This document shows positions 1 to 64,000 of a stretch of DNA of 64,000 nucleotides, piece after piece. This DNA is from Coriaria nepalensis (taxonomy: Eukaryota; Streptophyta; Magnoliopsida; Cucurbitales; Coriariaceae): the NCBI GenBank assembly GCA_027186245.1, contig CP114495.1, forward strand, positions 8,920,501 to 8,984,500, in the 5' to 3' direction. A program made the translations under genes and the position numbers. The number at the start of each line of letters is the position of its first letter. Within the stretch, counting starts at the first letter, position 1. The notes below the pieces were generated by a model. That model was given only the letters and a program-made list of their open reading frames with translations. It was not told the DNA's origin and ran no database searches.

Positions 1-886
1 AAATCATCAATAATTAATAAAAAGTATGTATTACCACCATGAGAAGGAACTTTTTTAGGTCTCCATAGATCAGCATGAACATATTCTAAACATAGTTTGG
101 CTAAATGCATGCCTTACAAAAACTAAATTTATATTGTTTTCCTCAGATGCAATTCTCACAAACATCAAGTATAGTAATATTGTCCTTACCTAACAGACCC
201 TGTTTACAGAGTATTTGTAAACCTTTATGGCTCACATGATCCATTCTCATGTGCTATATCTGTGTCTTATCATGACCAATCACAAGTGCAGCATTAGTAT
301 AAGCATCAAAGTAATGTGGATATAAAAAATATATATACCATGTTTCTTTATCCCTCTAAGAACAAGTTTGCCATTTTTATACACAATTAGGTTTTCCATT
401 TCAACTTTATAAGTTCAAGCTAATTCATATAGTATCCCTAGCCCTTAATCCTGAGACAACTAAATCCATTGTATTTTAAAGATTCCTTAACTACCTTACA
501 AGCTTCACTTCTTGTTGTAAGAATATCGTTGCCTAATTAGGTTCTACTACTGACTGATTGGTACTTTTTAATGCTAATACTGATTTTAGGAACTCATCTA
601 AGTTTTCATCTAAGCTCTTATTAGGTTCCATTTTTCAAGCAAAAGGTCCCCTTTTTAAGAAAGCTAAGTTTAGAGCATTACGAATAGCAATAGTGGAATG
701 AAACTTACCCCACAAAGATTTGGCATTGTCGTTACCATCAATCTTTCTCAAAACACTATCTGATAGGTTGAGAATTACGAGGTTGTAAGCATCCTCTTTT
801 ATCTGAGCACGTTTGGCCAGTTTAGCTGCAAACCATTTCTTTTCCAGGGTCAATAAAAACTCGATTTTGGGACATTAATGCTCACA
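1..886 (-). mobile_element. Ty1/copia remnant: gag piece and gag-pre-integrase zinc region
   Basis: Read on the minus strand, 635-853 encodes a piece of copia Gag (UBN2-like) with the typical stretch LSDSVLRKID. About 110-250 encodes a gag-pre-integrase segment (MDHVSHKGLQ, then CENCILGKQ) supplying the H and C ligands of the integrase zinc finger. Reading frames are interrupted and no LTR is visible, so this is a dead fragment. It is the twin of the element at 5893-7079. Confidence 0.85.
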
Positions 887-1185
887 TCTTTTTTGTCCTA
901 GTCCCAAAATCTATTTGTCCATCATATTGTGGGATCTCCATCCTAACTATATTCACCATAGTCATAGTGTTTGGTGTAGATCTTCTGATCTCACTCCCCA
1001 TTCAGATAATACCCCAACCCAAAATTCAAGAATTCACACAGAATATTATATATCAATCAAACAAAGTGTTTGGATTACAGTCAATAGTAAGGATGGATAA
1101 TCATGCAGAAATTCACCCCAAGCAGAAATTTGGTTATTATCATGATAGAATATTATAGAGTGATTTTCAAAGGAAAACTATATCA
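1..1185. repeat. Copy 1 of a near-identical 1.19-kb direct duplication
   Basis: Bases 1-1185 recur at 6194-7378 in the same orientation with only a handful of substitutions seen by eye (for example at 27, 41 and 918). The repeat may extend left of the window. It carries degenerate Ty1/copia coding sequence on the minus strand. Its right edge meets the truncated 3' end of the MDHAR-like pseudogene through a short repeat of cattata. The few differences suggest a recent duplication or gene conversion. Confidence 0.95.
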
Positions 1186-1186
1186 T

Positions 1187-3295
<2,109 letters not shown>

Positions 3296-3479
3296 CATAT
3301 GAAGAGAAACTGGTGCAGAGAAAGAAAGTGTTCAGGAATAAGACTATCTCTTTAGTTAAAGTTTTATGACGAAGTCAGAAAATAGAGGAAGCAACTTAGA
3401 AAAAGAAGAAGATATGTGAACTAAATTCCTATAGTTATTCTAAGATTCCAGGACGAAACTTTTGTAAGTATGAGAGATT
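3296..3479 (+). mobile_element. Ty3/gypsy polyprotein C-terminal remnant next to LTR
   Basis: The plus strand shows a decayed version of the typical gypsy polyprotein end: a stretch like LVKVL, then IEEAT followed by KKKKIC, with the usual plant form being EATWE and an acidic tail. It ends just before TGTAATATCCC, a common start of gypsy LTRs. Stops interrupt it. Confidence 0.55.
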
Positions 3480-5800
3480 TGTAATATCCCAATTTTTTTA
3501 CTTTATGTACTTAGATAAAGTTGTGGTCTAAATATTATAAAGTAAGAGTTTTATTATGATTAGCGCCAAAATTGCAAGCACGTGGTGGAAAAATGGGGTT
3601 GAGAGAAATATACAGAAAATTTTTCTTTTAAGATTTTTAACAAATGAAAATTTATAACATAAGAATAATGTCATACGGCAACAATAAATAGGGAAAGTAA
3701 AGGCGGTAGGTTAATTGGTCAACTTTCAAATCTCTCATGCTAAGAGATAAACATGAAATATTAAATTTGGCACTCAATAGCAGCTAGCCACATAGTATGC
3801 GTAATCAAAAAACTAAAACCCAGCTGCCACTTCATAATTCCAAATTACGAATCTAGAAGCTTCAATAACCAAAAATAATTTCTCTCCTTTCTTTACCCTA
3901 TGCAAAATCTCGAACCGAAATCAGAAATTTCCATTCGTTATTCATAGACGAAAATCAACGAAAAAGAAAGGAGAAATCACAAGCTTACAAACCAAGACGC
4001 GAAACAATTCATCCAAAACAGAGCAGATCAACCAAGAACATTTTGTGGTAAGAATCACCACTACCTGTGTACTCGAATGCTTTAATTCATGCATAATAGG
4101 TCGAAATTGATAGTAGAATCAATAAAGTATAAAAAATCAGTATGAAATCAAAGTTTCGAGTATGTTGAAGTAAAGGAGAAGAGTCGATGCCTTCAAAAAT
4201 GTAAAGGGTCGACACCTTCAAAAATGTAAAGGGTAAAAGGTTCGAAAACCCACACCTCAAAGCCTTAAGAAGGAGAAATAATCTTCGGGGTCGAAGGGGT
4301 TCAACCGAGTCTACAGCTCAACACCTCGACACCCTTAAGAGTGAGAAATACTCTACGGGGTCGAAGGGGTTCGACCGGGTCCACGGCTCAATACCTCGAC
4401 ATCCTTAAGAGTGGGAAGTACCCTACGGGGTCGACGGGTGCTATAACAAAAACAAAATTTCAATCTCCTTGTATTTTTAAATAGAATTGAGAATCAAGTT
4501 CTTAATAAGATAGAAAACACATGTTTTGGATAAGTTCGTAGTTGGCCCACAGTCATAAGGATTTCAGTAAGCTCTTACCAAGATAGGACGTAAAAAAGGT
4601 AAGTAAAGTCTTACTTACAACACAAGTTTTTTCACTATTTGTTCAACATGAGATTTATGTTATTGTTATGAATGCAACCTAGCATATTGAACCTTGAATT
4701 GATTACGTGGTGCTATGTTTTTATAAAACATGTTGGAATTATGATTATATTAGTTGAATATATAACTTTTCCAAAAGTAGAAAATGCACCTTTAGGTTTT
4801 ACGCAAAAGTAGTAAAGAGAAGTGTTATGCTTTTAAAGTGATTAGTGTGATACTTGACATTACATAAGCGTAAAATTTTAGTGAGGCGTTGTCTGGTCAG
4901 GGCGAACTGAGCAGAGTCGCTGATCTTAGAAATTTCTTGATCAGACCTGACTAAAAGAGGTCGCTGATCCGAGATGTGATCTGATCAGGGTAGACTAAGG
5001 GGAGTCTCAATCACATATATTTTAGTCATAGATGACCATATATCACAGTAGAGCTAGCGGCAGCATCCTTAGAGCCCACAGTAGAAAGTGCATCTCATTT
5101 GCATAGAAAGTTTCATAAGAGTTTACAAAAACTATTCAACTGAATTTAAAAAAAATATATATTTGAATATATTTTGTGCATGTGAGAGAAGACTTTACTT
5201 ACTAAGCTTTTTATCTCATAGCAGTTACTTGTGTTTATAGATGAGCGTAAGAAAGGAAAGTCAGTAATTCTATAATAGGGTGAGTGAAGCATGATTATCC
5301 TAGTATGAAGTATATATAGGCCCAACCTATAGGGAGATAGAAAGTAAGAATGTAAATTTTGAAAAGGGTTCCTTTTTAACACATTTTCATAAGTTTCTAA
5401 GAGTAGAACTTTATTTTACCAAGAGAGTTGTGAAGATGATCCGATTATAAATAGATAAAATATTATGTTTAAATTAATACCGCTTTTGAGATTTATGGAA
5501 ACATAGTTTTTAAAAAATTCAAAATTTCTCCATATTTTCACTAAGAGGTTTTTGAGTAGTAGGTAACGCTCCTACTAGTTATATTTAAGTTTAAAAAATG
5601 AATAACCTTAGTTTTCAAAAGGTATTTCGATAAGTAATATAGCCAGTAGAAGAGAGTCGTCACATTATCTCATAGCATATATCCTTTAGTACCTTCTTGA
5701 TATCTCAAAAATACAAATTTGGGTAATATAGGTTCTAGTATTTGACTTATGGGAATATGCAGCACACCTAAACACCATAATATGACTCATATTAGGTAAT
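3480..5800 (+). mobile_element. Ty3/gypsy LTR-like sequence, right end uncertain
   Basis: The sequence begins TGTAATATCCCAATTTTT, which matches the inner end of the LTR at 33235-34825 read on the other strand. It shares with that LTR a segment around GGCAGCATCC near 5060 (complement near 33775). It contains 70-bp tandem repeats at 4263-4437 and related short repeats around 4880-5010 (ggtcgctgatc, gatcagg). I could not find the closing CA end with certainty; 5570 to 5800 is the likely range. Confidence 0.55.
4263..4437. repeat. 70-bp tandem repeat, 2.5 copies
   Basis: Units begin with ccttaaga at 4263, 4333 and 4403, a regular 70-bp spacing; the third is partial. Unit 2 contains an inverted repeat, ggtcgaa - gggg - ttcgacc, which could form a small hairpin. 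It lies inside the gypsy-like LTR. Confidence 0.9.
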
Positions 5801-5892
5801 TTTTTAGATCATATTTTTTCAAGACATTTAAAATTAATAATAGAAGAAAATATTCTATTTTTTAGATATATTGTAGTTTTTACAGCTTCACC

Positions 5893-7079
5893 CTAAAAAG
5901 GTTTTGAAATTCCAACAATGATCATCATGCATCTGACCTTATCTAATATAGTTCTATTTATTCGTTTAGCAATGTCATTCTGTTGTGGAGTGTAAGCTAA
6001 TGTCCTATGCCTTAAAATGGCATGATCGGAACAATATTTATCAAACACATTATTACAAAATTTCAGGCCATTGTCCATTCTTAGAGCTTTCACCTCTTTA
6101 TCAATTTGTTTTTCAACCAAAGTTTTCCGAGCAACAAACTTACCAAAGGTTTCATCTTTTGATTTAAGTAAGAAAACCCAATTCTTTCTACTAAAATCAT
6201 CAATAATTAATAAAAAATATGTATTACCACCATTAGAAGGAACTTTTTTAGGTCTCCATAGATCAGCATGAACATATTCTAAACATAGTTTGGCTAAATG
6301 CATGCCTTACAAAAACTAAATTTATATTGTTTTCCTAAGATGCAATTCTCACAAACATCAAGTATAGTAATATTGTCCTTACCTAACAGACCCTGTTTAC
6401 AGAGTATTTGTAAACCTTTATGGCTCACATGATCCATTCTCATGTGCTATATCTGTGTCTTATCATGACCAATCACAAGTGCAGCATTAGTATAAGCATC
6501 AAAGTAATGTGGATATAAAAAATATATATACCATGTTTCTTTATCCCTCTAAGAACAAGTTTGCCATTTTTATACACAATTAGGTTTTCCATTTCAACTT
6601 TATAAGTTCAAGCTAATTCATATAGTATCCCTAGCCCTTAATCCTGAGACAACTAAATCCATTGTATTTTAAAGATTCCTTAACTACCTTACAAGCTTCA
6701 CTTCTTGTTGTAAGAATATCGTTGCCTAATTAGGTTCTACTACTGACTGATTGGTACTTTTTAATGCTAATACTGATTTTAGGAACTCATCTAAGTTTTC
6801 ATCTAAGCTCTTATTAGGTTCCATTTTTCAAGCAAAAGGTCCCCTTTTTAAGAAAGCTAAGTTTAGAGCATTACGAATAGCAATAGTGGAATGAAACTTA
6901 CCCCACAAAGATTTGGCATTGTCGTTACCATCAATCTTTCTCAAAACACTATCTGATAGGTTGAGAATTACGAGGTTGTAAGCATCCTCTTTTATCTGAG
7001 CACGTTTGGCCAGTTTAGCTGCAAACCATTTCTTTTCCAGGGTCAATAAAAACTCGATTTTGGGACATTAATGCTCACA
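5893..7079 (-). mobile_element. Ty1/copia remnant: integrase core, gag-pre-integrase, gag
   Basis: On the minus strand the order is gag piece (7046-6828), gag-pre-integrase zinc region (about 6450-6300) and integrase core (6303-5893). The core shows YVHADLW (first Asp), FLLIIDDFSRK, LRMDNGLKF (second Asp) and TPQQNDIAKRINRT. In that last block copia integrases have Glu as the third catalytic residue and here it is Lys, so the enzyme would be inactive. No LTR or RT was found. Confidence 0.88.
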
Positions 7080-7378
7080 TCTTTTTTGTCCTAGTCCCAA
7101 AATCTATTTTTCCATCATATTGTGGGATCTCCATCCTAACTATATTCACCATAGTCATAGTGTTTGGTGTAGATCTTCTGATCTCACTCCCCATTCAGAT
7201 AATACCCCAACCCAAAATTCAAGAATTCACACAGAATATTATATATCAATCAAACAAAGTGTTTGGATTACAGTCAATAGTAAGGATGGATAATCATGCA
7301 GAAATTCACCCCAAGCAGAAATTTGGTTATTATCATGATAGAATATTATAGAGTGATTTTCAAAGGAAAACTATATCA
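6194..7378. repeat. Copy 2 of the 1.19-kb direct duplication
   Basis: It matches 1-1185 base for base apart from a handful of changes, at an offset of 6193. Identity stops at 7378/1185 after ctatatca. Beyond that point copy 2 continues into sequence just past the GIG-repeat gene at 7463, while copy 1 continues into the MDHAR fusion pseudogene. Confidence 0.95.
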
Positions 7379-7462
7379 AGATTAGGCAAACCTTATTGCA
7401 TATCAAAGAAAGATTTCATAGACATACATTCAAGCAATACAGATCAATGCAATAGATTGGGT

Positions 7463-7816
7463 CTACTTACAAGGTTTAGTATTATCTTTTTTTTCACCGA
7501 TTGATCCGATGCCGAACACCGTTGATTTGTTCACTGCCGTCCTAGAACCCCCACGACTTACACCTTCTGATGATCCAGTACCTCTTCCTATGTTGACATT
7601 TTCAAAGTTAATGTTGTTTTCTGTGCCGGAAAAGGATAGTATGCTACCTTCACCAATTGCTCCCATTCCAAACACCGTTGATTTCTTCCCAAACCCATCG
7701 TGATCATCGTTGTTTATGCTGACTGCTCCAAACCCAATCTTGTTAGTCATGTCGGTAAGTTTAATGTTTGCTCCACCAATTCCTCCTATTCCGAAAACCG
7801 TGTTTTTCTCAGACAT
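7463..7816 (-). CDS. Small protein made only of GIG-motif repeats
   Basis: 117 residues starting at MSEKN (ATG 7816). I do not recognise the family, and almost the whole protein is the cluster's repeat. Copy 1 covers residues 6-31 (TVFGIGGIG ... KIGFGAV), copy 2 residues 46-74 (TVFGMGAIG ... NINFENV), and a truncated copy 3 residues 98-112 (TVFGIGSIG). There is no signal peptide, membrane segment or other domain. A leader intron is likely: donor CTCAG-gtaatca near 7958 and acceptor ttttcttcag near 7831, with no usable ATG in the upstream exon, so I start at the first ATG after the acceptor. Gly, Ser and Asn content is high and the alternating hydrophobic residues suggest short beta strands. 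A decayed copy lies at 19361-19495. Function unknown. Confidence 0.7.
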   Translation of the reverse strand: MSEKNTVFGIGGIGGANIKLTDMTNKIGFGAVSINNDDHDGFGKKSTVFGMGAIGEGSILSFSGTENNINFENVNIGRGTGSSEGVSRGGSRTAVNKSTVFGIGSIGEKKDNTKPCK

Positions 7817-8044
7817 CCTCGTCCTTCTGAAGAAAATTACACTATTTTTCTTTTTCAGAAAAAAAGTATTATTTAGCAAGAGATTCAGTTCATAAAATTT
7901 TGAAGTTGATTAAGAGATATAATCATAAGCAGCTAATGAGGAATAATTTGTGATTACCTGAGTTTTGCTGCCAATAATATTCAACTTCAAACGACGAGCT
8001 AACTCATTTACTTATACTTTCAACGAAATACTCATAACTATGCC

Positions 8045-8310
8045 TAGAGGTGTCAAAACGGGCTACCCGGCTTGGACCGACCCAGCCCGATCTATTTAGA
8101 ATTTTTTACTATTTAGCGTTGGGCTGAGCTAAGCTTGAAAAAAAAAATGAGCTGGATTGGACTGTGTCCATTTTCAAAATAATATCTGAATCCGGTTTGG
8201 AAAGCTTTTTGGATTTATCTTGAGTCTATCTGAGCTTAAAATAGGTCGGGTTCTACCAAGCCTTATCGGACCTAAAATGGGTCGAGTTCTACCGGGCCGG
8301 CCCTTTTCTA
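8045..8310. mobile_element. Possible hAT-like end sequence
   Basis: The stretch starts aggtgtcaaaacgggc and repeats gggtcg / cccggc words (gggtcgagttctaccgggcc), as in the subterminal regions of plant hAT elements. No transposase and no matched far end were found. Tentative. Confidence 0.3.
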
Positions 8311-8518
8311 AAAAAAATATTCATAATAAATTACTATTAAAGTAAATGATATTATTTGAGATTCTGAATTCTGAAAATAATCCAATTAATAAGAGATTTA
8401 AAGAATAATTTAAATAAAATTATTAAAATTATTAAATTATAATCATCAAAATTTGTAAAGATTAAGAAATATAAATCTAATTTTATAATTTTTAAAGAAT
8501 CAAAATCTAGTAAAAAAT

Positions 8519-8970
8519 TTATTACGTCTAATTTAGTCTTCTTATAGACATAGACACCCTGTCCAGTTATAATTAATTATTAGAATTCACATTGACCGAT
8601 TCGTGAAAGGTTGGAAACGATAACATATAATTATTTGATTAGATAAATTAATGCATTAATTGGAAGTAGAATCTTTCAAGATTCGACCTACTTGTCTCTA
8701 GTTGATTATGGACAGAGAGTAGAAAGTCAACGTAAGAGTTAAAGATAAAGGTAAAATACATGGGAATCAATTGTATCGCAAGTTGGCCATGAACATAATT
8801 TCTTAATTGTTCGATGTGATGGAATGGATTAAAAAAAGACATGGATAAGTTATTCAACTACAAATCTTTACAATAATGTTTTACCTCAATTATTACTAAG
8901 TTTATATTTGTTTACTCATTCAAACCTGGTTGATGTTATGTCCGGATTCGTTTCAATTAATACTCTCTTT
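8519..8970. repeat. Dispersed repeat, copy A (partner at 25187-25660)
   Basis: The stretch from tattacgtctaattta to tttcaattaata matches 25187-25660 in the same orientation with small indels. Both copies contain a short minus-strand frame with the shared peptide VDFLLSVHNQ, but neither looks like a complete gene. The nature of the element is unknown. Confidence 0.75.
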
Positions 8971-9737
8971 TTGTTTATTTTTATTTTTATTTTTATTTTT
9001 TAAATTTTTGGGTGGGTTGGGTGTTTCGTTTTTCTTTGCCTTTGCACTTGTGGTATCTTTTTACTACAAAATTTACTATATGTCAAAATGAAATGATATA
9101 TATTTTTGGCCTATCAAGTATCGAAATACATGTATTGAGAAAATGTTAAAGTGGATAATGGAATGGAAATGAGGTTTGTTATAGATTCTGTCGTAAACCT
9201 TTTATTTTATATTTTTTAAAAATTATTATTTTACTTATAAGATAATTTTATCTATCTTTATTATTATTTAACCACTACCTAGTGGTTCGAGCCGAATTTC
9301 ATAGGCATATGCCTAGATATCAAATATTAAGCTCTTTTTTATAAATATTAATTGGGATAGGGATTGAGATCAATTTTAAAATTGATCACATTACTGGTCA
9401 TATTATAGGTCTTTATAGAGAGATCGAAACCAATTCTAGTTCCAATACTTTATCTATACCTAAAATTGGTAATGGAATTGAGTTTGATATTAGGATTCCT
9501 ATCGGGACCGAGAATTTTGCCGACCTCTATTACATTCTTGATGCAGGTGTTCTCTTATAGAAGGTGGCTGGTTATACTTTCATCCCATATCGTGAGAAAA
9601 CGGTAAAGTCGGGTGAATTTACACATTTCGGATTTTGAGGCACAACCCAAGACAGTCCCATATTTATGTTGGGTGAATTTACAAGGGTTATCCACGAATT
9701 ACAAGTAGTGCTGTTAGTGGGGCGAATTGACGGGGCT
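8971..9737. other. Noncoding stretch
   Basis: AT-rich, with a pentanucleotide run of tttta around 8970-9000. I see no gene or clear element. Confidence 0.5.
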
Positions 9738-10138
9738 GCTAGGGGAGCTTCATGAGATTATGCCCGAGGAGTTACCATGTGATTACCCCCTATACGGGAT
9801 ATACAACATGAGATCAATCTAATTCTGGGTTCTAGCCTTTTGAATTTGCCCCATTATTGTATGAGTCCGACGGAGCACGATGAGCTCCAACGGCAACTAC
9901 AACAAATTCTCGATGAAGGCTTTACCTGTGAGAGCCTATGTCCGTGTGTTGTACCCGCATTGTTAATGCCAAAAAAGATGGTAGTTGGAGAACGTGTCTT
10001 GATAGTCGAGCCATTAACAAGATTACGGTTAAATATCGGTTCCATATACCCCACCTTAATGATATGCTAGATCTTGTGAGAAGGGCGACAATTTTTTCGA
10101 AGATATTCTTGAAAAGCAGAGGAGTACACTATTAATAT
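9738..10138 (+). mobile_element. Ty3/gypsy reverse transcriptase remnant
   Basis: The plus strand encodes LLGELHEIMPEELP, then [35 protein letters not shown], the PALLMPKK block and, after a frameshift near 9975, [20 protein letters not shown] and IPHLNDMLD. These are consecutive blocks of the N-terminal part of gypsy RT. The catalytic YxDD region is absent. A short dead scrap. Confidence 0.88.
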
Positions 10139-10561
10139 ACTTAAAATTTGAGAATATTTAATACAGCGTTGAAATTAGAGATTGTTTTCTGTTCCACTCT
10201 TTGCGATATAATGTAAAACCTCACTTCAAACATTCGCGAACTGAATCTGTATGGCTAATTGTAGAATTTGGAGAGTTTTACTTCTAAATTGTTCATCCAA
10301 TTAGAATGAGGATTATGCATTTTAAATTTATGGTAATTACATAATACAACCACTGCCAATGTTTTTTTACTTGCTTTACCCGTATATACTCTTGCAATAC
10401 TCTACAAACTCTCTTACACAAGTCATACTTCTTACAACTTAGATACTAACACAAGCTAAACTTGCTTTTGAAGTGAAAATAAAAACAAAGATGATAATCT
10501 GATTCAACAAAATACTTTAATAAAATATTATACAAAAATATCATCATTCAATAGGTAGAGC

Positions 10562-11710
10562 CTAGAATTCTAATTTGTCCTTCAACTTTGTTGCTATGGT
10601 GTTTATGATTGAGAAGCCTAGAGCACTAAGCGGATCTTCTTCAGCTTCTGTAGGAGGAGGCATCCCCTGTCCAGGATACATACCTTGGGGCGGATATGAG
10701 GGACTGGGACCCATCCACGGTGTATGTTCACTGTAAGAGAAGCTTTTCCCACTTTTAGACTTGGACGAAGCTTTGGCATCCAATGAACTTTGAACCTGCT
10801 CGACCCTATAAACCATGTGACAGCATTTTCCGGGTTCGTTATAACGCATATAGGAGCCCTTATTTCCTTTGCCACGGTAATTCTGGGCTGAAAATATCGT
10901 AACAAGTTGACCATCAGCGAAATTGTCCCACCCATTCTTGACCGGCTCGTGACCACGGCACATGAAATCCAATCTATTCTTGTCAAGAAACTCTCTCACT
11001 TTGTCCGCACCAAATTCATATGTTACTCCTTTTCTCTGACCCCAACCTTTAATTCTTGTAGATGGATTAGTCAAGAGAAGATCCTCTAACAGCTCTAGCT
11101 CTTTGTGCCGATCATTTTTTCTTAAATCTTTCTCGAAATTTATTGTCCGAGTTATATTTTTGATATCTTCCAAGCTGTGAAGGTGAGGAGAAAGACCACT
11201 ATGAACGCAGAAGACCTCTTTACTAATTACAGCTGCAACTGGAAGGCAGTCGAAGCAGTCTTGGAACATCTTCCACACCAATACAGGATACGATCTATTC
11301 TTACACTCATGGTAAATATTGGGTTTACAGTCTCCAAAAGAACATTCATCTGTCCCTCTCAAAAGAAAAATATTTTCAGGATATCTTACTTTGAATGCGA
11401 GGAGAAGACATATTGTCTCTAAGCTATTGTTGCCTCGACCCACATAGTTACCCATAAATAAGAACGTTGAAGCAGGGGGATCTCCGCCAGACTTTAAGAT
11501 GTATTTGAGGTCCTTAAACTGACCGCGTATATCTCCACAGACATTGATCGGTCTTTTAAGCTCCAACAAAGAGGGCTCTTGTAAGAAAATCTCCCTCGCA
11601 ACTGCACAAAGGTGTCTGATCTCAAACTCTGGTAATTGGACCTCTAGTGTTGGCCTTCCTCGTACGTCAAATAGCCGATTGATGATATCATCGAGGACTG
11701 AATCATCCAT
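10562..11710 (-). CDS. PP1-like protein phosphatase with destroyed catalytic motifs
   Basis: 382 residues from MDDSVLDDIINRL (ATG 11710), which matches the usual start of plant type-one (TOPP) catalytic subunits. The frame is open for 37 more codons upstream with a hydrophobic run, but an acceptor-like tttagttcag just before AATCCAAAAATG suggests that part is leader or intron. The fold is recognisable throughout (YPENIFLLRG, CLPVAAVIS, RGHEPVKNG, VTIFSAQNY), but metal and catalytic motifs are altered. GDxHG is GDIRGQ (59-64), GDYVDRG is GNYVGRG (87-93) and GNHE is GTDE (119-122), so His66, Asp92, Asp95, Asn124 and His125 of PP1 are all replaced. The later His residues (CVHSGLSP, RGHEP) remain. 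The C-terminal tail after about residue 300 is new, Ser/Lys then Pro/Gly/Met rich, ending ALGFSIINTIATKL. Intronless, unlike ordinary TOPP genes, so probably a retrocopy. An open frame of this length argues for selection as a pseudophosphatase, perhaps as scaffold or decoy; recent decay remains possible. Confidence 0.85.
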   Translation of the reverse strand: MDDSVLDDIINRLFDVRGRPTLEVQLPEFEIRHLCAVAREIFLQEPSLLELKRPINVCGDIRGQFKDLKYILKSGGDPPASTFLFMGNYVGRGNNSLETICLLLAFKVRYPENIFLLRGTDECSFGDCKPNIYHECKNRSYPVLVWKMFQDCFDCLPVAAVISKEVFCVHSGLSPHLHSLEDIKNITRTINFEKDLRKNDRHKELELLEDLLLTNPSTRIKGWGQRKGVTYEFGADKVREFLDKNRLDFMCRGHEPVKNGWDNFADGQLVTIFSAQNYRGKGNKGSYMRYNEPGKCCHMVYRVEQVQSSLDAKASSKSKSGKSFSYSEHTPWMGPSPSYPPQGMYPGQGMPPPTEAEEDPLSALGFSIINTIATKLKDKLEF

Positions 11711-12375
11711 TTTTGGATTCTGAACTAAAAGTAATAAACTGATCAAGGTGATCAATAAAAGTCCCCAAGCAGAGCGAGGAAAGGAGGGGCGAGACAAAGG
11801 TTGATTATTATACGCTTTCACAAAATTTAAGCTTGTGTTAGGTACCTTTCAATTATTGCCGGTCAAATCCTGCTACATATATGCTTGTTTCTTCGTACAT
11901 GCAATTATATTCTATCTCCCGCACACGTGAACTGTTCTTAATTTCACGTGGCAACAAAATCTTACTAATAACGAATAGAGACGGATTAAATTTACTTAAG
12001 CAAAAATAAGTTTAAAACTCTATTACTAAAACAAAGTTTCATTCGTCCTTATTAAAACTTCTATTTATTTACAGAAAAGTCACTGATATGACTTTTCACG
12101 ATTCTCAATGCCATCAAATAAGACTGGGCCCTTTAAAATGTTGCATGTTTAAAGTGCCCTAAGGCCCTGTGATATTAGCCTTTTTCGTGGTAGTGTTTTT
12201 CTTTTTTCTTTTTTTTCTCAATTTTCTTTTGGCTCTGTCGGTTTCTTCATGTGATGGCTCTCTCTCTTATTTTCGATCTAGGGTTTTGATGATTCTCAAT
12301 GCCATCAAATAACAGGAGTATTCAAACCAAAAGAGATATGTTACATTTATTGTTCATGCTAGCAAGGTCCACTGT
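11711..12375. other. Intergenic stretch
   Basis: Promoter side of the PP1-like gene (minus strand) and 3' side of the CHFCK gene. A 24-bp word, gattctcaatgccatcaaat, occurs at about 12099 and again at 12291, marking a small local duplication. No gene seen. Confidence 0.5.
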
Positions 12376-12909
12376 CTAATCTAGTTCTAAGCTATCTTTT
12401 TCCGAGGTTTCAGCGCCAGGAGGACTCCCCGGAAAATATGCATTTTGGATATTGTAAATCAGTTTTTCTACTTGAGCACTGCCGCCGTTAATTGCATTAA
12501 CACCAAAACACTTATTAGTTTGATTTCCTTTCATATTTACTGGGTCCAGACCGTCATTAATTCTCGAGTTTCTTCGTCCATCATTACTACCAGTAGTCCC
12601 ACCAACTTCTACCCATTGTATCTTTCCCTCCACCACTTTCTTCCCCCACTTTCTTTGTGACTCCTCTTCTTCCAAAATATAGTCATAAGTTTTAACCCAT
12701 TGCTCTTGCTCATCCACAATTCTCTTTTCTAGCTTGCCAGCGTCTTGAAGCTTAAAGACTTTACAAAAGTGGCAGTTTTTTGATCTGTGAAGAGTCCCTT
12801 TTAATGGTCGAACCGCTCCTGAATACTTGGTCCAGGTTTGGTGTTCTGAGAATATGTAATATGCTATGTCGGTTGGGGATCTCAACGTCCGATCTGACTT
12901 TTCCGACAT
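12376..12909 (-). CDS. CHFCK-domain protein with degenerate GIG-like tail
   Basis: 177 residues from MSEKSD (ATG 12909). The N-terminal 100 residues share with exon 3 of the gene at 55675-58220 the pattern DIAYYxxxEHxTWT, then a CHFCKxFxL box with two Cys, and a Trp-containing segment (KIQWVEV here, KVQWFQV there). I do not recognise this domain; CHFCK may bind a metal or form a disulfide. A Glu/Lys-rich helix follows. The C-terminal part (CFGVNAINGGSAQVE) looks like a decayed GIG motif. An acceptor tacgtag lies 12 bases before the ATG, and a donor TTCAAG-gtgagt near 13217 could begin a leader intron of about 300 bp. The start is chosen by alignment to the paralogue. Confidence 0.7.
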   Translation of the reverse strand: MSEKSDRTLRSPTDIAYYIFSEHQTWTKYSGAVRPLKGTLHRSKNCHFCKVFKLQDAGKLEKRIVDEQEQWVKTYDYILEEEESQRKWGKKVVEGKIQWVEVGGTTGSNDGRRNSRINDGLDPVNMKGNQTNKCFGVNAINGGSAQVEKLIYNIQNAYFPGSPPGAETSEKDSLELD

Positions 12910-12929
12910 GATCAAAGGAACTACGTACA

Positions 12930-15600
12930 CATATAACAGTAAAAGTGCCCATAATTAATACTCATGTGTAGAACTTATACAAGATCAAAATCTAGTCAAC
13001 ATGTTTGAGGGAAAAAATTTTCAATAAGTTATTTATTTATTTTTATTTTATATTTCACTAAGGAAGAAACATAGAGCGCCGCGAAGAGGAAGAAATCTAA
13101 ATCTAAGTACATATATATATTGGTCTTGTGCTATTTTGAAATTTAGGTAAATCTAATTACTAATATAACTAATATAAGAGATGTACGATTTTGCTATAGT
13201 AATCAATACTACTCACCTTGAACTTCTGGAAAATTTTATAGTTTCCTCTCTGCTTCTATATTGAAGAACAGCATAGTATTGATCGAGAGGCAAGCATTTG
13301 TGCCGGGCGTAGATCTTAATGAAAGAATACTGTTTGGTCAACAACTGAACATCGGAGGAATTTGTTTTTTTTTTTTGTTTTTTTTTTAACTTGTGATGGT
13401 GGGTGTAAGATTTTGACTTGCAATTAGGATTTTGATCCCCTATGAATATATGTGCGTTGGGTATAGTAACATAACAGCTCATTTGCACTTTTGTTTTGTA
13501 ACTGACCTAATATTTAATTCATGAGTCTTTCCTTAATCAAGATATATTATCTTATCATAAACTAATTAACAATTTGTTTATTTCTTTATACTGTAAGGGT
13601 CATGATTAGGAAGTAGGAAGATGGAAACTTCCGGTTTTTACCCTGTTGGAATTTGATAGGGTGAAGCAAGAACATAAATGAATTTGTTAAATTACTTGTT
13701 TATTGCGTACATCAGTTTTGCATTATATTTATAATTAGACAAATCATGATTACAATTACATCTAACGCCATACTTAAATACTGCCTTAGATACCTGAACT
13801 TACTTAACTATGAGAGAAAACTGTTAGAAAAATTACATCTAAACTTACTAACTGTTAGAACTATTACATGTTTAGACAAAAGTACGATAAAAAAAACCTG
13901 TACTAAAAAGCTATCTGAAAGAGGACCCTTCGTCCAAAATAACCTAAATGCATCTTTTGATTTGAAGAAGTTTTCACATCAAAAACTTCAATACTCTAAC
14001 AGACCTCGTATGAACACAATTAATAAACACTCCTTCATCGAAAAAACTAGGAATTTTTGAAGCTCAAATTGGTTTTTAACTTGTGAATTGTATATTTAGT
14101 CGATTTTCATCTTAATTTATATTCTGCGGATCAGGCAGCCAGGAAAAGGCCTAAGGCCCCTTATTGGAGAGGGCTCCAAATCCTTAAAAAGATAAAATAA
14201 TAATAATAATAATAATAAGAGTAAATGATATTTTACTTGTATTATAAAGAATTAATTAAATACTATCTTATATTATGATACTTTAATATCTTGAATTATT
14301 GTATTTTAAAACTAATAATTCCCCTATATTTTTATTTAATTTAAAATACAACTCGATTTCTATATTAAAATTTAATTACTTTTTTATCTATTAATAATTA
14401 ATATTCCATATTTTATCCATAATAAATTTTAGTCATTTATATTTGCCTTTCTCCCTTTTTAATATCTATCAAAATTTCAAATCTCTCTCAAATTCCAAAC
14501 CTAATTTTAAACATACGATTTGGTCAAAAAATACTCTTAATTTATGAAAAAACAAATCAAATCCCTAAGGATTTTAATTCAGAAATTAAACTGAAATATT
14601 ATTTAAGGGCAAGTTTATTTTTTGTATTTCTTATTTGTGAGTATTATTTATATTATTAGTAACTATTATAGTCTATAATTACTATTTAATGCTGTTTTTT
14701 TTTATTTAATAATTTTTATAAATTTTGAAGTTTTGAGTATTATTTAATGGTAAAATTTATTTAACTTTAATGGAATTTATGAATTTTTGCATTTTAAAAA
14801 ACTGTAGTTAAATTTGAGCATTTTTAGAGTTTATTATAATAAATGAAATTGTTTCCTCCATTTTGAGTTGGTATCAGGAGCCATATTCAAGAGGAAGCAA
14901 AATCAAGCTCAAAATTGGGTTTCTGTCAAAATTGCACAAACGTAAAGTTGATCAAAACTGTTTTTTGATCATATTATTGGAAAGCTCACGTCAAAGTTGT
15001 TGAGGCAGGTCAACTTCCGCCATTAATGGTGAGCATGCTGTCCCCATGTGTATTTTTGGGTATAAATGATCCCTTCATTGTCAGTGAAAGAGTGTGAGAA
15101 ACATAAATGAAATTATTTCCTCCATTTTGAGTGAAACGATTCACCTTGACTCATTTATACACGAAGTGGTAAAGTGATAAAGGCAAATCATATCAATGTG
15201 CAAGTTTATGATCCTGTTTGTGGAACATGTATGAATTCGAGGAGAATTGAAATGATATTAAGGCATGAATGACTTGGTCACTATGCTTAAGGTTTAACTC
15301 GCCTTATTATCAAGTGAAAGGATCCAACAAATTTCATATAGATACAGTAAGATGCTTTGTTATTCTACACTTGAACATGGGAAGGGTAATAACCCACAGA
15401 TAAAATATGGTTTCTTTTTTTTTTTTTTTTTGATTAAGAAAAGTATGAATTGAAATTTGCAACAAACAAGTTGAAAGAAAAATTTAAAGAGAAAAAGGAG
15501 AAGGTGAAGGAAAAAAAACTAATCAACCAAACAAATCAGACAAATAAAATTAAGCTGTCTCCTTCTATCAATATATAAAGGGATGTTATTATCTCAATCT
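12930..15600. other. Long region without a gene; possible LTR-element relics
   Basis: It holds poly-T runs near 13370 and 15415 and a 90-codon plus-strand frame (13746-14060) without family likeness. TGTTGGAATTTGATAGG at about 13643 is a start typical of some copia LTRs. At 14869-14882 is TGGTATCAGGAGCC, one base longer than the usual tRNA-Met primer-binding site. The words aatgaaatt and tttcctccattttgag occur at both 14842 and 15107. I take this as old LTR-retrotransposon debris, with low confidence. Confidence 0.4.
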
Positions 15601-17276
15601 TCACCGCCCTCTATGATCGTAACTTTGACGTTTTTTTCCGAAATTGAAGTTATTGTTTAGAATCGTCCCAAAATTTAAATTATTCTCTGCGTTGTTCAGA
15701 TTAACTTCACCCCCATCAATTGCAGCAATTCCTTGAACCATAGAAGGCCCTGCTTTTGGTATAGAAGCTTGATTGTTCCGATCTTTGGCACCCGAAATTC
15801 CACCGGATCGTGTTGTTTTTGGAGCTTCATTGTTGCTTATTCCTTTGCCTTTCAACTGCGTTGCCAAATTACTTCCGTCGTCGCTTGTTGAAGAACCTTC
15901 ATTAAACAATTAAAAAATTTGCCGACTTAATAGATAGAATACTTGTAAGTTTTTTCAATATCAATAGTATAAGGAAAAAATAAATTAAACATGTATGGTT
16001 TTGTTCATAAAATCACATTTACCTAAATTAATCTTCTCAGTGGCCTTCCCTCCATTTCTACGGCAGATTTCCTTAAAAATTCTGGAAATTGGACAGTTAC
16101 CTGAATCAGTCTTCCCTCCTCCATTTCTACGGTAGATTTCATTTACAAATCTGAAAATTGCACATTTCTGAAACTTAATATTAGAATCCCAAGCAGAAGT
16201 TTCTGTGAAAGAAAGCGACTCGTAGCAAAATTTTCTGCATCCTGCATTGAAACTTGCCTTGGCCCACTGTATGGATCTGTTTTGTTGCCAACAAGCATGA
16301 TTGGAATATCTGGACCATGAATAAGCCTCATTGCACTGATGTCATGACTTTTTAAATTTTCAAAGCTAATCCTGTTAGCAACATCGTAAACGTAAAGAAT
16401 GCCGGAAACTCCCTCAGCAGGATTCCCTACGTTATACGTAATTCTTGAATCCAATACGGACGGCTTGTACCGACCTTGGCCAGCAACGTCACAAATTTGA
16501 GCCAAGATGACCTTCCCATCCACAACCATGCTCCCAGTAGATAACTCATAGCCATAGGTGGGAATATAATTGAGGTTGAATTCGTTCTTCATAAATCTAG
16601 AAACCAAATTAGACTTACCCACATGGGGAGATCCAAGAACAAGCACTTTAAAGAGGTAAGCATAGTCAGTTAAGTTACCAGCACCAGCTCTCTTGCCTTT
16701 GTATTTTATAGACGGCATTACATCACCGACGTGAGTACGGATCCCACGAGCTATCGTGTTATCAATCCGGGCTACATAGATTCTTTTGAAAAAGATGCCA
16801 TACAAACTATCCGGGACTTTCAGATATGCATCATAGATAGCAGAAGTTTCCCAGTAGTTGACACGGACGCTTGTCGTGAAAGCTTTTAGTTCATCGGTCA
16901 AAACCTCCCTTTTCCGATAATCGGATATGCAAAGATATATTTTGTTACCAACAAGCACGATTTGAAAGTAAGGATCATTTTGATGATATTTTTTCAAGAT
17001 GGGTACCAATAACTTGACTTGTTCGTAGGTATAACGTCGAGTGATATCATAGACAAGAAATGCACCCACTGCCCCTTTCATGTAGTGGTGATAGGTTGGT
17101 CCGCTAGCAACCGCTGGCATTTCTATAGCTTTGATGAGTAACCAGCGGTTGTACTTGCAATGCATGTCCTAATAGAACTTGCTGTTCGGGAATCTAGCGT
17201 CGAACGTTGACTTGCCCACGCCCTTCTCTCCCATCACCAGCACGGTGAAGCCGCAGTCAAGATCCTCAAATTCCAT
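15601..17276 (-). pseudogene. Double Rab-like GTPase with GIG-type tail, disabled copy
   Basis: Close relative of the intact gene at 26966-28643, in the same orientation with similar flanks. The ATG at 17276 opens a first G domain with the P-loop GEKGVGKST, but codon 36 is TAG (17169-17171), where the paralogue has Arg. After it, both GTPase-like domains are readable (AFLVYDITRR; second P-loop GSPHVGKS; DVAGQGRYK; GNKTD). Near 16213 a deletion (four bases relative to the paralogue) throws the frame so that the ETSA block is misread. The exon's end is duplicated: two similar segments, each ending in a donor (16102-16180 and 16024-16101). The last exon (15896-15601) encodes the tail VQGIAAIDGGEVN and NNLNFGTI, a variant GIG motif, then NNNFNFG. 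Phases of the donor and the acceptor (aatgaag) match once the deletion is allowed for. Confidence 0.85.
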
Positions 17277-17660
17277 CTTTTTTTTTTCTTCTTTTTTTTT
17301 TTCGGAGATAAATTTTCTCTCTCTAAATCTCTTTCTCTAAGTAGAGAAGAGAGTGGATTCCATTGAGAGAGGAGAGAGAGAATTCACAGGTTGAAATTAC
17401 AAATCACAAAACCGTAGAGGAGCGAGAAATGATGCGCATATCAGAAAGTTGTTAATCCGCCGCAGCTCTAGATTCTTTTTGGCGGATGAGGAGAGCCAAA
17501 GAGGACAGCTAGAGGGTGAGAGATTGAGAGGAAAAACTGAAGTGTGGGAGAGAGAAGATAGTACTGGCATCGTGGGGAAGAACAGAACCTGCTTGTTTTT
17601 GTATCCAAAAAAGTCAACAGAAATGTTTGCTATAGTGGCGATTTGGGTAATGTAATATTG
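17277..17660. repeat. 5' flank shared by the two double-Rab loci
   Basis: The flank upstream of this pseudogene (GA/CT-rich, then gctagagggtgagagattg ... agtactggcatcgtgg ... gaaatgtttgc) recurs upstream of the intact paralogue at about 28644-28890. This shows that the duplicated unit includes the promoter. Confidence 0.75.
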
Positions 17661-17913
17661 TTCAAAAAAAAAAAATTGAAATTACATTCTCTATGTCCAA
17701 GAGGAGAATGTAATATTGTTAGAAAATTGTTAGAAACTGATAGAGTTCCAGATCTGGAGCTTCGAGCTCCATGGCAGTCAACCATGGAGTTTCAAGCCAC
17801 AGATCTGCCATGGCTAGAGTTTCTAGCCTCAGATCTGTCATAGAGCTTCGATAAAGCTCGAAACTGATAGAATATGTAGATTTATAAGATAGAGAGGAAA
17901 GTGCTTTCATTAC

Positions 17914-17939
17914 CTGGCTGATGCTAAGCATGACTCCAT
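17914..17939 (-). pseudogene. Orphan first exon of a CC-GIG gene
   Basis: The 26-nt ATG exon, encoding MESCLASA and ending CCAG before gtaatg, matches exon 1 of the plus-strand gene at 20452 in length, phase and sequence (MASCLASV). The upstream flank also matches, in inverted orientation: gcaaagagcttact occurs near 18035 on the minus strand and near 20362 on the plus strand, and tctagtcgccatgg near 17980 resembles ttagtcgccatgg near 20405. No coiled-coil exon follows on the minus strand. It is the leftover of an inverted duplication. Confidence 0.75.
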
Positions 17940-20451
17940 AATTTGATGATACGAGAAACCTGCAACAATTAATCCTTTACCATGGCGACTAGAACTTTGA
18001 ATTGTTATCTAAGGGGAAAGTAAGAACTCAAACAGTAAGCTCTTTGCAACTGGCAATTCACTCTTTCGAAAGGAACTAAATCGTACGAGGTCTAAGCAAT
18101 TAACACAAATAGTTTATGCAGAAGGAACAAGGATGATAAGGATGATAAGCTCTTTTTTGTTTTTTTTCAAAAAAACGGCTGAACCCTCTACTTTTGGCAA
18201 GTTCTAGAGGAATGTGAAGAACGTTTGAGGAATGGGGAGGAATACTTAATACTTTGGCGTGTTATGACATTATCTATTCATGCAACAATCTCAACTTTTA
18301 TAGCTTGTCAAATAAAATAATATTATTATCAAATCAATATACTATTTAACAATTATACTAACAACCCTAGTACCACAACAACAACCAACCGACAATAACC
18401 TTATGTTATAAGTGATGTTATACTTAAGAGTGAGTTTCAAGGAGATATTTAGGTTAGGAATCCTAATCCTCCTCCTTTTTTTTTTGTCCTTCTTCTTTTC
18501 CTCTCTTTTCCTTTTTTCTTTCATTCCTTTCTTCTCTTTTCTATCTTTCCTCTCATCTTCTTTCGGTGGGGGGAAGGGTATATCGGTGATTAATGTGTGA
18601 CATTAAGTATCACTTTTGTGACTAAGTGTAAGACATATGATATGATGGTTAATCCCCTTTAATAAGCCCTCTCCTTCCCCCCCCTCCCCCGGTTATATTT
18701 CTTTTTTTTTTTCTATTATTATATCTTATTTAAAAATATTTTGAGGGTTTACAAATTACGTGTTCAATGAATGTGAATAAAAAATAAGAATAATAAATTA
18801 TCTACATAGAAGTTGTAAGAATTATAAGTATGTCTTTAATTTTCATTTAAGTTACAAATAAATTTATCCATAAAAAATCAATGTTACATAATTATTAAAG
18901 TTTGTATTTTTTTTTTTTTTTTTTGATGAAAGAACTTTAGGTTCTTTAATTTTATGTTAAAAGACAAGAAAATTACATATAGATCCTTTGAGATTTACTA
19001 ATATTATAGATGGAATTTTGAGATTTTAGAAATTTCAAATAAATCCATTCATGTTACTATGAATTAGTAGTAAGTCTAATTATAGGTTAAATTATGTTTG
19101 GCAATCGACCATTTTTGTTTAAATGATTAGATCTTAGAAGCATATTTAATCATTTATAGATATAGTGTTTATTTATCATATATAATAACTTTATATATAT
19201 CAAACCTCCCCTCACTTTCTACAAAATTCGGCCGACTCCCCCTCTCTTTCCGGTTTTCGACCGCCGGTTAGAGTGAGTTGAGAATAGTTGACTTCCATCA
19301 TTTTTTTGGGGAAGAGTACGAGGTTACACAACGCTTTGCAAATCTGGATCTCAACTATTCTCACCAATTGATCCGATTCCGATCATGATTTGTTCACTGC
19401 CTGTCTAGATCCACCACAACTTGGACCTACTGATGATCTATTTACCTCCTCCAATGTTGACATTTCCAAAGTCAAGGTTATTTGTTACCCTGGGTAAGGT
19501 TAATAGGTTATATGTACTGTTTTGAGCCAGAATTTCATGTACAAAGATGTTATTTGGATTTGATTTCTTTTACTTTCGTTAAAAACAGTAGGATTTGATT
19601 TCAATTTTCATTTGATTTTACTGCCATAATTGATGAGTAATGGAGTGTTGACGGGATTAATGGAGTAATTTGTAATTTATTAAAAAAGAAAAAATAGAAT
19701 TCCAATACTTGGTAACGAACAGGTACCGTTCCAAAATCGAAGATACTGGTACCAAACCGGGATGGGAGACATGTAGGACCAGTACCGGTACCATTTTATA
19801 CCGGCCTAGACAGTACTTTTAGCTACTCCTAAATTATGATATGTAACTAAATCTATTAATTTTAAACATAATTTGAAAAATATGGATCTAAATTTAATAA
19901 AATACTTATCTATAACATATACTTTCATTACATGTTAGGCGATGACTTATCTATTTAAATAGAGTACTTTAAACCATGAACATGATTGACGCATCGATAA
20001 TTTTCTTTAGATTAAATCAATTGCAACTTGATCAATCCAACTAAGCATTCCAATCTTGCACCCAATTTCTTTCCATTTTTCAATCATTTTTTAGTCATTT
20101 TCTTTTGCCTTGTCCCTTCCGCATTAACTATTAAGTTATAAATTACTTATTAATGTTTAGACCTACCCCCATCTGTATCCTTTTAAAAGACTTTTTTTTA
20201 TTTTTTTATTTTTATTTTTTGGGGGAATAAGGTGTAGGTCTGCATATTATTGAAGGGAAGACATATTACCTCCTGTGAAAAGGGATGCCGCTCCTATGAG
20301 AAGTAAAAATCCGAACTAACAATAATGTCATTAGCCAGAGCATATATCGGCAACTCCCGTTGCAAAGAGCTTACTTTCTCCTCGATCCCAAGAAGTCAAA
20401 GTTTTAGTCGCCATGGATTGATTGCTGCAGGTTTCTCATATAATCGAATCA
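17940..20451. other. Mostly noncoding region between inverted CC promoter copies
   Basis: Contains a C/T-rich tract (18470-18560), poly-T runs, a decayed GIG gene at 19361-19495 and, at about 19710-19800, a GC-rich stretch with repeated ggtaccg / accggt words that may be an old transposon end. No intact gene seen. Confidence 0.5.
19361..19495 (-). pseudogene. Decayed fragment of the GIG-repeat-only gene
   Basis: The stretch aligns with 7493-7625, for example ccaattgatccgattccgatc versus ccgattgatccgatgccgaac, and ttgttcactgcc in both. Small deletions break the frame. Only the last part of the gene is represented. Confidence 0.75.
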
Positions 20452-21213
20452 ATGGCGTCATGTTTAGCATCAGTCGGGTATTAAAAGCACTTTCCTTTCC
20501 TTGATCTTATTTTTTCTACATATGTCTTCTTCTTTTTCCTATGAAATAATCGGCTATTTGATTTGATTATTAGCTCCAATCTATTGGTATCAGCTATTGG
20601 TACCTTCTGCACTCAAGCATCAGAGCATGTCAAGTACCATCGGAACCTTGAAAAACATTGGAACATTTTGAATACAAGAGTTAAGGAACTAGATGCGAGG
20701 AAGATCGATGTGGCTGGAAAAATTCAATTAGCGATTGAACGAGGAAACTCGGTAAGAGAAGAAGCAAAAATTTGGGTGGAGAAAGTTGAAGAAATAGATG
20801 AGAAAGCAAAGGTTAATGAAACTGATGTCAAGAAAACAAAATGGTTGAAGAGGGCATGGATGGGAAGACGTGTATGTGAAGAAATAAAAGAAGTGGAACG
20901 TGTTTATGAAGCTGGTAAGCGGTTTAGTGAGGGGCCAGTAGTTAATGATGTCGAGGGCAATGGATCTGGAAATCAAGAAACTGGGGGAAATGAAGAATGT
21001 TTTGTTGCTGGTGTGGGAGGAATTGGCGAGACGACTATCGAAGAAAAGGATTCTACTACTGACATTCGATTTGATGAGTACGAAGATTCAAGAACGAATG
21101 TTGAGAGCTCGAACTCAAAAACAGTTCTTGGTGTTGGTGGAATTGGGAAGACAAACATAAAGACCAAAAATTCAAAAACAACGGTGACATTCGGAAAAAT
21201 CATCCGAAAATGA
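20452..21213 (+). CDS. NLR-like coiled coil with two GIG motifs
   Basis: The only plus-strand member with an intact frame. Exon 1 is 20452-20477 (MASCLASVG), intron 20478-20573 (gtatta to ttag), exon 2 20574-21213; phases match (2) and the product is 221 residues. Residues 1-130 resemble the coiled-coil domain of RPS2/RPS5-type plant NLRs: SEHVKYHRNLEKHW, alternating helices with REEAKIWVEKVEEID (the xVxxWL-like helix), then the basic RRVCEEIKEVERVYEAGKRF, which in NLRs precedes the NB-ARC P-loop. Here two GIG motifs follow instead, at about 152-177 (VAGVGGIGETTI) and 191-219 (VLGVGGIGKTNI ... VTFGKI), and the protein ends. The second copy still reads GGIGKT like a P-loop, but no Walker B or other NB-ARC element exists. 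Soluble, no signal peptide. Probably an NLR-derived truncated protein; function unknown. Confidence 0.78.
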
Positions 21214-21419
21214 ACAAGTTTTGAAGTGCAAATTCTTATGTTTTTCGTTGTTTTTTTTTTATATATTTTTTATAGAAGAGTTGATCATTATAGCTTTGCA
21301 CCTTTGATAATGTTCATTTTAACTCTTACATAGAAGAGTTAGATTATATGTTGAAAAAAAAGATTGTAAGGGCTTAGACGTTGAAATAATTATATTGTGA
21401 AAATCGATAGAAGCCCACC

Positions 21420-21995
21420 GAGCGAGTCATTAGCTTTACTCTTACACAGAATGTCAATGGCGCGTGCTTCAAAATGGACTGTCACGACATCCCTGGCTCT
21501 TTATGGTCCACTGATATCATTGATGATTACTACAGGGATGCTAATGTTACGGTGATTGTATATGATGTCACTAGCCGTTCATCTTTTGAAAACGTCGAGG
21601 GGTGGGAAAGGGAAGTGAAGGATCACGCCAATCTCAACAGAATAGGCATGATCATTGGCAACAAGATAGATCTTACCGGTAGTCGCCGAGTTTCATTTGA
21701 AGAAGGAAAATCATTCGCTGAAAAGAGTGACCCTGTTTCGTGGAAACTTCTGTGGCCAAGTCTAACTTGTGCACCAGATTTATTTGAAACAAGTTCCGTC
21801 TTGAGTACGAGTCCAACAATAACATTCACAGTGCTAGCGCAACTCTTGATGTAAACGGAAAGGAAGTAAAGTGGGAAATTTTATGACATATCTGGCTCTC
21901 TCAAGTCCTCCGATAAGATTAAGAAAATTTAGAAGAGGGCTAACGTTGTATTGCTCGTGTATGATGTTACTCAGCGTTCCTCCTTTGATAACTCA
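21420..21995 (+). pseudogene. Inverted, broken copy of the double-Rab gene at 22268-23773
   Basis: The plus strand encodes KMDCHDIPGSLW, then NVTVIVYDVTSRSSFENVE and IGMIIGNKIDLT, nearly identical to domain 1 of the neighbouring minus-strand gene. After AEKSD it jumps by an internal deletion into the middle of domain 2 (nucleotides matching the region around TLDVNGKEVKWE), out of frame. P-loops and the 3' end are absent. Together with the intact gene it forms an inverted repeat with a spacer of under 1 kb. Confidence 0.85.
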
Positions 21996-22267
21996 CCAGG
22001 ACAAAGCAGTTGTCTTAAAATCAAAGAATCACTAGCTTGTTTCAAGTTACTCAACCGTACTATATGAAACTAAATTCATAAGATTTTACATGTAAAGAGG
22101 TGACATGTTTAATTACAAAGTACTAATTTGATCAAGATCGACGTAAAATGAACACTAATATGCCTGCCGCTTTAATATCTGGGAATAAATAAACGCAAAG
22201 ACATGCGTAGATTATACAATGTTAAACTAAAAGGCACGCCTCTGATCATCAATCTTACTTTATCTTC

Positions 22268-23773
22268 CTACATTTTCGTGGTTTTCTTTAGAGCTTTTAT
22301 AATACGACTCAACATCTTACTGCTTTCTACGCACATGATAACAGTTTGGTGTACAGTAGTTGTTGCGCTATCAACGTTCACAGTACTACCATCCCCAATG
22401 ATACCGATTCCAGTGAGAAATCTCTCATTGGTAGTAACTGGAAAACTTTGAGAATTACTATGATTAATTGTGGAGGATGATATTTGAGCTTTGTTTGTTG
22501 TTTGCGTGGATGATGATCTCTTATCGGTACTTGAAGGGCCTTCCGGTGGTACGACTAATGCAGCATTGTCAAAAAATTGATCGGAAAATTTTTCAAGGAA
22601 TCTGGGAAGGTACAAGAGAGTCTTGTAAGGAAAATGATTAAATGCATCCTCCACATTTGTAGAATTCAGAGCTGAAGTTTCGACAAAGTATTGGAGGGAC
22701 CACTTCTGAGCAAAAGATTTTCCTTCCTCAGTTGAAATCTCTTTGCGGTTTGTAAGATCTATTTTGTTACCAACAAGAATGATAGGAATGTACAAACCGC
22801 TATGATCCCTGAACTCTCTTAGCCATCCCTTGGCATTTTCAAAGGAGGAACGCTGAGTAACATCATACACGAGCAATACAACGTTAGCCCTCTTGTAAAT
22901 TTTCTTAATCTTATCGGAGGACTTGAGAGAGCCAGCTATGTCATGAATTTCCCACTTTACTTCCTTTCCGTTTACATCAAGAGTTGCGCTAGCACTGTGA
23001 ATGTTATTGTTGGACTCGTACTCAAGACGGAACTTGTTCCAAATAAATCTAGCGCACAAGTTAGACTTGCCCACATGTTCATCTCCAATTATAATCATTT
23101 TGAGCATCTCAGAATTATTGGAATCATCATTTATCGGACCTATTTGAAATTTCCAAGAATCAATTACGCTCAACCCTGAAACTGGAATAGATCCATCATC
23201 TGACTCCTCTTTGAGTGGTACACCATAACTCCTGAGAAATTTTACTGACAAGAAATAAGCGATCAGAAATCCGATTACCGTCTCCATTTGATCTGAATCC
23301 GTTGCAAAAGTTTCCATGAAACAGAAGTCACTCTTTTCAGCGAATGATTTTCCTTCTTCAAATGAAACTTGGCGGCTATCGGTAAGATCTATCTTGTTGC
23401 CAATGATCATGCCTATTCTGTCGAGATTGGCGTGATCCTTCACTTCCCTTACCCACCCCTCGACATTTTCAAAAGATGAACGGCTAGTGACATCATACAC
23501 AATCACTGTAACATTAGCATACCTGTAGTAATCATCAATGATATCAGTGCACCATAAAGAGCCAGGGATGTCGTGACAGTCCATTTTGAAGGACTTGCCA
23601 TTGACATTCTGAGTAAGAGTAAAGCTAATGATTCGCTCGGTAGGCTTGTATCGATGTCTGAGTTTGTTTCCCATTATTCTATCAAACATTGTAGACTTGC
23701 CCACACGCTCATCTCCGATGACAATAATCTTCAAGTGATGGCTATTAAAGTCTTGTTGTCCGCCGGCAGACAT
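22268..23773 (-). CDS. Tandem double Rab-like GTPase with GIG-like C-terminus
   Basis: 501 residues, single exon, starting MSAGGQQDF (ATG 23773; a possible TATA box, TATAAAGGG on the minus strand, lies near 23850). Domain 1 has P-loop GDERVGKS (20-27), DIPG (68-71), NKID (126-129) and a degenerate ETFA (154-157). Domain 2 has GDEHVGKS (230-237), DIAG (278-281), NKID (336-339) and ETSA (365-368). In both domains the residue after DxxG, normally the catalytic Gln of Rab/Ras, is Ser, so intrinsic GTP hydrolysis should be weak. There is no C-terminal Cys pair for prenylation; instead a Ser/Thr-rich linker leads to LTGIGIIGDGSTVNV (453-467), a GIG-type motif, and a basic tail. Two Rab domains in one chain is unusual. 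It may act as a GTP-bound platform rather than a vesicle switch. Confidence 0.85.
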   Translation of the reverse strand: MSAGGQQDFNSHHLKIIVIGDERVGKSTMFDRIMGNKLRHRYKPTERIISFTLTQNVNGKSFKMDCHDIPGSLWCTDIIDDYYRYANVTVIVYDVTSRSSFENVEGWVREVKDHANLDRIGMIIGNKIDLTDSRQVSFEEGKSFAEKSDFCFMETFATDSDQMETVIGFLIAYFLSVKFLRSYGVPLKEESDDGSIPVSGLSVIDSWKFQIGPINDDSNNSEMLKMIIIGDEHVGKSNLCARFIWNKFRLEYESNNNIHSASATLDVNGKEVKWEIHDIAGSLKSSDKIKKIYKRANVVLLVYDVTQRSSFENAKGWLREFRDHSGLYIPIILVGNKIDLTNRKEISTEEGKSFAQKWSLQYFVETSALNSTNVEDAFNHFPYKTLLYLPRFLEKFSDQFFDNAALVVPPEGPSSTDKRSSSTQTTNKAQISSSTINHSNSQSFPVTTNERFLTGIGIIGDGSTVNVDSATTTVHQTVIMCVESSKMLSRIIKALKKTTKM

Positions 23774-24320
23774 TTTTGGTCGGAGAGGTAGTCCAGGCTC
23801 TTTGAAAGTCAAATATGATGAAGGGAAAGGAGGTGCCTTTTCTAACCCTTTATATTACATGTAACATCGGTTAGAATATATATTAGTGCAGCATTTAACA
23901 AATTAATTAAGACTTAGAGACATTTCTATAACTTTAGGCATGTTAGTTGGGAGGTCACTCTCACAAAGACATTTCTATTGTTTTCTTTGACAATCAAAAT
24001 TATTTTTATTAAATAACTGTCATAATAAAATATAATCTTTCTAACCACAATAGAAGGGGGCATGTTCACATTTTTGTTTGCAATGTGTATGCTTCTACTT
24101 AGGAAGGGCTTTCTCTAAATAAAGTCATGTCAATTTCAGAGTAGGGGAGCAGGGTGGTAGCAACATGGTATGCTTCCGGGTTGCGAGGGCAAAGCTCCCA
24201 TGGTACAGCATGAATGGATTGTAAAATATTTTGGTGATAAATTAAGAAAATTTACAAATTTAGAATGTCTATGAATTTTTTCTTTGGTTATTAAAAAAAA
24301 AAAAAATTTTAAGAAAATAG
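23774..24320. other. Intergenic stretch upstream of the double-Rab gene
   Basis: Promoter side of the minus-strand gene. No other feature recognised. Confidence 0.4.
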
Positions 24321-24660
24321 AATTTATATAGGAGGAACTGGTTACTGGACTGTATATAAATTTTAATTTAGAAAAAATATAATTTATCAAAAGCTGGGGC
24401 TGCTGCCCCCGCCATCCCCCTTTATCCCATGGTGAGAAACCTTGCGTGCAGATCTTGGTCAAAATCACATGTCAATTTTAAATAAACAAATGGAGAAAGC
24501 TAAATACCTAATTGCCTTAGACCGGGTTAATCGCAATATATTAATATATAATATATAAAATGGGCTAACAATTAACTAATAAATTGAATTGCAAAAGAAT
24601 AGCAGGAGTATTTAATTTTATTGTTCACACTAGGTAGGTCCGTTGGATCATATGTCGGGG
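24321..24660. repeat. Segment repeated at about 29030-29460
   Basis: Shared words in order include ggactgtatataaatttt, agctgg(g/a)gc(t/a)gctgcc, gatcttggtcaaaat/gatcctggtcaaaat, caaatg(g/a)agaaagctaaata, agaccgggttaatcgc, gcaggagtatttaa and tccgttggatcatatg. The last part also resembles the region just downstream of the CHFCK gene near 12310-12370. It is probably flank carried along in local gene duplications. Confidence 0.7.
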
Positions 24661-25186
24661 CGGAGCTCCCGGCCTTGAAGCAAGGCCGGCTGGGCAATGA
24701 TCAAGGTATTATGAGAGTAGTCATGCAATGTTTGTCGAGTTTGGTTAAGAGTATGTATTGCCGTTTATTAGACTGTACTTGGCACTTTACATGTTTTATA
24801 ATATGGGATATGATATTATTTGAAATATGTTTGAGAGTATTTAAAATATGCTTATTTCAATAAGTAGCAGTTTGATATTTCTGAAAAATATGAATAAGAT
24901 AGTCACATATGAATTCAATTTCAATTTGGCATAAAAATAAAAGGAAAAACTATAATGAATCCTCCATATTTGACTTTTATTATAAGGAGAGGTGACATTG
25001 ATGAGGTTCTTGATTGCGAGATCTATGGACCCAGCAAAAGGCAGCTAAGATGTTTGTGCAGTGGCAGAAATGGCGGGGCTGCGTTGGTCCCAAATGGGTC
25101 TGTTGCTGAATATGAGGTTGAAGACGGGCTGGATTCGAGGAAGATCTACTTGCAGGGTCTGTCGAAGGAGTGTCCTGTTATGATCT

Positions 25187-25660
25187 ATTACGTCTAATTT
25201 ACTCTTGGATTAAAGATCATAGTCTTCGTATAGACATAGACATGACTCTGTAAAGTCGTAATTATTAGAATTCACATAAACCGATTAGTGGAAGGTTCGA
25301 TAAATTAATGCATTTATTGGAAGAAGTAGAATCTTTCAAGATTCGATCTACTTTCCTCTTGTTGATTATGGACAGAGAGTAGAAAGTCAACGTGAACAGA
25401 TTTTCTCTTCTTCGATAAATTATTCGACCTACTTTTCTCTTGTTCGATAAATTTATATCGCAAGTTGGCCATGTGAACAGAATTTCTTAATTCTTCGATC
25501 TGATCGAATGGATTAAGAAATGACATGGATAATTATTCAATTATAAATCCTTATAATAATGTTTTATCTCAATTATATACATATATATTTGTTTAATCAT
25601 TCAAACTTGGTTGATGTTATGTCCGGACTCGTTTCAATTAATACGTCTCATTTTGTTATG
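25187..25660. repeat. Dispersed repeat, copy B (partner at 8519-8970)
   Basis: It matches copy A in the same orientation and includes an extra 60-bp insertion with duplicated words (cctacttttctcttgttcgataaat). Just upstream, 24955-25197 is an open plus-strand frame of 80 codons that I do not recognise and that is not in copy A. Confidence 0.7.
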
Positions 25661-25889
25661 TCCGGACTTGTTGAATTTCATACGTATGAATTAAGGATAT
25701 ATACCCTAAAGAATTATGTTTTACGGGTGGGCAAAATTTTCGTCGGATTAGTAAATGGTGGTACTGGTCATGATCTCGATTTTTCAAATACAGATACTAG
25801 TACGAGATTGAAATGGCTAATCCAGTTTTGTATTGGTACTTGGAATCTTAGTCATAGACAATTTATTTATTTTTTTTAAATATCAATTG

Positions 25890-26480
25890 GGATCGATTTT
25901 AAAATTGATAAGAGACCTGACAAGAAAGAGAATTTCAGTAGTGCAGTTTTGAAAAGAGCAATCAATATTATCATAAAGTTTATAGCATCTTACTTTGCAA
26001 ACAGACCAAATGATTAATAAAGGAATAAGTTTAATGATAGAAGCAATGTTTAGTTTCAAGTCTATAGGGAAACCAAAAATGATCAACTGATGAAGGGAGT
26101 CAGCGGTTTTGAAATCATAACCATGATAGCTTGACCTCAATTGCATAACCCCCGAGCAAAAGGGAAGTGAAGAAACAAATGGGTTTCATTCACAGATGCT
26201 TTGTAACAAGGACAACAGATTAAACCTAAGTTACTTATGTTCCTCTGAATATTGTTGTCTAAAGGGAGGAAAAATTTTAACAACTTCCAAAGGAACAAGG
26301 AAACTTTGATTGGAATATGTTTAGATCATATAGCCTTAAAGTTTCTTTGAGTATTGCCTCTCTCGTTTAGCGGATCCCAAGTAGAGGCTAAGGAAAACCT
26401 TCCGCCATGGTCTTTATTCCATGATCATTTGCGAACGAAGAGGTTTCTCGTAGTCTTTTTTCAAGATTAAAATATGTAAA
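25890..26480 (-). mobile_element. LINE remnant: zinc-binding region after reverse transcriptase
   Basis: The minus strand reads through several frames as WKLLKFFLPLDNN, then CCPCYKASVNETHLFLHFPFA, then PLLIIWSVCKVR. These correspond to the zf-RVT region that follows the reverse transcriptase of plant L1-type elements (Cys and His ligands, HLFxxCPFA). Several stops; truncated at both ends. Confidence 0.7.
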
Positions 26481-26965
26481 AAGGGAGTTCAAACTATAGA
26501 GTTTGAATCTGTATTTGGCCTGCAAGTAAGAGGACAACAAGGTATTACAAGATTTAAATTTCCACCAGTGTTTGATAGACCAAGCATCATTTATAAAATA
26601 TTTATTTGGTCAAATTTATAATTATAATTATTTTTTGTTATGGTGATCAAGGACAGTGGTAGTGGAGGGATTTGTAGAGGTGGTGGTGAAGAGGTGGATT
26701 GTTAATAAATTGATTAAAAATAATGGAGTGGGTTAAAGGGGGAAAGAATAAAATTTTGGGCCTAAATATATAAAAAATGGTTAATATGAGGTTAAAATAG
26801 AACTAGTTTATAAGACATGTGAAGATAGTAACTTCTAACATAGGTAAGTTTTCCTCCTGTAAAAGCTCAACATTCTAAATTTAAACATAGAGCAAAAAAC
26901 CATTGACTAAACACATCAGGCAAATGAAATTGAACTGTCTCATTCTATCAATCAAAAGATGCTAA
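26481..26965. other. Intergenic stretch
   Basis: AT-rich, no gene. The last 150 bases are the 3' flank of the double-Rab gene and resemble 15480-15600. Confidence 0.4.
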
Positions 26966-28643
26966 TTAATCTGAATCTCCATTGTCCTTCATGATCACGA
27001 CAGCTTTAACGTTTTTTCCGAAATTGAAGTTATTGTTTAGAATCCTCCCAAAATTTAAATTATTCTCTGCGTTGTTCATGTTAACTTCGCCTCCATCAAT
27101 TGCAGCAATTCCTTGAACTATAGAAGGCCCTGCCTTTGCTATAGAAGCTTGATCATTCCGATATTTTGCACCCGAAATTCCAGCCGGTTGTGTTGTTTCT
27201 GGGGCTTCATTGTTGCTAATTCTTATGCCTTCGAACTGCGTTGCCAAATTATTTCCATCTTCGCTAGTTGAAGAAGCTTCATTAAACAAAAAGTTTGCCA
27301 CACTTAATAGAACTTCTATAATTTTCACTCAATATCAGTAGAAATTGTATGAGGAAAAAATATAATAATCATAATAACAAATAAACAAATACGGTTTTGT
27401 TCATAAAAACACATATACCTAAATCAATCTTCTCGTTGGCCTTCTCTATATTTAGACGGTAAATTTCCATGAAGAAACTGAAAATTGCACATTCCTGAAA
27501 CTTAATAATAGGATCCCAAGCAGAAGTTTCCATGAAATAAAGGGACTTCTTTTCTGCAAAATCTTCGGCGTACTCCATTGGAACTTGCCTTGGCCCACAG
27601 AATGGATCTGACTGATTGCCAACAAGCAGGATCGGAATATGTGGACCATGAAGACGCCTCATTTCCCTGAAGCCAACTTTCTTTACAGCTTCGAAGGAAA
27701 AAATATTACCGACACTATACACGCAAAGAATTCCCGAAACTCCTTCGTACAGATTTCCTATGTCGTATCCAGTACTTGAAGCCAATCTGGAGGGCTTGTA
27801 CCGACCTTGGCCAGCAAGGTCACAAATCTGAGCCAAGATGGTCTTCCCATCCAGAACCAAGCTCCCGATTGATAATTCATAGCCATAAGTGGGAATATAA
27901 CTGAGGTGGAATACGTTATTCATAAATCTAGAAACCAAATTAGACTTACCCACACAGGGAGGTCCAAGAACAAGCACCTTAAAGAGGTAATCATAGTGAG
28001 TTATATTACCGGCACCAGCTTTCTCTCCTTCATATCGTATAGACGGCATTATAGCTCCGACGTGTGTACGGATCCCTCTAGCCACCGTGTTAACAATCCG
28101 AGTTATATAGATTCGTTCAAAAAAGAAGGAATACACACTATCCAAATTTGTGCTTTTGATTGCAGAAGTTTCCCTGCAGTACACATATTGGAACCTTGCC
28201 GCGAAATCTTTTAGATTGTCTGTCGAAATCTCCTTCTTCCGATAATCCAATATATCAAGAGAAAGAATAGAGTCAAGGTTTTTACTGCAAAGATCTTTTT
28301 TGTTACCAACAAGCATGATCTGAAAGTAAGGATCATTTCGATGATATTGCCTCAAGATGGGTACCAATAACTTGACTTGTTCGTAGGTAAAACGTTTAGT
28401 GACATCGTAGACAAGAATTGCAGCCACCGCTCCTTTGTAGAGACTGTAGAGTGGTCCATAAATCGCATCTATGGTTCCATCTGGCATTTGATGTATTTCC
28501 TTAACTTCGATGCATAGCGAGCAGTTGTACTTCGAAAGCATGTAGCGATAGAACTTGCTCAGTGAGAATCTGTCGCCCAACGTTGACTTACCCACGCCCC
28601 TCTCTCCCATCACCAGCACAGTGAAGGCGCAGTCAAGGTCCAT
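26966..28643 (-). CDS. Tandem double Rab-like GTPase with GIG-type tail exon
   Basis: 511 residues in two exons: 28643-27419 and 27276-26966, intron 142 bp (gtatatg to aatgaag), phase 1 on both sides. Domain 1 starts at once with the P-loop GERGVGKS (13-20) but has no DxxGQ switch II; it keeps NKKD (114-117) and ETSA (158-161). Domain 2 has GPPCVGKS (227-234), DLAGQGRYK (275-283, Gln kept), NQSD instead of NKxD (343-346) and ETSA (372-375). The sequence between the domains contains GIRTHVGAIMPSIRYEG, shared with the disabled copy. Exon 2 adds a Ser/Asn/Gly-rich linker and VQGIAAIDGGEVN ... NNLNFGRI, the GIG-type motif, then NNNFNFG. No prenylation Cys. Without splicing, the first frame would read on for 15 residues. 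Paralogue of 15601-17276; this copy appears functional. Confidence 0.82.
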
Positions 28644-28900
28644 CTATATATTTTGGTTTTCCGGAGATTATTTTTTCTCTCTCTAATTCTATTTCTCTAA
28701 TTTCTCACCTTTTTGTCTTCACAATAATAACAAAAATTTGATGAGACGGCTAGAGGGTGGGAGATTGAGGAAAAGACATGAGAGAGGGAGAGAGAAGATA
28801 GTATTGGCATCGTGGAGAAGAAGGAAACCTATCAAAGGTATTTGGTTCAAAAAAGTTAACAGAAATGTTTGCTTTATTGGAGACTTGGGTTGAAGTTTCA

Positions 28901-31652
28901 ACTGATAGAAGGAGAATGGTTGGTCATGTCCTTTAAAAATGAAAAAAAAAAAAAAAAAAAAATTATGAGATTAAAAACGTTTTTAAAAAATACGTAAAAT
29001 ATATATCGTATATGAGATTTTTTAGTATCTAAAAGCAATGTAGGAAGAACTGGTTTCTGGACTGTATATAAATTTTCATTTAGCAAAAATAGAATTTTCT
29101 CAAAAACTGGAGCAGCTGCCCTTACCATTCCCCATTATTCCAGTGCCCACTTTTAATTAATCCAGTAAAACCTGGCATGCTGATCCTGGTCAAAATTAAA
29201 CGTCAATTATAAGTAAGATTATGTAAATTTCCAACTTAATATTAGTAAACAAATGAAGAAAGCTAAATAGCAAACACACACCTAATTACCTTTAGACCGG
29301 GTTAATCGCCATATATATATATTTCTTAATTAGAACTCACAATTATTTCTCAAGTCGCTGTCTTGAATTGCAGGAGTATTTAAGGGACAAGAGATCGACA
29401 TGTTAATTTTATTGTTCATACTAGGTAGCTCCGTTGGATCATATGTTGACCAACAGCCAACAAACAACAACAACAACAACAATAAGATTTTAGGTCTGAT
29501 CTTGATATATGATCACTGTTGGGAGTTATTTTGAACTTTGTAAAATAAGTGGATTTGTTTTTTTGTCGTATGTTTTTACATAACATCTGGATTGCATGAA
29601 ATTTTTGTTAACATCGTTTTGTACTACTGTATCGTAGATATGAGTTTCAAACTTTTGACCAAGATTCTAGTATTACCATGATGGATCGATCTATATGTTC
29701 TAGAGTTCAATCTCTAAAGTTCTTGTGCATTTATTCTTTTATGGATTTCATTCTCTAAGTTTTGTTTTTTTATTCTTTGATATTTTTAATTAACTATAAG
29801 AAATTTGGGGCCCTAAGCCATATAATTTAGAACGAAAGAGGCATGCTATTATTCTAAATGTTCATACACGGTCCTATATATACATCTGTACAATTTTCTT
29901 CCACATTTTATATAATTTCACACGCAATTAGAGTATATATAGTATGCAATAAAAAATAGCAACTTGAATGTGTACGTGACTAAGTAGCCAGTCTAATATA
30001 TAGTTTAGAATTCAATCAGGTAACAAAATCACAAAGTTCTATCTAACAATGAAATGACAAAGCTCTATCTAACAATGAAATGACAAAGCTCTATCTAACA
30101 ATGAAATGTATCCGATTAGCTCGATATAAATCCCTCATGCTTAAACATTAGCCCCAATTGCTTAACATTTTTTTTAATAATTATTTTTACCCTTTTTTTT
30201 TTTGTTTCTCTCCTGAAGTAACCCAACTTCATCTTCTCCAACTCCATAACTACCGCCGCCGCCATTACTCTTCTTTGACAGTGGCCAAGTTGAATAGAAG
30301 TGTATGTATACTTGACAAAATTGCTGATGCCCCCTATCATTTTAACTAACGAAGCTATTCAATTGTTTTCCTTATATTCGAATCTTTTATTATACTCAAC
30401 ATCGTGCTGCTTTGCTATTTTAAATACTTTGCTCCGAATGTCATTCGCTAGATTCAATTGAGACGATGATGACTCATTAATTCCCCATCGCTAATTCAAG
30501 AACTTCAATCGTTTCTGGACTTTAGAGCTGCACCTTACCATTGTCATTCCTTACTAATCTGTAATATTGGATCGGACACAGATCGGATATTCGATCCGAC
30601 CGGATTTGCATGGTATCCAACGTGTTGTCCGAATTAAAATAAAAAATAAAAATAAAAAAACATAAAAAGCTGAACAAATTTCGTTCAAAGAACCAAAAAA
30701 AAAAAAATACCCTCACTTAAAGTGTAACCCACTCCAGTCTCCGCCTGCGCAGCTTCTGCCCTCCGGCTCACCCAATCACAAGTTGAATTGTGATTTTTAC
30801 AAGAAAACTTTTTAAGGGAATAGACAGTAGACAAGTTGTGGTGATAGAATCCATCAAACAAGTTTTAACTGTCAAAGACAAACATGAACATTTGAACTGT
30901 GACTTGGGGTTTTTTTTTTATCATGTTACATTTTGATTGGAATAAGAGTACAGATCTAATTATATTCTAAATCAACAAATTACAAATCTAGTAGAAGTTA
31001 TCTAACAAACGATCCGTTGATATCAAAATTTGTATTTTGACATTTGAATATATTGAAAGAATATGTTAACAAAAAAATACAGAATAGACTAGAATTGGTC
31101 GAGTTTCGGCCGTTGACTAAGTGGAAGTCTAGTCAGCCAGAGATTGGTAACAAGTTGTTTAAGAAGTTGAGATGGCAACAAATTATTGGATGGAAAGAAA
31201 TGAGTTTTCTACTAGAGTTACATCGTAGAAAACCTCATTTCACAAGATAAAGTGACAAATGATTATTTCATTTAATTTTGTACTTGAATTTTTAAATAGT
31301 TGAATTAATTCTTTTCAAAATGTTTCATATTCGTTCCAAAATTTTAGGTTCTAACTGGACAACTCGACAAATGTCATAGGCAAGCTCTTGTTTAATTAAG
31401 AACTCGTTAATCTCTACTATACTCAATTGAAATTGGGCATGAATTATGACAACAAATTAACAGAACAATGCAAATTTGGTAAATAAATTATAGATTATCG
31501 AGTTACAACATACACACGAATTGAAAAACAAAAGCGGAAAGACCCATTTTGGAAAGAACAAGAGTATCTATAAGCTCTTGTCAATAATATGTAACAGTGT
31601 GAGTTGAAAATCCGGCAACAAACATTTTTTTTTTTTTTTAAATATATGTTCT
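28901..31652. other. Long noncoding region
   Basis: 28644-28890 repeats the flank at 17277-17660, and 29030-29460 repeats 24321-24660. A 25-bp unit (aaagctctatctaacaatgaaatgac) is repeated about three times at 30030-30108. Near 30560-30620 is a GC-rich stretch (gatcggatattcgatccgaccgg) of possible transposon origin. I see no gene. Confidence 0.5.
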
Positions 31653-32391
31653 TCATGAAGAGTGATTACTTAGGAAAGCTGTTCGAACGGCAGAAAGAAT
31701 AAGTTCTCTATACTCCCCGGCCTGTGACGGCGGGAGTGGCGCAGAAGAATCTTGACCTAAATAAACATTAACAGTAAATGATAGCGAGCCAACATTAACA
31801 GAGATATCAGTTTCATTCATCTGGATATGCGTGTTACCAATTCCACCCACTCCAATAACTGTGTTAGAACTGGCTCCTTCCGGTAATGTTGTCGACTCAT
31901 GTGATGTTGAAATTTCACCAATTGACATCGTTCCCGCCCCAGACGACATTATTATTACATTTTCTGGACTGCTTTGATCGTTACTAGTACTAGAGCTACT
32001 TTGATCAGTCCCTTCAGGATTTTCTTTCACTATCTTAAATTTCATTCCAGTTGCCTCATCAAGTACCCACCGCATCGCTCTTGCGCCATCTAAATCCAAT
32101 ACTTTCAATATTTCCGCACCCTGTTCCGATTTACCTGCTGCCAAAGTCATACCCACGGTAGGAGCCCATTCCCTCGTGTCCGTGTAACCAAGTGCTGCCA
32201 AACCTTCTGGAAGGTAACCGTGCCTTGCCAGGGTTTTCAGAAGAATCTGAGAGGGGGTTACATAAAGAAACCAAAAGGAAGGAAGGAAATAGGTAAGTAG
32301 TTTGAAAGAATATTAAGGTATCAATTGTCCTAGTAAATATGGAACAGTTCAATCAGTAAGACGGAGAACATACTTTCTGAAGAGAGAACAT
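31653..32391 (-). CDS. GIG-motif protein, subfamily with conserved AVRxAFL tail
   Basis: 203 residues from two exons: exon 1 32391-32374 (MFSLQK) and exon 2 32246-31653, intron 32373-32247 (gtatgtt to ctctcag), phase 0. Residues 1-80 form a small domain (KILLKTLARHGYLPEGLAALGY, then MRWVLDEATGMKFKIVKE) shared with the genes at 36468 and 42175 but unknown to me. A Ser-rich linker leads to the GIG motif at about 135-160 (VIGVGGIGNTHIQM ... VNVGSL), then an extra beta-like segment and a Pro-rich turn. A conserved C-terminal helix ends the protein (YRELILSAVRTAFL). The splice model is supported by matching homology across the junction. No targeting signal. Confidence 0.8.
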
Positions 32392-33234
32392 CGTTGCCTT
32401 CAAACACTGGATGAACCTGCAGGCAGACCAAGATCCAGAATCTTCAAGATGACAAAGAATAATTGTAACAAAACGTTGAAAAACAAGAAATCCACTTAAT
32501 TAAGACAGTGCATTAGGGAACAAGGTCCCAGATATAGTGATAAGGTAGGCTCATACCTGAGAGATTAATGGTAATGGTGGATCGATCTATTAATTTAGTG
32601 AATTCAGAACGCGATAGAACAAAGAGGATCGATTGCAGCCGTGAGGGAAAGAACAATGAGTATCGAAGCCATTTTTCGATATTAAATAATGTAGGTACGC
32701 AAGTATAGTTTAGTACAGGCAGGTGAAGTTGACCAACATACAAAAATAGTATATGAGCATTAATCAAACCGCAACCATTTGCAATTTCCAAGTATTTGAT
32801 CAGCATCTAGTTAGTTTGAAACCGGCCCCAATTTAGTTAAAATAATGGACAAGTTGATTAAATTACTATTCTATCAATTTCATCATTATTTGAATCAAAA
32901 TCAAGAGATTATAATAGAAGTGATCATTTAGGGTGTGATTAGTAACGATTTTGGAAACCGGTTTTCATCTTTATAAATTCAGAAACTGACTTTTGGTAGG
33001 GGAAAACTTCATTTGGCTGGATTTTTTTGTGTCAGAAAAAGTTAAAAACCAATTTTTAAAAACAAGCAAAAAAGAGGTAAGAAAACGGAATGCGAAAACT
33101 AGTTCTACCTATTTTCTACATTTTGAAAAACGTGTTTTGGTTTTTTGCCATTGTGGAGGACTGTAGCATTTTTTTTAGATGCTTATCACGACCTCACTCT
33201 TCTCTCTCAACATTCGATTCAACGAAGTGCTTGT
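32392..33234. other. Intergenic stretch
   Basis: Promoter side of the gene at 31653. No gene; AT-rich after 32830. Confidence 0.4.
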
Positions 33235-34610
33235 TGTAACGCTCGCCTCGTTAGTTATTTAGTTTATAAAATATTTTTATAGGAAAATATATATAATTAG
33301 TAAGTATATTATTTTTTTTTTATTTTTATAAAAAATTTATTTTTGAAAATTAACTTTACTTTTAAAAGAAGTTTTAAAAATATACTTAATAATTTAAAAA
33401 TATTACGGAAGTCTTTGTCATAAAAAAATAATTCAAAAATTTTTTAAATACTTTATTCTTTATTTGAATATACATATACATACATATATATAAGAAGTGC
33501 CAATTTTCAAATTCATTGTTTACAGAGGTCGGATCTCATATGTACAATCTCACGGACTGATAGCCTTCATCACCTGTTTCTTAACTTACTACCTTATTTT
33601 GTAATTTCCTACAACACAGGGTAAACATCTATGAGCTAGAAGCTCAATAAGGATAGTGTCCTACTCACATCAATATTCTTTTTATGACTATCGTGAGTTA
33701 ATGATTTTATGATCTATATCTAACGTGCATAAATTCTCATCATTCTACATACTTGGGTCCTGAGGATGCTGCCACCGGCATGTCAACTGATATTTAATCA
33801 GCGGTCCGCTTATGACATTTTCTTTGACATCATTTAAGATCCTTTATAATCGATAAGTGATTCTTCTTTTAACCCGACAACACCTCACTTTAATGTTATG
33901 CATACTTATGCTTCTTACTTATCTTAGCTTAACATTAACTTCTGGAAACATGAACATATGCACTTAATCGTAGTATGTTAAAAGTTTGTACTATCCTCAA
34001 ACCATCATACTATATTATGTTCATTATAGTTATAATTATAGTTATAATTATAGTTATAATTATAGTTTGTATTATCCTCAAACCATCCTTATTTCTAGCA
34101 TGGTAATCATAGTATTTCACTTCTACTTAGCATATTATAATTATAATCATAACGCAGACATAATCAAGTCATTATACTTAATAATTAATATTATCCTCAA
34201 TTAATATAATTATAATCATAACAATAAACAAATAAGATCCGGGTGTTGCAGTGAGACTATACTTATAAAGATTGGTTGACCGGAGATCTTGACTTTCCTC
34301 TTTTTCTCTTTCCTTCCCTTTCTTTCCTTTCTCTACTTTTTCCCTTCCTCTATTTCTTTCCATTTCTTTCCTTTCTCTCCTTTTTCCTTCCCTCTCTTTC
34401 TTTCCTTTCCCTTTCTTTCCCTTTTCTCTTCCACCGTTAACTTACTTCTTCATTCCCTTATGGCATGAAGCCCTTTTATAACAAGAGTTATCTCATGCTA
34501 ATGTTGCCACTTGCATGCTAACTTAATGGCACTTGCTTGATGACTAACTAAATATGATGCTTATGCATGTTGCCAAATAAGTATTAACGTGACATCTTTG
34601 CACTCTCCCT

Positions 34611-34663
<53 letters not shown>

Positions 34664-34825
34664 TAAACTTATGCCCCCCTATTAATCTTTAAAATTATTT
34701 AAAAGGTTCATAATTATTTTTATTGTTAAAATTAAGTATATGTGGAAATTAAAATTTGTTACTGAATCCACTTTAAATTTATTTTCTCACTATTATGTCT
34801 AATCTAGAAATATTGGGAGATTACA
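33235..34825 (-). mobile_element. Solo Ty3/gypsy LTR
   Basis: Read on the minus strand it begins TGTAATCTCCCAATATTTC and ends GAGCGTTACA, the typical TG...CA ends. The start matches the LTR-like sequence at 3480, and the complement near 33775 (ggcagcatcctcaggaccc) matches ggcagcatccttagagccc near 5060. No polyprotein flanks it. GTGCT occurs at 33226-33230 and at 34827-34831, a possible target duplication displaced by a few bases. Inside are a (TTA)n run (34614-34662), a C/T-rich tract (34290-34430) and short tandem ttataatta repeats at 34020-34065. Confidence 0.65.
34614..34662. repeat. (TTA)n microsatellite
   Basis: About 16 uninterrupted TTA/ATT units, inside the solo LTR. Confidence 0.95.
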
Positions 34826-36260
34826 CGTGCTCTCCTCCTCCCTGGTGTTCTGATTTCCGCTCTACCATTGATTCTCCTCTAATCGAAAGTTAGGTAAGTC
34901 TCCTCCTAAAGACTTTAGACTTTACGGCCTCTGATTTTTCTCTCACTCACCTATTTTCTTTTATGATTTGTTTCTTGATCTTGTTCAGCTGCGAAACACA
35001 TCCATGAGAGATCTTGAAGATTGGTAATCTCAAAACCGTGATCATCAACTCTATCTCAATTTGATTTGGAATTCCGGTAATCATCATTATTCTAATTGCC
35101 ATTATTCTATTGATTTCCTCTAAGTCGTAATTTTCACAAGTAAATTTAAATCCTAAATCAAATAATTTTGTGGCCTGATTTTATTGACTTGATTTTTTGA
35201 TTTGGGATTCAAAAGTTCTCTTTATCTCTATCTTATACTTTCTTGGCGAAAATGAGATCTGCTTCATTTTCGATTTTACTAGTTCCATCATTTCAATACT
35301 AAAATATATTTTGTGACACTATAATAAATTGTTGTTAGATTTAATTGTCCATGTGTTAGCTCTTATAGCTAATGATAGACAAATATTTGCACAACTTGTT
35401 TATGTTATGGGGACAATGTGTTCCTTCTGGGTACTGTCATGGGGACACACCATCCTTCATGTGTGAACTCGTATCTTTAGAGAATTTTTCTACAGAAAGA
35501 TTAATCTGGTCCAATGAAGTCATTTCATCTCTAGAGACTAAGTTGTACCAAATAAGGTTTTTGATTAATAAGTTTGACTACCTACTGGTCATAGAATTCA
35601 ATGAAAAGCAAATGTGGTCGGATATAGGGTGAGCTCAAAAGCTAGTTCACTCATTTTGGGTTGTCATTTTGGGTCTCAAGCCCAAAATCTATTATTCTGC
35701 CGGGTCTTAGAATGGGTACCGAATCTTAACACTATTTAAGTATTTTAACTCGTCCATTTAGGGAACGATGTATTCTTGCTCTTCCTGCTTGAATCGGTAC
35801 GTCTCTTTCTCTGTGAGATGCGATTAAGGTTTTTTTTCTCCATGCAATCTCATATTTCTTGATTTGATTTTGTGACGCTTGATCTTACCTATTACATGAT
35901 TAATGTAAGATATTATCTTCTCCTTTGATTTCTTGAGTTGATATGAATATGAGGTTTATGCTTGGACAGTGTTCTTGATCCTTGAGTGCGACTCCTCGGA
36001 TGTTTTTTGTGGTTAATCTTTGTTTGATTTCAGTTTGTATAATAATATATAATTTGTGGCTGAGACAATTAGTTTGTAATCGGATAATATCATCACTAGT
36101 GCAAACGAGTTCCGTTTGGTTTTCCGGAGCTATGAATGGATTTAGCCTATGTTTGATCGTTTTAATATTCATAGGTGAACCACTATAATTCGTTGTGTTG
36201 GTTTACTTTATCATCGTTTGCATTCTGTTTTGATCACATAAGAATCTTGAATATTGACTG
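34826..36260. other. Noncoding stretch
   Basis: No gene recognised. Some parts look like intron/UTR (ttctttctctgtgagatgcg) but no reading frame supports it. Confidence 0.4.
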
Positions 36261-36267
36261 ATCTCAT

Positions 36268-36356
36268 CCCATGTATTCTTTATTTATTCACAATTCATAT
36301 ACAACTAAAGCCCCATGTATTCTTTATTTATTCACAATTCATATACAACTAAAGCT
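36268..36356. repeat. 44-bp tandem duplication downstream of a GIG gene
   Basis: The unit ccatgtattctttatttatt and its continuation occur twice at a 44-bp spacing. The related locus at 42018 has only one, so the doubling occurred after the two genes separated. Confidence 0.9.
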
Positions 36357-37560
36357 CTTTAACACAATATCATAATCCCTAAACTTGAAGATTAAAAGAA
36401 TTGAATAATCTGTTTGAATTAGGCATTCTTTAATCTAATAACATCTTACCCTTTTGTTTCACCCTTTTTAAGCAAATTGATTGTGAAGAAAAGCAGCTCG
36501 AACAGCCGCTAGAACGAGTTCTTTGTGCTCCTCAGTCTCTACTGGCAGCAACGGCATCGGGTCCGACAGATTTGAATAAATGTTTGCAGTGAATGAAACA
36601 GGACCAACATTAACCGTAATGCCCGTTTCACTCATATGTATATGGGTTGAACCAATCCCACCTACTCCCACAACCGTGTTAGAAGAAATCTCTTGTGCCC
36701 GAAAAATTGACTCATGTGAGGTCGATATTGCACCAATTGATGATGCTGATGATGTTGTTGTTATGGGAAAAGATACTCGGACATTTCCCAGACCCTCATA
36801 ATTTGATGAGTGTTCTTTATCACTATCATTTCCTATGACATTTGATTTCACTATCTTTACCCACAATCCTGATAATCCGTCACATACCCATGTTGCCAAT
36901 GACTTGTCATCTTCACTACCCTCATTTTTTACCACCGTTAAACTCCGTTCCGATTGGATTTTATTTGAGTCACATTTCATAAGAGTACTCATCCCAGATA
37001 CAAGTAAACGTCCCACCAAAATTGCTCCGACCCGGGCTAATTCTGTGTACATGATGATCAATGCACACTTGATAGGGTTCTCCCAGAAGGTGTATGGTCG
37101 GACGATAATAACAATTCTCAAACCTCCCAAAAGGTAATATATTAAACTAATCAACTTCACAATAAAACGCCTAAGCAGAAATCAGGGAGTGGTTCATTCA
37201 TGAAGGTGCAAAGACATAACTAGGGCATTACTTCATTCAGAAAAGAAATGGAAGAACGGAAAAAAATGAAAGGATGATCAGGAAATGCTAATTTTGAATC
37301 TTTGATGTATGCCATAGTTAAAACTTATATAGTGTATGCCATGTGACAAGTTGTAATAGAGAGAGGAAATGACTAAAAGGAAAACCGCGTTATTAATTAG
37401 GATTGTTCACCTTCTTAGTAGCTTCTATTGGTCATTATTGATGACGAAGGACCTGAGGTTTTGAATTAGCAAAAGTCAATGGTCATGAACGTGTAAGCAA
37501 TGCCGATTGGGCATAATAAACTAAGCGTTGAGTCTGGATATATATTTTACAATACTACTT
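36284..37560. repeat. Duplicated gene segment, copy A (partner 42019-43290)
   Basis: Coding sequence, about 110 bp of 3' flank and about 400 bp of 5' flank align in the same orientation with the segment 5.7 kb to the right, with small indels. A further scrap of the 5' flank (caccttcttagcagcttct) lies at about 45056. Confidence 0.9.
36468..37052 (-). CDS. GIG-motif protein, AVRxAFL-tail subfamily, copy A
   Basis: 194 residues from the first in-frame ATG (37052). The frame is open further upstream without an ATG and contains acceptor-like sites (cttctgggag before AACCCTATC), so a short first exon as in the 31653 gene is probable but was not located. Shared parts are LATWVCDGLSGLWVKIVK (compare MRWVLDEATGMKFKIVKE), a Ser-rich linker, the motif VVGVGGIGSTHIHM ... 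VNVGPV, and the tail HKELVLAAVRAAFL. It lies in a duplicated segment with 42175-42765. Function unknown; the Gly-rich core has Ser in place of a P-loop Lys. Confidence 0.72.
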   Translation of the reverse strand: MYTELARVGAILVGRLLVSGMSTLMKCDSNKIQSERSLTVVKNEGSEDDKSLATWVCDGLSGLWVKIVKSNVIGNDSDKEHSSNYEGLGNVRVSFPITTTSSASSIGAISTSHESIFRAQEISSNTVVGVGGIGSTHIHMSETGITVNVGPVSFTANIYSNLSDPMPLLPVETEEHKELVLAAVRAAFLHNQFA

Positions 37561-38212
37561 GTCTTCTAGACATAATTAAATTATTGTTTCTTTGTTAACA
37601 GGACTTACCCGAGAATCCAATGAGATAGAAACAGTACTCAAAAATAGTACTAAGAATCCAACAAAAAATATATATATATATATATAATAATAATAATTGA
37701 TCATAAAATAATCAGGTTATTTAGTAATCAATATTACCAACTGTGATCATAAAATATTACCAACTGTGAGATTATTAGTTCTAATCATATGTTGGTTTGG
37801 CTCATATATTATATCGAAATTTGTCTTTCATCTTAAAAACAATTAGTAATCGGCTCTGAAACTACCCGACATACTCGTTATTACCTATACCAATCAGATT
37901 TGTCACGTATAGAAAGAGAACAAGCGCTAGAAAAAGCTTCACCAAGATGAGTGAGTCTGCATGACATACGGAACATGTAATAAATTGTTCAATTTATAGG
38001 AATTAGATTGTGTATGTAAAAGAGAAGACACAATATTTTGAATTTACAAACTTGTGCCGCTACCAACTTTAATTGCATTAGGGCCAGTGTATTCCTTAGC
38101 ACGAAGATTCCGATAGTTCAAATCAGAGGTAAAATGGTTTGTTCAAATCATAGAAAAAGATCGACTATTTGATGGGTCATTAGAACCATTCGAGACATTG
38201 AACGAATGCGAA
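37561..38212. other. Noncoding stretch
   Basis: AT-rich with a (TA)n run near 37665. No gene seen. Confidence 0.4.
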
Positions 38213-38383
38213 AAGGTCATTGTCCATTTAACTGGATGGATAACTCGAACTCTTAAAAGAGAAATTGCAAAGGTCATTGTCCATTTAACTGGATGGATAA
38301 CTCGAACCCTTAAAAGAGAAATTGCAAAGGTCATTGTCCATTTAACTGGATGGATAACTCGAACCCTTAAAAGAGAAATTGCA
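38213..38383. repeat. 57-bp tandem repeat, three copies
   Basis: Three almost identical 57-bp units at 38213, 38270 and 38327. The length is a multiple of three, so a plus-strand frame reads KVIVHLTGWITRTLKREIA three times, but there is no sign that it is translated. The surroundings (38380-38680) repeat tcgatg / catcga words. Confidence 0.95.
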
Positions 38384-39246
38384 TCGTTGATCTTTTACAG
38401 ATTGATGGTTCGATGGATATTTTTGGGATCGAGTTATACATCGAGCTAAGTGGACAATGACATTTTTGGGTTCATTCGATGGTCCAAATGATTTTTAATC
38501 ACTATTTGAACCGTCGAGATTTTTAATTCCAAACAGTTTGAAGGCTTCTTAAGGCCATCGAGTCAAAAGATCGGACACTAAAAAACTTTATGTCCACTAT
38601 GCTCGGTGGCTCGATGTGTACATCGAAATGCATCGAGCCGTTGATCTCTGTTAATCGAACTCATAAATGGGTATATTTTTTCCAGTCTAGACAGAACAAA
38701 AACACGAAAATAAAAATAAATAACAATTCAAAATGATGATTCAACTTTTGAAAAAGTAATGAAAATAATGAATGCGTAAAAATGGAGCTCGATGCGCAAA
38801 GTTTGAGTGGAAGGGAGAAGAAGGAAGAAGGACGTTAGAGAGAGAGTTTGCCCAGGAATGAACGAAGCACGAATCAGAGTCTGGAAAGACAATGAAGAGT
38901 TTTCCTAGAAATGAAAGAAAATTGAAGTATGATTTTGTGCAAGAAACTATCATCGGTTGAAGAAGAAAACACCATTTTTACACCAAGAATGAAACTTAAC
39001 CGCTGTTGGGGATGAGAGTATTTTGGTAACTTCACCCTTTGTTAGTTTTTGAAAAGAAATAAAGAGAAAATGAACTATAAGTGTTAAGAAACCTTTTTTT
39101 AACCTTTTTTTGTTTTGATAACTTTTTTCACATTGCCATACAGCAAAGGGACCCTTTTGTTTTTGTAAATCGTCGTTTCATCCATACAGGAAAGAATGAA
39201 AAGGCTTCAGCCATTAAAGAAGCCACTATTTCAGCCATTTTTTCAG

Positions 39247-39420
39247 CGGTACCGAAAAGATTAAAAAGTTCAACCCAACAAAATCCAGAATCAAATTCTA
39301 AAAACAACCCCAAGTTCAATATCAAAATTCAAGAGAGTTCAAGAACAAAACATGTGAAATCCGATACTGATGATAAGCTGAATGTCCACGCTCTAACGCA
39401 TACAAACCACGTTCTCGTCT
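39247..39420 (-). pseudogene. 5' leader fragment of a single-Rab gene
   Basis: The sequence resembles the leader just upstream of the Rab genes at 58220 and 60379: aagttcaacccaacaaaatcc versus aaagttgaccccagcaaagatc, and the common words tcaaaattcaagagagttcaagaacaaaac and gatactgat. No Rab coding sequence follows on the minus strand. It is a relic of a further duplicate. Confidence 0.65.
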
Positions 39421-39559
39421 ACCGATTGCCACCGCTCTTCCTTTTATTTAGTTCTGGGAATAGATGCTTGAAAATAAGTAGTAGGTGTAGTTGCAAGAGT
39501 GCCTCGTTCATGCTTGAGTAGTGGGCTTGTGGAATGACGTGGGCTTGAAGCATGGTCTG

Positions 39560-40078
39560 GAATGACGTGTGGGTCTGGGGCTGAATTTATGTGAGTGAGG
39601 CTAGGAGCATGATTGGAATTATAAGACACTTGAGTGATGGTTGGGCCGGGCCGTGGTACCTGCGAGGAGAAAAGTTTGGCAATAAATATCTTGGAAGTTA
39701 TTTGATTGGGCTTGGATACTTACCTCATTGGACAAGCTTTATCAAATAGGCATGTGCAAAGAATGTCAAGACCCCAATCCAACCTGTGGCCCAAAAGAAT
39801 CATATTTGTCCGACGGATGCTAGCACACGCAATACCCAATCCGACATGTAGGCTCGGTTCCCGGATTTAAATTTTTAAACCTCTAATACCCGAACCCGCC
39901 CGCAATTATATATTTAATTTTAAATAATTTTTATTTACTTTAAATCTTAACCCTCCAATTTTAATCGGATGGCTGTTATTAATTATTGAAACCCTAATAT
40001 CTTCTCACAACCCTCCAATTTCAATCGAGTCTCGCCTCTCACTCTCTTAGCTTGCCTCTCACTCTCCATTAATTGCTA
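39560..40078. other. Stretch with hAT-like GC words
   Basis: Around 39750-39905 the repeated words aatccgac, cggttcccgg and cccgaacccgcccg resemble subterminal hAT sequence. Just right of it lies a hAT transposase scrap. Confidence 0.35.
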
Positions 40079-40247
40079 ATCATGAGGGTGAAACTATTGG
40101 GAAGTTACTGGAAGCATGTTTAGATGATTGGAGCATTAAAAAGGTTTTGACCATCACTGGTGATAATGTTACTAGTAATGATAGTGCTTTGAGATACTTG
40201 CAAAGAAGAACCAAAGATGGAAAAAAAAGGGGCTATTTGAGGAAATG
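40079..40247 (+). mobile_element. hAT transposase fragment
   Basis: The plus strand reads HEGETIGKLLEACLDDW, then KKVLTITGDNVTSNDSALRY, matching the middle region of plant hAT (RICESLEEPER-like) transposases. It ends at a stop after about 55 residues. The rest of the element is not visible. Confidence 0.8.
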
Positions 40248-40249
40248 AG

Positions 40250-41495
40250 ATGTTGGTGAAAGATGACGGGTTGAAAAGGAAGAGAAGGTTAGTTCTGGTG
40301 AGGTTTAATCAGGGCTTTGGGTTCAACGGCGGAGGAAGTGGCCGCGGCGGGGGTAAATACGACGGCACAACGGCTCGAGTTCTGGGTAATCTTGCTCTGG
40401 CTATTGGGTTAACCTATCTTTCAATGACAGGACAACTTGGTTGGATTTTGGATGCAATCGTCTCCATTTGGGTAAAATGTCTCTTTTACCCTCATTCTAT
40501 GTTCTTCAGAAAAATTTTCTGGATTACTTGTTGAAGTGCAAGATAGTTATTTAGTGCTTTATAATTTGGTTTGCATTTGGAGATGTGATGGAATTACAAT
40601 TACATATATACTTTATATCAGATTTGATATGATTATTTGATGTGATTATATTTTTACCCAGCTTGTAGCCGTGCTTATACCGATCGTAGGTGTGGGCGCA
40701 ACGAGAAATAGTTCAAGGCATTGTAAGTCTCTGCTTATGATTCACCAAACACTTCTAAAGTTTGAAAAATTAAGTAGTTGAAGAACTTGTAGGCCTTGTT
40801 TTGTATGTTTAGACGAGTTAATCCTGAGTTCTTGTTTTGTTTTGTATGCTTTTAGTGCCCGAATTGTGGAAACGATTTTCAGGTACTAAAGTAAGACCCT
40901 TTTGAAAACCTCTTACATATTGGGAACATTTAATGAATTCAAAAGAACGTCTCTGCTTTCTAATTTGTTGATTGATTTGGTTGATTTTGTGTTACATGTT
41001 TCTAGATCTTCTCTGAACGATGAATTGCAACTTTGCCCGTTTTGTACCCAACCTTTCTCCAGTAAATAAATGCTTGCTCTTCTGATAATCTTAGTCATGA
41101 AACTGTTATCAGCATGGTCATTACAAATTTAAGTGGAAAAACATTGTCATATATAAGCTTACAAGTTTGTCATTATTTTCTTTTAGCTCACAATCCTGAT
41201 TTGTTTACATTTTTTCGCTTAAAATCCAGTGGAAGGCGATAAGTTCGTGAAGGACTCTGTTACATTCTCCAACCAACTGATGACATTTGGACAAGCATTC
41301 AATGATTTCTATGGTTCAAACGAAGGTTGATACATGAAAGTAACCCATGCTCCTCTTTACTTGATTATAGTTGTACAGTTCTTCATATGATGTTTTCATC
41401 TTTTTTTCGTGACTCCGTGATTGATATATGGGAAAGGATTCTTCTAAAGGAGTGTTTGATGTGGAAGCTGAAGTTAAAGATGTGGAATGCGGTCT
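40250..41495 (+). pseudogene. Broken zinc-ribbon membrane-protein gene with introns
   Basis: Six exon-like pieces with intact splice borders: 40250-40471, 40662-40722, 40856-40882, 41006-41061, 41230-41325 and about 41437-41490. They encode a Gly-rich segment (FGFNGGGSGRGGGKYDGT), a hydrophobic stretch (LGNLALAIGLTYLSMTGQLG) and a second one begun in exon 2. Then come a two-Cys knuckle CPNCGNDFQ, a second knuckle CPFCTQPF, and an acidic end (VFDVEAEVKDVE). I believe this is a conserved plant, probably chloroplast, membrane protein with a zinc ribbon, but cannot name it. Exon 2 is 61 nt, not a multiple of three, with part of the hydrophobic segment missing, and no transit peptide precedes it. 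Introns are kept, so it is a genomic copy, not a retrocopy. Confidence 0.7.
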
Positions 41496-41499
41496 CTTT

Positions 41500-42018
41500 C
41501 TTGCAATCATTTTCGGGTCAGGTAAAAAACATTATGGAAAAATTTTGTGAAAAAATCTCCTGCTGTTCCTGTCGATGAACACTTTCATTTTTATTTTATT
41601 TTTTTGCCAATATCATTACTACCATTTAGATATTGCTAGAATGTAGATAATATTTCCGTGACCTTTTGTGAATTTACACTAGAAAATTACTCATCATTTC
41701 ATTCAGAGATGGTATTGTTATGTATACAGAGGTTGGGATACCTTCATGGACAAGGCACCCTGATCTGTAGGATAACGAGTTTCCGTTGGCGTTTTCAAGT
41801 ACAGGCATTAAATCTCTTACCATACCCTGAATTACTAGATCTCTTGTTACTTTTTTTTTTTTTTAAATTGGCCAAAAGATCTCTTGTTACTTAGTCAGTA
41901 CTTTTTTATGATGGAAATTACCCACATAACATATAGAAAGATTGATCGAATGATTATGAAAACAAGGGACAAAAACTTGAAGATATGTATATGATTCACA
42001 AGACGACTGATCCCCCAT
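41500..42018. other. Intergenic stretch
   Basis: No gene recognised. Confidence 0.4.
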
Positions 42019-43290
42019 CCCATGTATTCTTTATTTATTCACAATTCATATACAACTAAAGCTCCTTAACACAATATCATAATCCCTAAACTTGAAGATT
42101 AAAAGAATTGAATAATCTGTTTGAATTAGGCATGCCTTAATCTAATAACATCTTACCCTTTGGTTTCACCCTTTTTAAGCAGTTTGATTGTGAAGAAAAG
42201 CAGCTCGAACAGCTGCTAGAACGAGTTCTCTGTGCTCCCCAGTCTCTAATGGCGGCAATGGCATCGGGTCCGACTGATTTAAATAAATGTTTGCAGTGAA
42301 TGAAACAGGACCAACATTAACCGTAATGCCCGTTTCACTCATTTGTATATGGGTTGAACCAATCCCGCCTACTCCCACAACCGTGTTAGAACAAATCCCT
42401 TGTGCCTGAAAAATTGACTCATGTGAGGCCGATATTGCACCAATTGATGATGCTGATGATGTTGTTGTTGTGGGAAAAGATACTCGGACATTTCCCAGAC
42501 CCTCATGATTTGATGAGTGTTCTTTATCACTATCATTTCCTATGAGATTTGATTTCACTATCTTTACCCACAATCCTGATAATCCGTCACGTGCCCATGT
42601 TGCCAATGACTTCTCATCTTCACTACCCTCATTTTCGACCACCGTGAAACTCTGTTCCAATTGGATTTGATTTGAGTGACATCTTATAAGAGCACTTATC
42701 CCTTGTACAAGAAAACGTGCCGCCAAAATTCCCCGGGCTAATTCTCCTCCGTGCATGATGATCATCAATGCACGCTTGATAGGGTTCTCCCAGAAGGTGT
42801 ATGGTCGGAAGATAATAACAATTCTGAAACCTCCCAAAAGGTAATTAATTAAACTAATCAATTTCAGAATAAAACGCCTAAGCAGAAATCAGGGAGTGGT
42901 TCATTCATGAAGGTGCAAATACATGTCTAGGACATCACTTCATTCAGAAAAGAAATGGAAGAAGGAAAAAAAATTGAAAGGATGATCAGGAAATGCTAAT
43001 TTTGAATCTCTGACGTATGTCATAGTTAAAACTTATATAGTGTATGCCATGTGACAAGTTGTAATAGAGAGAGGAAATGACTAAAAGGAAAACCGCGTTA
43101 TTAATCAGGATTGTTCACCTTCTTAGTAGCTTCTAATGGTCAATATTGATGACTAAGGACCTGAGGTTATGAATTAGCAGGAGTCAATGGTCATGAACGT
43201 GTAAGCAATGCCAATTGGGCATAAGAAATTAAGCCGTTGAGTCTGGATATATATATTTTACAGTAAGTAATACGTGTCTTCTAGATATGG
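42019..43290. repeat. Duplicated gene segment, copy B (partner 36284-37560)
   Basis: See copy A. The 5' flanks share agtcaatggtcatgaacgtg (about 37474 and 43182), which contains an inverted W-box core. Confidence 0.9.
42175..42765 (-). CDS. GIG-motif protein, AVRxAFL-tail subfamily, copy B
   Basis: 196 residues from the ATG at 42765; as in copy A an upstream exon is likely. Compared with copy A it has HGGELARGILAARFL, closer to RHGYLPEGLAALGY of the 31653 gene, then LATWARDGLSGLWVKIVK, the motif VVGVGGIGSTHIQM ... VNVGPV and the tail HRELVLAAVRAAFL. Copies A and B are clearly recent duplicates. Both frames are open with mainly conservative differences, which suggests that both are still used. 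Confidence 0.74.
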   Translation of the reverse strand: MIIMHGGELARGILAARFLVQGISALIRCHSNQIQLEQSFTVVENEGSEDEKSLATWARDGLSGLWVKIVKSNLIGNDSDKEHSSNHEGLGNVRVSFPTTTTSSASSIGAISASHESIFQAQGICSNTVVGVGGIGSTHIQMSETGITVNVGPVSFTANIYLNQSDPMPLPPLETGEHRELVLAAVRAAFLHNQTA

Positions 43291-43828
43291 GCCACTCTTT
43301 ATTGTGCATTCATGAACATTCTGTTTATTTTGTTAAGGGCCGTTTCAATAATCTTTTGTACTTTAATCTGAGTTAGTTATTTTATCTTCAAAGGTTTTGT
43401 ATATAAACCATTTTTATGGGGCTGCTGAGTAATTAATGAAACCATTTCATTTCAAACGCGCATAAACTAACCGACAATAAGGATAAGAACACAAATTAAA
43501 ACTTCTGGATACCCTAATACATCAACTCACTGCTTGTTTCAACATCAAAAACAACAAAAACTAGAGCAAACATATAATAACGGATTCGAAATTGTAACCA
43601 AGCATCGCCCATCGGTTCTATTCCTGATACATAATTAAAAAAAATTTCGGGTTATTTTCTCACTACATCATTTTTATTATCAATTGATTTTAAAATAAAA
43701 ATCTCTCTATATATATATATATATTGTAAAAACCAAAAAAGAACAAAACATAACAAGTTTTTTTAAAACAAGATCATTGATAAGAATAAACTAAAAAAGC
43801 TCATAATTTATACATTAGTTGTAAGTTT

Positions 43829-43863
<35 letters not shown>

Positions 43864-44489
43864 TCGTTCCGCTTTTAAAGTTTATGGCTAATTATTAGTG
43901 GAATTATTCAAAGGATAAATAAAATCAAGTACTACTCTATCAAGGGACCGAACAAGTCAGCCTAAAGGTGGCGGATCTGGTTACCAGAGTAACCGAAATC
44001 AGACAGGTTTGTCTGGAAGGGGGTCCCAAATGGATGGGTCTGGTCAGATGGCCAGTCTCAATAGAGGGATTCGATCTTAGAATGACAATATCTGTTGTAG
44101 ATAGGCTGGTTATCCCAGTTGGATTTTGTTTCTGTTTTCTTTTGCGTCTACTTAATTTATTCAGAGGCTAAGCGTATGAACACGTTACTAAGTTGATGAA
44201 TGTGCTTATATTCATTTTTGTTGTTTATTATATTTGTGGTGTAGTGGTGATGTTTAGAATTCATACCTTGCTTGGCAAGAAATTTTATATTTTACATTTC
44301 AAAAATCAATTTTATTTTACCATAACAAAACATCATGTCAGAAGTTAAAATCTGATTTATAGTAATTTTTTTTAAAAGTCAGTTTAATATATTTGAGAAA
44401 CAGTGAAAATTATAAATTATGATTTTTGTATTTCAATTTTTTTGGACTGTTTTTTTAATGTTTTTTTTTTAATTCGGTTTCCAAAATTT
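43291..44489. other. Noncoding stretch with (AT)n runs
   Basis: (TA)n near 43708 and 43833-43860. At 43950-44165 a plus-strand segment has Gly/Ser/Gln-rich reading (for example NRNQTGLSGRGSQMDGSGQ) that could be retroelement gag, but it is not certain. Confidence 0.4.
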
Positions 44490-44990
44490 CTAACACAAAA
44501 AACATGTGAAAGACACATGAAAGAATTTGGTATTGCTATCACCCTCCACTGACCAATGTTCATGAGACTTCTGCTTCCAATAAACCTCATCCTTCAAGAT
44601 ACATTTATTATACTCATTGGAAGCATGATTTAACGAGTTAGCAACCTCCTGATCCCAATGAGATTGAAGCAAGTTATCAAACGCTGCAACTTTATCCTTC
44701 CAAGTATTAAGGTCAATGAAGACATTAACAAAAACTTTGAGCATTCCAATCTTTCAAAGCAGCCCGAGTCTGTTTAAGGTTAATACTCAACCTAACAAGC
44801 GGTGTATGATGAGAATTGCTCCAAGAATTCTTGACGGGCCCCATAAAACCTTCATGCGACATCCACGTACTTTGAAAACGAAAAGGCTTTGGACCATTAA
44901 AAACGAAAGAAGAAGACTTTACAACTAAAGGATAGTGATCCGAGTTAATTCTTTCAATTACCAGGATATATCTGCTGTAACAGAACTAGA
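44490..44990 (-). mobile_element. LINE remnant: end of endonuclease to start of RT
   Basis: The minus strand reads DHYPLVVKS, then PKPFRFQSTWMSHEGF, RLSINLKQTRAALKDWN, and, after a short frame change, KDEVYWKQKSHEHWSVEGDSNTKFFH. These are the blocks linking the endonuclease and RT domains of plant L1-type elements. Truncated and non-functional. Confidence 0.85.
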
Positions 44991-47073
44991 TGATTAGATA
45001 GTGACAGGAATTAATTGACCAACAGGAAAATCTCGTTATCAATTCGTACTAGTCTCACCTTCTTAGCAGCTTCTGGCCTGCAGGGTCGACCGGTCTACAT
45101 GAGTCACCTTTAGAATGCAAAGAAAACACGTGGACGTCATATAGGTTAAGCGAATCTATACTACATCTTGAGCATTAATTATTTTGAGTTAGTCATCAGG
45201 ATAGTTATCCAAACTTAAAGGCATACATTTATTCTAATTATAGGCATGGCTAATCTCCCACGCCTCTCACTAGAGCAGCCATGGTTCGATGAACAGAAAC
45301 AGTAATGCAAATTATTACATTTCTCTAAGTATTTCATTTATATTATAGTATCTTATATATGTAGGTTTAAATTATTACATTATTTTCGTAAAAAAGATTT
45401 TAAAGTTAAGAAAGAAAGTAACATGTCTACTGGCTATGCACGTTTTCCTTAAAAGTATTCACCAAAAGAAATAGCTGGCGGGCAGGGTGTTACACTACCT
45501 TTTTGCTCTAATATTAATTACTTTATTGGATCTGATTGTTTAAATATGTATCTGTACGATTATATTATTTTTAAAATTGTGCCCATATGAAATTTGTAAA
45601 AATTTCAGCTCAAAGATCGTTTTTGAAAATAACTTATTTTATAAAATAACTAAATTAATATTCACTCAAATGAGAGTATTATAATTTTTATTAATTGAGC
45701 TTAATATTAATTTAGCATTATGATTTTATAAAAATAGGCTATAAAATATGATTGAGTTAGGGAATATGTTTAAGAGCTCAATATAGTTATGTGATCAAAT
45801 TTCAATATGAACTTTAGCTCATCTATATTTTTATTAGATATGATGGTAATATAAGTTCAAGTGGAGTGATGACCCATAATAAAAGAACTCACTCGACACT
45901 TTTGTTTATTAAATAGATATCTTATCTTGTAACAATCTTAATGACTCGTTCTGAGAGCGTTTCTACAATTTCTAAAGTTTCATTGAGAGGAAAGTTTCAA
46001 AAGTTTCACCATTGAGATCGTTCCATCGATAGTGTTCACATGAACACTATGTGAACACTATAAAATTTTTGTAATTAAACAATCTAAAGTTTTGTAATTA
46101 ATGTGATTTATGGAAGTGAGGCCTCCACAAAATTTAGAAAATTTACTTTTATCTCTATAAAATTTAAATTTTATAAAATTTTGCCCCTAGATCCTTAAGA
46201 TATATAATTTAAAGTTGATGTTTCATGAATTATTTTTACATATGAATTTTATTTATTTAATTAAAGTTTTCAGAGTAGCATTTTTTATATTAAGGAATGG
46301 GGTATAATCCTAAATACATAAAATATCATCATATTTAGAAGATGTATTTAATTTTTTCAATCTTTTTTTTTTCCCTTCAATAACCAATCACAAAACTAAC
46401 ATATATATACATAATATAGAAGACATACAAATTTACATATTTTATTTATTTCTTGCGAAATAATTTGATAATAGATATTTACCGTACACCATACCGTAAG
46501 AGTTAAGGCCCTATTCTAAAATTCGCCTTAGGTCCCAATATCTATTGGGACCGCCTTAAAGTATGCAATAATCGATGATAAGTTTAGTTATGATTTATTT
46601 ATATATTTTTTTAATCAGTATTTTGAATCTAAAATAAATTATTATATATAGGCTTTATTAAATTTTCTAACAAAAGATAAAAATAATTCATGTTTGTAAA
46701 ATACACAATTAAGTATTGCTCGAATATTACTCGCACGGACGTGAAATTAGATTTTGTTTATAAACAAAAGAATGAACAAATGAATTCAAACGGACATTAA
46801 ATGAAATCTTTAATATAAGATTATTGATTATTATATGAACTATTTAAATAAGATTAATTTTCCCGGGTTGTTTTTTCAATATATCAAAAATTAACAGGGT
46901 TTTTATTTATTTATTAAAATCAAAATCATATCTTTTAAGAGAAAATAAAAATAACATTTCTAAATTAATGAGCAAATTGGGTCACAATAATGACAAGTCA
47001 AATTCAATGTTTGTAGATCATAATAATCTCAAAGAGTCATACAATTCCAAACAAATTTCCTGAATAAAAAAGT
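44991..47073. other. Long noncoding region
   Basis: AT-rich. At 45030-45080 is a scrap of the 5' flank of the 36468/42175 genes. From 46970 it becomes the 3' flank of the acidic GIG gene and resembles 61570-61660. No gene seen between. Confidence 0.5.
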
Positions 47074-48180
47074 TTAAGTACCACTGATATTCCCAAATGT
47101 GATAGTTGTAGTTGAATTAGTGTTCTGGACGGTTGACCGACCGATTCCTCCCATCCCAAACAGTATGGTCTTGCTCCCCCCACCAGATTCTCCTTTCTCT
47201 TCTTTCTTCCCTTTTCTTGCAGCTGGTTTATTACTACTACTTGGGACCTTTGATTTGCTTGGAGGTACTGTCTCAACATCATTCTGTTCCTCCTCTTCTT
47301 CTTCATCAACTTGCTGCTTCTGTTTTGAAGGTGAGGGTATTTTCTCCTTCTTCAGCTTCTTTTCCGGTGGAAGCTCGGTTTTCGTTGCATCGTTTTTGTC
47401 TTTGGCATTCAGCTCCTCGCGGTCTCTTTTGTAGCTTTTTGTGTTTTCATGCGATTTGGGAGCGTCGATCTCATCAGAGGATCCCGAGGTCACATAGCTT
47501 CATTAAAAAAGTAGAATATGAATCATTAACATATTGACGAAGACCCAAAAACATTATTAAATTATTAATCAGAACAACCATATAACGAACATTGTTTAGG
47601 TCTCATTCGCAATTCAAGTGAGTCATATTGCAACTCTAGTGCTCTTAAGGCCAGTTTGCTTTCAGCGTTTGAAGTGCTTAGTTTAACTCTAATTTTGTAT
47701 GTTCTTGTTGAAACTGTTAGATAAATATGTTGCATCAATTTAAACCCAATAATAATTCAATAATGTTTTGATGTTGTTATCTTATTGATTGGAATTACAA
47801 CTTCTCTTACTACTATCCCTTTTAAGTACCCGAGGAAACTTGCCGTTCAGACAAACAAGAAACTAAGATTAAACCGTCTCATAACATCAATTTTAACTGC
47901 AAGAGGGTAAACCCAGATCCAGTTCGACAACATACAAATTAAAGGTTATAATTATAACATAAATAACAAAAATATTAATTAACTATTAAGTCTATATCTA
48001 CGAGTACTTAATTCAGCATATTTTTCTTACTTAATTTTCCATTTTTACTGATTATAATTATAAATTTAAAGAAAAATAAATTCTGGTAAAAGGAAATAGA
48101 ACTTTATTATACCTGGAATCACTCATTTCTTCATCTTCTTCCTCTTCACTGTAATTGTAAGCTCTGTCGAGTTTTCCCAT
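47074..48180 (-). CDS. Acidic/lysine-rich protein with C-terminal GIG motif, copy A
   Basis: 163 residues from two exons: exon 1 48180-48113 (MGKLDRAYNYSEEEEDEEMSDS) and exon 2 47497-47074; intron gtataa to aatgaag, phase 2, which the paralogue at 61660-63000 supports exactly. The protein begins with an acidic tract, continues with charged, disordered sequence (PPEKKLKKEK, EEEEEEQNDVE, and KPAARKGKKEEKG, possibly a nuclear localisation signal) and ends with one clear GIG motif (ILFGMGGIGRSTV ... ITFGNI, residues 133-160). I know no family for it. The charged part would keep a sticky C-terminal motif soluble; that is inference. Confidence 0.82.
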
Positions 48181-48418
48181 TAGACCAGGTCGCAGTTATT
48201 ACAAGTGAATCGGAACATAATAATTGATATTTATTCGAACTCGATTGGGCGTGATTGTAAGAGAATACTTTATGTAAGGACAGTCAAATTGGATGGCCCT
48301 GATATCGCCACATCAGCATTTAAGCAAGGGCAGTCAAATAGTGAATACTTAATGTAAACGCGGTTCGGGTCCATTTCCAAGCTGCTTCGGAGTGATTAGT
48401 TTATCCCTCGTAAACGTG

Positions 48419-48430
48419 TTGACCAGTCAA
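48419..48430. promoter_or_regulatory. Palindromic W-box pair upstream of acidic GIG gene A
   Basis: TTGACCAGTCAA: two TTGAC cores facing each other, about 240 bp upstream of the ATG. The same arrangement (TTGACAAGTCAA) is kept at 63223-63234 upstream of the paralogue. W-boxes bind WRKY factors, which often act in defence; the role here is inferred. Confidence 0.5.
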
Positions 48431-48609
48431 ATTTGTACTTTAATGGACTCATAAATTGATTCAATGGATAGAAAAACTTTAGTATGCCAACATTACACTT
48501 CAAATCTTATTATATTATATTTTATAATAATAAAAAGAATATTTAAAATTATAATATAATTTAATATATCACGTGCTCTTATACTTTATACATATAATAA
48601 TAATAAAAA

Positions 48610-48796
48610 ATTGTTAGATGGTTCCAGAAACAGCTAAGCAGATCCCTAATAGTATAAATACATAATAAGGATAGTACTTGCCATACAAGTTCTCTTTATA
48701 ACTCTTTACAAAATACTGCATGGATTTATGACTTAAAAAGTATAAAATAGAAGACAGAATGAAGGTATGATAACATGGTCGTAAAATGCGTCCCAT
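48610..48796 (-). pseudogene. Relic of the MGC-type GIG gene
   Basis: It matches exon 1, the intron and the start of exon 2 of the gene at 49769-50256. The ATG at 48796 reads MGRILRPC instead of MGCISRL, the donor GG-gtaac has become G-ttatc, and exon 2 breaks off after CFW at about 48615. Confidence 0.75.
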
Positions 48797-49768
48797 ATTT
48801 TTCAGGGAACTGTCGGAGAAAGAGAGAAAAACTATGGGAAGGAGCTTCTTTGCTTTCACTCAAGAGATTATATATTATATATATTACGGTGCTAATTTTA
48901 TGTTTATTTTTTTTTTTAATAAATAATTTATCTATTTTAAAAAAATTATATAAGGTAAGGTATTCATCCCTCAAAAGGGAGGGTATCACTTATTAATAAA
49001 ATTATATTAACTTTTTGTAATATATTTAATATCACGAGTACACTAGATTTTGATTTCGTCTTGGTCCGAATCGATCGAAATTCGCGGCCTTGTGGTCGTC
49101 CAGTATGGTATGGACGGTGGAAAGAGACGGATTAGGACAAAAGAATGTGTTCAAAAGAGATTAGTAATGTGAAAGCATTATTTAAATGTCTATTCCTGTG
49201 ACAAAACCATACATGTATGCATATCAAATTCTGGACCTTGTTCATATATAGGGGATGTACTGTAAGTTTATGATCCTGATCATGGGGACGGGCATGTGAT
49301 ATTACTGAATTTATATTATGTATCAAAATTAATATTTTGGAAATATTAAATACAAAATTAATGTATTCGGTATGCTTAATTTTATCGGTCATCTATATTA
49401 CTTTTTAAGTAAAGATTAAGAGTTCGAATCATAAAAAATATTTTCGGATTCGAAACTTGATATAGCAACTAGATATTACTTTCAAAAATTTTTAAAAAAA
49501 ATACAAAACTAACCTCTGTAAAAATTGAGAGATGAAAACAAACAAACAACAAAAATCTAGTAGCGAAAATGAGGAAATAATATATATATATAACTTAATC
49601 AAAGAAAAATGCGAAGAGTTTCATACATAAACAAACAACTCTATAAATTTTTATCAATTCCTCTATTTCATTCAAAGAAAATAGTGGGGAGATGGAAAAA
49701 AAAAATACTAAACATAGACAAAATAACTAAGCATATCAGAAATCCATATACAGCTAGAAAACTAAAAC

Positions 49769-50256
49769 TTAAGCTTTGATTGTACTACCAAAACTAACAA
49801 TTGATTGTGAATTTGTGTTCACCACTTTTGACTTACCAATCCCACCAATCCCAAAAACTGTTGAACTTTCCCCGCCACCATTGTTTTTACATCTAATCGT
49901 CATACTTCGTTCTTCATGGATCTCATTATTACTTTTCAGAACCGCAGTAGCAGAATCTTCCATTGTTATGTTCGCATCTCCAACTCCATTTTGCAGTACT
50001 GTACTTTCCGGTTCCGTCTTTCTATCTCTTTCAATACTTGAATAATGTCCATCTCCATTCGCGGTCCAGAAACAGCTGATCAGAGATCCATAACAGAATA
50101 AATAAGTAAAACATCATGTTGAGATTTGGGTGGAAATTAAGGACATGAGTACTTGCATGCATGTTCTTTTTATTACAAAATACTGCATGAATTTTCATCA
50201 TTAAGCATAAGAAGAAAGAGAGAATGAAGTTACCATAATCGTGAAATGCATCCCAT
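49769..50256 (-). CDS. Small GIG protein with predicted myristoylation/palmitoylation start
   Basis: 109 residues: exon 1 50256-50234 (MGCISRL) and exon 2 50075-49769, intron gtaact to gatcag, phase 2. The start MGC, with Ser at position 5 and a further Cys pair at residues 8-9, fits N-myristoylation and palmitoylation, hence the membrane face. The middle is polar and includes a degenerate first motif (TVLQNGVGDANITM); residues 79-106 are a canonical GIG motif (TVFGIGGIGKSKVVNTNSQ, then VSFGS). No other domain. The upstream relic at 48.6 kb supports the exon borders. An ATG inside exon 2 (49963) would give a 64-residue form without the lipid signal. Possible role as a membrane-anchored partner of other GIG proteins; inference. 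Confidence 0.78.
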
Positions 50257-51892
50257 ATTTCCCCGGGGAATTGTCAGAGAGAAAGAGAACAATGGAAGCT
50301 TTACTTCACTTGAGCTTAAGCTTAGCCCAAAGTAGAGTGAAGGAAATAAATGAACTTTCCAGGATTTAGACATTAGATTTTTCTCAAAAACGTATTGGGT
50401 CAAAACCGTGTACTGGACCTGGTCAATTATGGGGGTCGAAATGGACGGATAACGGTAACAAACAAAAAAAGTGTTATGACCAAAAAAATTTATTTTAAAG
50501 AAATCCCTAAAGATATATTTGATTCGATTTCAGTTCATGTGACGTATCTGATTTTGTCATATCTAATTTTGGACTTATGTCACTGGGATTATGACCTTAG
50601 TCATCCTCGATGTTTAAAAGAAGTATTTTAATGATCAAATATTTTCATTTTGAGACTTGCTTGCAATACTAGACGGGTTTCATCCCTTGGTATATCTTTT
50701 GATGGAATTCTTTTGAATTAGTACTATATATTTGAAATCATTAGTAATTATATAAACTGTTTAATTAAGATTTATATTTTAAGATTTGGTCCAAGTGAGA
50801 TGGGAACACGGCTACTTACTATAAGCCGTCCGTCGTGGTACCAAACCCTAAAAACAAGGATGTAAGAGGTTCATATATTCAAATGGAAGACTATTTAACG
50901 GAAGACTAGACGTGAAAGTTTTTCTTGATTGGTTGAATGAGGTAGAGATTTTGTTTTTGAAATTATGGAGATTAGTGAAGAACGCAAAGTATCATTAGCT
51001 GTATTAGATTAAAGAAAAGAGTTAAACCCTAGTGACAGAGTCTGTAGGATAAATGTTGCAGGCTAATACAAATTCTCGTAAGAGATTGTATTTTGATGAT
51101 GGAGTTGTTACAACAATGATTAGTGATAAATTTGATTAATAAACAAGTTTGAAGTATATGAAATTGATACTTATTATTGTGATTTAATTTGAATTGATAT
51201 GTTACTTGATCATATATCATATAGAAAATGACTATATGTACTGTAATCCCCAATTTTAGGTGAATTTGCATGCATATATTGTGCGATGAATTGCGATTAG
51301 CTTCGGTTAAATGCTGTGAGTATTATCCCACATCGAAAATTACGATATATACTGGATTTCACTTTATCTTGGCTGTTATAAGAATCAAGCTCAACATTCC
51401 ATTCGAGAATTCTAAAATACGAGGTCAGATATTACTTAGCAGTAGCTCATAACCCCATGTGATGATGTAGTTTTTGAATGAGAAGCTAAAAATTTCATTG
51501 CAGAATCTCATTAAATTCATCTACCATATTCATTTATCTTCTGAAAATTTCTTGGCTAGTTGAAAAAAAAACCCATATAAGCATGAAATGGAAGAATGGT
51601 AGAAATTACCATGCGGCAGCAAGTCCAGCTGCGGTACATTCCTAATAACGAATCAAGTTCGGAAATATAATTGAAACAAAATAGTCATACATTCACTTCT
51701 TCATAAAAAGACAACTGCAAGTTGCAATACTTACTGTTGGCAAAAGCTAGCCAGAAGTTCTTTTTTAGTTATATCAAATTAGTATGCACGACAAGAGTAT
51801 GAGAAAGAAACATGTGAAGAAATTAAGTAGCAGTTTAGCATACAGTAGATGGAAACAAACACAAAAAAGTTTTGAACATTCACAATCGATAT
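50257..51892. other. Intergenic region with a CC-gene exon relic
   Basis: Apart from the relic at 51610-51640 I see no gene. The words ttatgagatc / tatatact vary; nothing else can be supported. Confidence 0.4.
51610..51640 (-). pseudogene. Second copy of the CC-gene first exon, start codon lost
   Basis: The minus strand reads AGGAATGTACCGCAGCTGG and on to GCCGCATG-gtaatttct, matching exon 1 of the CC gene (53476-53442) except that the ATG is now AGG and CTC is ACC. No CC exon follows before the next gene. Leftover of a tandem duplication. Confidence 0.75.
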
Positions 51893-53476
51893 TCATTTTC
51901 GGATATTACGGAATGTAATTTTGCTAATGCAATCTTCATGGTTTACGTGCGTCCTGCCGATTCCGCCTATACCAAAAACTGTATTTGATACCCAATTCTC
52001 TCCCTTCTTTCTAGTCTCATTAGATTTCCCTTTTTGAATCACGCCAAATCTGATTACAGAATCAGAGTTTGCATTTGTTACTTTTGCGTCCCCAATTCCA
52101 CCTATCCCATATACATTATTCACTTCATTTGAACCCGTTTTGCTTCGAGCATCTCCATTCTCACCGACTATTAATCCGTCTGGAAACTTACCTTTCTGAT
52201 AAAGCTCATCGAACTCTTCTATTTTCCGAACCACTTTCTTCCCAAAACTTGCCCGTTTGCAGCATTTTATTCCCGAAACTGTAGCTTCAAGTTCCTCTTT
52301 GTCCTTGTTAATTTCTTCCACGTTAACTAACCAGCTCTTAACTTCGTTCTTTACTTTCTTTTCTGGTTGATGTTCGATGATCAACAACACATCTTGCTTT
52401 CTGCTATCCAACTCATCAGATTTTCTTCTTAATTTGTTCATGTGCTTTTCAAGGTTCCAAAAGTAGTCGATCCGATTTCCGACAACCGTGCAGATGGGAG
52501 CTCCAACAACATCCACAATTTTGGTGCTGCATAAAATTCGAGAAAACCATGAACCTGTAGGACATGAACATGGAAAGAACTAATAACTTGAAAAAACTAG
52601 ATATGTGAAATCAGATTAACAGAGAAAGAATGCATAGCTTATAGAGAGCAACTTAATATCTGTCATTTTTCTGTCATAAGAACATAGAAGAACAGAAAAG
52701 GGAAATATACCACTTAAGTCTCTTATCAATCCAAAAAAATTTGTTTTCCACCCAAATGTTTTCGGACTCCACAAAGATGAAGAAATCTATTATCCATCTC
52801 CCATATTTTTCATACTAGTGATTTTGCTACCATTAAAGCTGTCTTCAGCCCTTCTTAAAGTATTATGAAGATGACCCGACCCATAAATATTCAGCCAAGC
52901 AAATTACGAAGGCCCAAGACAATTGGAAGAGTACATGTTGCTTTGATAGCAATGGGCGAAACTACATGTAGGCGCATAACCGCATGTTGCTGTAATAGAA
53001 GATAAGCTTAAGCAATGAAATAATTATCTTCTCAATTCTTAGTTTTTCTCTCTAATCGTTCTCCCTAAAATTCTTCGAGCTCGGCCGGCTCGAAAATGGC
53101 TCACCCCCCTTAACATAAAGTTCTAACCAGCCTCAAACCTCAAAACCAATCCTACGCTAAGTTGATTCAAGGCATTAATCTCAGGACTTATCAGAAGAAA
53201 AGTGATGCACTATCCCTTTTTGAAGAACGTTTGACCATAAATCTCAACCCACAGGTCTCACCTTACATCAATCATCATATCAGGTTATATATATGTTTGT
53301 GATTGATCGGGTTTATGTAGATCTTGAGTTATAGAGAAATTTTGGGCCTAAAATAGAATATCATGCTCACAGAATAAATAAATAAAAAATAAACATATAA
53401 GCATGAAACGGAAGAAGAGGAGGGGTAAGGGCAGAAATTACCATGCGGCAGCAAGTCCAGCTGCGAGACATTCCAT
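51893..53476 (-). CDS. NLR-like coiled coil with two GIG motifs
   Basis: 222 residues. Exon 1 53476-53442 (MECLAAGLAAA), intron 915 bp (gtaattt to tatgcag), exon 2 52526-51893, phase 2. MEC at the start and YFWNLEKHMNKLRRKSDELD, VKSWLVNVEEIN and ASFGKKVVRKIEEFDELYQKGKF are typical of the CC domain of RPS2/RPS5-class NLRs, in the right order. Where such receptors continue to the P-loop, this protein has GIG motif 1 at 149-175 (VYGIGGIGDAKVTNANSDS, then IRFGVI) and motif 2 at 193-220 (TVFGIGGIGRTHV ... ITFRNI), and stops. Asp or Arg stands at the P-loop Lys position, so no nucleotide binding is expected. The intron holds unrelated plus-strand sequence near 53080-53280 that may be a transposon scrap. 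Damaged copies lie at 51.6 and 63.5 kb. Confidence 0.82.
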
Positions 53477-55674
53477 TAAATCTGTTTGAAGTTATCTAGA
53501 GAGAATTGGCTAACAAGGAGCTGAAAAGGCAGCTTCAAGTAGAGAATCCAGACACCGGAAAATTAAAGAAAGCTAATAAAGCAGGTTTCTTTTTTATATA
53601 TTTTTTCTCTCAATCAGAAAATGAAATGAAGTTTCCTAAAGATCGTTGATGGTGCTAAAGAAACGAAAAAGGATAGAGCTGAGAAATTGCCCGAAAGAAA
53701 TAGAGCAGAAGCTGCAGCTACATAAGATGTAAATTCTGAGAAAGTGACCTGAATGGATAGAGGATATTATTATTACCTTCAGAGTACATTGGTACATACA
53801 TTTTTTTTTAAATAAAAAATGATTAAAAAAAAAAACCCTTTTCTTTACTATTTACATAAGTTCAGAGTTTTCAAAACTGGCATGATTTAAGTCTGACCCG
53901 GTGTTTGGGTTCGAATGGACCCACCTGTGTTTTACTTGGCTGGTGAATTATAGGTCGGATCCTAGTCGTTAAAGCTCCGATCGGGCATATATTTTAGGTC
54001 CTCGGGCTGCCCATTGTTTAAACAATCAACGGGCTGGCCCATTGTTCAAAACAGTCCACCGCCCTGCATCACTCCAGTATGGAGTTGGTTACCGACCACC
54101 CGACCATTGCACATGCCTATTTGCATTTAGTACTTATACACTAAATAGACTTCATTTTCTTGTATGATAGATTTTTTTTATAAATAAAAGAAAGAAAAAA
54201 ATTTTAAAAAGCTTCTTTTGAAATTAAAATTTTATTAAAGTAAATTTAAAAAAAAAAAAAAAATATTCTAATTTTACAAGAAAAAAAATAATAAAATAAT
54301 AATCCGAGCAATTACGCTCATCTTCTTTTTATTTTCTATCAAATCATTATGAATACAAATAATAATTTCATTTCCTAAAAAGAAAAAAAAAATTGAAATC
54401 ATTATCTTGATTGAACAAACAAAAACATAAAAATAAAAAAAATAAAAAAAAATAAACTTTTTTCCAAACCCATTAAGATTACCTAATATGAGCTCAACGA
54501 GTACTTAATGAGAATTCAATGGGTCTAGAAATTTAGCCTTTTAAGCTCAACAAGTTTGAAATTTTCAGCATATTGAGCTATTATAAAGAAGAAACATAAA
54601 AAAGAAAACGAAAGCACATACCAAAATGAAAGCATTGAAATATGAAGAAAAAATATTTTGAAATACACCATTAAAGACCGTTACATCACTAGAAAAGCTT
54701 CGGCAAAAAAAAAATGTACTTTGATACATTAGTTGAAGAATCCGATGAAAGATTGAACGTTGATACATCTGAACTTTGATACGTTTGTTGAATGATCCGA
54801 CTAAGGATAAATGACCTTCGCGAATTCATTCATTTGATCAAAACTGCAAAAAAGACAGAAAAAGATAAAGAGAAAGATAAGTTATTTATTCACGGATCCA
54901 AAAATTGAAAATAAGGTTAACCTTAGGATGAAGGTTAAATTTATAATTTTAATATTTTATTTATTTTTATAATAAATAATCAAAAAAGAAGGTCACTTTC
55001 CATAATTATAAAAGTTTATATATTCTTAAAAAATTTAGAGCCCAAACACGTATTTTGTATTTTAAAATGTATTTTGACGATATATCACGATTTAAAGAGG
55101 GGACAACATATCAAATCATGTCGGAATTTTGTATTTCGATTAACTTTTAATAATTATAAAAAAATATTTTTAAAAATTCAAAAATTATATTTTTAGTTTC
55201 TTTCACAATTTCTTGCCGATACCGAAGAAGAAAAAAAAAACAGAGCATCGAGCTCCATTAACAGATACTCGTTGAGCTCGTTAGGTAATCTTAACGGGTT
55301 TTGTTTGTTGATTTTTTTTTTCTTTTACAGAACTATCAGTTTTACCGCAACAAAATCTTTATTTTTGGTGCCAAAAAAAGAAAAAAATCAAGTTCTGTAG
55401 CCAATTTTCCGTCCCAGATACTAAACAATCATACAATTAAATGGAAACAATCGAGTCACATATAGTATAATCTATAACCGATACTGATATCTCCAACTGT
55501 GACATTCTTAGTTCGCTTGATGTTCTTGATACTTACCCAATTTTTTTCTTGAATGTCCTAATCCTGGCCAGCTACTTTTTCAGAAATTTCTACTGATAAT
55601 CTTTCAAAAATCTAAACCAAACAAACTTTTTTATTTTTGCCTCTAACAGGCTCACTTTTTTCACATGAAGAAAC
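53477..55674. other. Noncoding region
   Basis: Poly-A and poly-T runs, GC words near 53940-54060 (cgggctgcccattg twice in variant form) of possible transposon origin, and ctcgttgagctcgtta near 55268. No gene seen. Confidence 0.45.
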
Positions 55675-58220
55675 TCAGTGTAGTGCTCCTACGCTTCTTC
55701 GTCTATAGAGCAAAAACAAGAGTGTTAAACATCCTATAGTCACCCATGTAAAGGCCTCCTTTGCTCTTTTGTAATTGCAAGCTCTTGAAAGTTGTGGCAG
55801 CTCAACTTTGCTATCTCGATCCTGCGCCTTCCTTGACCTCTTTTTATGAGCTCCGTGTTTGCGAATTTGACCCTGAATGTTATAGGTAATATGTCCATAG
55901 TTTATTTTGTTTTTTGTGTCTTTCATTTTGATTTGGCCGGAATCAGACACACCAAATCCATAAACTACGTCAGAAGTACCTTTTATTGCTAGAGTCTGCT
56001 CATTGTAGTTTTCTAGATCCGAAACTTCATTGACCGTTGATGAAGATAATTTTCTCCGGCTAATGACCAAACTTTTGGTTTTACTTGTTATATGGCTATG
56101 CTTTTCATGTTTCTTGACAATCTTGTCTAGCTGTTTCATTTCTACTTCTTTCCTTTCCAATTCTTTTACCTGCCGATCCAGCGATGCATAAGAAATATTA
56201 GCATTTTTGCGCTTTTCAATTCGTTCCACCTGAAACCATTGTACCTTCTTGCTAACTGCTTTCATCGACTCCCAGTATGAATTTCCATTGCTGTCCACTT
56301 CTCCAAGTTGAAATATTTTACAGAAATGGCAAGATGTGGGTTGGTGAAGGCAGGCTTGTGAAGCCATAGGTGAATCCTCAGTCCATGTGATGTGTTCCCA
56401 ATACATGTAATACGCTATGTCCTCTGCCGGCCTTAAATTTGTCTTTGAATTTGTCAATCGGATAGTATTAAGAAAGCTACATAACAGATTGTGAAGTAGT
56501 GATCATTAGTTAGATTTACCAAAAACTATAATGATGCTCTTGACCCATATAAACCAGCAACAAATTATAATGGAAAAAAATCACGTATCCTTCAATCATA
56601 CATATAACACTGCCAACTTACCTGTGCTTGAGTTCACCTTTTATCTGCTCCATCTTGAATGTTGTACTTAAACCGACTCCATCATTTCCATGAACTGCAG
56701 AAGAAGTCCCTCTGTTTTCCAGACCGTTCTGATCATTGTAGTTGATTAAGTCTGAAATTTCACTAATTGTATCATCACTAGGGCTACACTTCTCGCAAAT
56801 TTCCAAAGTACTCAAATCATTGGGATTTTCAAAGGCTGAAGTTTCTTTTACGGAAAAGTTCCTACTACTCAATTCAGCACTTTGATCATTAGGATTAACT
56901 TTCTGGACTGAAATTTCATCCTCTGATTTTGTTTGAAACGGCAACAATTCTCCATCCTCCGGTAAGTTCAAACCTGGCTCTTCCTCTGTTGATCAAATAG
57001 TTAAATAGGGAGCTAAACAATATTGAAAACAAAAATAATAATCAATTAAATTCCATTGTTAATTAAAACATACTACCAGGAAAATGATCATCTATTACGC
57101 GCCGGTCTGCTCTCAAAGAACAAGAAGGCAAGGAGATCTCGGGTAAAGTTGAAATCGCATTGAAGTCACGATCCAGATCCATATCTCCCACACGGTCATC
57201 ATAAGCCCTTACCAACCCCATGTACGTTAGAACTTTCTCACCATGGAAGAAGTCACTATAAAGTCGAAACAATTCTTCTAGAATCCCTTCAATTTGCTCG
57301 TCTGTGAACTCTTGTGGATTTACAGTGATAATAAGTGTGGTCAGCTCTGATCTATTGAGTGCTCCATCATCATTTGCGTCGAATTGCTGAAAGATCAACT
57401 TCACCTTCTCCAAACTTTCAATCTCTCTAGTCGAACAAGTAGTAGTATTTGTGCTGTGAATTTCAGATTGCTGCACAATCTGGTCCTTCTGTACTAAATT
57501 GTGCAAAGTAGTATCGTTGTTCCTCCGAGCAACGATATCCCTTCCTCTATCTTCAATAGATATAGTCCACTTCTTTCCCACGGATTTCTGGTAGATCCTA
57601 GCAATCACCTGGAAGAACGCCCTTGACACATTCGTTGAATCTAGAGCAGAAGTTTCTATAAAATAGAGTGACTCCCTCTCAGCAATGGATTTACCTTCCT
57701 CGGAAGATACCTCCCTGAGGTTTATATCATCTATCATGTTACCAACAAGCATGACTACAATGATGGGGTCAGTATAATCTCTCAACTCCCTTAACCACCT
57801 CTCGACACTTTCAAAAGTGGAACGCTTGTTGACATTATACACGATCAACGCCCCCTTTGCCCCTTGGTAGTAAGCATTAGCAATGACCCGGTAACTGTCT
57901 TGGCCAGCTGTGTCCCAAATCTGGGCCTTGATCACCTCGGCATCAAACTCAAAGAATTTGCTGGCAAACTCCGCTCCAATAGTAGGCCTGTAATTCTCCT
58001 TGAACCCGTGACTAGTAAATCTGGATAACAAGCTTGACTTGCCCACACCAGAGTCACCGATTAAAACCACCTTAAATGAGTAGTCATAATCATCCCCACC
58101 TTTGTACTCGGTTGTTTTGTTAAGATAAGCCTCGTCCTTATTGCTTTCCGCACTCCGGCCAGTGACAGATGTTTTAAGTCTTTTGAAAACTAAAGGCAAT
58201 CTAGCCTTAGTATTATCCAT
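55675..58220 (-). CDS. Chimera: Rab-like GTPase, EF-hand segment, CHFCK domain, GIG-like motifs, membrane tail
   Basis: Three exons with matching phases: 58220-57077, 56985-56622 and 56476-55675 (introns 91 and 145 bp; gtagta to caacag, and gtaagt to atgtag), giving 769 residues. Residues 50-215 form one Rab-like domain: GDSGVGKS (55-62), WDTAGQ (102-107), NMID for NKxD (161-164), ETSA (189-192). Residues 265-355 resemble the N-terminal EF-hand part of a plant TPR protein of the At1g05150 type ([20 protein letters not shown], later [12 protein letters not shown]); the loop 281-292 has all calcium ligands. Exon 2 encodes a linker with SDLINYN and a weak motif (AVHGNDGVG). Exon 3 starts with the DIAYY/CHFCK domain, then a Lys/Glu coiled coil, a second SDLENYN and the motif [15 protein letters not shown]. 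It ends with a basic stretch and one membrane helix (about [17 protein letters not shown]), a tail-anchor pattern. Exons could instead belong to two genes, but the phases fit one. Confidence 0.75.
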
Positions 58221-59589
58221 ACCAAAAAGATTAATTAAAAAGTTGACCCCAGCAAAGATCGGAAACAGATTCCAGAAACAAATCTAGACTAGAAAGAAAA
58301 GCTTCGAATCATCATCAAAGCAAACGTCCAAGTCTAATTTCAAAAATCAAGAGAGTTCAAAAGCGAAACCAGAAGCAGCTGATTGATAATTATCTCTTCC
58401 GCTAGCTGTTGCTATAACTCTTCTGATCATGGACCGGAATTTAATAAAGCCACGAGTCTTTTCTTAATAATTTGATCAGTTATGACTAATCAAATAGTAG
58501 ACTTTCTGATAATAATAATTGTTATTCTATATGAAAAAGTAAACTGAATGGAATCATTGTTAACTTGTTCCCAAACTTCCCGATTTTTTTTTTTTTTTTT
58601 TTTTTTAAAGATAAAACTTAGACAAAATGAGTTGACTTGCTGAGTTGGAAATATCTTATTTTGTCCGAATTTTATCTCCCTATTATTTTTCTTGGAAAAT
58701 ATGAATGCTAAATGTTTCCATTATCATGAAAGAATTCCAGTTGTTGTTAGATATGTTATGTACTTGAAATTTGAATACGGGATGAGTTTTTTCAAGCAAA
58801 TTTTTTTTTTTTTTGTCCCAAGAGTATTTCGTAGTTTTATCTTATAGTAATTATACTTAAGAGTATGAGTCATAATTTGTTAAGAATTATGCAAATATAC
58901 AATATTAGATACAAATTGAAAATGGCATTTTTATACATTTTGGTTGATTGTCCCCTTAAATTAAACCGAGCCCTATCGCATCTCCGATTAGTTGAAGAGG
59001 CCTCGAATGAGATCATCCATAGAACTACGAGAACTCTTATCCAGTTTGTTTTCTTCTGAACTGGTTCCCTGGATATTGTTTACATCTCCATGTCTATCTG
59101 AAAAATTCGAAGATAAGTTGACTACGCTATCCCATTCAAACAATGTGTTCAAATTCTCACTTTAAATTGAACACGCTATTGAAGACTATGAACACCCTAA
59201 TTTGTTGAAGTCCCCAAAACCTCCATTCCTCTGTTCTGGAATTTCTTCCGTTCAAAGGAAGGAGAAAGAAGAAATGAACGCTGGAAATTTTGATATAGAT
59301 CAATGCAAAACGGCCATTTCATCTGCAAAATGAAGACCGCGTGAAAGCACCTTTTTTGATATACGAAGGAGAAAGCTGCACTTGTTTAATGAATTACTAT
59401 ATCTTTTTTGGGTTTCTTTAATTTTTTTTTTAAGATTAGAAAAAAATAGATTGAAGAAATAGAAGAAAGGAGGAGTGATAGAACTCGTACTTGGATATGG
59501 ATAAATCACATATGCTCGAGTTCATCTAGTCGAAGCTAGTATTAGTATTTGTTCCACGAATATTAGATCGCGTCACAATCGGGGTCCTT
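58221..59589. other. Intergenic stretch
   Basis: 58221-58380 is the leader of the Rab chimera, with words shared with 60380-60530. The rest has poly-T runs and no gene. Confidence 0.45.
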
Positions 59590-60379
59590 TTGTACTATAT
59601 TGTGCTTACGAGTATGGTTGTTCCTCATAGCAACGATATCCCTTGCTACATCTTCAAAAGTTGTAATCGGCTTCTTGCCCACGGTCTTCAGATAGATCAT
59701 AATAATCACCTAGGTGAATGCCTCGTACACCCTTACCGATTCCGGAAGAGAAATCTATATGAAATTGAGTGACTCCGTCTCAGCAAAGGATTTCCCTTCC
59801 TCAAAAGATACCGCCCTGAGGTTTATATCATCTCTCATGTTACCAACAAACATCATTATAATGTTGGGAACATGCAGCATGCCTTCTCAAATCCCTTAAC
59901 CTCAACTTGACATTTTCAAAAGTGGAACGCTTAGTGACATCATACACCATTAATGCCCCATCGGCCCCTCGTTTGTAAGTTTTAGCAATGAAAGGGAACC
60001 TGTCTTGGTCAGTTGTGTTATGAATATGTGCCTTGATCACCTTGCCATCCGAAATGAAGTATCTAATGATGTAGTCATATCCACTAACCCAGATGTGATT
60101 CTTGGTGCACCCGCGACTAGCAAATCTGACGATCAAGTTAGACTTTCCCAAACCAGAGTCACCGAATAAAACTACCTTGAACAAATAGTCATAACCGTCT
60201 CCAGCTTCGTACTCGGCTATTTCCTTAATATCAGCCAAGTAGTAATAATCATCTCCAGATTTGTACTCGGCTATTTTCTTGATATCAGCCTCATCGTCGT
60301 TGCTTTCCACACTCCGGCCAGTGATAGATTTTTTAAGTCTTTTGAAAGTTAAAAGTAATCTAGCCTTAGTAGTAGCCAT
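59590..60379 (-). pseudogene. Single Rab-like gene, decayed duplicate of the chimera's first exon
   Basis: The ATG at 60379 reads MATTKARLLLTFKRLKKSI, matching [19 protein letters not shown] of the chimera. It contains a small internal duplication (DDYYYLADIKEIAEYEAGDGYDY). The P-loop GDSGLGKS is kept, but WDTAGQ is HNTTDQ. The frame shifts after RDLRRHAACS (about 59890), and further down GNMRDDINLR, EEGKSFAE and a TAG in place of the ETSA Glu are readable. The EF-hand part and later exons are missing. Dead copy. Confidence 0.85.
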
Positions 60380-60705
60380 AAAAAGGTCACCCCAACAAAG
60401 AACGGAATCAAATTCCAAAAACAACTCGCAGATTAGAAAGAAAATCTACCAATCATCATCAGAATTCAGAGCAAACGCTCAAGGCCAATCTCAAAATTCA
60501 AGAGAGTTCAAGAACAAAACCTGAAAAATCCTATACTGATCATAAGAACCTTCAGCTCTTCTTGTATTCAAACCACAATAACAGCTGATTGATCATTACC
60601 TCTTCCTCTAGCTGTCGCTATTACTCTTGATCATTAACCCGAATATATCGAAGTCATTATTTTTCTTAATAACTTCGTTAGTTTGGCCGTCATGTTGATT
60701 AATCA
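60380..60705. other. Leader and flank of the Rab pseudogene
   Basis: Shares caattctcttgaattt-type leader words with 39247-39420 and 58225-58380 (reverse strand). No gene. Confidence 0.4.
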
Positions 60706-60730
60706 AACAGATGGTCCGGCCTAAACGTTC

Positions 60731-61320
60731 TGTTTCCTCCCCTTCTATTGATGTTTCTTGGTCCCCTCCTGAGGAAGGCTGGGTGAAAATCAATTGTGAT
60801 GCTGCGTGGGATGGCAAGGATGGTGCTATGGGGACTGGGATGGTGGCGAGGAATTCGTCTGGTGGAGTGGTGGCTGGGTGGTCTAAGTATGGGGTGGCTC
60901 CGTCTGCTGACGTGGCTGAATCGTGGGCTTTGCTGGAAGGCTGTGAGCTGGCGGTGAGGAAGTGGCTTTAAAAAGTGATCTTCGAAGGGGATTCCTCCTC
61001 TGTTTATGATGGAAAAGCTGTTAGTACGGGGTGGGTTAATAACTGGATGGTTAAAGATGTTCTTTCAAAGTTTGATGAGAAAAGTGTGTACCTTGATCAG
61101 TTGAAGATTGTACTGGTCCGTCGATCAGTAAACTGTGCTGCCGATTGGGTAGCGTCTAGAATTAAGCGTGAGAAGTGCCCTGATCATGGGTGCGTTGAGT
61201 TTCCCCCTTGTCATTTGCGTACGATTCTGGAAAGATGCTTGTGGGCTTTCTGGTGTTGCCCTGAGTTCTTCTGGGAAGGATCGGGCTGTTGGTTGTTGGA
61301 GAAGTTTGAGGCGAAAGGTA
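60731..61320 (+). mobile_element. RNase H-like domain fragment, LINE-type
   Basis: The plus strand reads WVKINCDAAWDGKDG, then VVAGWSKYG, ADVAESWALLEGCELAV, a TAA at 60969-60971, and on in the same frame FEGDSSSVYDG and VLVRRSVNCAADWVA. These are the blocks of the plant RVT_3 RNase H domain, with catalytic Asp, Glu and Asp present. It is found at the end of L1-type LINEs and in small stand-alone genes; the stop codon makes this one a relic. Confidence 0.8.
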
Positions 61321-61659
61321 TTGGGTGATTTTGTGTGAGGGTTTGCATGTGGCTTCCTTGTTGTTTGCTTGCTTTCTGATCGGATGTGTTACTGTTTGGT
61401 TTGTGGGTGGCTCTTGCTTTCTGGTGGGTGGTGTTGCTATCTGGTTGTTTGGTGGACGTTTTCTTCTGAAGTTCTCTCATGGCGTTTGGATTTTTTTTTT
61501 TCACTATATAATTGAAATCAAATTCATCTCGTAAAACATGAAATAAAAATAAAAATTCTTCACTCAAACAAAGTGTTGTGACAAATCAAATTCAACGTTC
61601 GCAGATGATAATAATCTCAAAGAGTCATACAATTAAATATAAACTTCCTGAATAAAAAG

Positions 61660-63000
61660 TTAAGTACCACTGATACTTCCAAATGTGATATTTGTAGTTG
61701 ACTTCGTGTTCTTGATGGTTGACCGACCAATTCCTCCAATCCCAAACATTATGGTCTTGTTCCCCCCATCAGATCTTCCTTTATCTTCTTTCTTCCCTTT
61801 TCTTGCAGCTAGTTTATTACTACTACTTGGGACCCTTGATTTGTTCGGAGGAGGTACAGGTACAGTCTCAACATCATTTTGTTCCTCCCCGTCTTCTTCA
61901 TCAACTTGCTTCTGTTTTTCAGGTGAGGGTGTTTTCTCCTTCTTCAGCTTCTTTCCCGGTGGAAGCTCGGTTTTCGTTGCATCATCTTTGTCTCCGGCAT
62001 TCAGCTCCTCACGGCCTCTTCTGTAGTTTTTCGTGTTTTCGTGTGATTTTGGAGCGTCAATCTCATCAGAGGATCCCGACGTCACGTAGCTTCATTAAAA
62101 AAGTTGAAGATGAATCATTAACATATTAACGAAGATCAAAAACATCATTAAATTATTAATCAGAACAACTATATAACAACCATTGTTTAGGCATCATTCC
62201 AAGCTGCTTCGTTAATGATTGATTATTTCAACAACTACATAACAACTATATATGTTCTTATCCAGTTTTTGGATCTATTAGATTCCAATTTCAAACGTAA
62301 TATCTAGTTTAGTATATATGAAAACAAAAAATTTCACTCTACGGAAGAAAACAAAAGATTTTGAAAATATTAAGAATGAAATTGAGCCGTTTAAAAGTCT
62401 AAAGATAAAAATGAAGAAACCATAAAAGCTTAGGACGAAAATGATAATTTAGCTAAAAGTCAATAATCAAGGTAGTGGACTTGGAGCTTCTAATTCCAAG
62501 TTTGCAGTAATGATTATCAGTGAAAGAACCCACAAAACTAAAATCAAACCTTTGTTAATTGCATAAGTTTAATTTTAAGTACTCATTTAACTGACAAAAA
62601 TAAAAACAAAATCAAAAACAATTTAATTGAAACAGGTTAAACCCAGATCCAGATCGACAACATACTTTTAAGTATATGGTTATAACTTTAACATAAATAA
62701 CACAAAATATTAAAGAACTATAAACACTATATCTATGAGATATTTTGTGGATGGATCTGTACAATAATACAGGATCAACTGCCTTTCAAATTTCAGCGTA
62801 TTTTTCTCACTTAATTTTCCATTTTTATTGATTATAATTATAAATTTTAAAGGAAATCTTAATCTGGTAAAACGAAATTGAAGTTAATTATACCTCGATT
62901 CGCTTAGTTCTTCCTCTTCTTCCTCCTCTTCCTCCTCTTCCTCCTCCTCTTCTTCTTCTTCTTCTTCGCTGCAATTGTAAGCTTTGTCGAGTTTTCCCAT
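61660..63000 (-). CDS. Acidic/lysine-rich protein with C-terminal GIG motif, copy B
   Basis: 178 residues from exon 1 63000-62894 and exon 2 62089-61660; intron gtataatt to aatgaag, phase 2. Nearly the same as copy A at 47074-48180, but the exon-1 Glu tract is much longer (about 20 acidic residues, encoded by a GAA/GAG microsatellite) than in copy A. The charged middle (KKLKKEKTPSPEKQKQVDEE) and ARKGKKEDKG are kept. The GIG motif reads IMFGIGGIGRSTI ... ITFGSI (148-175). The duplicated unit includes intron and promoter. Confidence 0.82.
62894..63000. repeat. GAA/GAG coding microsatellite
   Basis: On the plus strand tcctcctcttcttcttcttc and similar runs (about 62908-62968) encode the Glu tract of acidic gene B. 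The matching exon of gene A is 39 bases shorter, a multiple of three, so both frames stay open. Confidence 0.85.
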
Positions 63001-63222
63001 TAGTCCAGCTCGCAGTTATTACAAGTGTATCCCGACAGAATTATTAATATGTATTCGAACTGGATTGGGTGATTGTAAGAGAATATATGCTAAACGGATG
63101 GCCCTGATATTGCCACATCAGCATTTAAGCAAGGGCAGTCAAATAGTGAATACTTGATGTAAACCCGGTTCGGGTCCATTACCAGGCGGCTTCGGAACGA
63201 TTTTTTATCCCTCCTAAACATG

Positions 63223-63234
63223 TTGACAAGTCAA
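63223..63234. promoter_or_regulatory. Palindromic W-box pair upstream of acidic GIG gene B
   Basis: TTGACAAGTCAA, about 223 bp upstream of the ATG, with conserved neighbours (cacatcagcatttaagcaag further in). Matches 48419-48430. Confidence 0.5.
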
Positions 63235-63371
63235 AGTTTTATTTTTAATGGGTTCATAAATTGTTATAATATATAGAAAAACTTTGGTTAATACATGATT
63301 TCATAATAAGGATAACGTGACATATTAAATATAATTATTATTATAGATATTATTTCTGTGGGATAGGTAAT

Positions 63372-63664
63372 TGGCATATACATTATTCACTTCATTTGAA
63401 CTCGTTTTGGTTTGAGCATCTCCATTCTTACCGATTATTAATCTGTCCGGAAACTTACCTTTTTTGATAAATCTCATCAACCTCTTCTATTTTCCTAACC
63501 ACTTTCTTCCCTAAACTTGCCCGTTTGAATCATCTTATTCCCGAAAATGTACCTTCAACTTCCACCTTGTCCCTGTTAATATCTTCCCCGAAAATGTAGT
63601 CGATCCGATTTCCGACGCCCGTGCAGATGGGAGTTCCAACAACATCCACAATTTTGACGCTGCA
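63372..63664 (-). pseudogene. Truncated CC-GIG gene copy
   Basis: The minus strand matches exon 2 of the gene at 51893-53476, beginning at the same acceptor (atgcag before CGTCAAAATTGTG): VDVVGTPICTGVGNRID is readable. An internal deletion then joins it to DINRDKVEVE, followed by KKVVRKIEE and a frameshift at the PDRLI segment. It ends at NEVNNVY, just before where the first GIG motif should start. Exon 1 was not found to the right within the window. Confidence 0.82.
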
Positions 63665-64000
63665 TAAAAAATCAGGAAAACAATAAACCTGTAGTAGAAC
63701 ATGAACGTGGAAAGAACTAATAACTTGGAAAAACTAGATATGTGAAATAAAGATCAAGAGAGAAGGAGTGCATAACATAAGAAAGTTTTCAAAGGAATTT
63801 GGCTTGATGCAATTCGGTGCAATTTACGATCGAAATTTGATCCGAGAGGATAAGAACCGATCCTCACTGTTCGATCTCACTAAACATGCTAGGCGACGTC
63901 AATCTATTTTAAATGTCACCTCCGGATATTTTATGAGATCAAATAATTAGATCAATTATTATATTTTTAGATCAAATCTCGATTATAAATTATACCGAAT
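63665..64000. other. Right end of the window
   Basis: Resembles the intron of the CC gene at 52530-52640 at first (gaacatggaaagaactaataacttg). Nothing else recognised. Confidence 0.4.

Follow-up and report, generated by a model that had tools for sequence, protein, structure and literature searches.

A glycine-rich motif near the C-termini of differing Coriaria nepalensis proteins, a possible assembly module of an NLR-related system

What does one short glycine-rich motif do near the ends of so many proteins that differ in everything else? The question is raised by a window (the whole stretch of DNA analysed here, 64,000 nt) of Coriaria nepalensis (GCA_027186245.1, CP114495.1, 8,920,501 to 8,984,500, forward strand), in which a first-pass annotation had listed nine places where the motif ends a protein, along with five diverged forms, and had proposed a common interaction code for one physical cluster of genes. 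The carriers are listed in Table 1. The window is also rich in repeats and duplications.

Table 1. Genes and exons of the window that carry the motif, or a remnant of a carrier
Feature	Position	Strand	Motif copies	Remarks
117-aa protein, almost wholly three motif copies	7466..7816	-	7721-7804; ~7595-7681; shortened third from 7525	L030 on C14 has a similar gene
Tail exon	15604..15906	-	15661-15744 (diverged)	Downstream of double-Rab frame 16146-17165; splice inferred
CC domain + two motifs	20581..21210	+	20998-21081; 21118-21201
Tail exon	26969..27289	-	27041-27124 (diverged)	Downstream of double-Rab frame 27372-28643; splice inferred
Motif, then AVRTAFL-type tail	31656..32201	-	31782-31865
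Motif, then AVRAAFL tail	36471..37160	-	36597-36680	Near-duplicate of 42.2 kb
Motif, then AVRAAFL tail	42178..42861	-	42304-42387
Charged protein, motif at its end	47077..47496	-	47086-47169
Two-exon model, MGCISRLCCF... start	49769..50256	-	from ~50008 (diverged); 49781-49864 (strict)	50234-50256 + 49769-50075; GT-AG
CC domain + two motifs	51896..52528	-	52037-52120; 51902-51985
CHFCK-type protein, hydrophobic C-terminal segment	55678..56457	-	55888-55971 (diverged)
Charged protein, motif at its end	61663..62088	-	61672-61755	Duplicate of 47.1 kb
Broken CC copy	63375..63774	-		Similarity ends at first motif

A strict G[IVM]GGIG copy is present at all nine listed places and, with two each in the 20.5 and 51.9 kb proteins, the total comes to 11, against none in 100 dinucleotide shuffles of the window. 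The motif is a 28-column module of glycines and fixed hydrophobic columns, found in one to three copies per protein, near the C-terminus and behind differing N-terminal parts. With an HMM built on ten strict copies the 11 reach 27.6-53.2 bits, compared with at most 10.6 bits for any match in 40 shuffled windows. When only the part after GGIG was used in leave-one-family-out scans, the held-out copies ranked 1-12 of about 43,394 windows for five of the six families. The claim of one motif on many partners is right, and conservation extends beyond glycine content. Columns 3, 6, 14, 23 and 25 are hydrophobic in all 23 tabulated copies, with variable polar columns between them, a pattern like that of beta strands (for columns 5-10 the search pattern itself made part of the selection). 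Both halves of the motif are also the sole AGGRESCAN hot spots in the two charged proteins (47.1 and 61.7 kb).

The first description is confirmed, with corrections of detail. Three of the five diverged forms (15.7, 27.1 and 55.9 kb) fit the 28-column register ungapped and are among the top six windows in all six whole-motif leave-one-family-out scans; their scores under the strict HMM, 4.2-10.6 bits, do not exceed those of shuffled sequence. The copy at 22.4 kb is weak (11.7-12.2 bits, top six in two of the six scans), and the one at 12.4 kb is absent from the lists of the strict-HMM and leave-one-family-out scans. The motif lies near the C-terminus but not always at the very end: another 42 residues come after it at 42.2 kb, the 31.7 and 36.5 kb proteins are alike in this, and at 55.7 kb about 70 residues remain, including a hydrophobic stretch. 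Copy counts need amending for the 7.5 kb protein, which has three, and the 49.8 kb protein, which has a second, diverged copy. A motif exon does lie downstream of the double Rabs but in a separate frame, so that the Rab-motif link is a predicted splice; the frame at 16146-17165, interrupted by an in-frame stop close to where it begins, may be broken. The shared splice-acceptor word TTTTTAATGAAG did not exceed chance and was rejected. The lipidated start at 49.8 kb likewise depends on a splice model, yielding MGCISRLCCFW.... On another contig of the genome, L016 on C14 has a strict motif whose second half is similar, by eye, to that of the CHFCK-type protein.

The motif is not limited to one physical cluster: copies occur on at least five of the 20 contigs of the same genome (C1, C6, C9, C14 and C15). 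Among the partners found, a CC domain of plant NLR type is the most frequent. Searched as a profile, this CC domain matches 9h2l, an NB-ARC protein with a solved structure, at E 8.8e-7, and a relative of the CC proteins on C9 matches Rx_N at E 0.0041, short of the curated cut-off. A search with the 51.9 kb protein gave 15 places, of which seven retain the CC domain together with two motifs or motif candidates (weak in one case); two CC proteins on C14 share 72 and 75% identity with that protein and align with it over 207 residues with neither stop nor indel.

A link to an NLR is provided by L047 on C1, a 418-residue frame that reads from an NB-ARC with its own P-loop (NB-ARC E 3.3e-31) through a CC domain of the same family to the motif, with a TIR frame (E 3.1e-36) upstream. 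Of 20,000 shuffles of the L047 tail none scores as well as the tail itself, in which the motif copy needs a one-residue shorter turn; a 21-copy HMM at a threshold of 8 bits or more reported neither this copy nor the C15 candidates L045, L046 and L051. The same short motif is found on an NLR frame and on separate CC proteins. In addition, an NB-ARC frame follows shortly downstream of a CC-plus-motif gene on C9 (L013; Pfam NB-ARC E 2.7e-40) and on C6 (L054; NB-ARC read from sequence), the motif being observed on these CC genes.

Known families in Pfam and PADLOC offer no match that would name the motif. No Pfam family reaches its cut-off on it, and matches are weak (e.g. DUF3602, E 0.031, one piece). 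Pfam includes HET-s and RHIM families of such motifs, and no match of this type was found up to E 10 among ten motif pieces, in a search where the filters of HMMER discard the majority of matches with E above roughly 0.1. PADLOC gave no match up to E 1 for eight proteins, nor did Pfam RPW8 for the CC proteins. AlphaFold2 yielded a helical CC model for a CC protein, with the whole motif part below pLDDT 50, and placed 115 of the 117 residues of the three-copy protein below 50; the models are uninformative on motif assembly. Foldseek against the PDB, with the CC protein model only, found no match at E 0.001.

Matches in other species, which the first-pass annotation had named as a test, were not found with the searches run, which are weak for a plant motif of 28 residues. 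The CC protein had no relative outside the genome at E 0.01 from 99 candidates, and a six-row motif alignment none at E 1 from 7,980 candidates scored, in a protein database that includes some plants, although so short a motif can scarcely attain E 1 against 5.8 billion proteins. The double Rab gave 80 matches, of which one fits the motif patterns, at a GTPase P-loop in P0034. No match was confirmed for the motif alignment against bacterial and archaeal contigs, or for the CC alignment against viral contigs. Among the open-access papers listed in searches for a described plant case, no title points to this motif; of those listed for the string GIGGIG, three are by title on plant resistance genes and many on adenovirus.

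Codon data give weak and mixed support for selection on the motif. Pooled over three pairs, pN/pS is 0.51 in the motif and 1.08 outside (p 0.033). The 47/61 pair and the CC pair show no difference between motif and rest, and when the 7.5 and 49.8 kb proteins are compared with two C14 relatives, motif and remainder change at about equal rates; in a third C14 comparison (L010b) the motif changes more slowly.

We tentatively favour, at somewhat less than even confidence, the reading that the motif acts, within an NLR-related system, as a transferable module for homotypic assembly. On oligomerisation of the NLR, the clustered motifs would fold as stacked beta-arches, which would then recruit the motifs of CC proteins by like-with-like beta stacking, and perhaps those of lipidated, GTPase and membrane-anchored partners likewise. 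CC domains brought together at membranes in this way could set off or adjust a defence response, much as happens with fungal NLRs and HET-S-type proteins. The first half of the motif resembles an NB-ARC P-loop, so that it may have begun as one. Against this reading stand the uninformative AlphaFold2 models, the P-loop match of the first columns, the shorter turn of the L047 copy, the mixed codon data, the C-terminal place of the motif on the NLR and the absence of relatives outside this genome in the searches run. The first interpretation is supported in part, and its putative interaction code fits the layout of motif and partners. A fuller version, plant NLR-linked amyloid-type signalling in which a C-terminal beta-arch motif, itself derived from a P-loop strand, lets a TIR-NB-ARC receptor template the same motif on CC cell-death proteins and on GTPase, lipidated and membrane-anchored adaptors, seems to us rather unlikely as a whole.

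Sigma and the bacterial BASS motifs are also NLR-associated amyloid signalling motifs. The fungal ones (HET-s/NWD2, PP) are short modules common to an NLR and helical-bundle proteins, C-terminal on the latter, with two copies and a spacer in HET-S and with adjacent genes (PMC5485727, PMC12881547). The present case resembles them in a short module on an NLR and on separate CC proteins, C-terminal on the latter, and in paired copies with a spacer; a helical-bundle partner and adjacent genes may be further likenesses. HET-s itself has two 21-residue repeats joined by a 15-residue loop (PMC5485727), where the plant spacers measure 17 residues in the 51.9 kb protein and 12 in the 20.5 kb protein. 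The plant motif differs from the fungal ones in having no curated-family match and many extra partner types. Moreover, the fungal NLR carries its motif N-terminally, whereas that of L047 is C-terminal. In plants, the RPW8/HR proteins of Arabidopsis are CC-type proteins with short C-terminal repeats tied to NLR function, likened to HET-S by the authors; these repeats are of 21 or 14 aa, predicted helical, without spacer and of different sequence (PMC6684095). The present motif is instead glycine-rich and of beta-type look, and its paired copies have a spacer. Truncated CC-only NLR-type proteins are a recognised class, similar to the CC-motif proteins in having an NLR-type CC without NB-ARC; the latter are set apart by a C-terminal motif that is often repeated and common to non-NLR proteins. 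An Arabidopsis natriuretic peptide reportedly forms amyloid-like fibrils (PMC8747288).

A credible if somewhat unlikely alternative is that the motif is a docking peptide by which all carriers bind one folded hub, through beta-augmentation or a pocket, with no mutual stacking. The many unrelated partners and the near-C-terminal position suit a linear docking motif, some carriers have a single copy (C6, C9, 47.1 and 61.7 kb) and AlphaFold2 gives no confident self-folding; yet linear motifs are seldom as long as 28 conserved columns, and spaced tandem copies are found repeatedly.

More improbable is a leftover P-loop of truncated CC-NB-ARC genes, spread by duplication and fusion and without present function of its own. 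The first 13 columns (3-15) match an NB-ARC P-loop profile with a probability of 94%, which comes near to the refuting condition named in the first-pass annotation. CC then P-loop is the usual NLR order, the match to NB-ARC itself is weak (E 0.73, one of ten motif pieces, Pfam), and the motif rate is no lower in several pairs. Against this, the second half has no P-loop counterpart in the profile match, the P-loop lysine is kept in 3 of 23 motif copies versus all six listed NB-ARC P-loops, L047 combines an ordinary P-loop with the motif within a single frame, and in the same scan four P-loops score 9.1-13.2 bits versus 16.1-37.1 for nine motif copies. That the motif simply is a P-loop or NB-ARC domain was rejected, since only those first columns fit and the lysine is not kept.

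We consider it very improbable that the segment is a membrane-active peptide of glycine-zipper type and not a protein-protein module: it is short, hydrophobic and glycine-spaced, and some carriers have a lipid-type start or hydrophobic tail, but some eight residues make up the hydrophobic stretch, and in the second half, which is conserved, polar positions alternate with hydrophobic ones. That the copies reflect chance, low complexity or insertion of a mobile element into many genes is hardly credible and largely contradicted already, in spite of the glycine richness and the duplicated surroundings, by the shuffles, by the conservation described above and by a self-BLAST (matches over 150 bases only) that links no motif regions of different families.

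A 2021 review poses the question whether amyloid signalling reaches plants (PMC7889193), and a 2022 paper states that NLR-associated amyloid signalling appears limited to fungi and bacteria (PMC9815663). Coriaria nepalensis offers a tangible candidate for such signalling in a plant, made up of a receptor, partners with CC domains and adaptors with a single motif. Should the motif prove to be a docking code instead, plant immunity would still gain a new layer of wiring, in the form of a module common to a TIR-NB-ARC protein and to many small CC and Rab-linked proteins.

The motif, a glycine-cored module of 28 columns near protein C-termini, is kept beyond its glycine content. A six-frame search of the window for G[IVM]GGIG in full context finds 11 copies, against 0 in 100 dinucleotide shuffles, and an HMM built from ten copies scores the 11 strict copies at 27.6-53.2 bits, whereas no hit in 40 shuffled windows exceeds 10.6 bits. 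The first-pass annotation had considered that the copies might share little except glycines. When matrices were built only from columns 11-28 and each family was withheld in turn, the held-out copies of five of the six families were recovered among ~43,394 windows (7.8 kb, rank 3; 20.5 kb, ranks 1 and 12; 52 kb, 3 and 6; 49.8 kb, 3; 47/61 kb, 1 and 2). The 31-42 kb family fails with this half motif (ranks only 69-239) and has held-out ranks of 1-3 with the whole motif. Three copies without GGIG (55.9, 27.1 and 15.7 kb) fall in the top six in 6/6 whole-motif leave-one-family-out scans, and their joint profile aligns across 27 columns with seven of the strict copies, at a probability of 91%; the strict HMM gives them only 4.2-10.6 bits, inside the range of shuffled sequence. 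Across 23 tabulated copies (a table omitting two copies with an extra residue at the C14 locus L030 and copies found later), columns 3, 6, 14, 23 and 25 are always hydrophobic and column 5 is always glycine, columns 5-10 being partly selected by the search pattern; columns 11, 13, 15, 20 and 27 vary most.

The codon data lean slightly towards selection on the motif. Pooling three pairs, pN/pS is 0.51 in the motif versus 1.08 outside it (Fisher p 0.033, nonsynonymous changes), and a residue-level test on five pairs gives p 0.039. Pairs 36/42, 31/42 and 27/15 each show the lower motif ratio; the lower ratio is absent from pair 47/61 and from the CC pair. In comparisons with C14 relatives, a clearly lower motif rate is likewise missing at 7.5 kb and in one of the two made for 49.8 kb.

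As the CC precedes the P-loop in CC-type NLRs, it is plausible from the sequences that the motif descended from a P-loop strand. The motif profile does match NB-ARC P-loops, at a probability of 94% but over columns 3-15 only, which comes close to the earlier concern that an HMM would find only a P-loop; the second half lies outside the match, and the P-loop-defining lysine occurs in 3/23 motif copies versus 6/6 listed NB-ARC P-loops. Such descent leaves the conserved second half and the spread to other partners unexplained. That spread, as first proposed, is borne out in the window, where CC, MGC-start, charged, AVRxAFL-tail, double-Rab tail-exon and CHFCK carriers all bear the motif.

Motif carriers and other features of the window (C15:8,920,501-8,984,500; 316-Mb assembly, 20 contigs) and related loci
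Feature	Position	Remark
CC domain + motif	20.5, 51.9 kb	
Short protein, MGC start + motif	49.8 kb	splice model
Protein built of three motif copies	7.5 kb	
Charged proteins + motif	47.1, 61.7 kb	
AVRxAFL-tail family + motif	31.7, 36.5, 42.2 kb	
Motif-bearing tail exons downstream of double-Rab frames	15.6, 27.0 kb	
CHFCK-type protein, hydrophobic tail + motif	55.7 kb	
Direct repeat	1-1185 and 6194-7378	99.7% identity; first copy clipped by window edge
Tandem pairs of Ras-family GTPase domains within frames	16.1-17.2, 22.3-23.8, 27.4-28.6 kb	
Rab-type GTPase then EF-hand-like stretch, one frame	57066-58220 (-)	EF-hand below Pfam cut-off
CC-MDHAR fusion	1238-2533 (-)	broken
CC-MDHAR fusion	L052, C15 8.906 Mb	
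Same-family CC + whole monodehydroascorbate reductase	L030 864-2639 (-), C14 ~9.065-9.067 Mb	open 592-residue frame
CC-plus-motif frame	L013 5854-6384, C9	

Its gene content marks the window as plant DNA: besides NLR-type CC domains it has genes for small GTPases and a Ser/Thr phosphatase, and fragments of retrotransposons. For the 22.3 kb double-GTPase frame, 0/80 database matches cover more than 44% of the frame. Another unusual plant Rab fusion, the Helianthus protein P0001, joins a Rab-like domain to MATH-type domains (PF00917).

Genome-wide, the GIGGIG DNA pattern occurs at 32 places and its reversed control at 18; a match to the pattern is thus weak evidence by itself. Five places lie in the window; the other 27 comprise one on C17 and 26 that were read, eight in search loci and 18 in 17 fetched stretches. 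Among the 25 loci outside the window, five carry motif copies (L010, L011, L013, L016, L017; 16.1-37.1 bits), four carry NB-ARC P-loops (L005, L014, L015, L021; 9.1-13.2 bits) and 16 yield nothing at 9 bits; 15 neighbouring stretches added motif copies in L030 only. The 51.9 kb protein, used as a genome query, finds at least 15 places. Four are CC proteins that carry two clear motifs each, one pair of them in the window and the other on C14, and three on C15 combine a CC with two diverged candidates, the best of which is equalled by 0/3,000 shuffles at L045 and L051 and is weak at L046 (149/3,000). Two, on C6 and C9, have a CC with one motif, one is an NLR on contig 1, two are fragments of a broken 63 kb CC copy, and in the frames of three CC-MDHAR places the motif was not seen. 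The L030 fusion matches Pyr_redox_2 (E 2e-56) and MDHAR3-like_C (E 6.5e-36). Because CC-plus-motif genes and candidates span ~0.5 Mb of C15 (8.62-9.11 Mb), the cluster exceeds the window; the family is thus not confined to the 56 kb first listed, and copies also lie on other contigs.

In the contig-1 NLR (L047), a TIR frame (E 3.1e-36) is followed downstream by a single 418-residue frame, to which the TIR would be spliced, running from NB-ARC (E 3.3e-31, normal P-loop) through a same-family CC to VNGIGGVGNVDINNTGNPNLTFGNF near its end. If the turn may be one residue shorter, this tail scores 24.5 bits, which 0/20,000 shuffles reach (best 22.4). At a threshold of 8 bits the 21-copy HMM misses it, and the call therefore rests on the gapped score and the adjoining CC. 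This NLR is the key result; if the call is accepted, it places the motif on an NLR, apart from that NLR's own P-loop. On C9, the CC-plus-motif frame lies ~0.6 kb upstream of a same-strand NB-ARC frame (Pfam E 2.7e-40), with an 864-residue NB-ARC-LRR frame farther along; this arrangement recurs in the C6 relative, where the NB-ARC is read from sequence.

Between C14 9.065-9.098 Mb and the window with its right flank, the matching pieces keep their gene order, apart from window 40.3-41.4 and 57.7 kb, whose C14 matches are out of order. A neighbouring gene common to C14 and C15 has dS 0.233 and dN 0.066 (dS 1.2-1.5 against a C9 relative). The CC part (51.9 kb versus L011) has dS 0.129 and dN 0.107, and the MGC gene outside its motif (49.8 kb versus L010) dS 0.137 and dN 0.266. 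Two C14 relatives can be aligned with the 51.9 kb protein along 207 residues, with 0 stops and 0 indels. Immune genes usually change fast, and the CC and MGC genes of these blocks evolve faster for their dS in that pattern, but relaxed constraint would leave a similar trace.

AlphaFold2 gives no confident fold for the motif. AGGRESCAN values place hot spots in both halves of most copies, and in the charged proteins the motif halves are the sole ones. The nearest plant precedent among those found is the RPW8/HR proteins, which differ from the present ones in that their repeats are predicted helical and without a spacer (PMC6684095). PMC7889193 poses the extension of amyloid signalling to plants as an open question. 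In fungal systems, as described in PMC5485727, an NLR and helical-bundle proteins carry the same short amyloid motif; the layout here appears to be the same, and the motif-bearing proteins may assemble like with like through beta structure.
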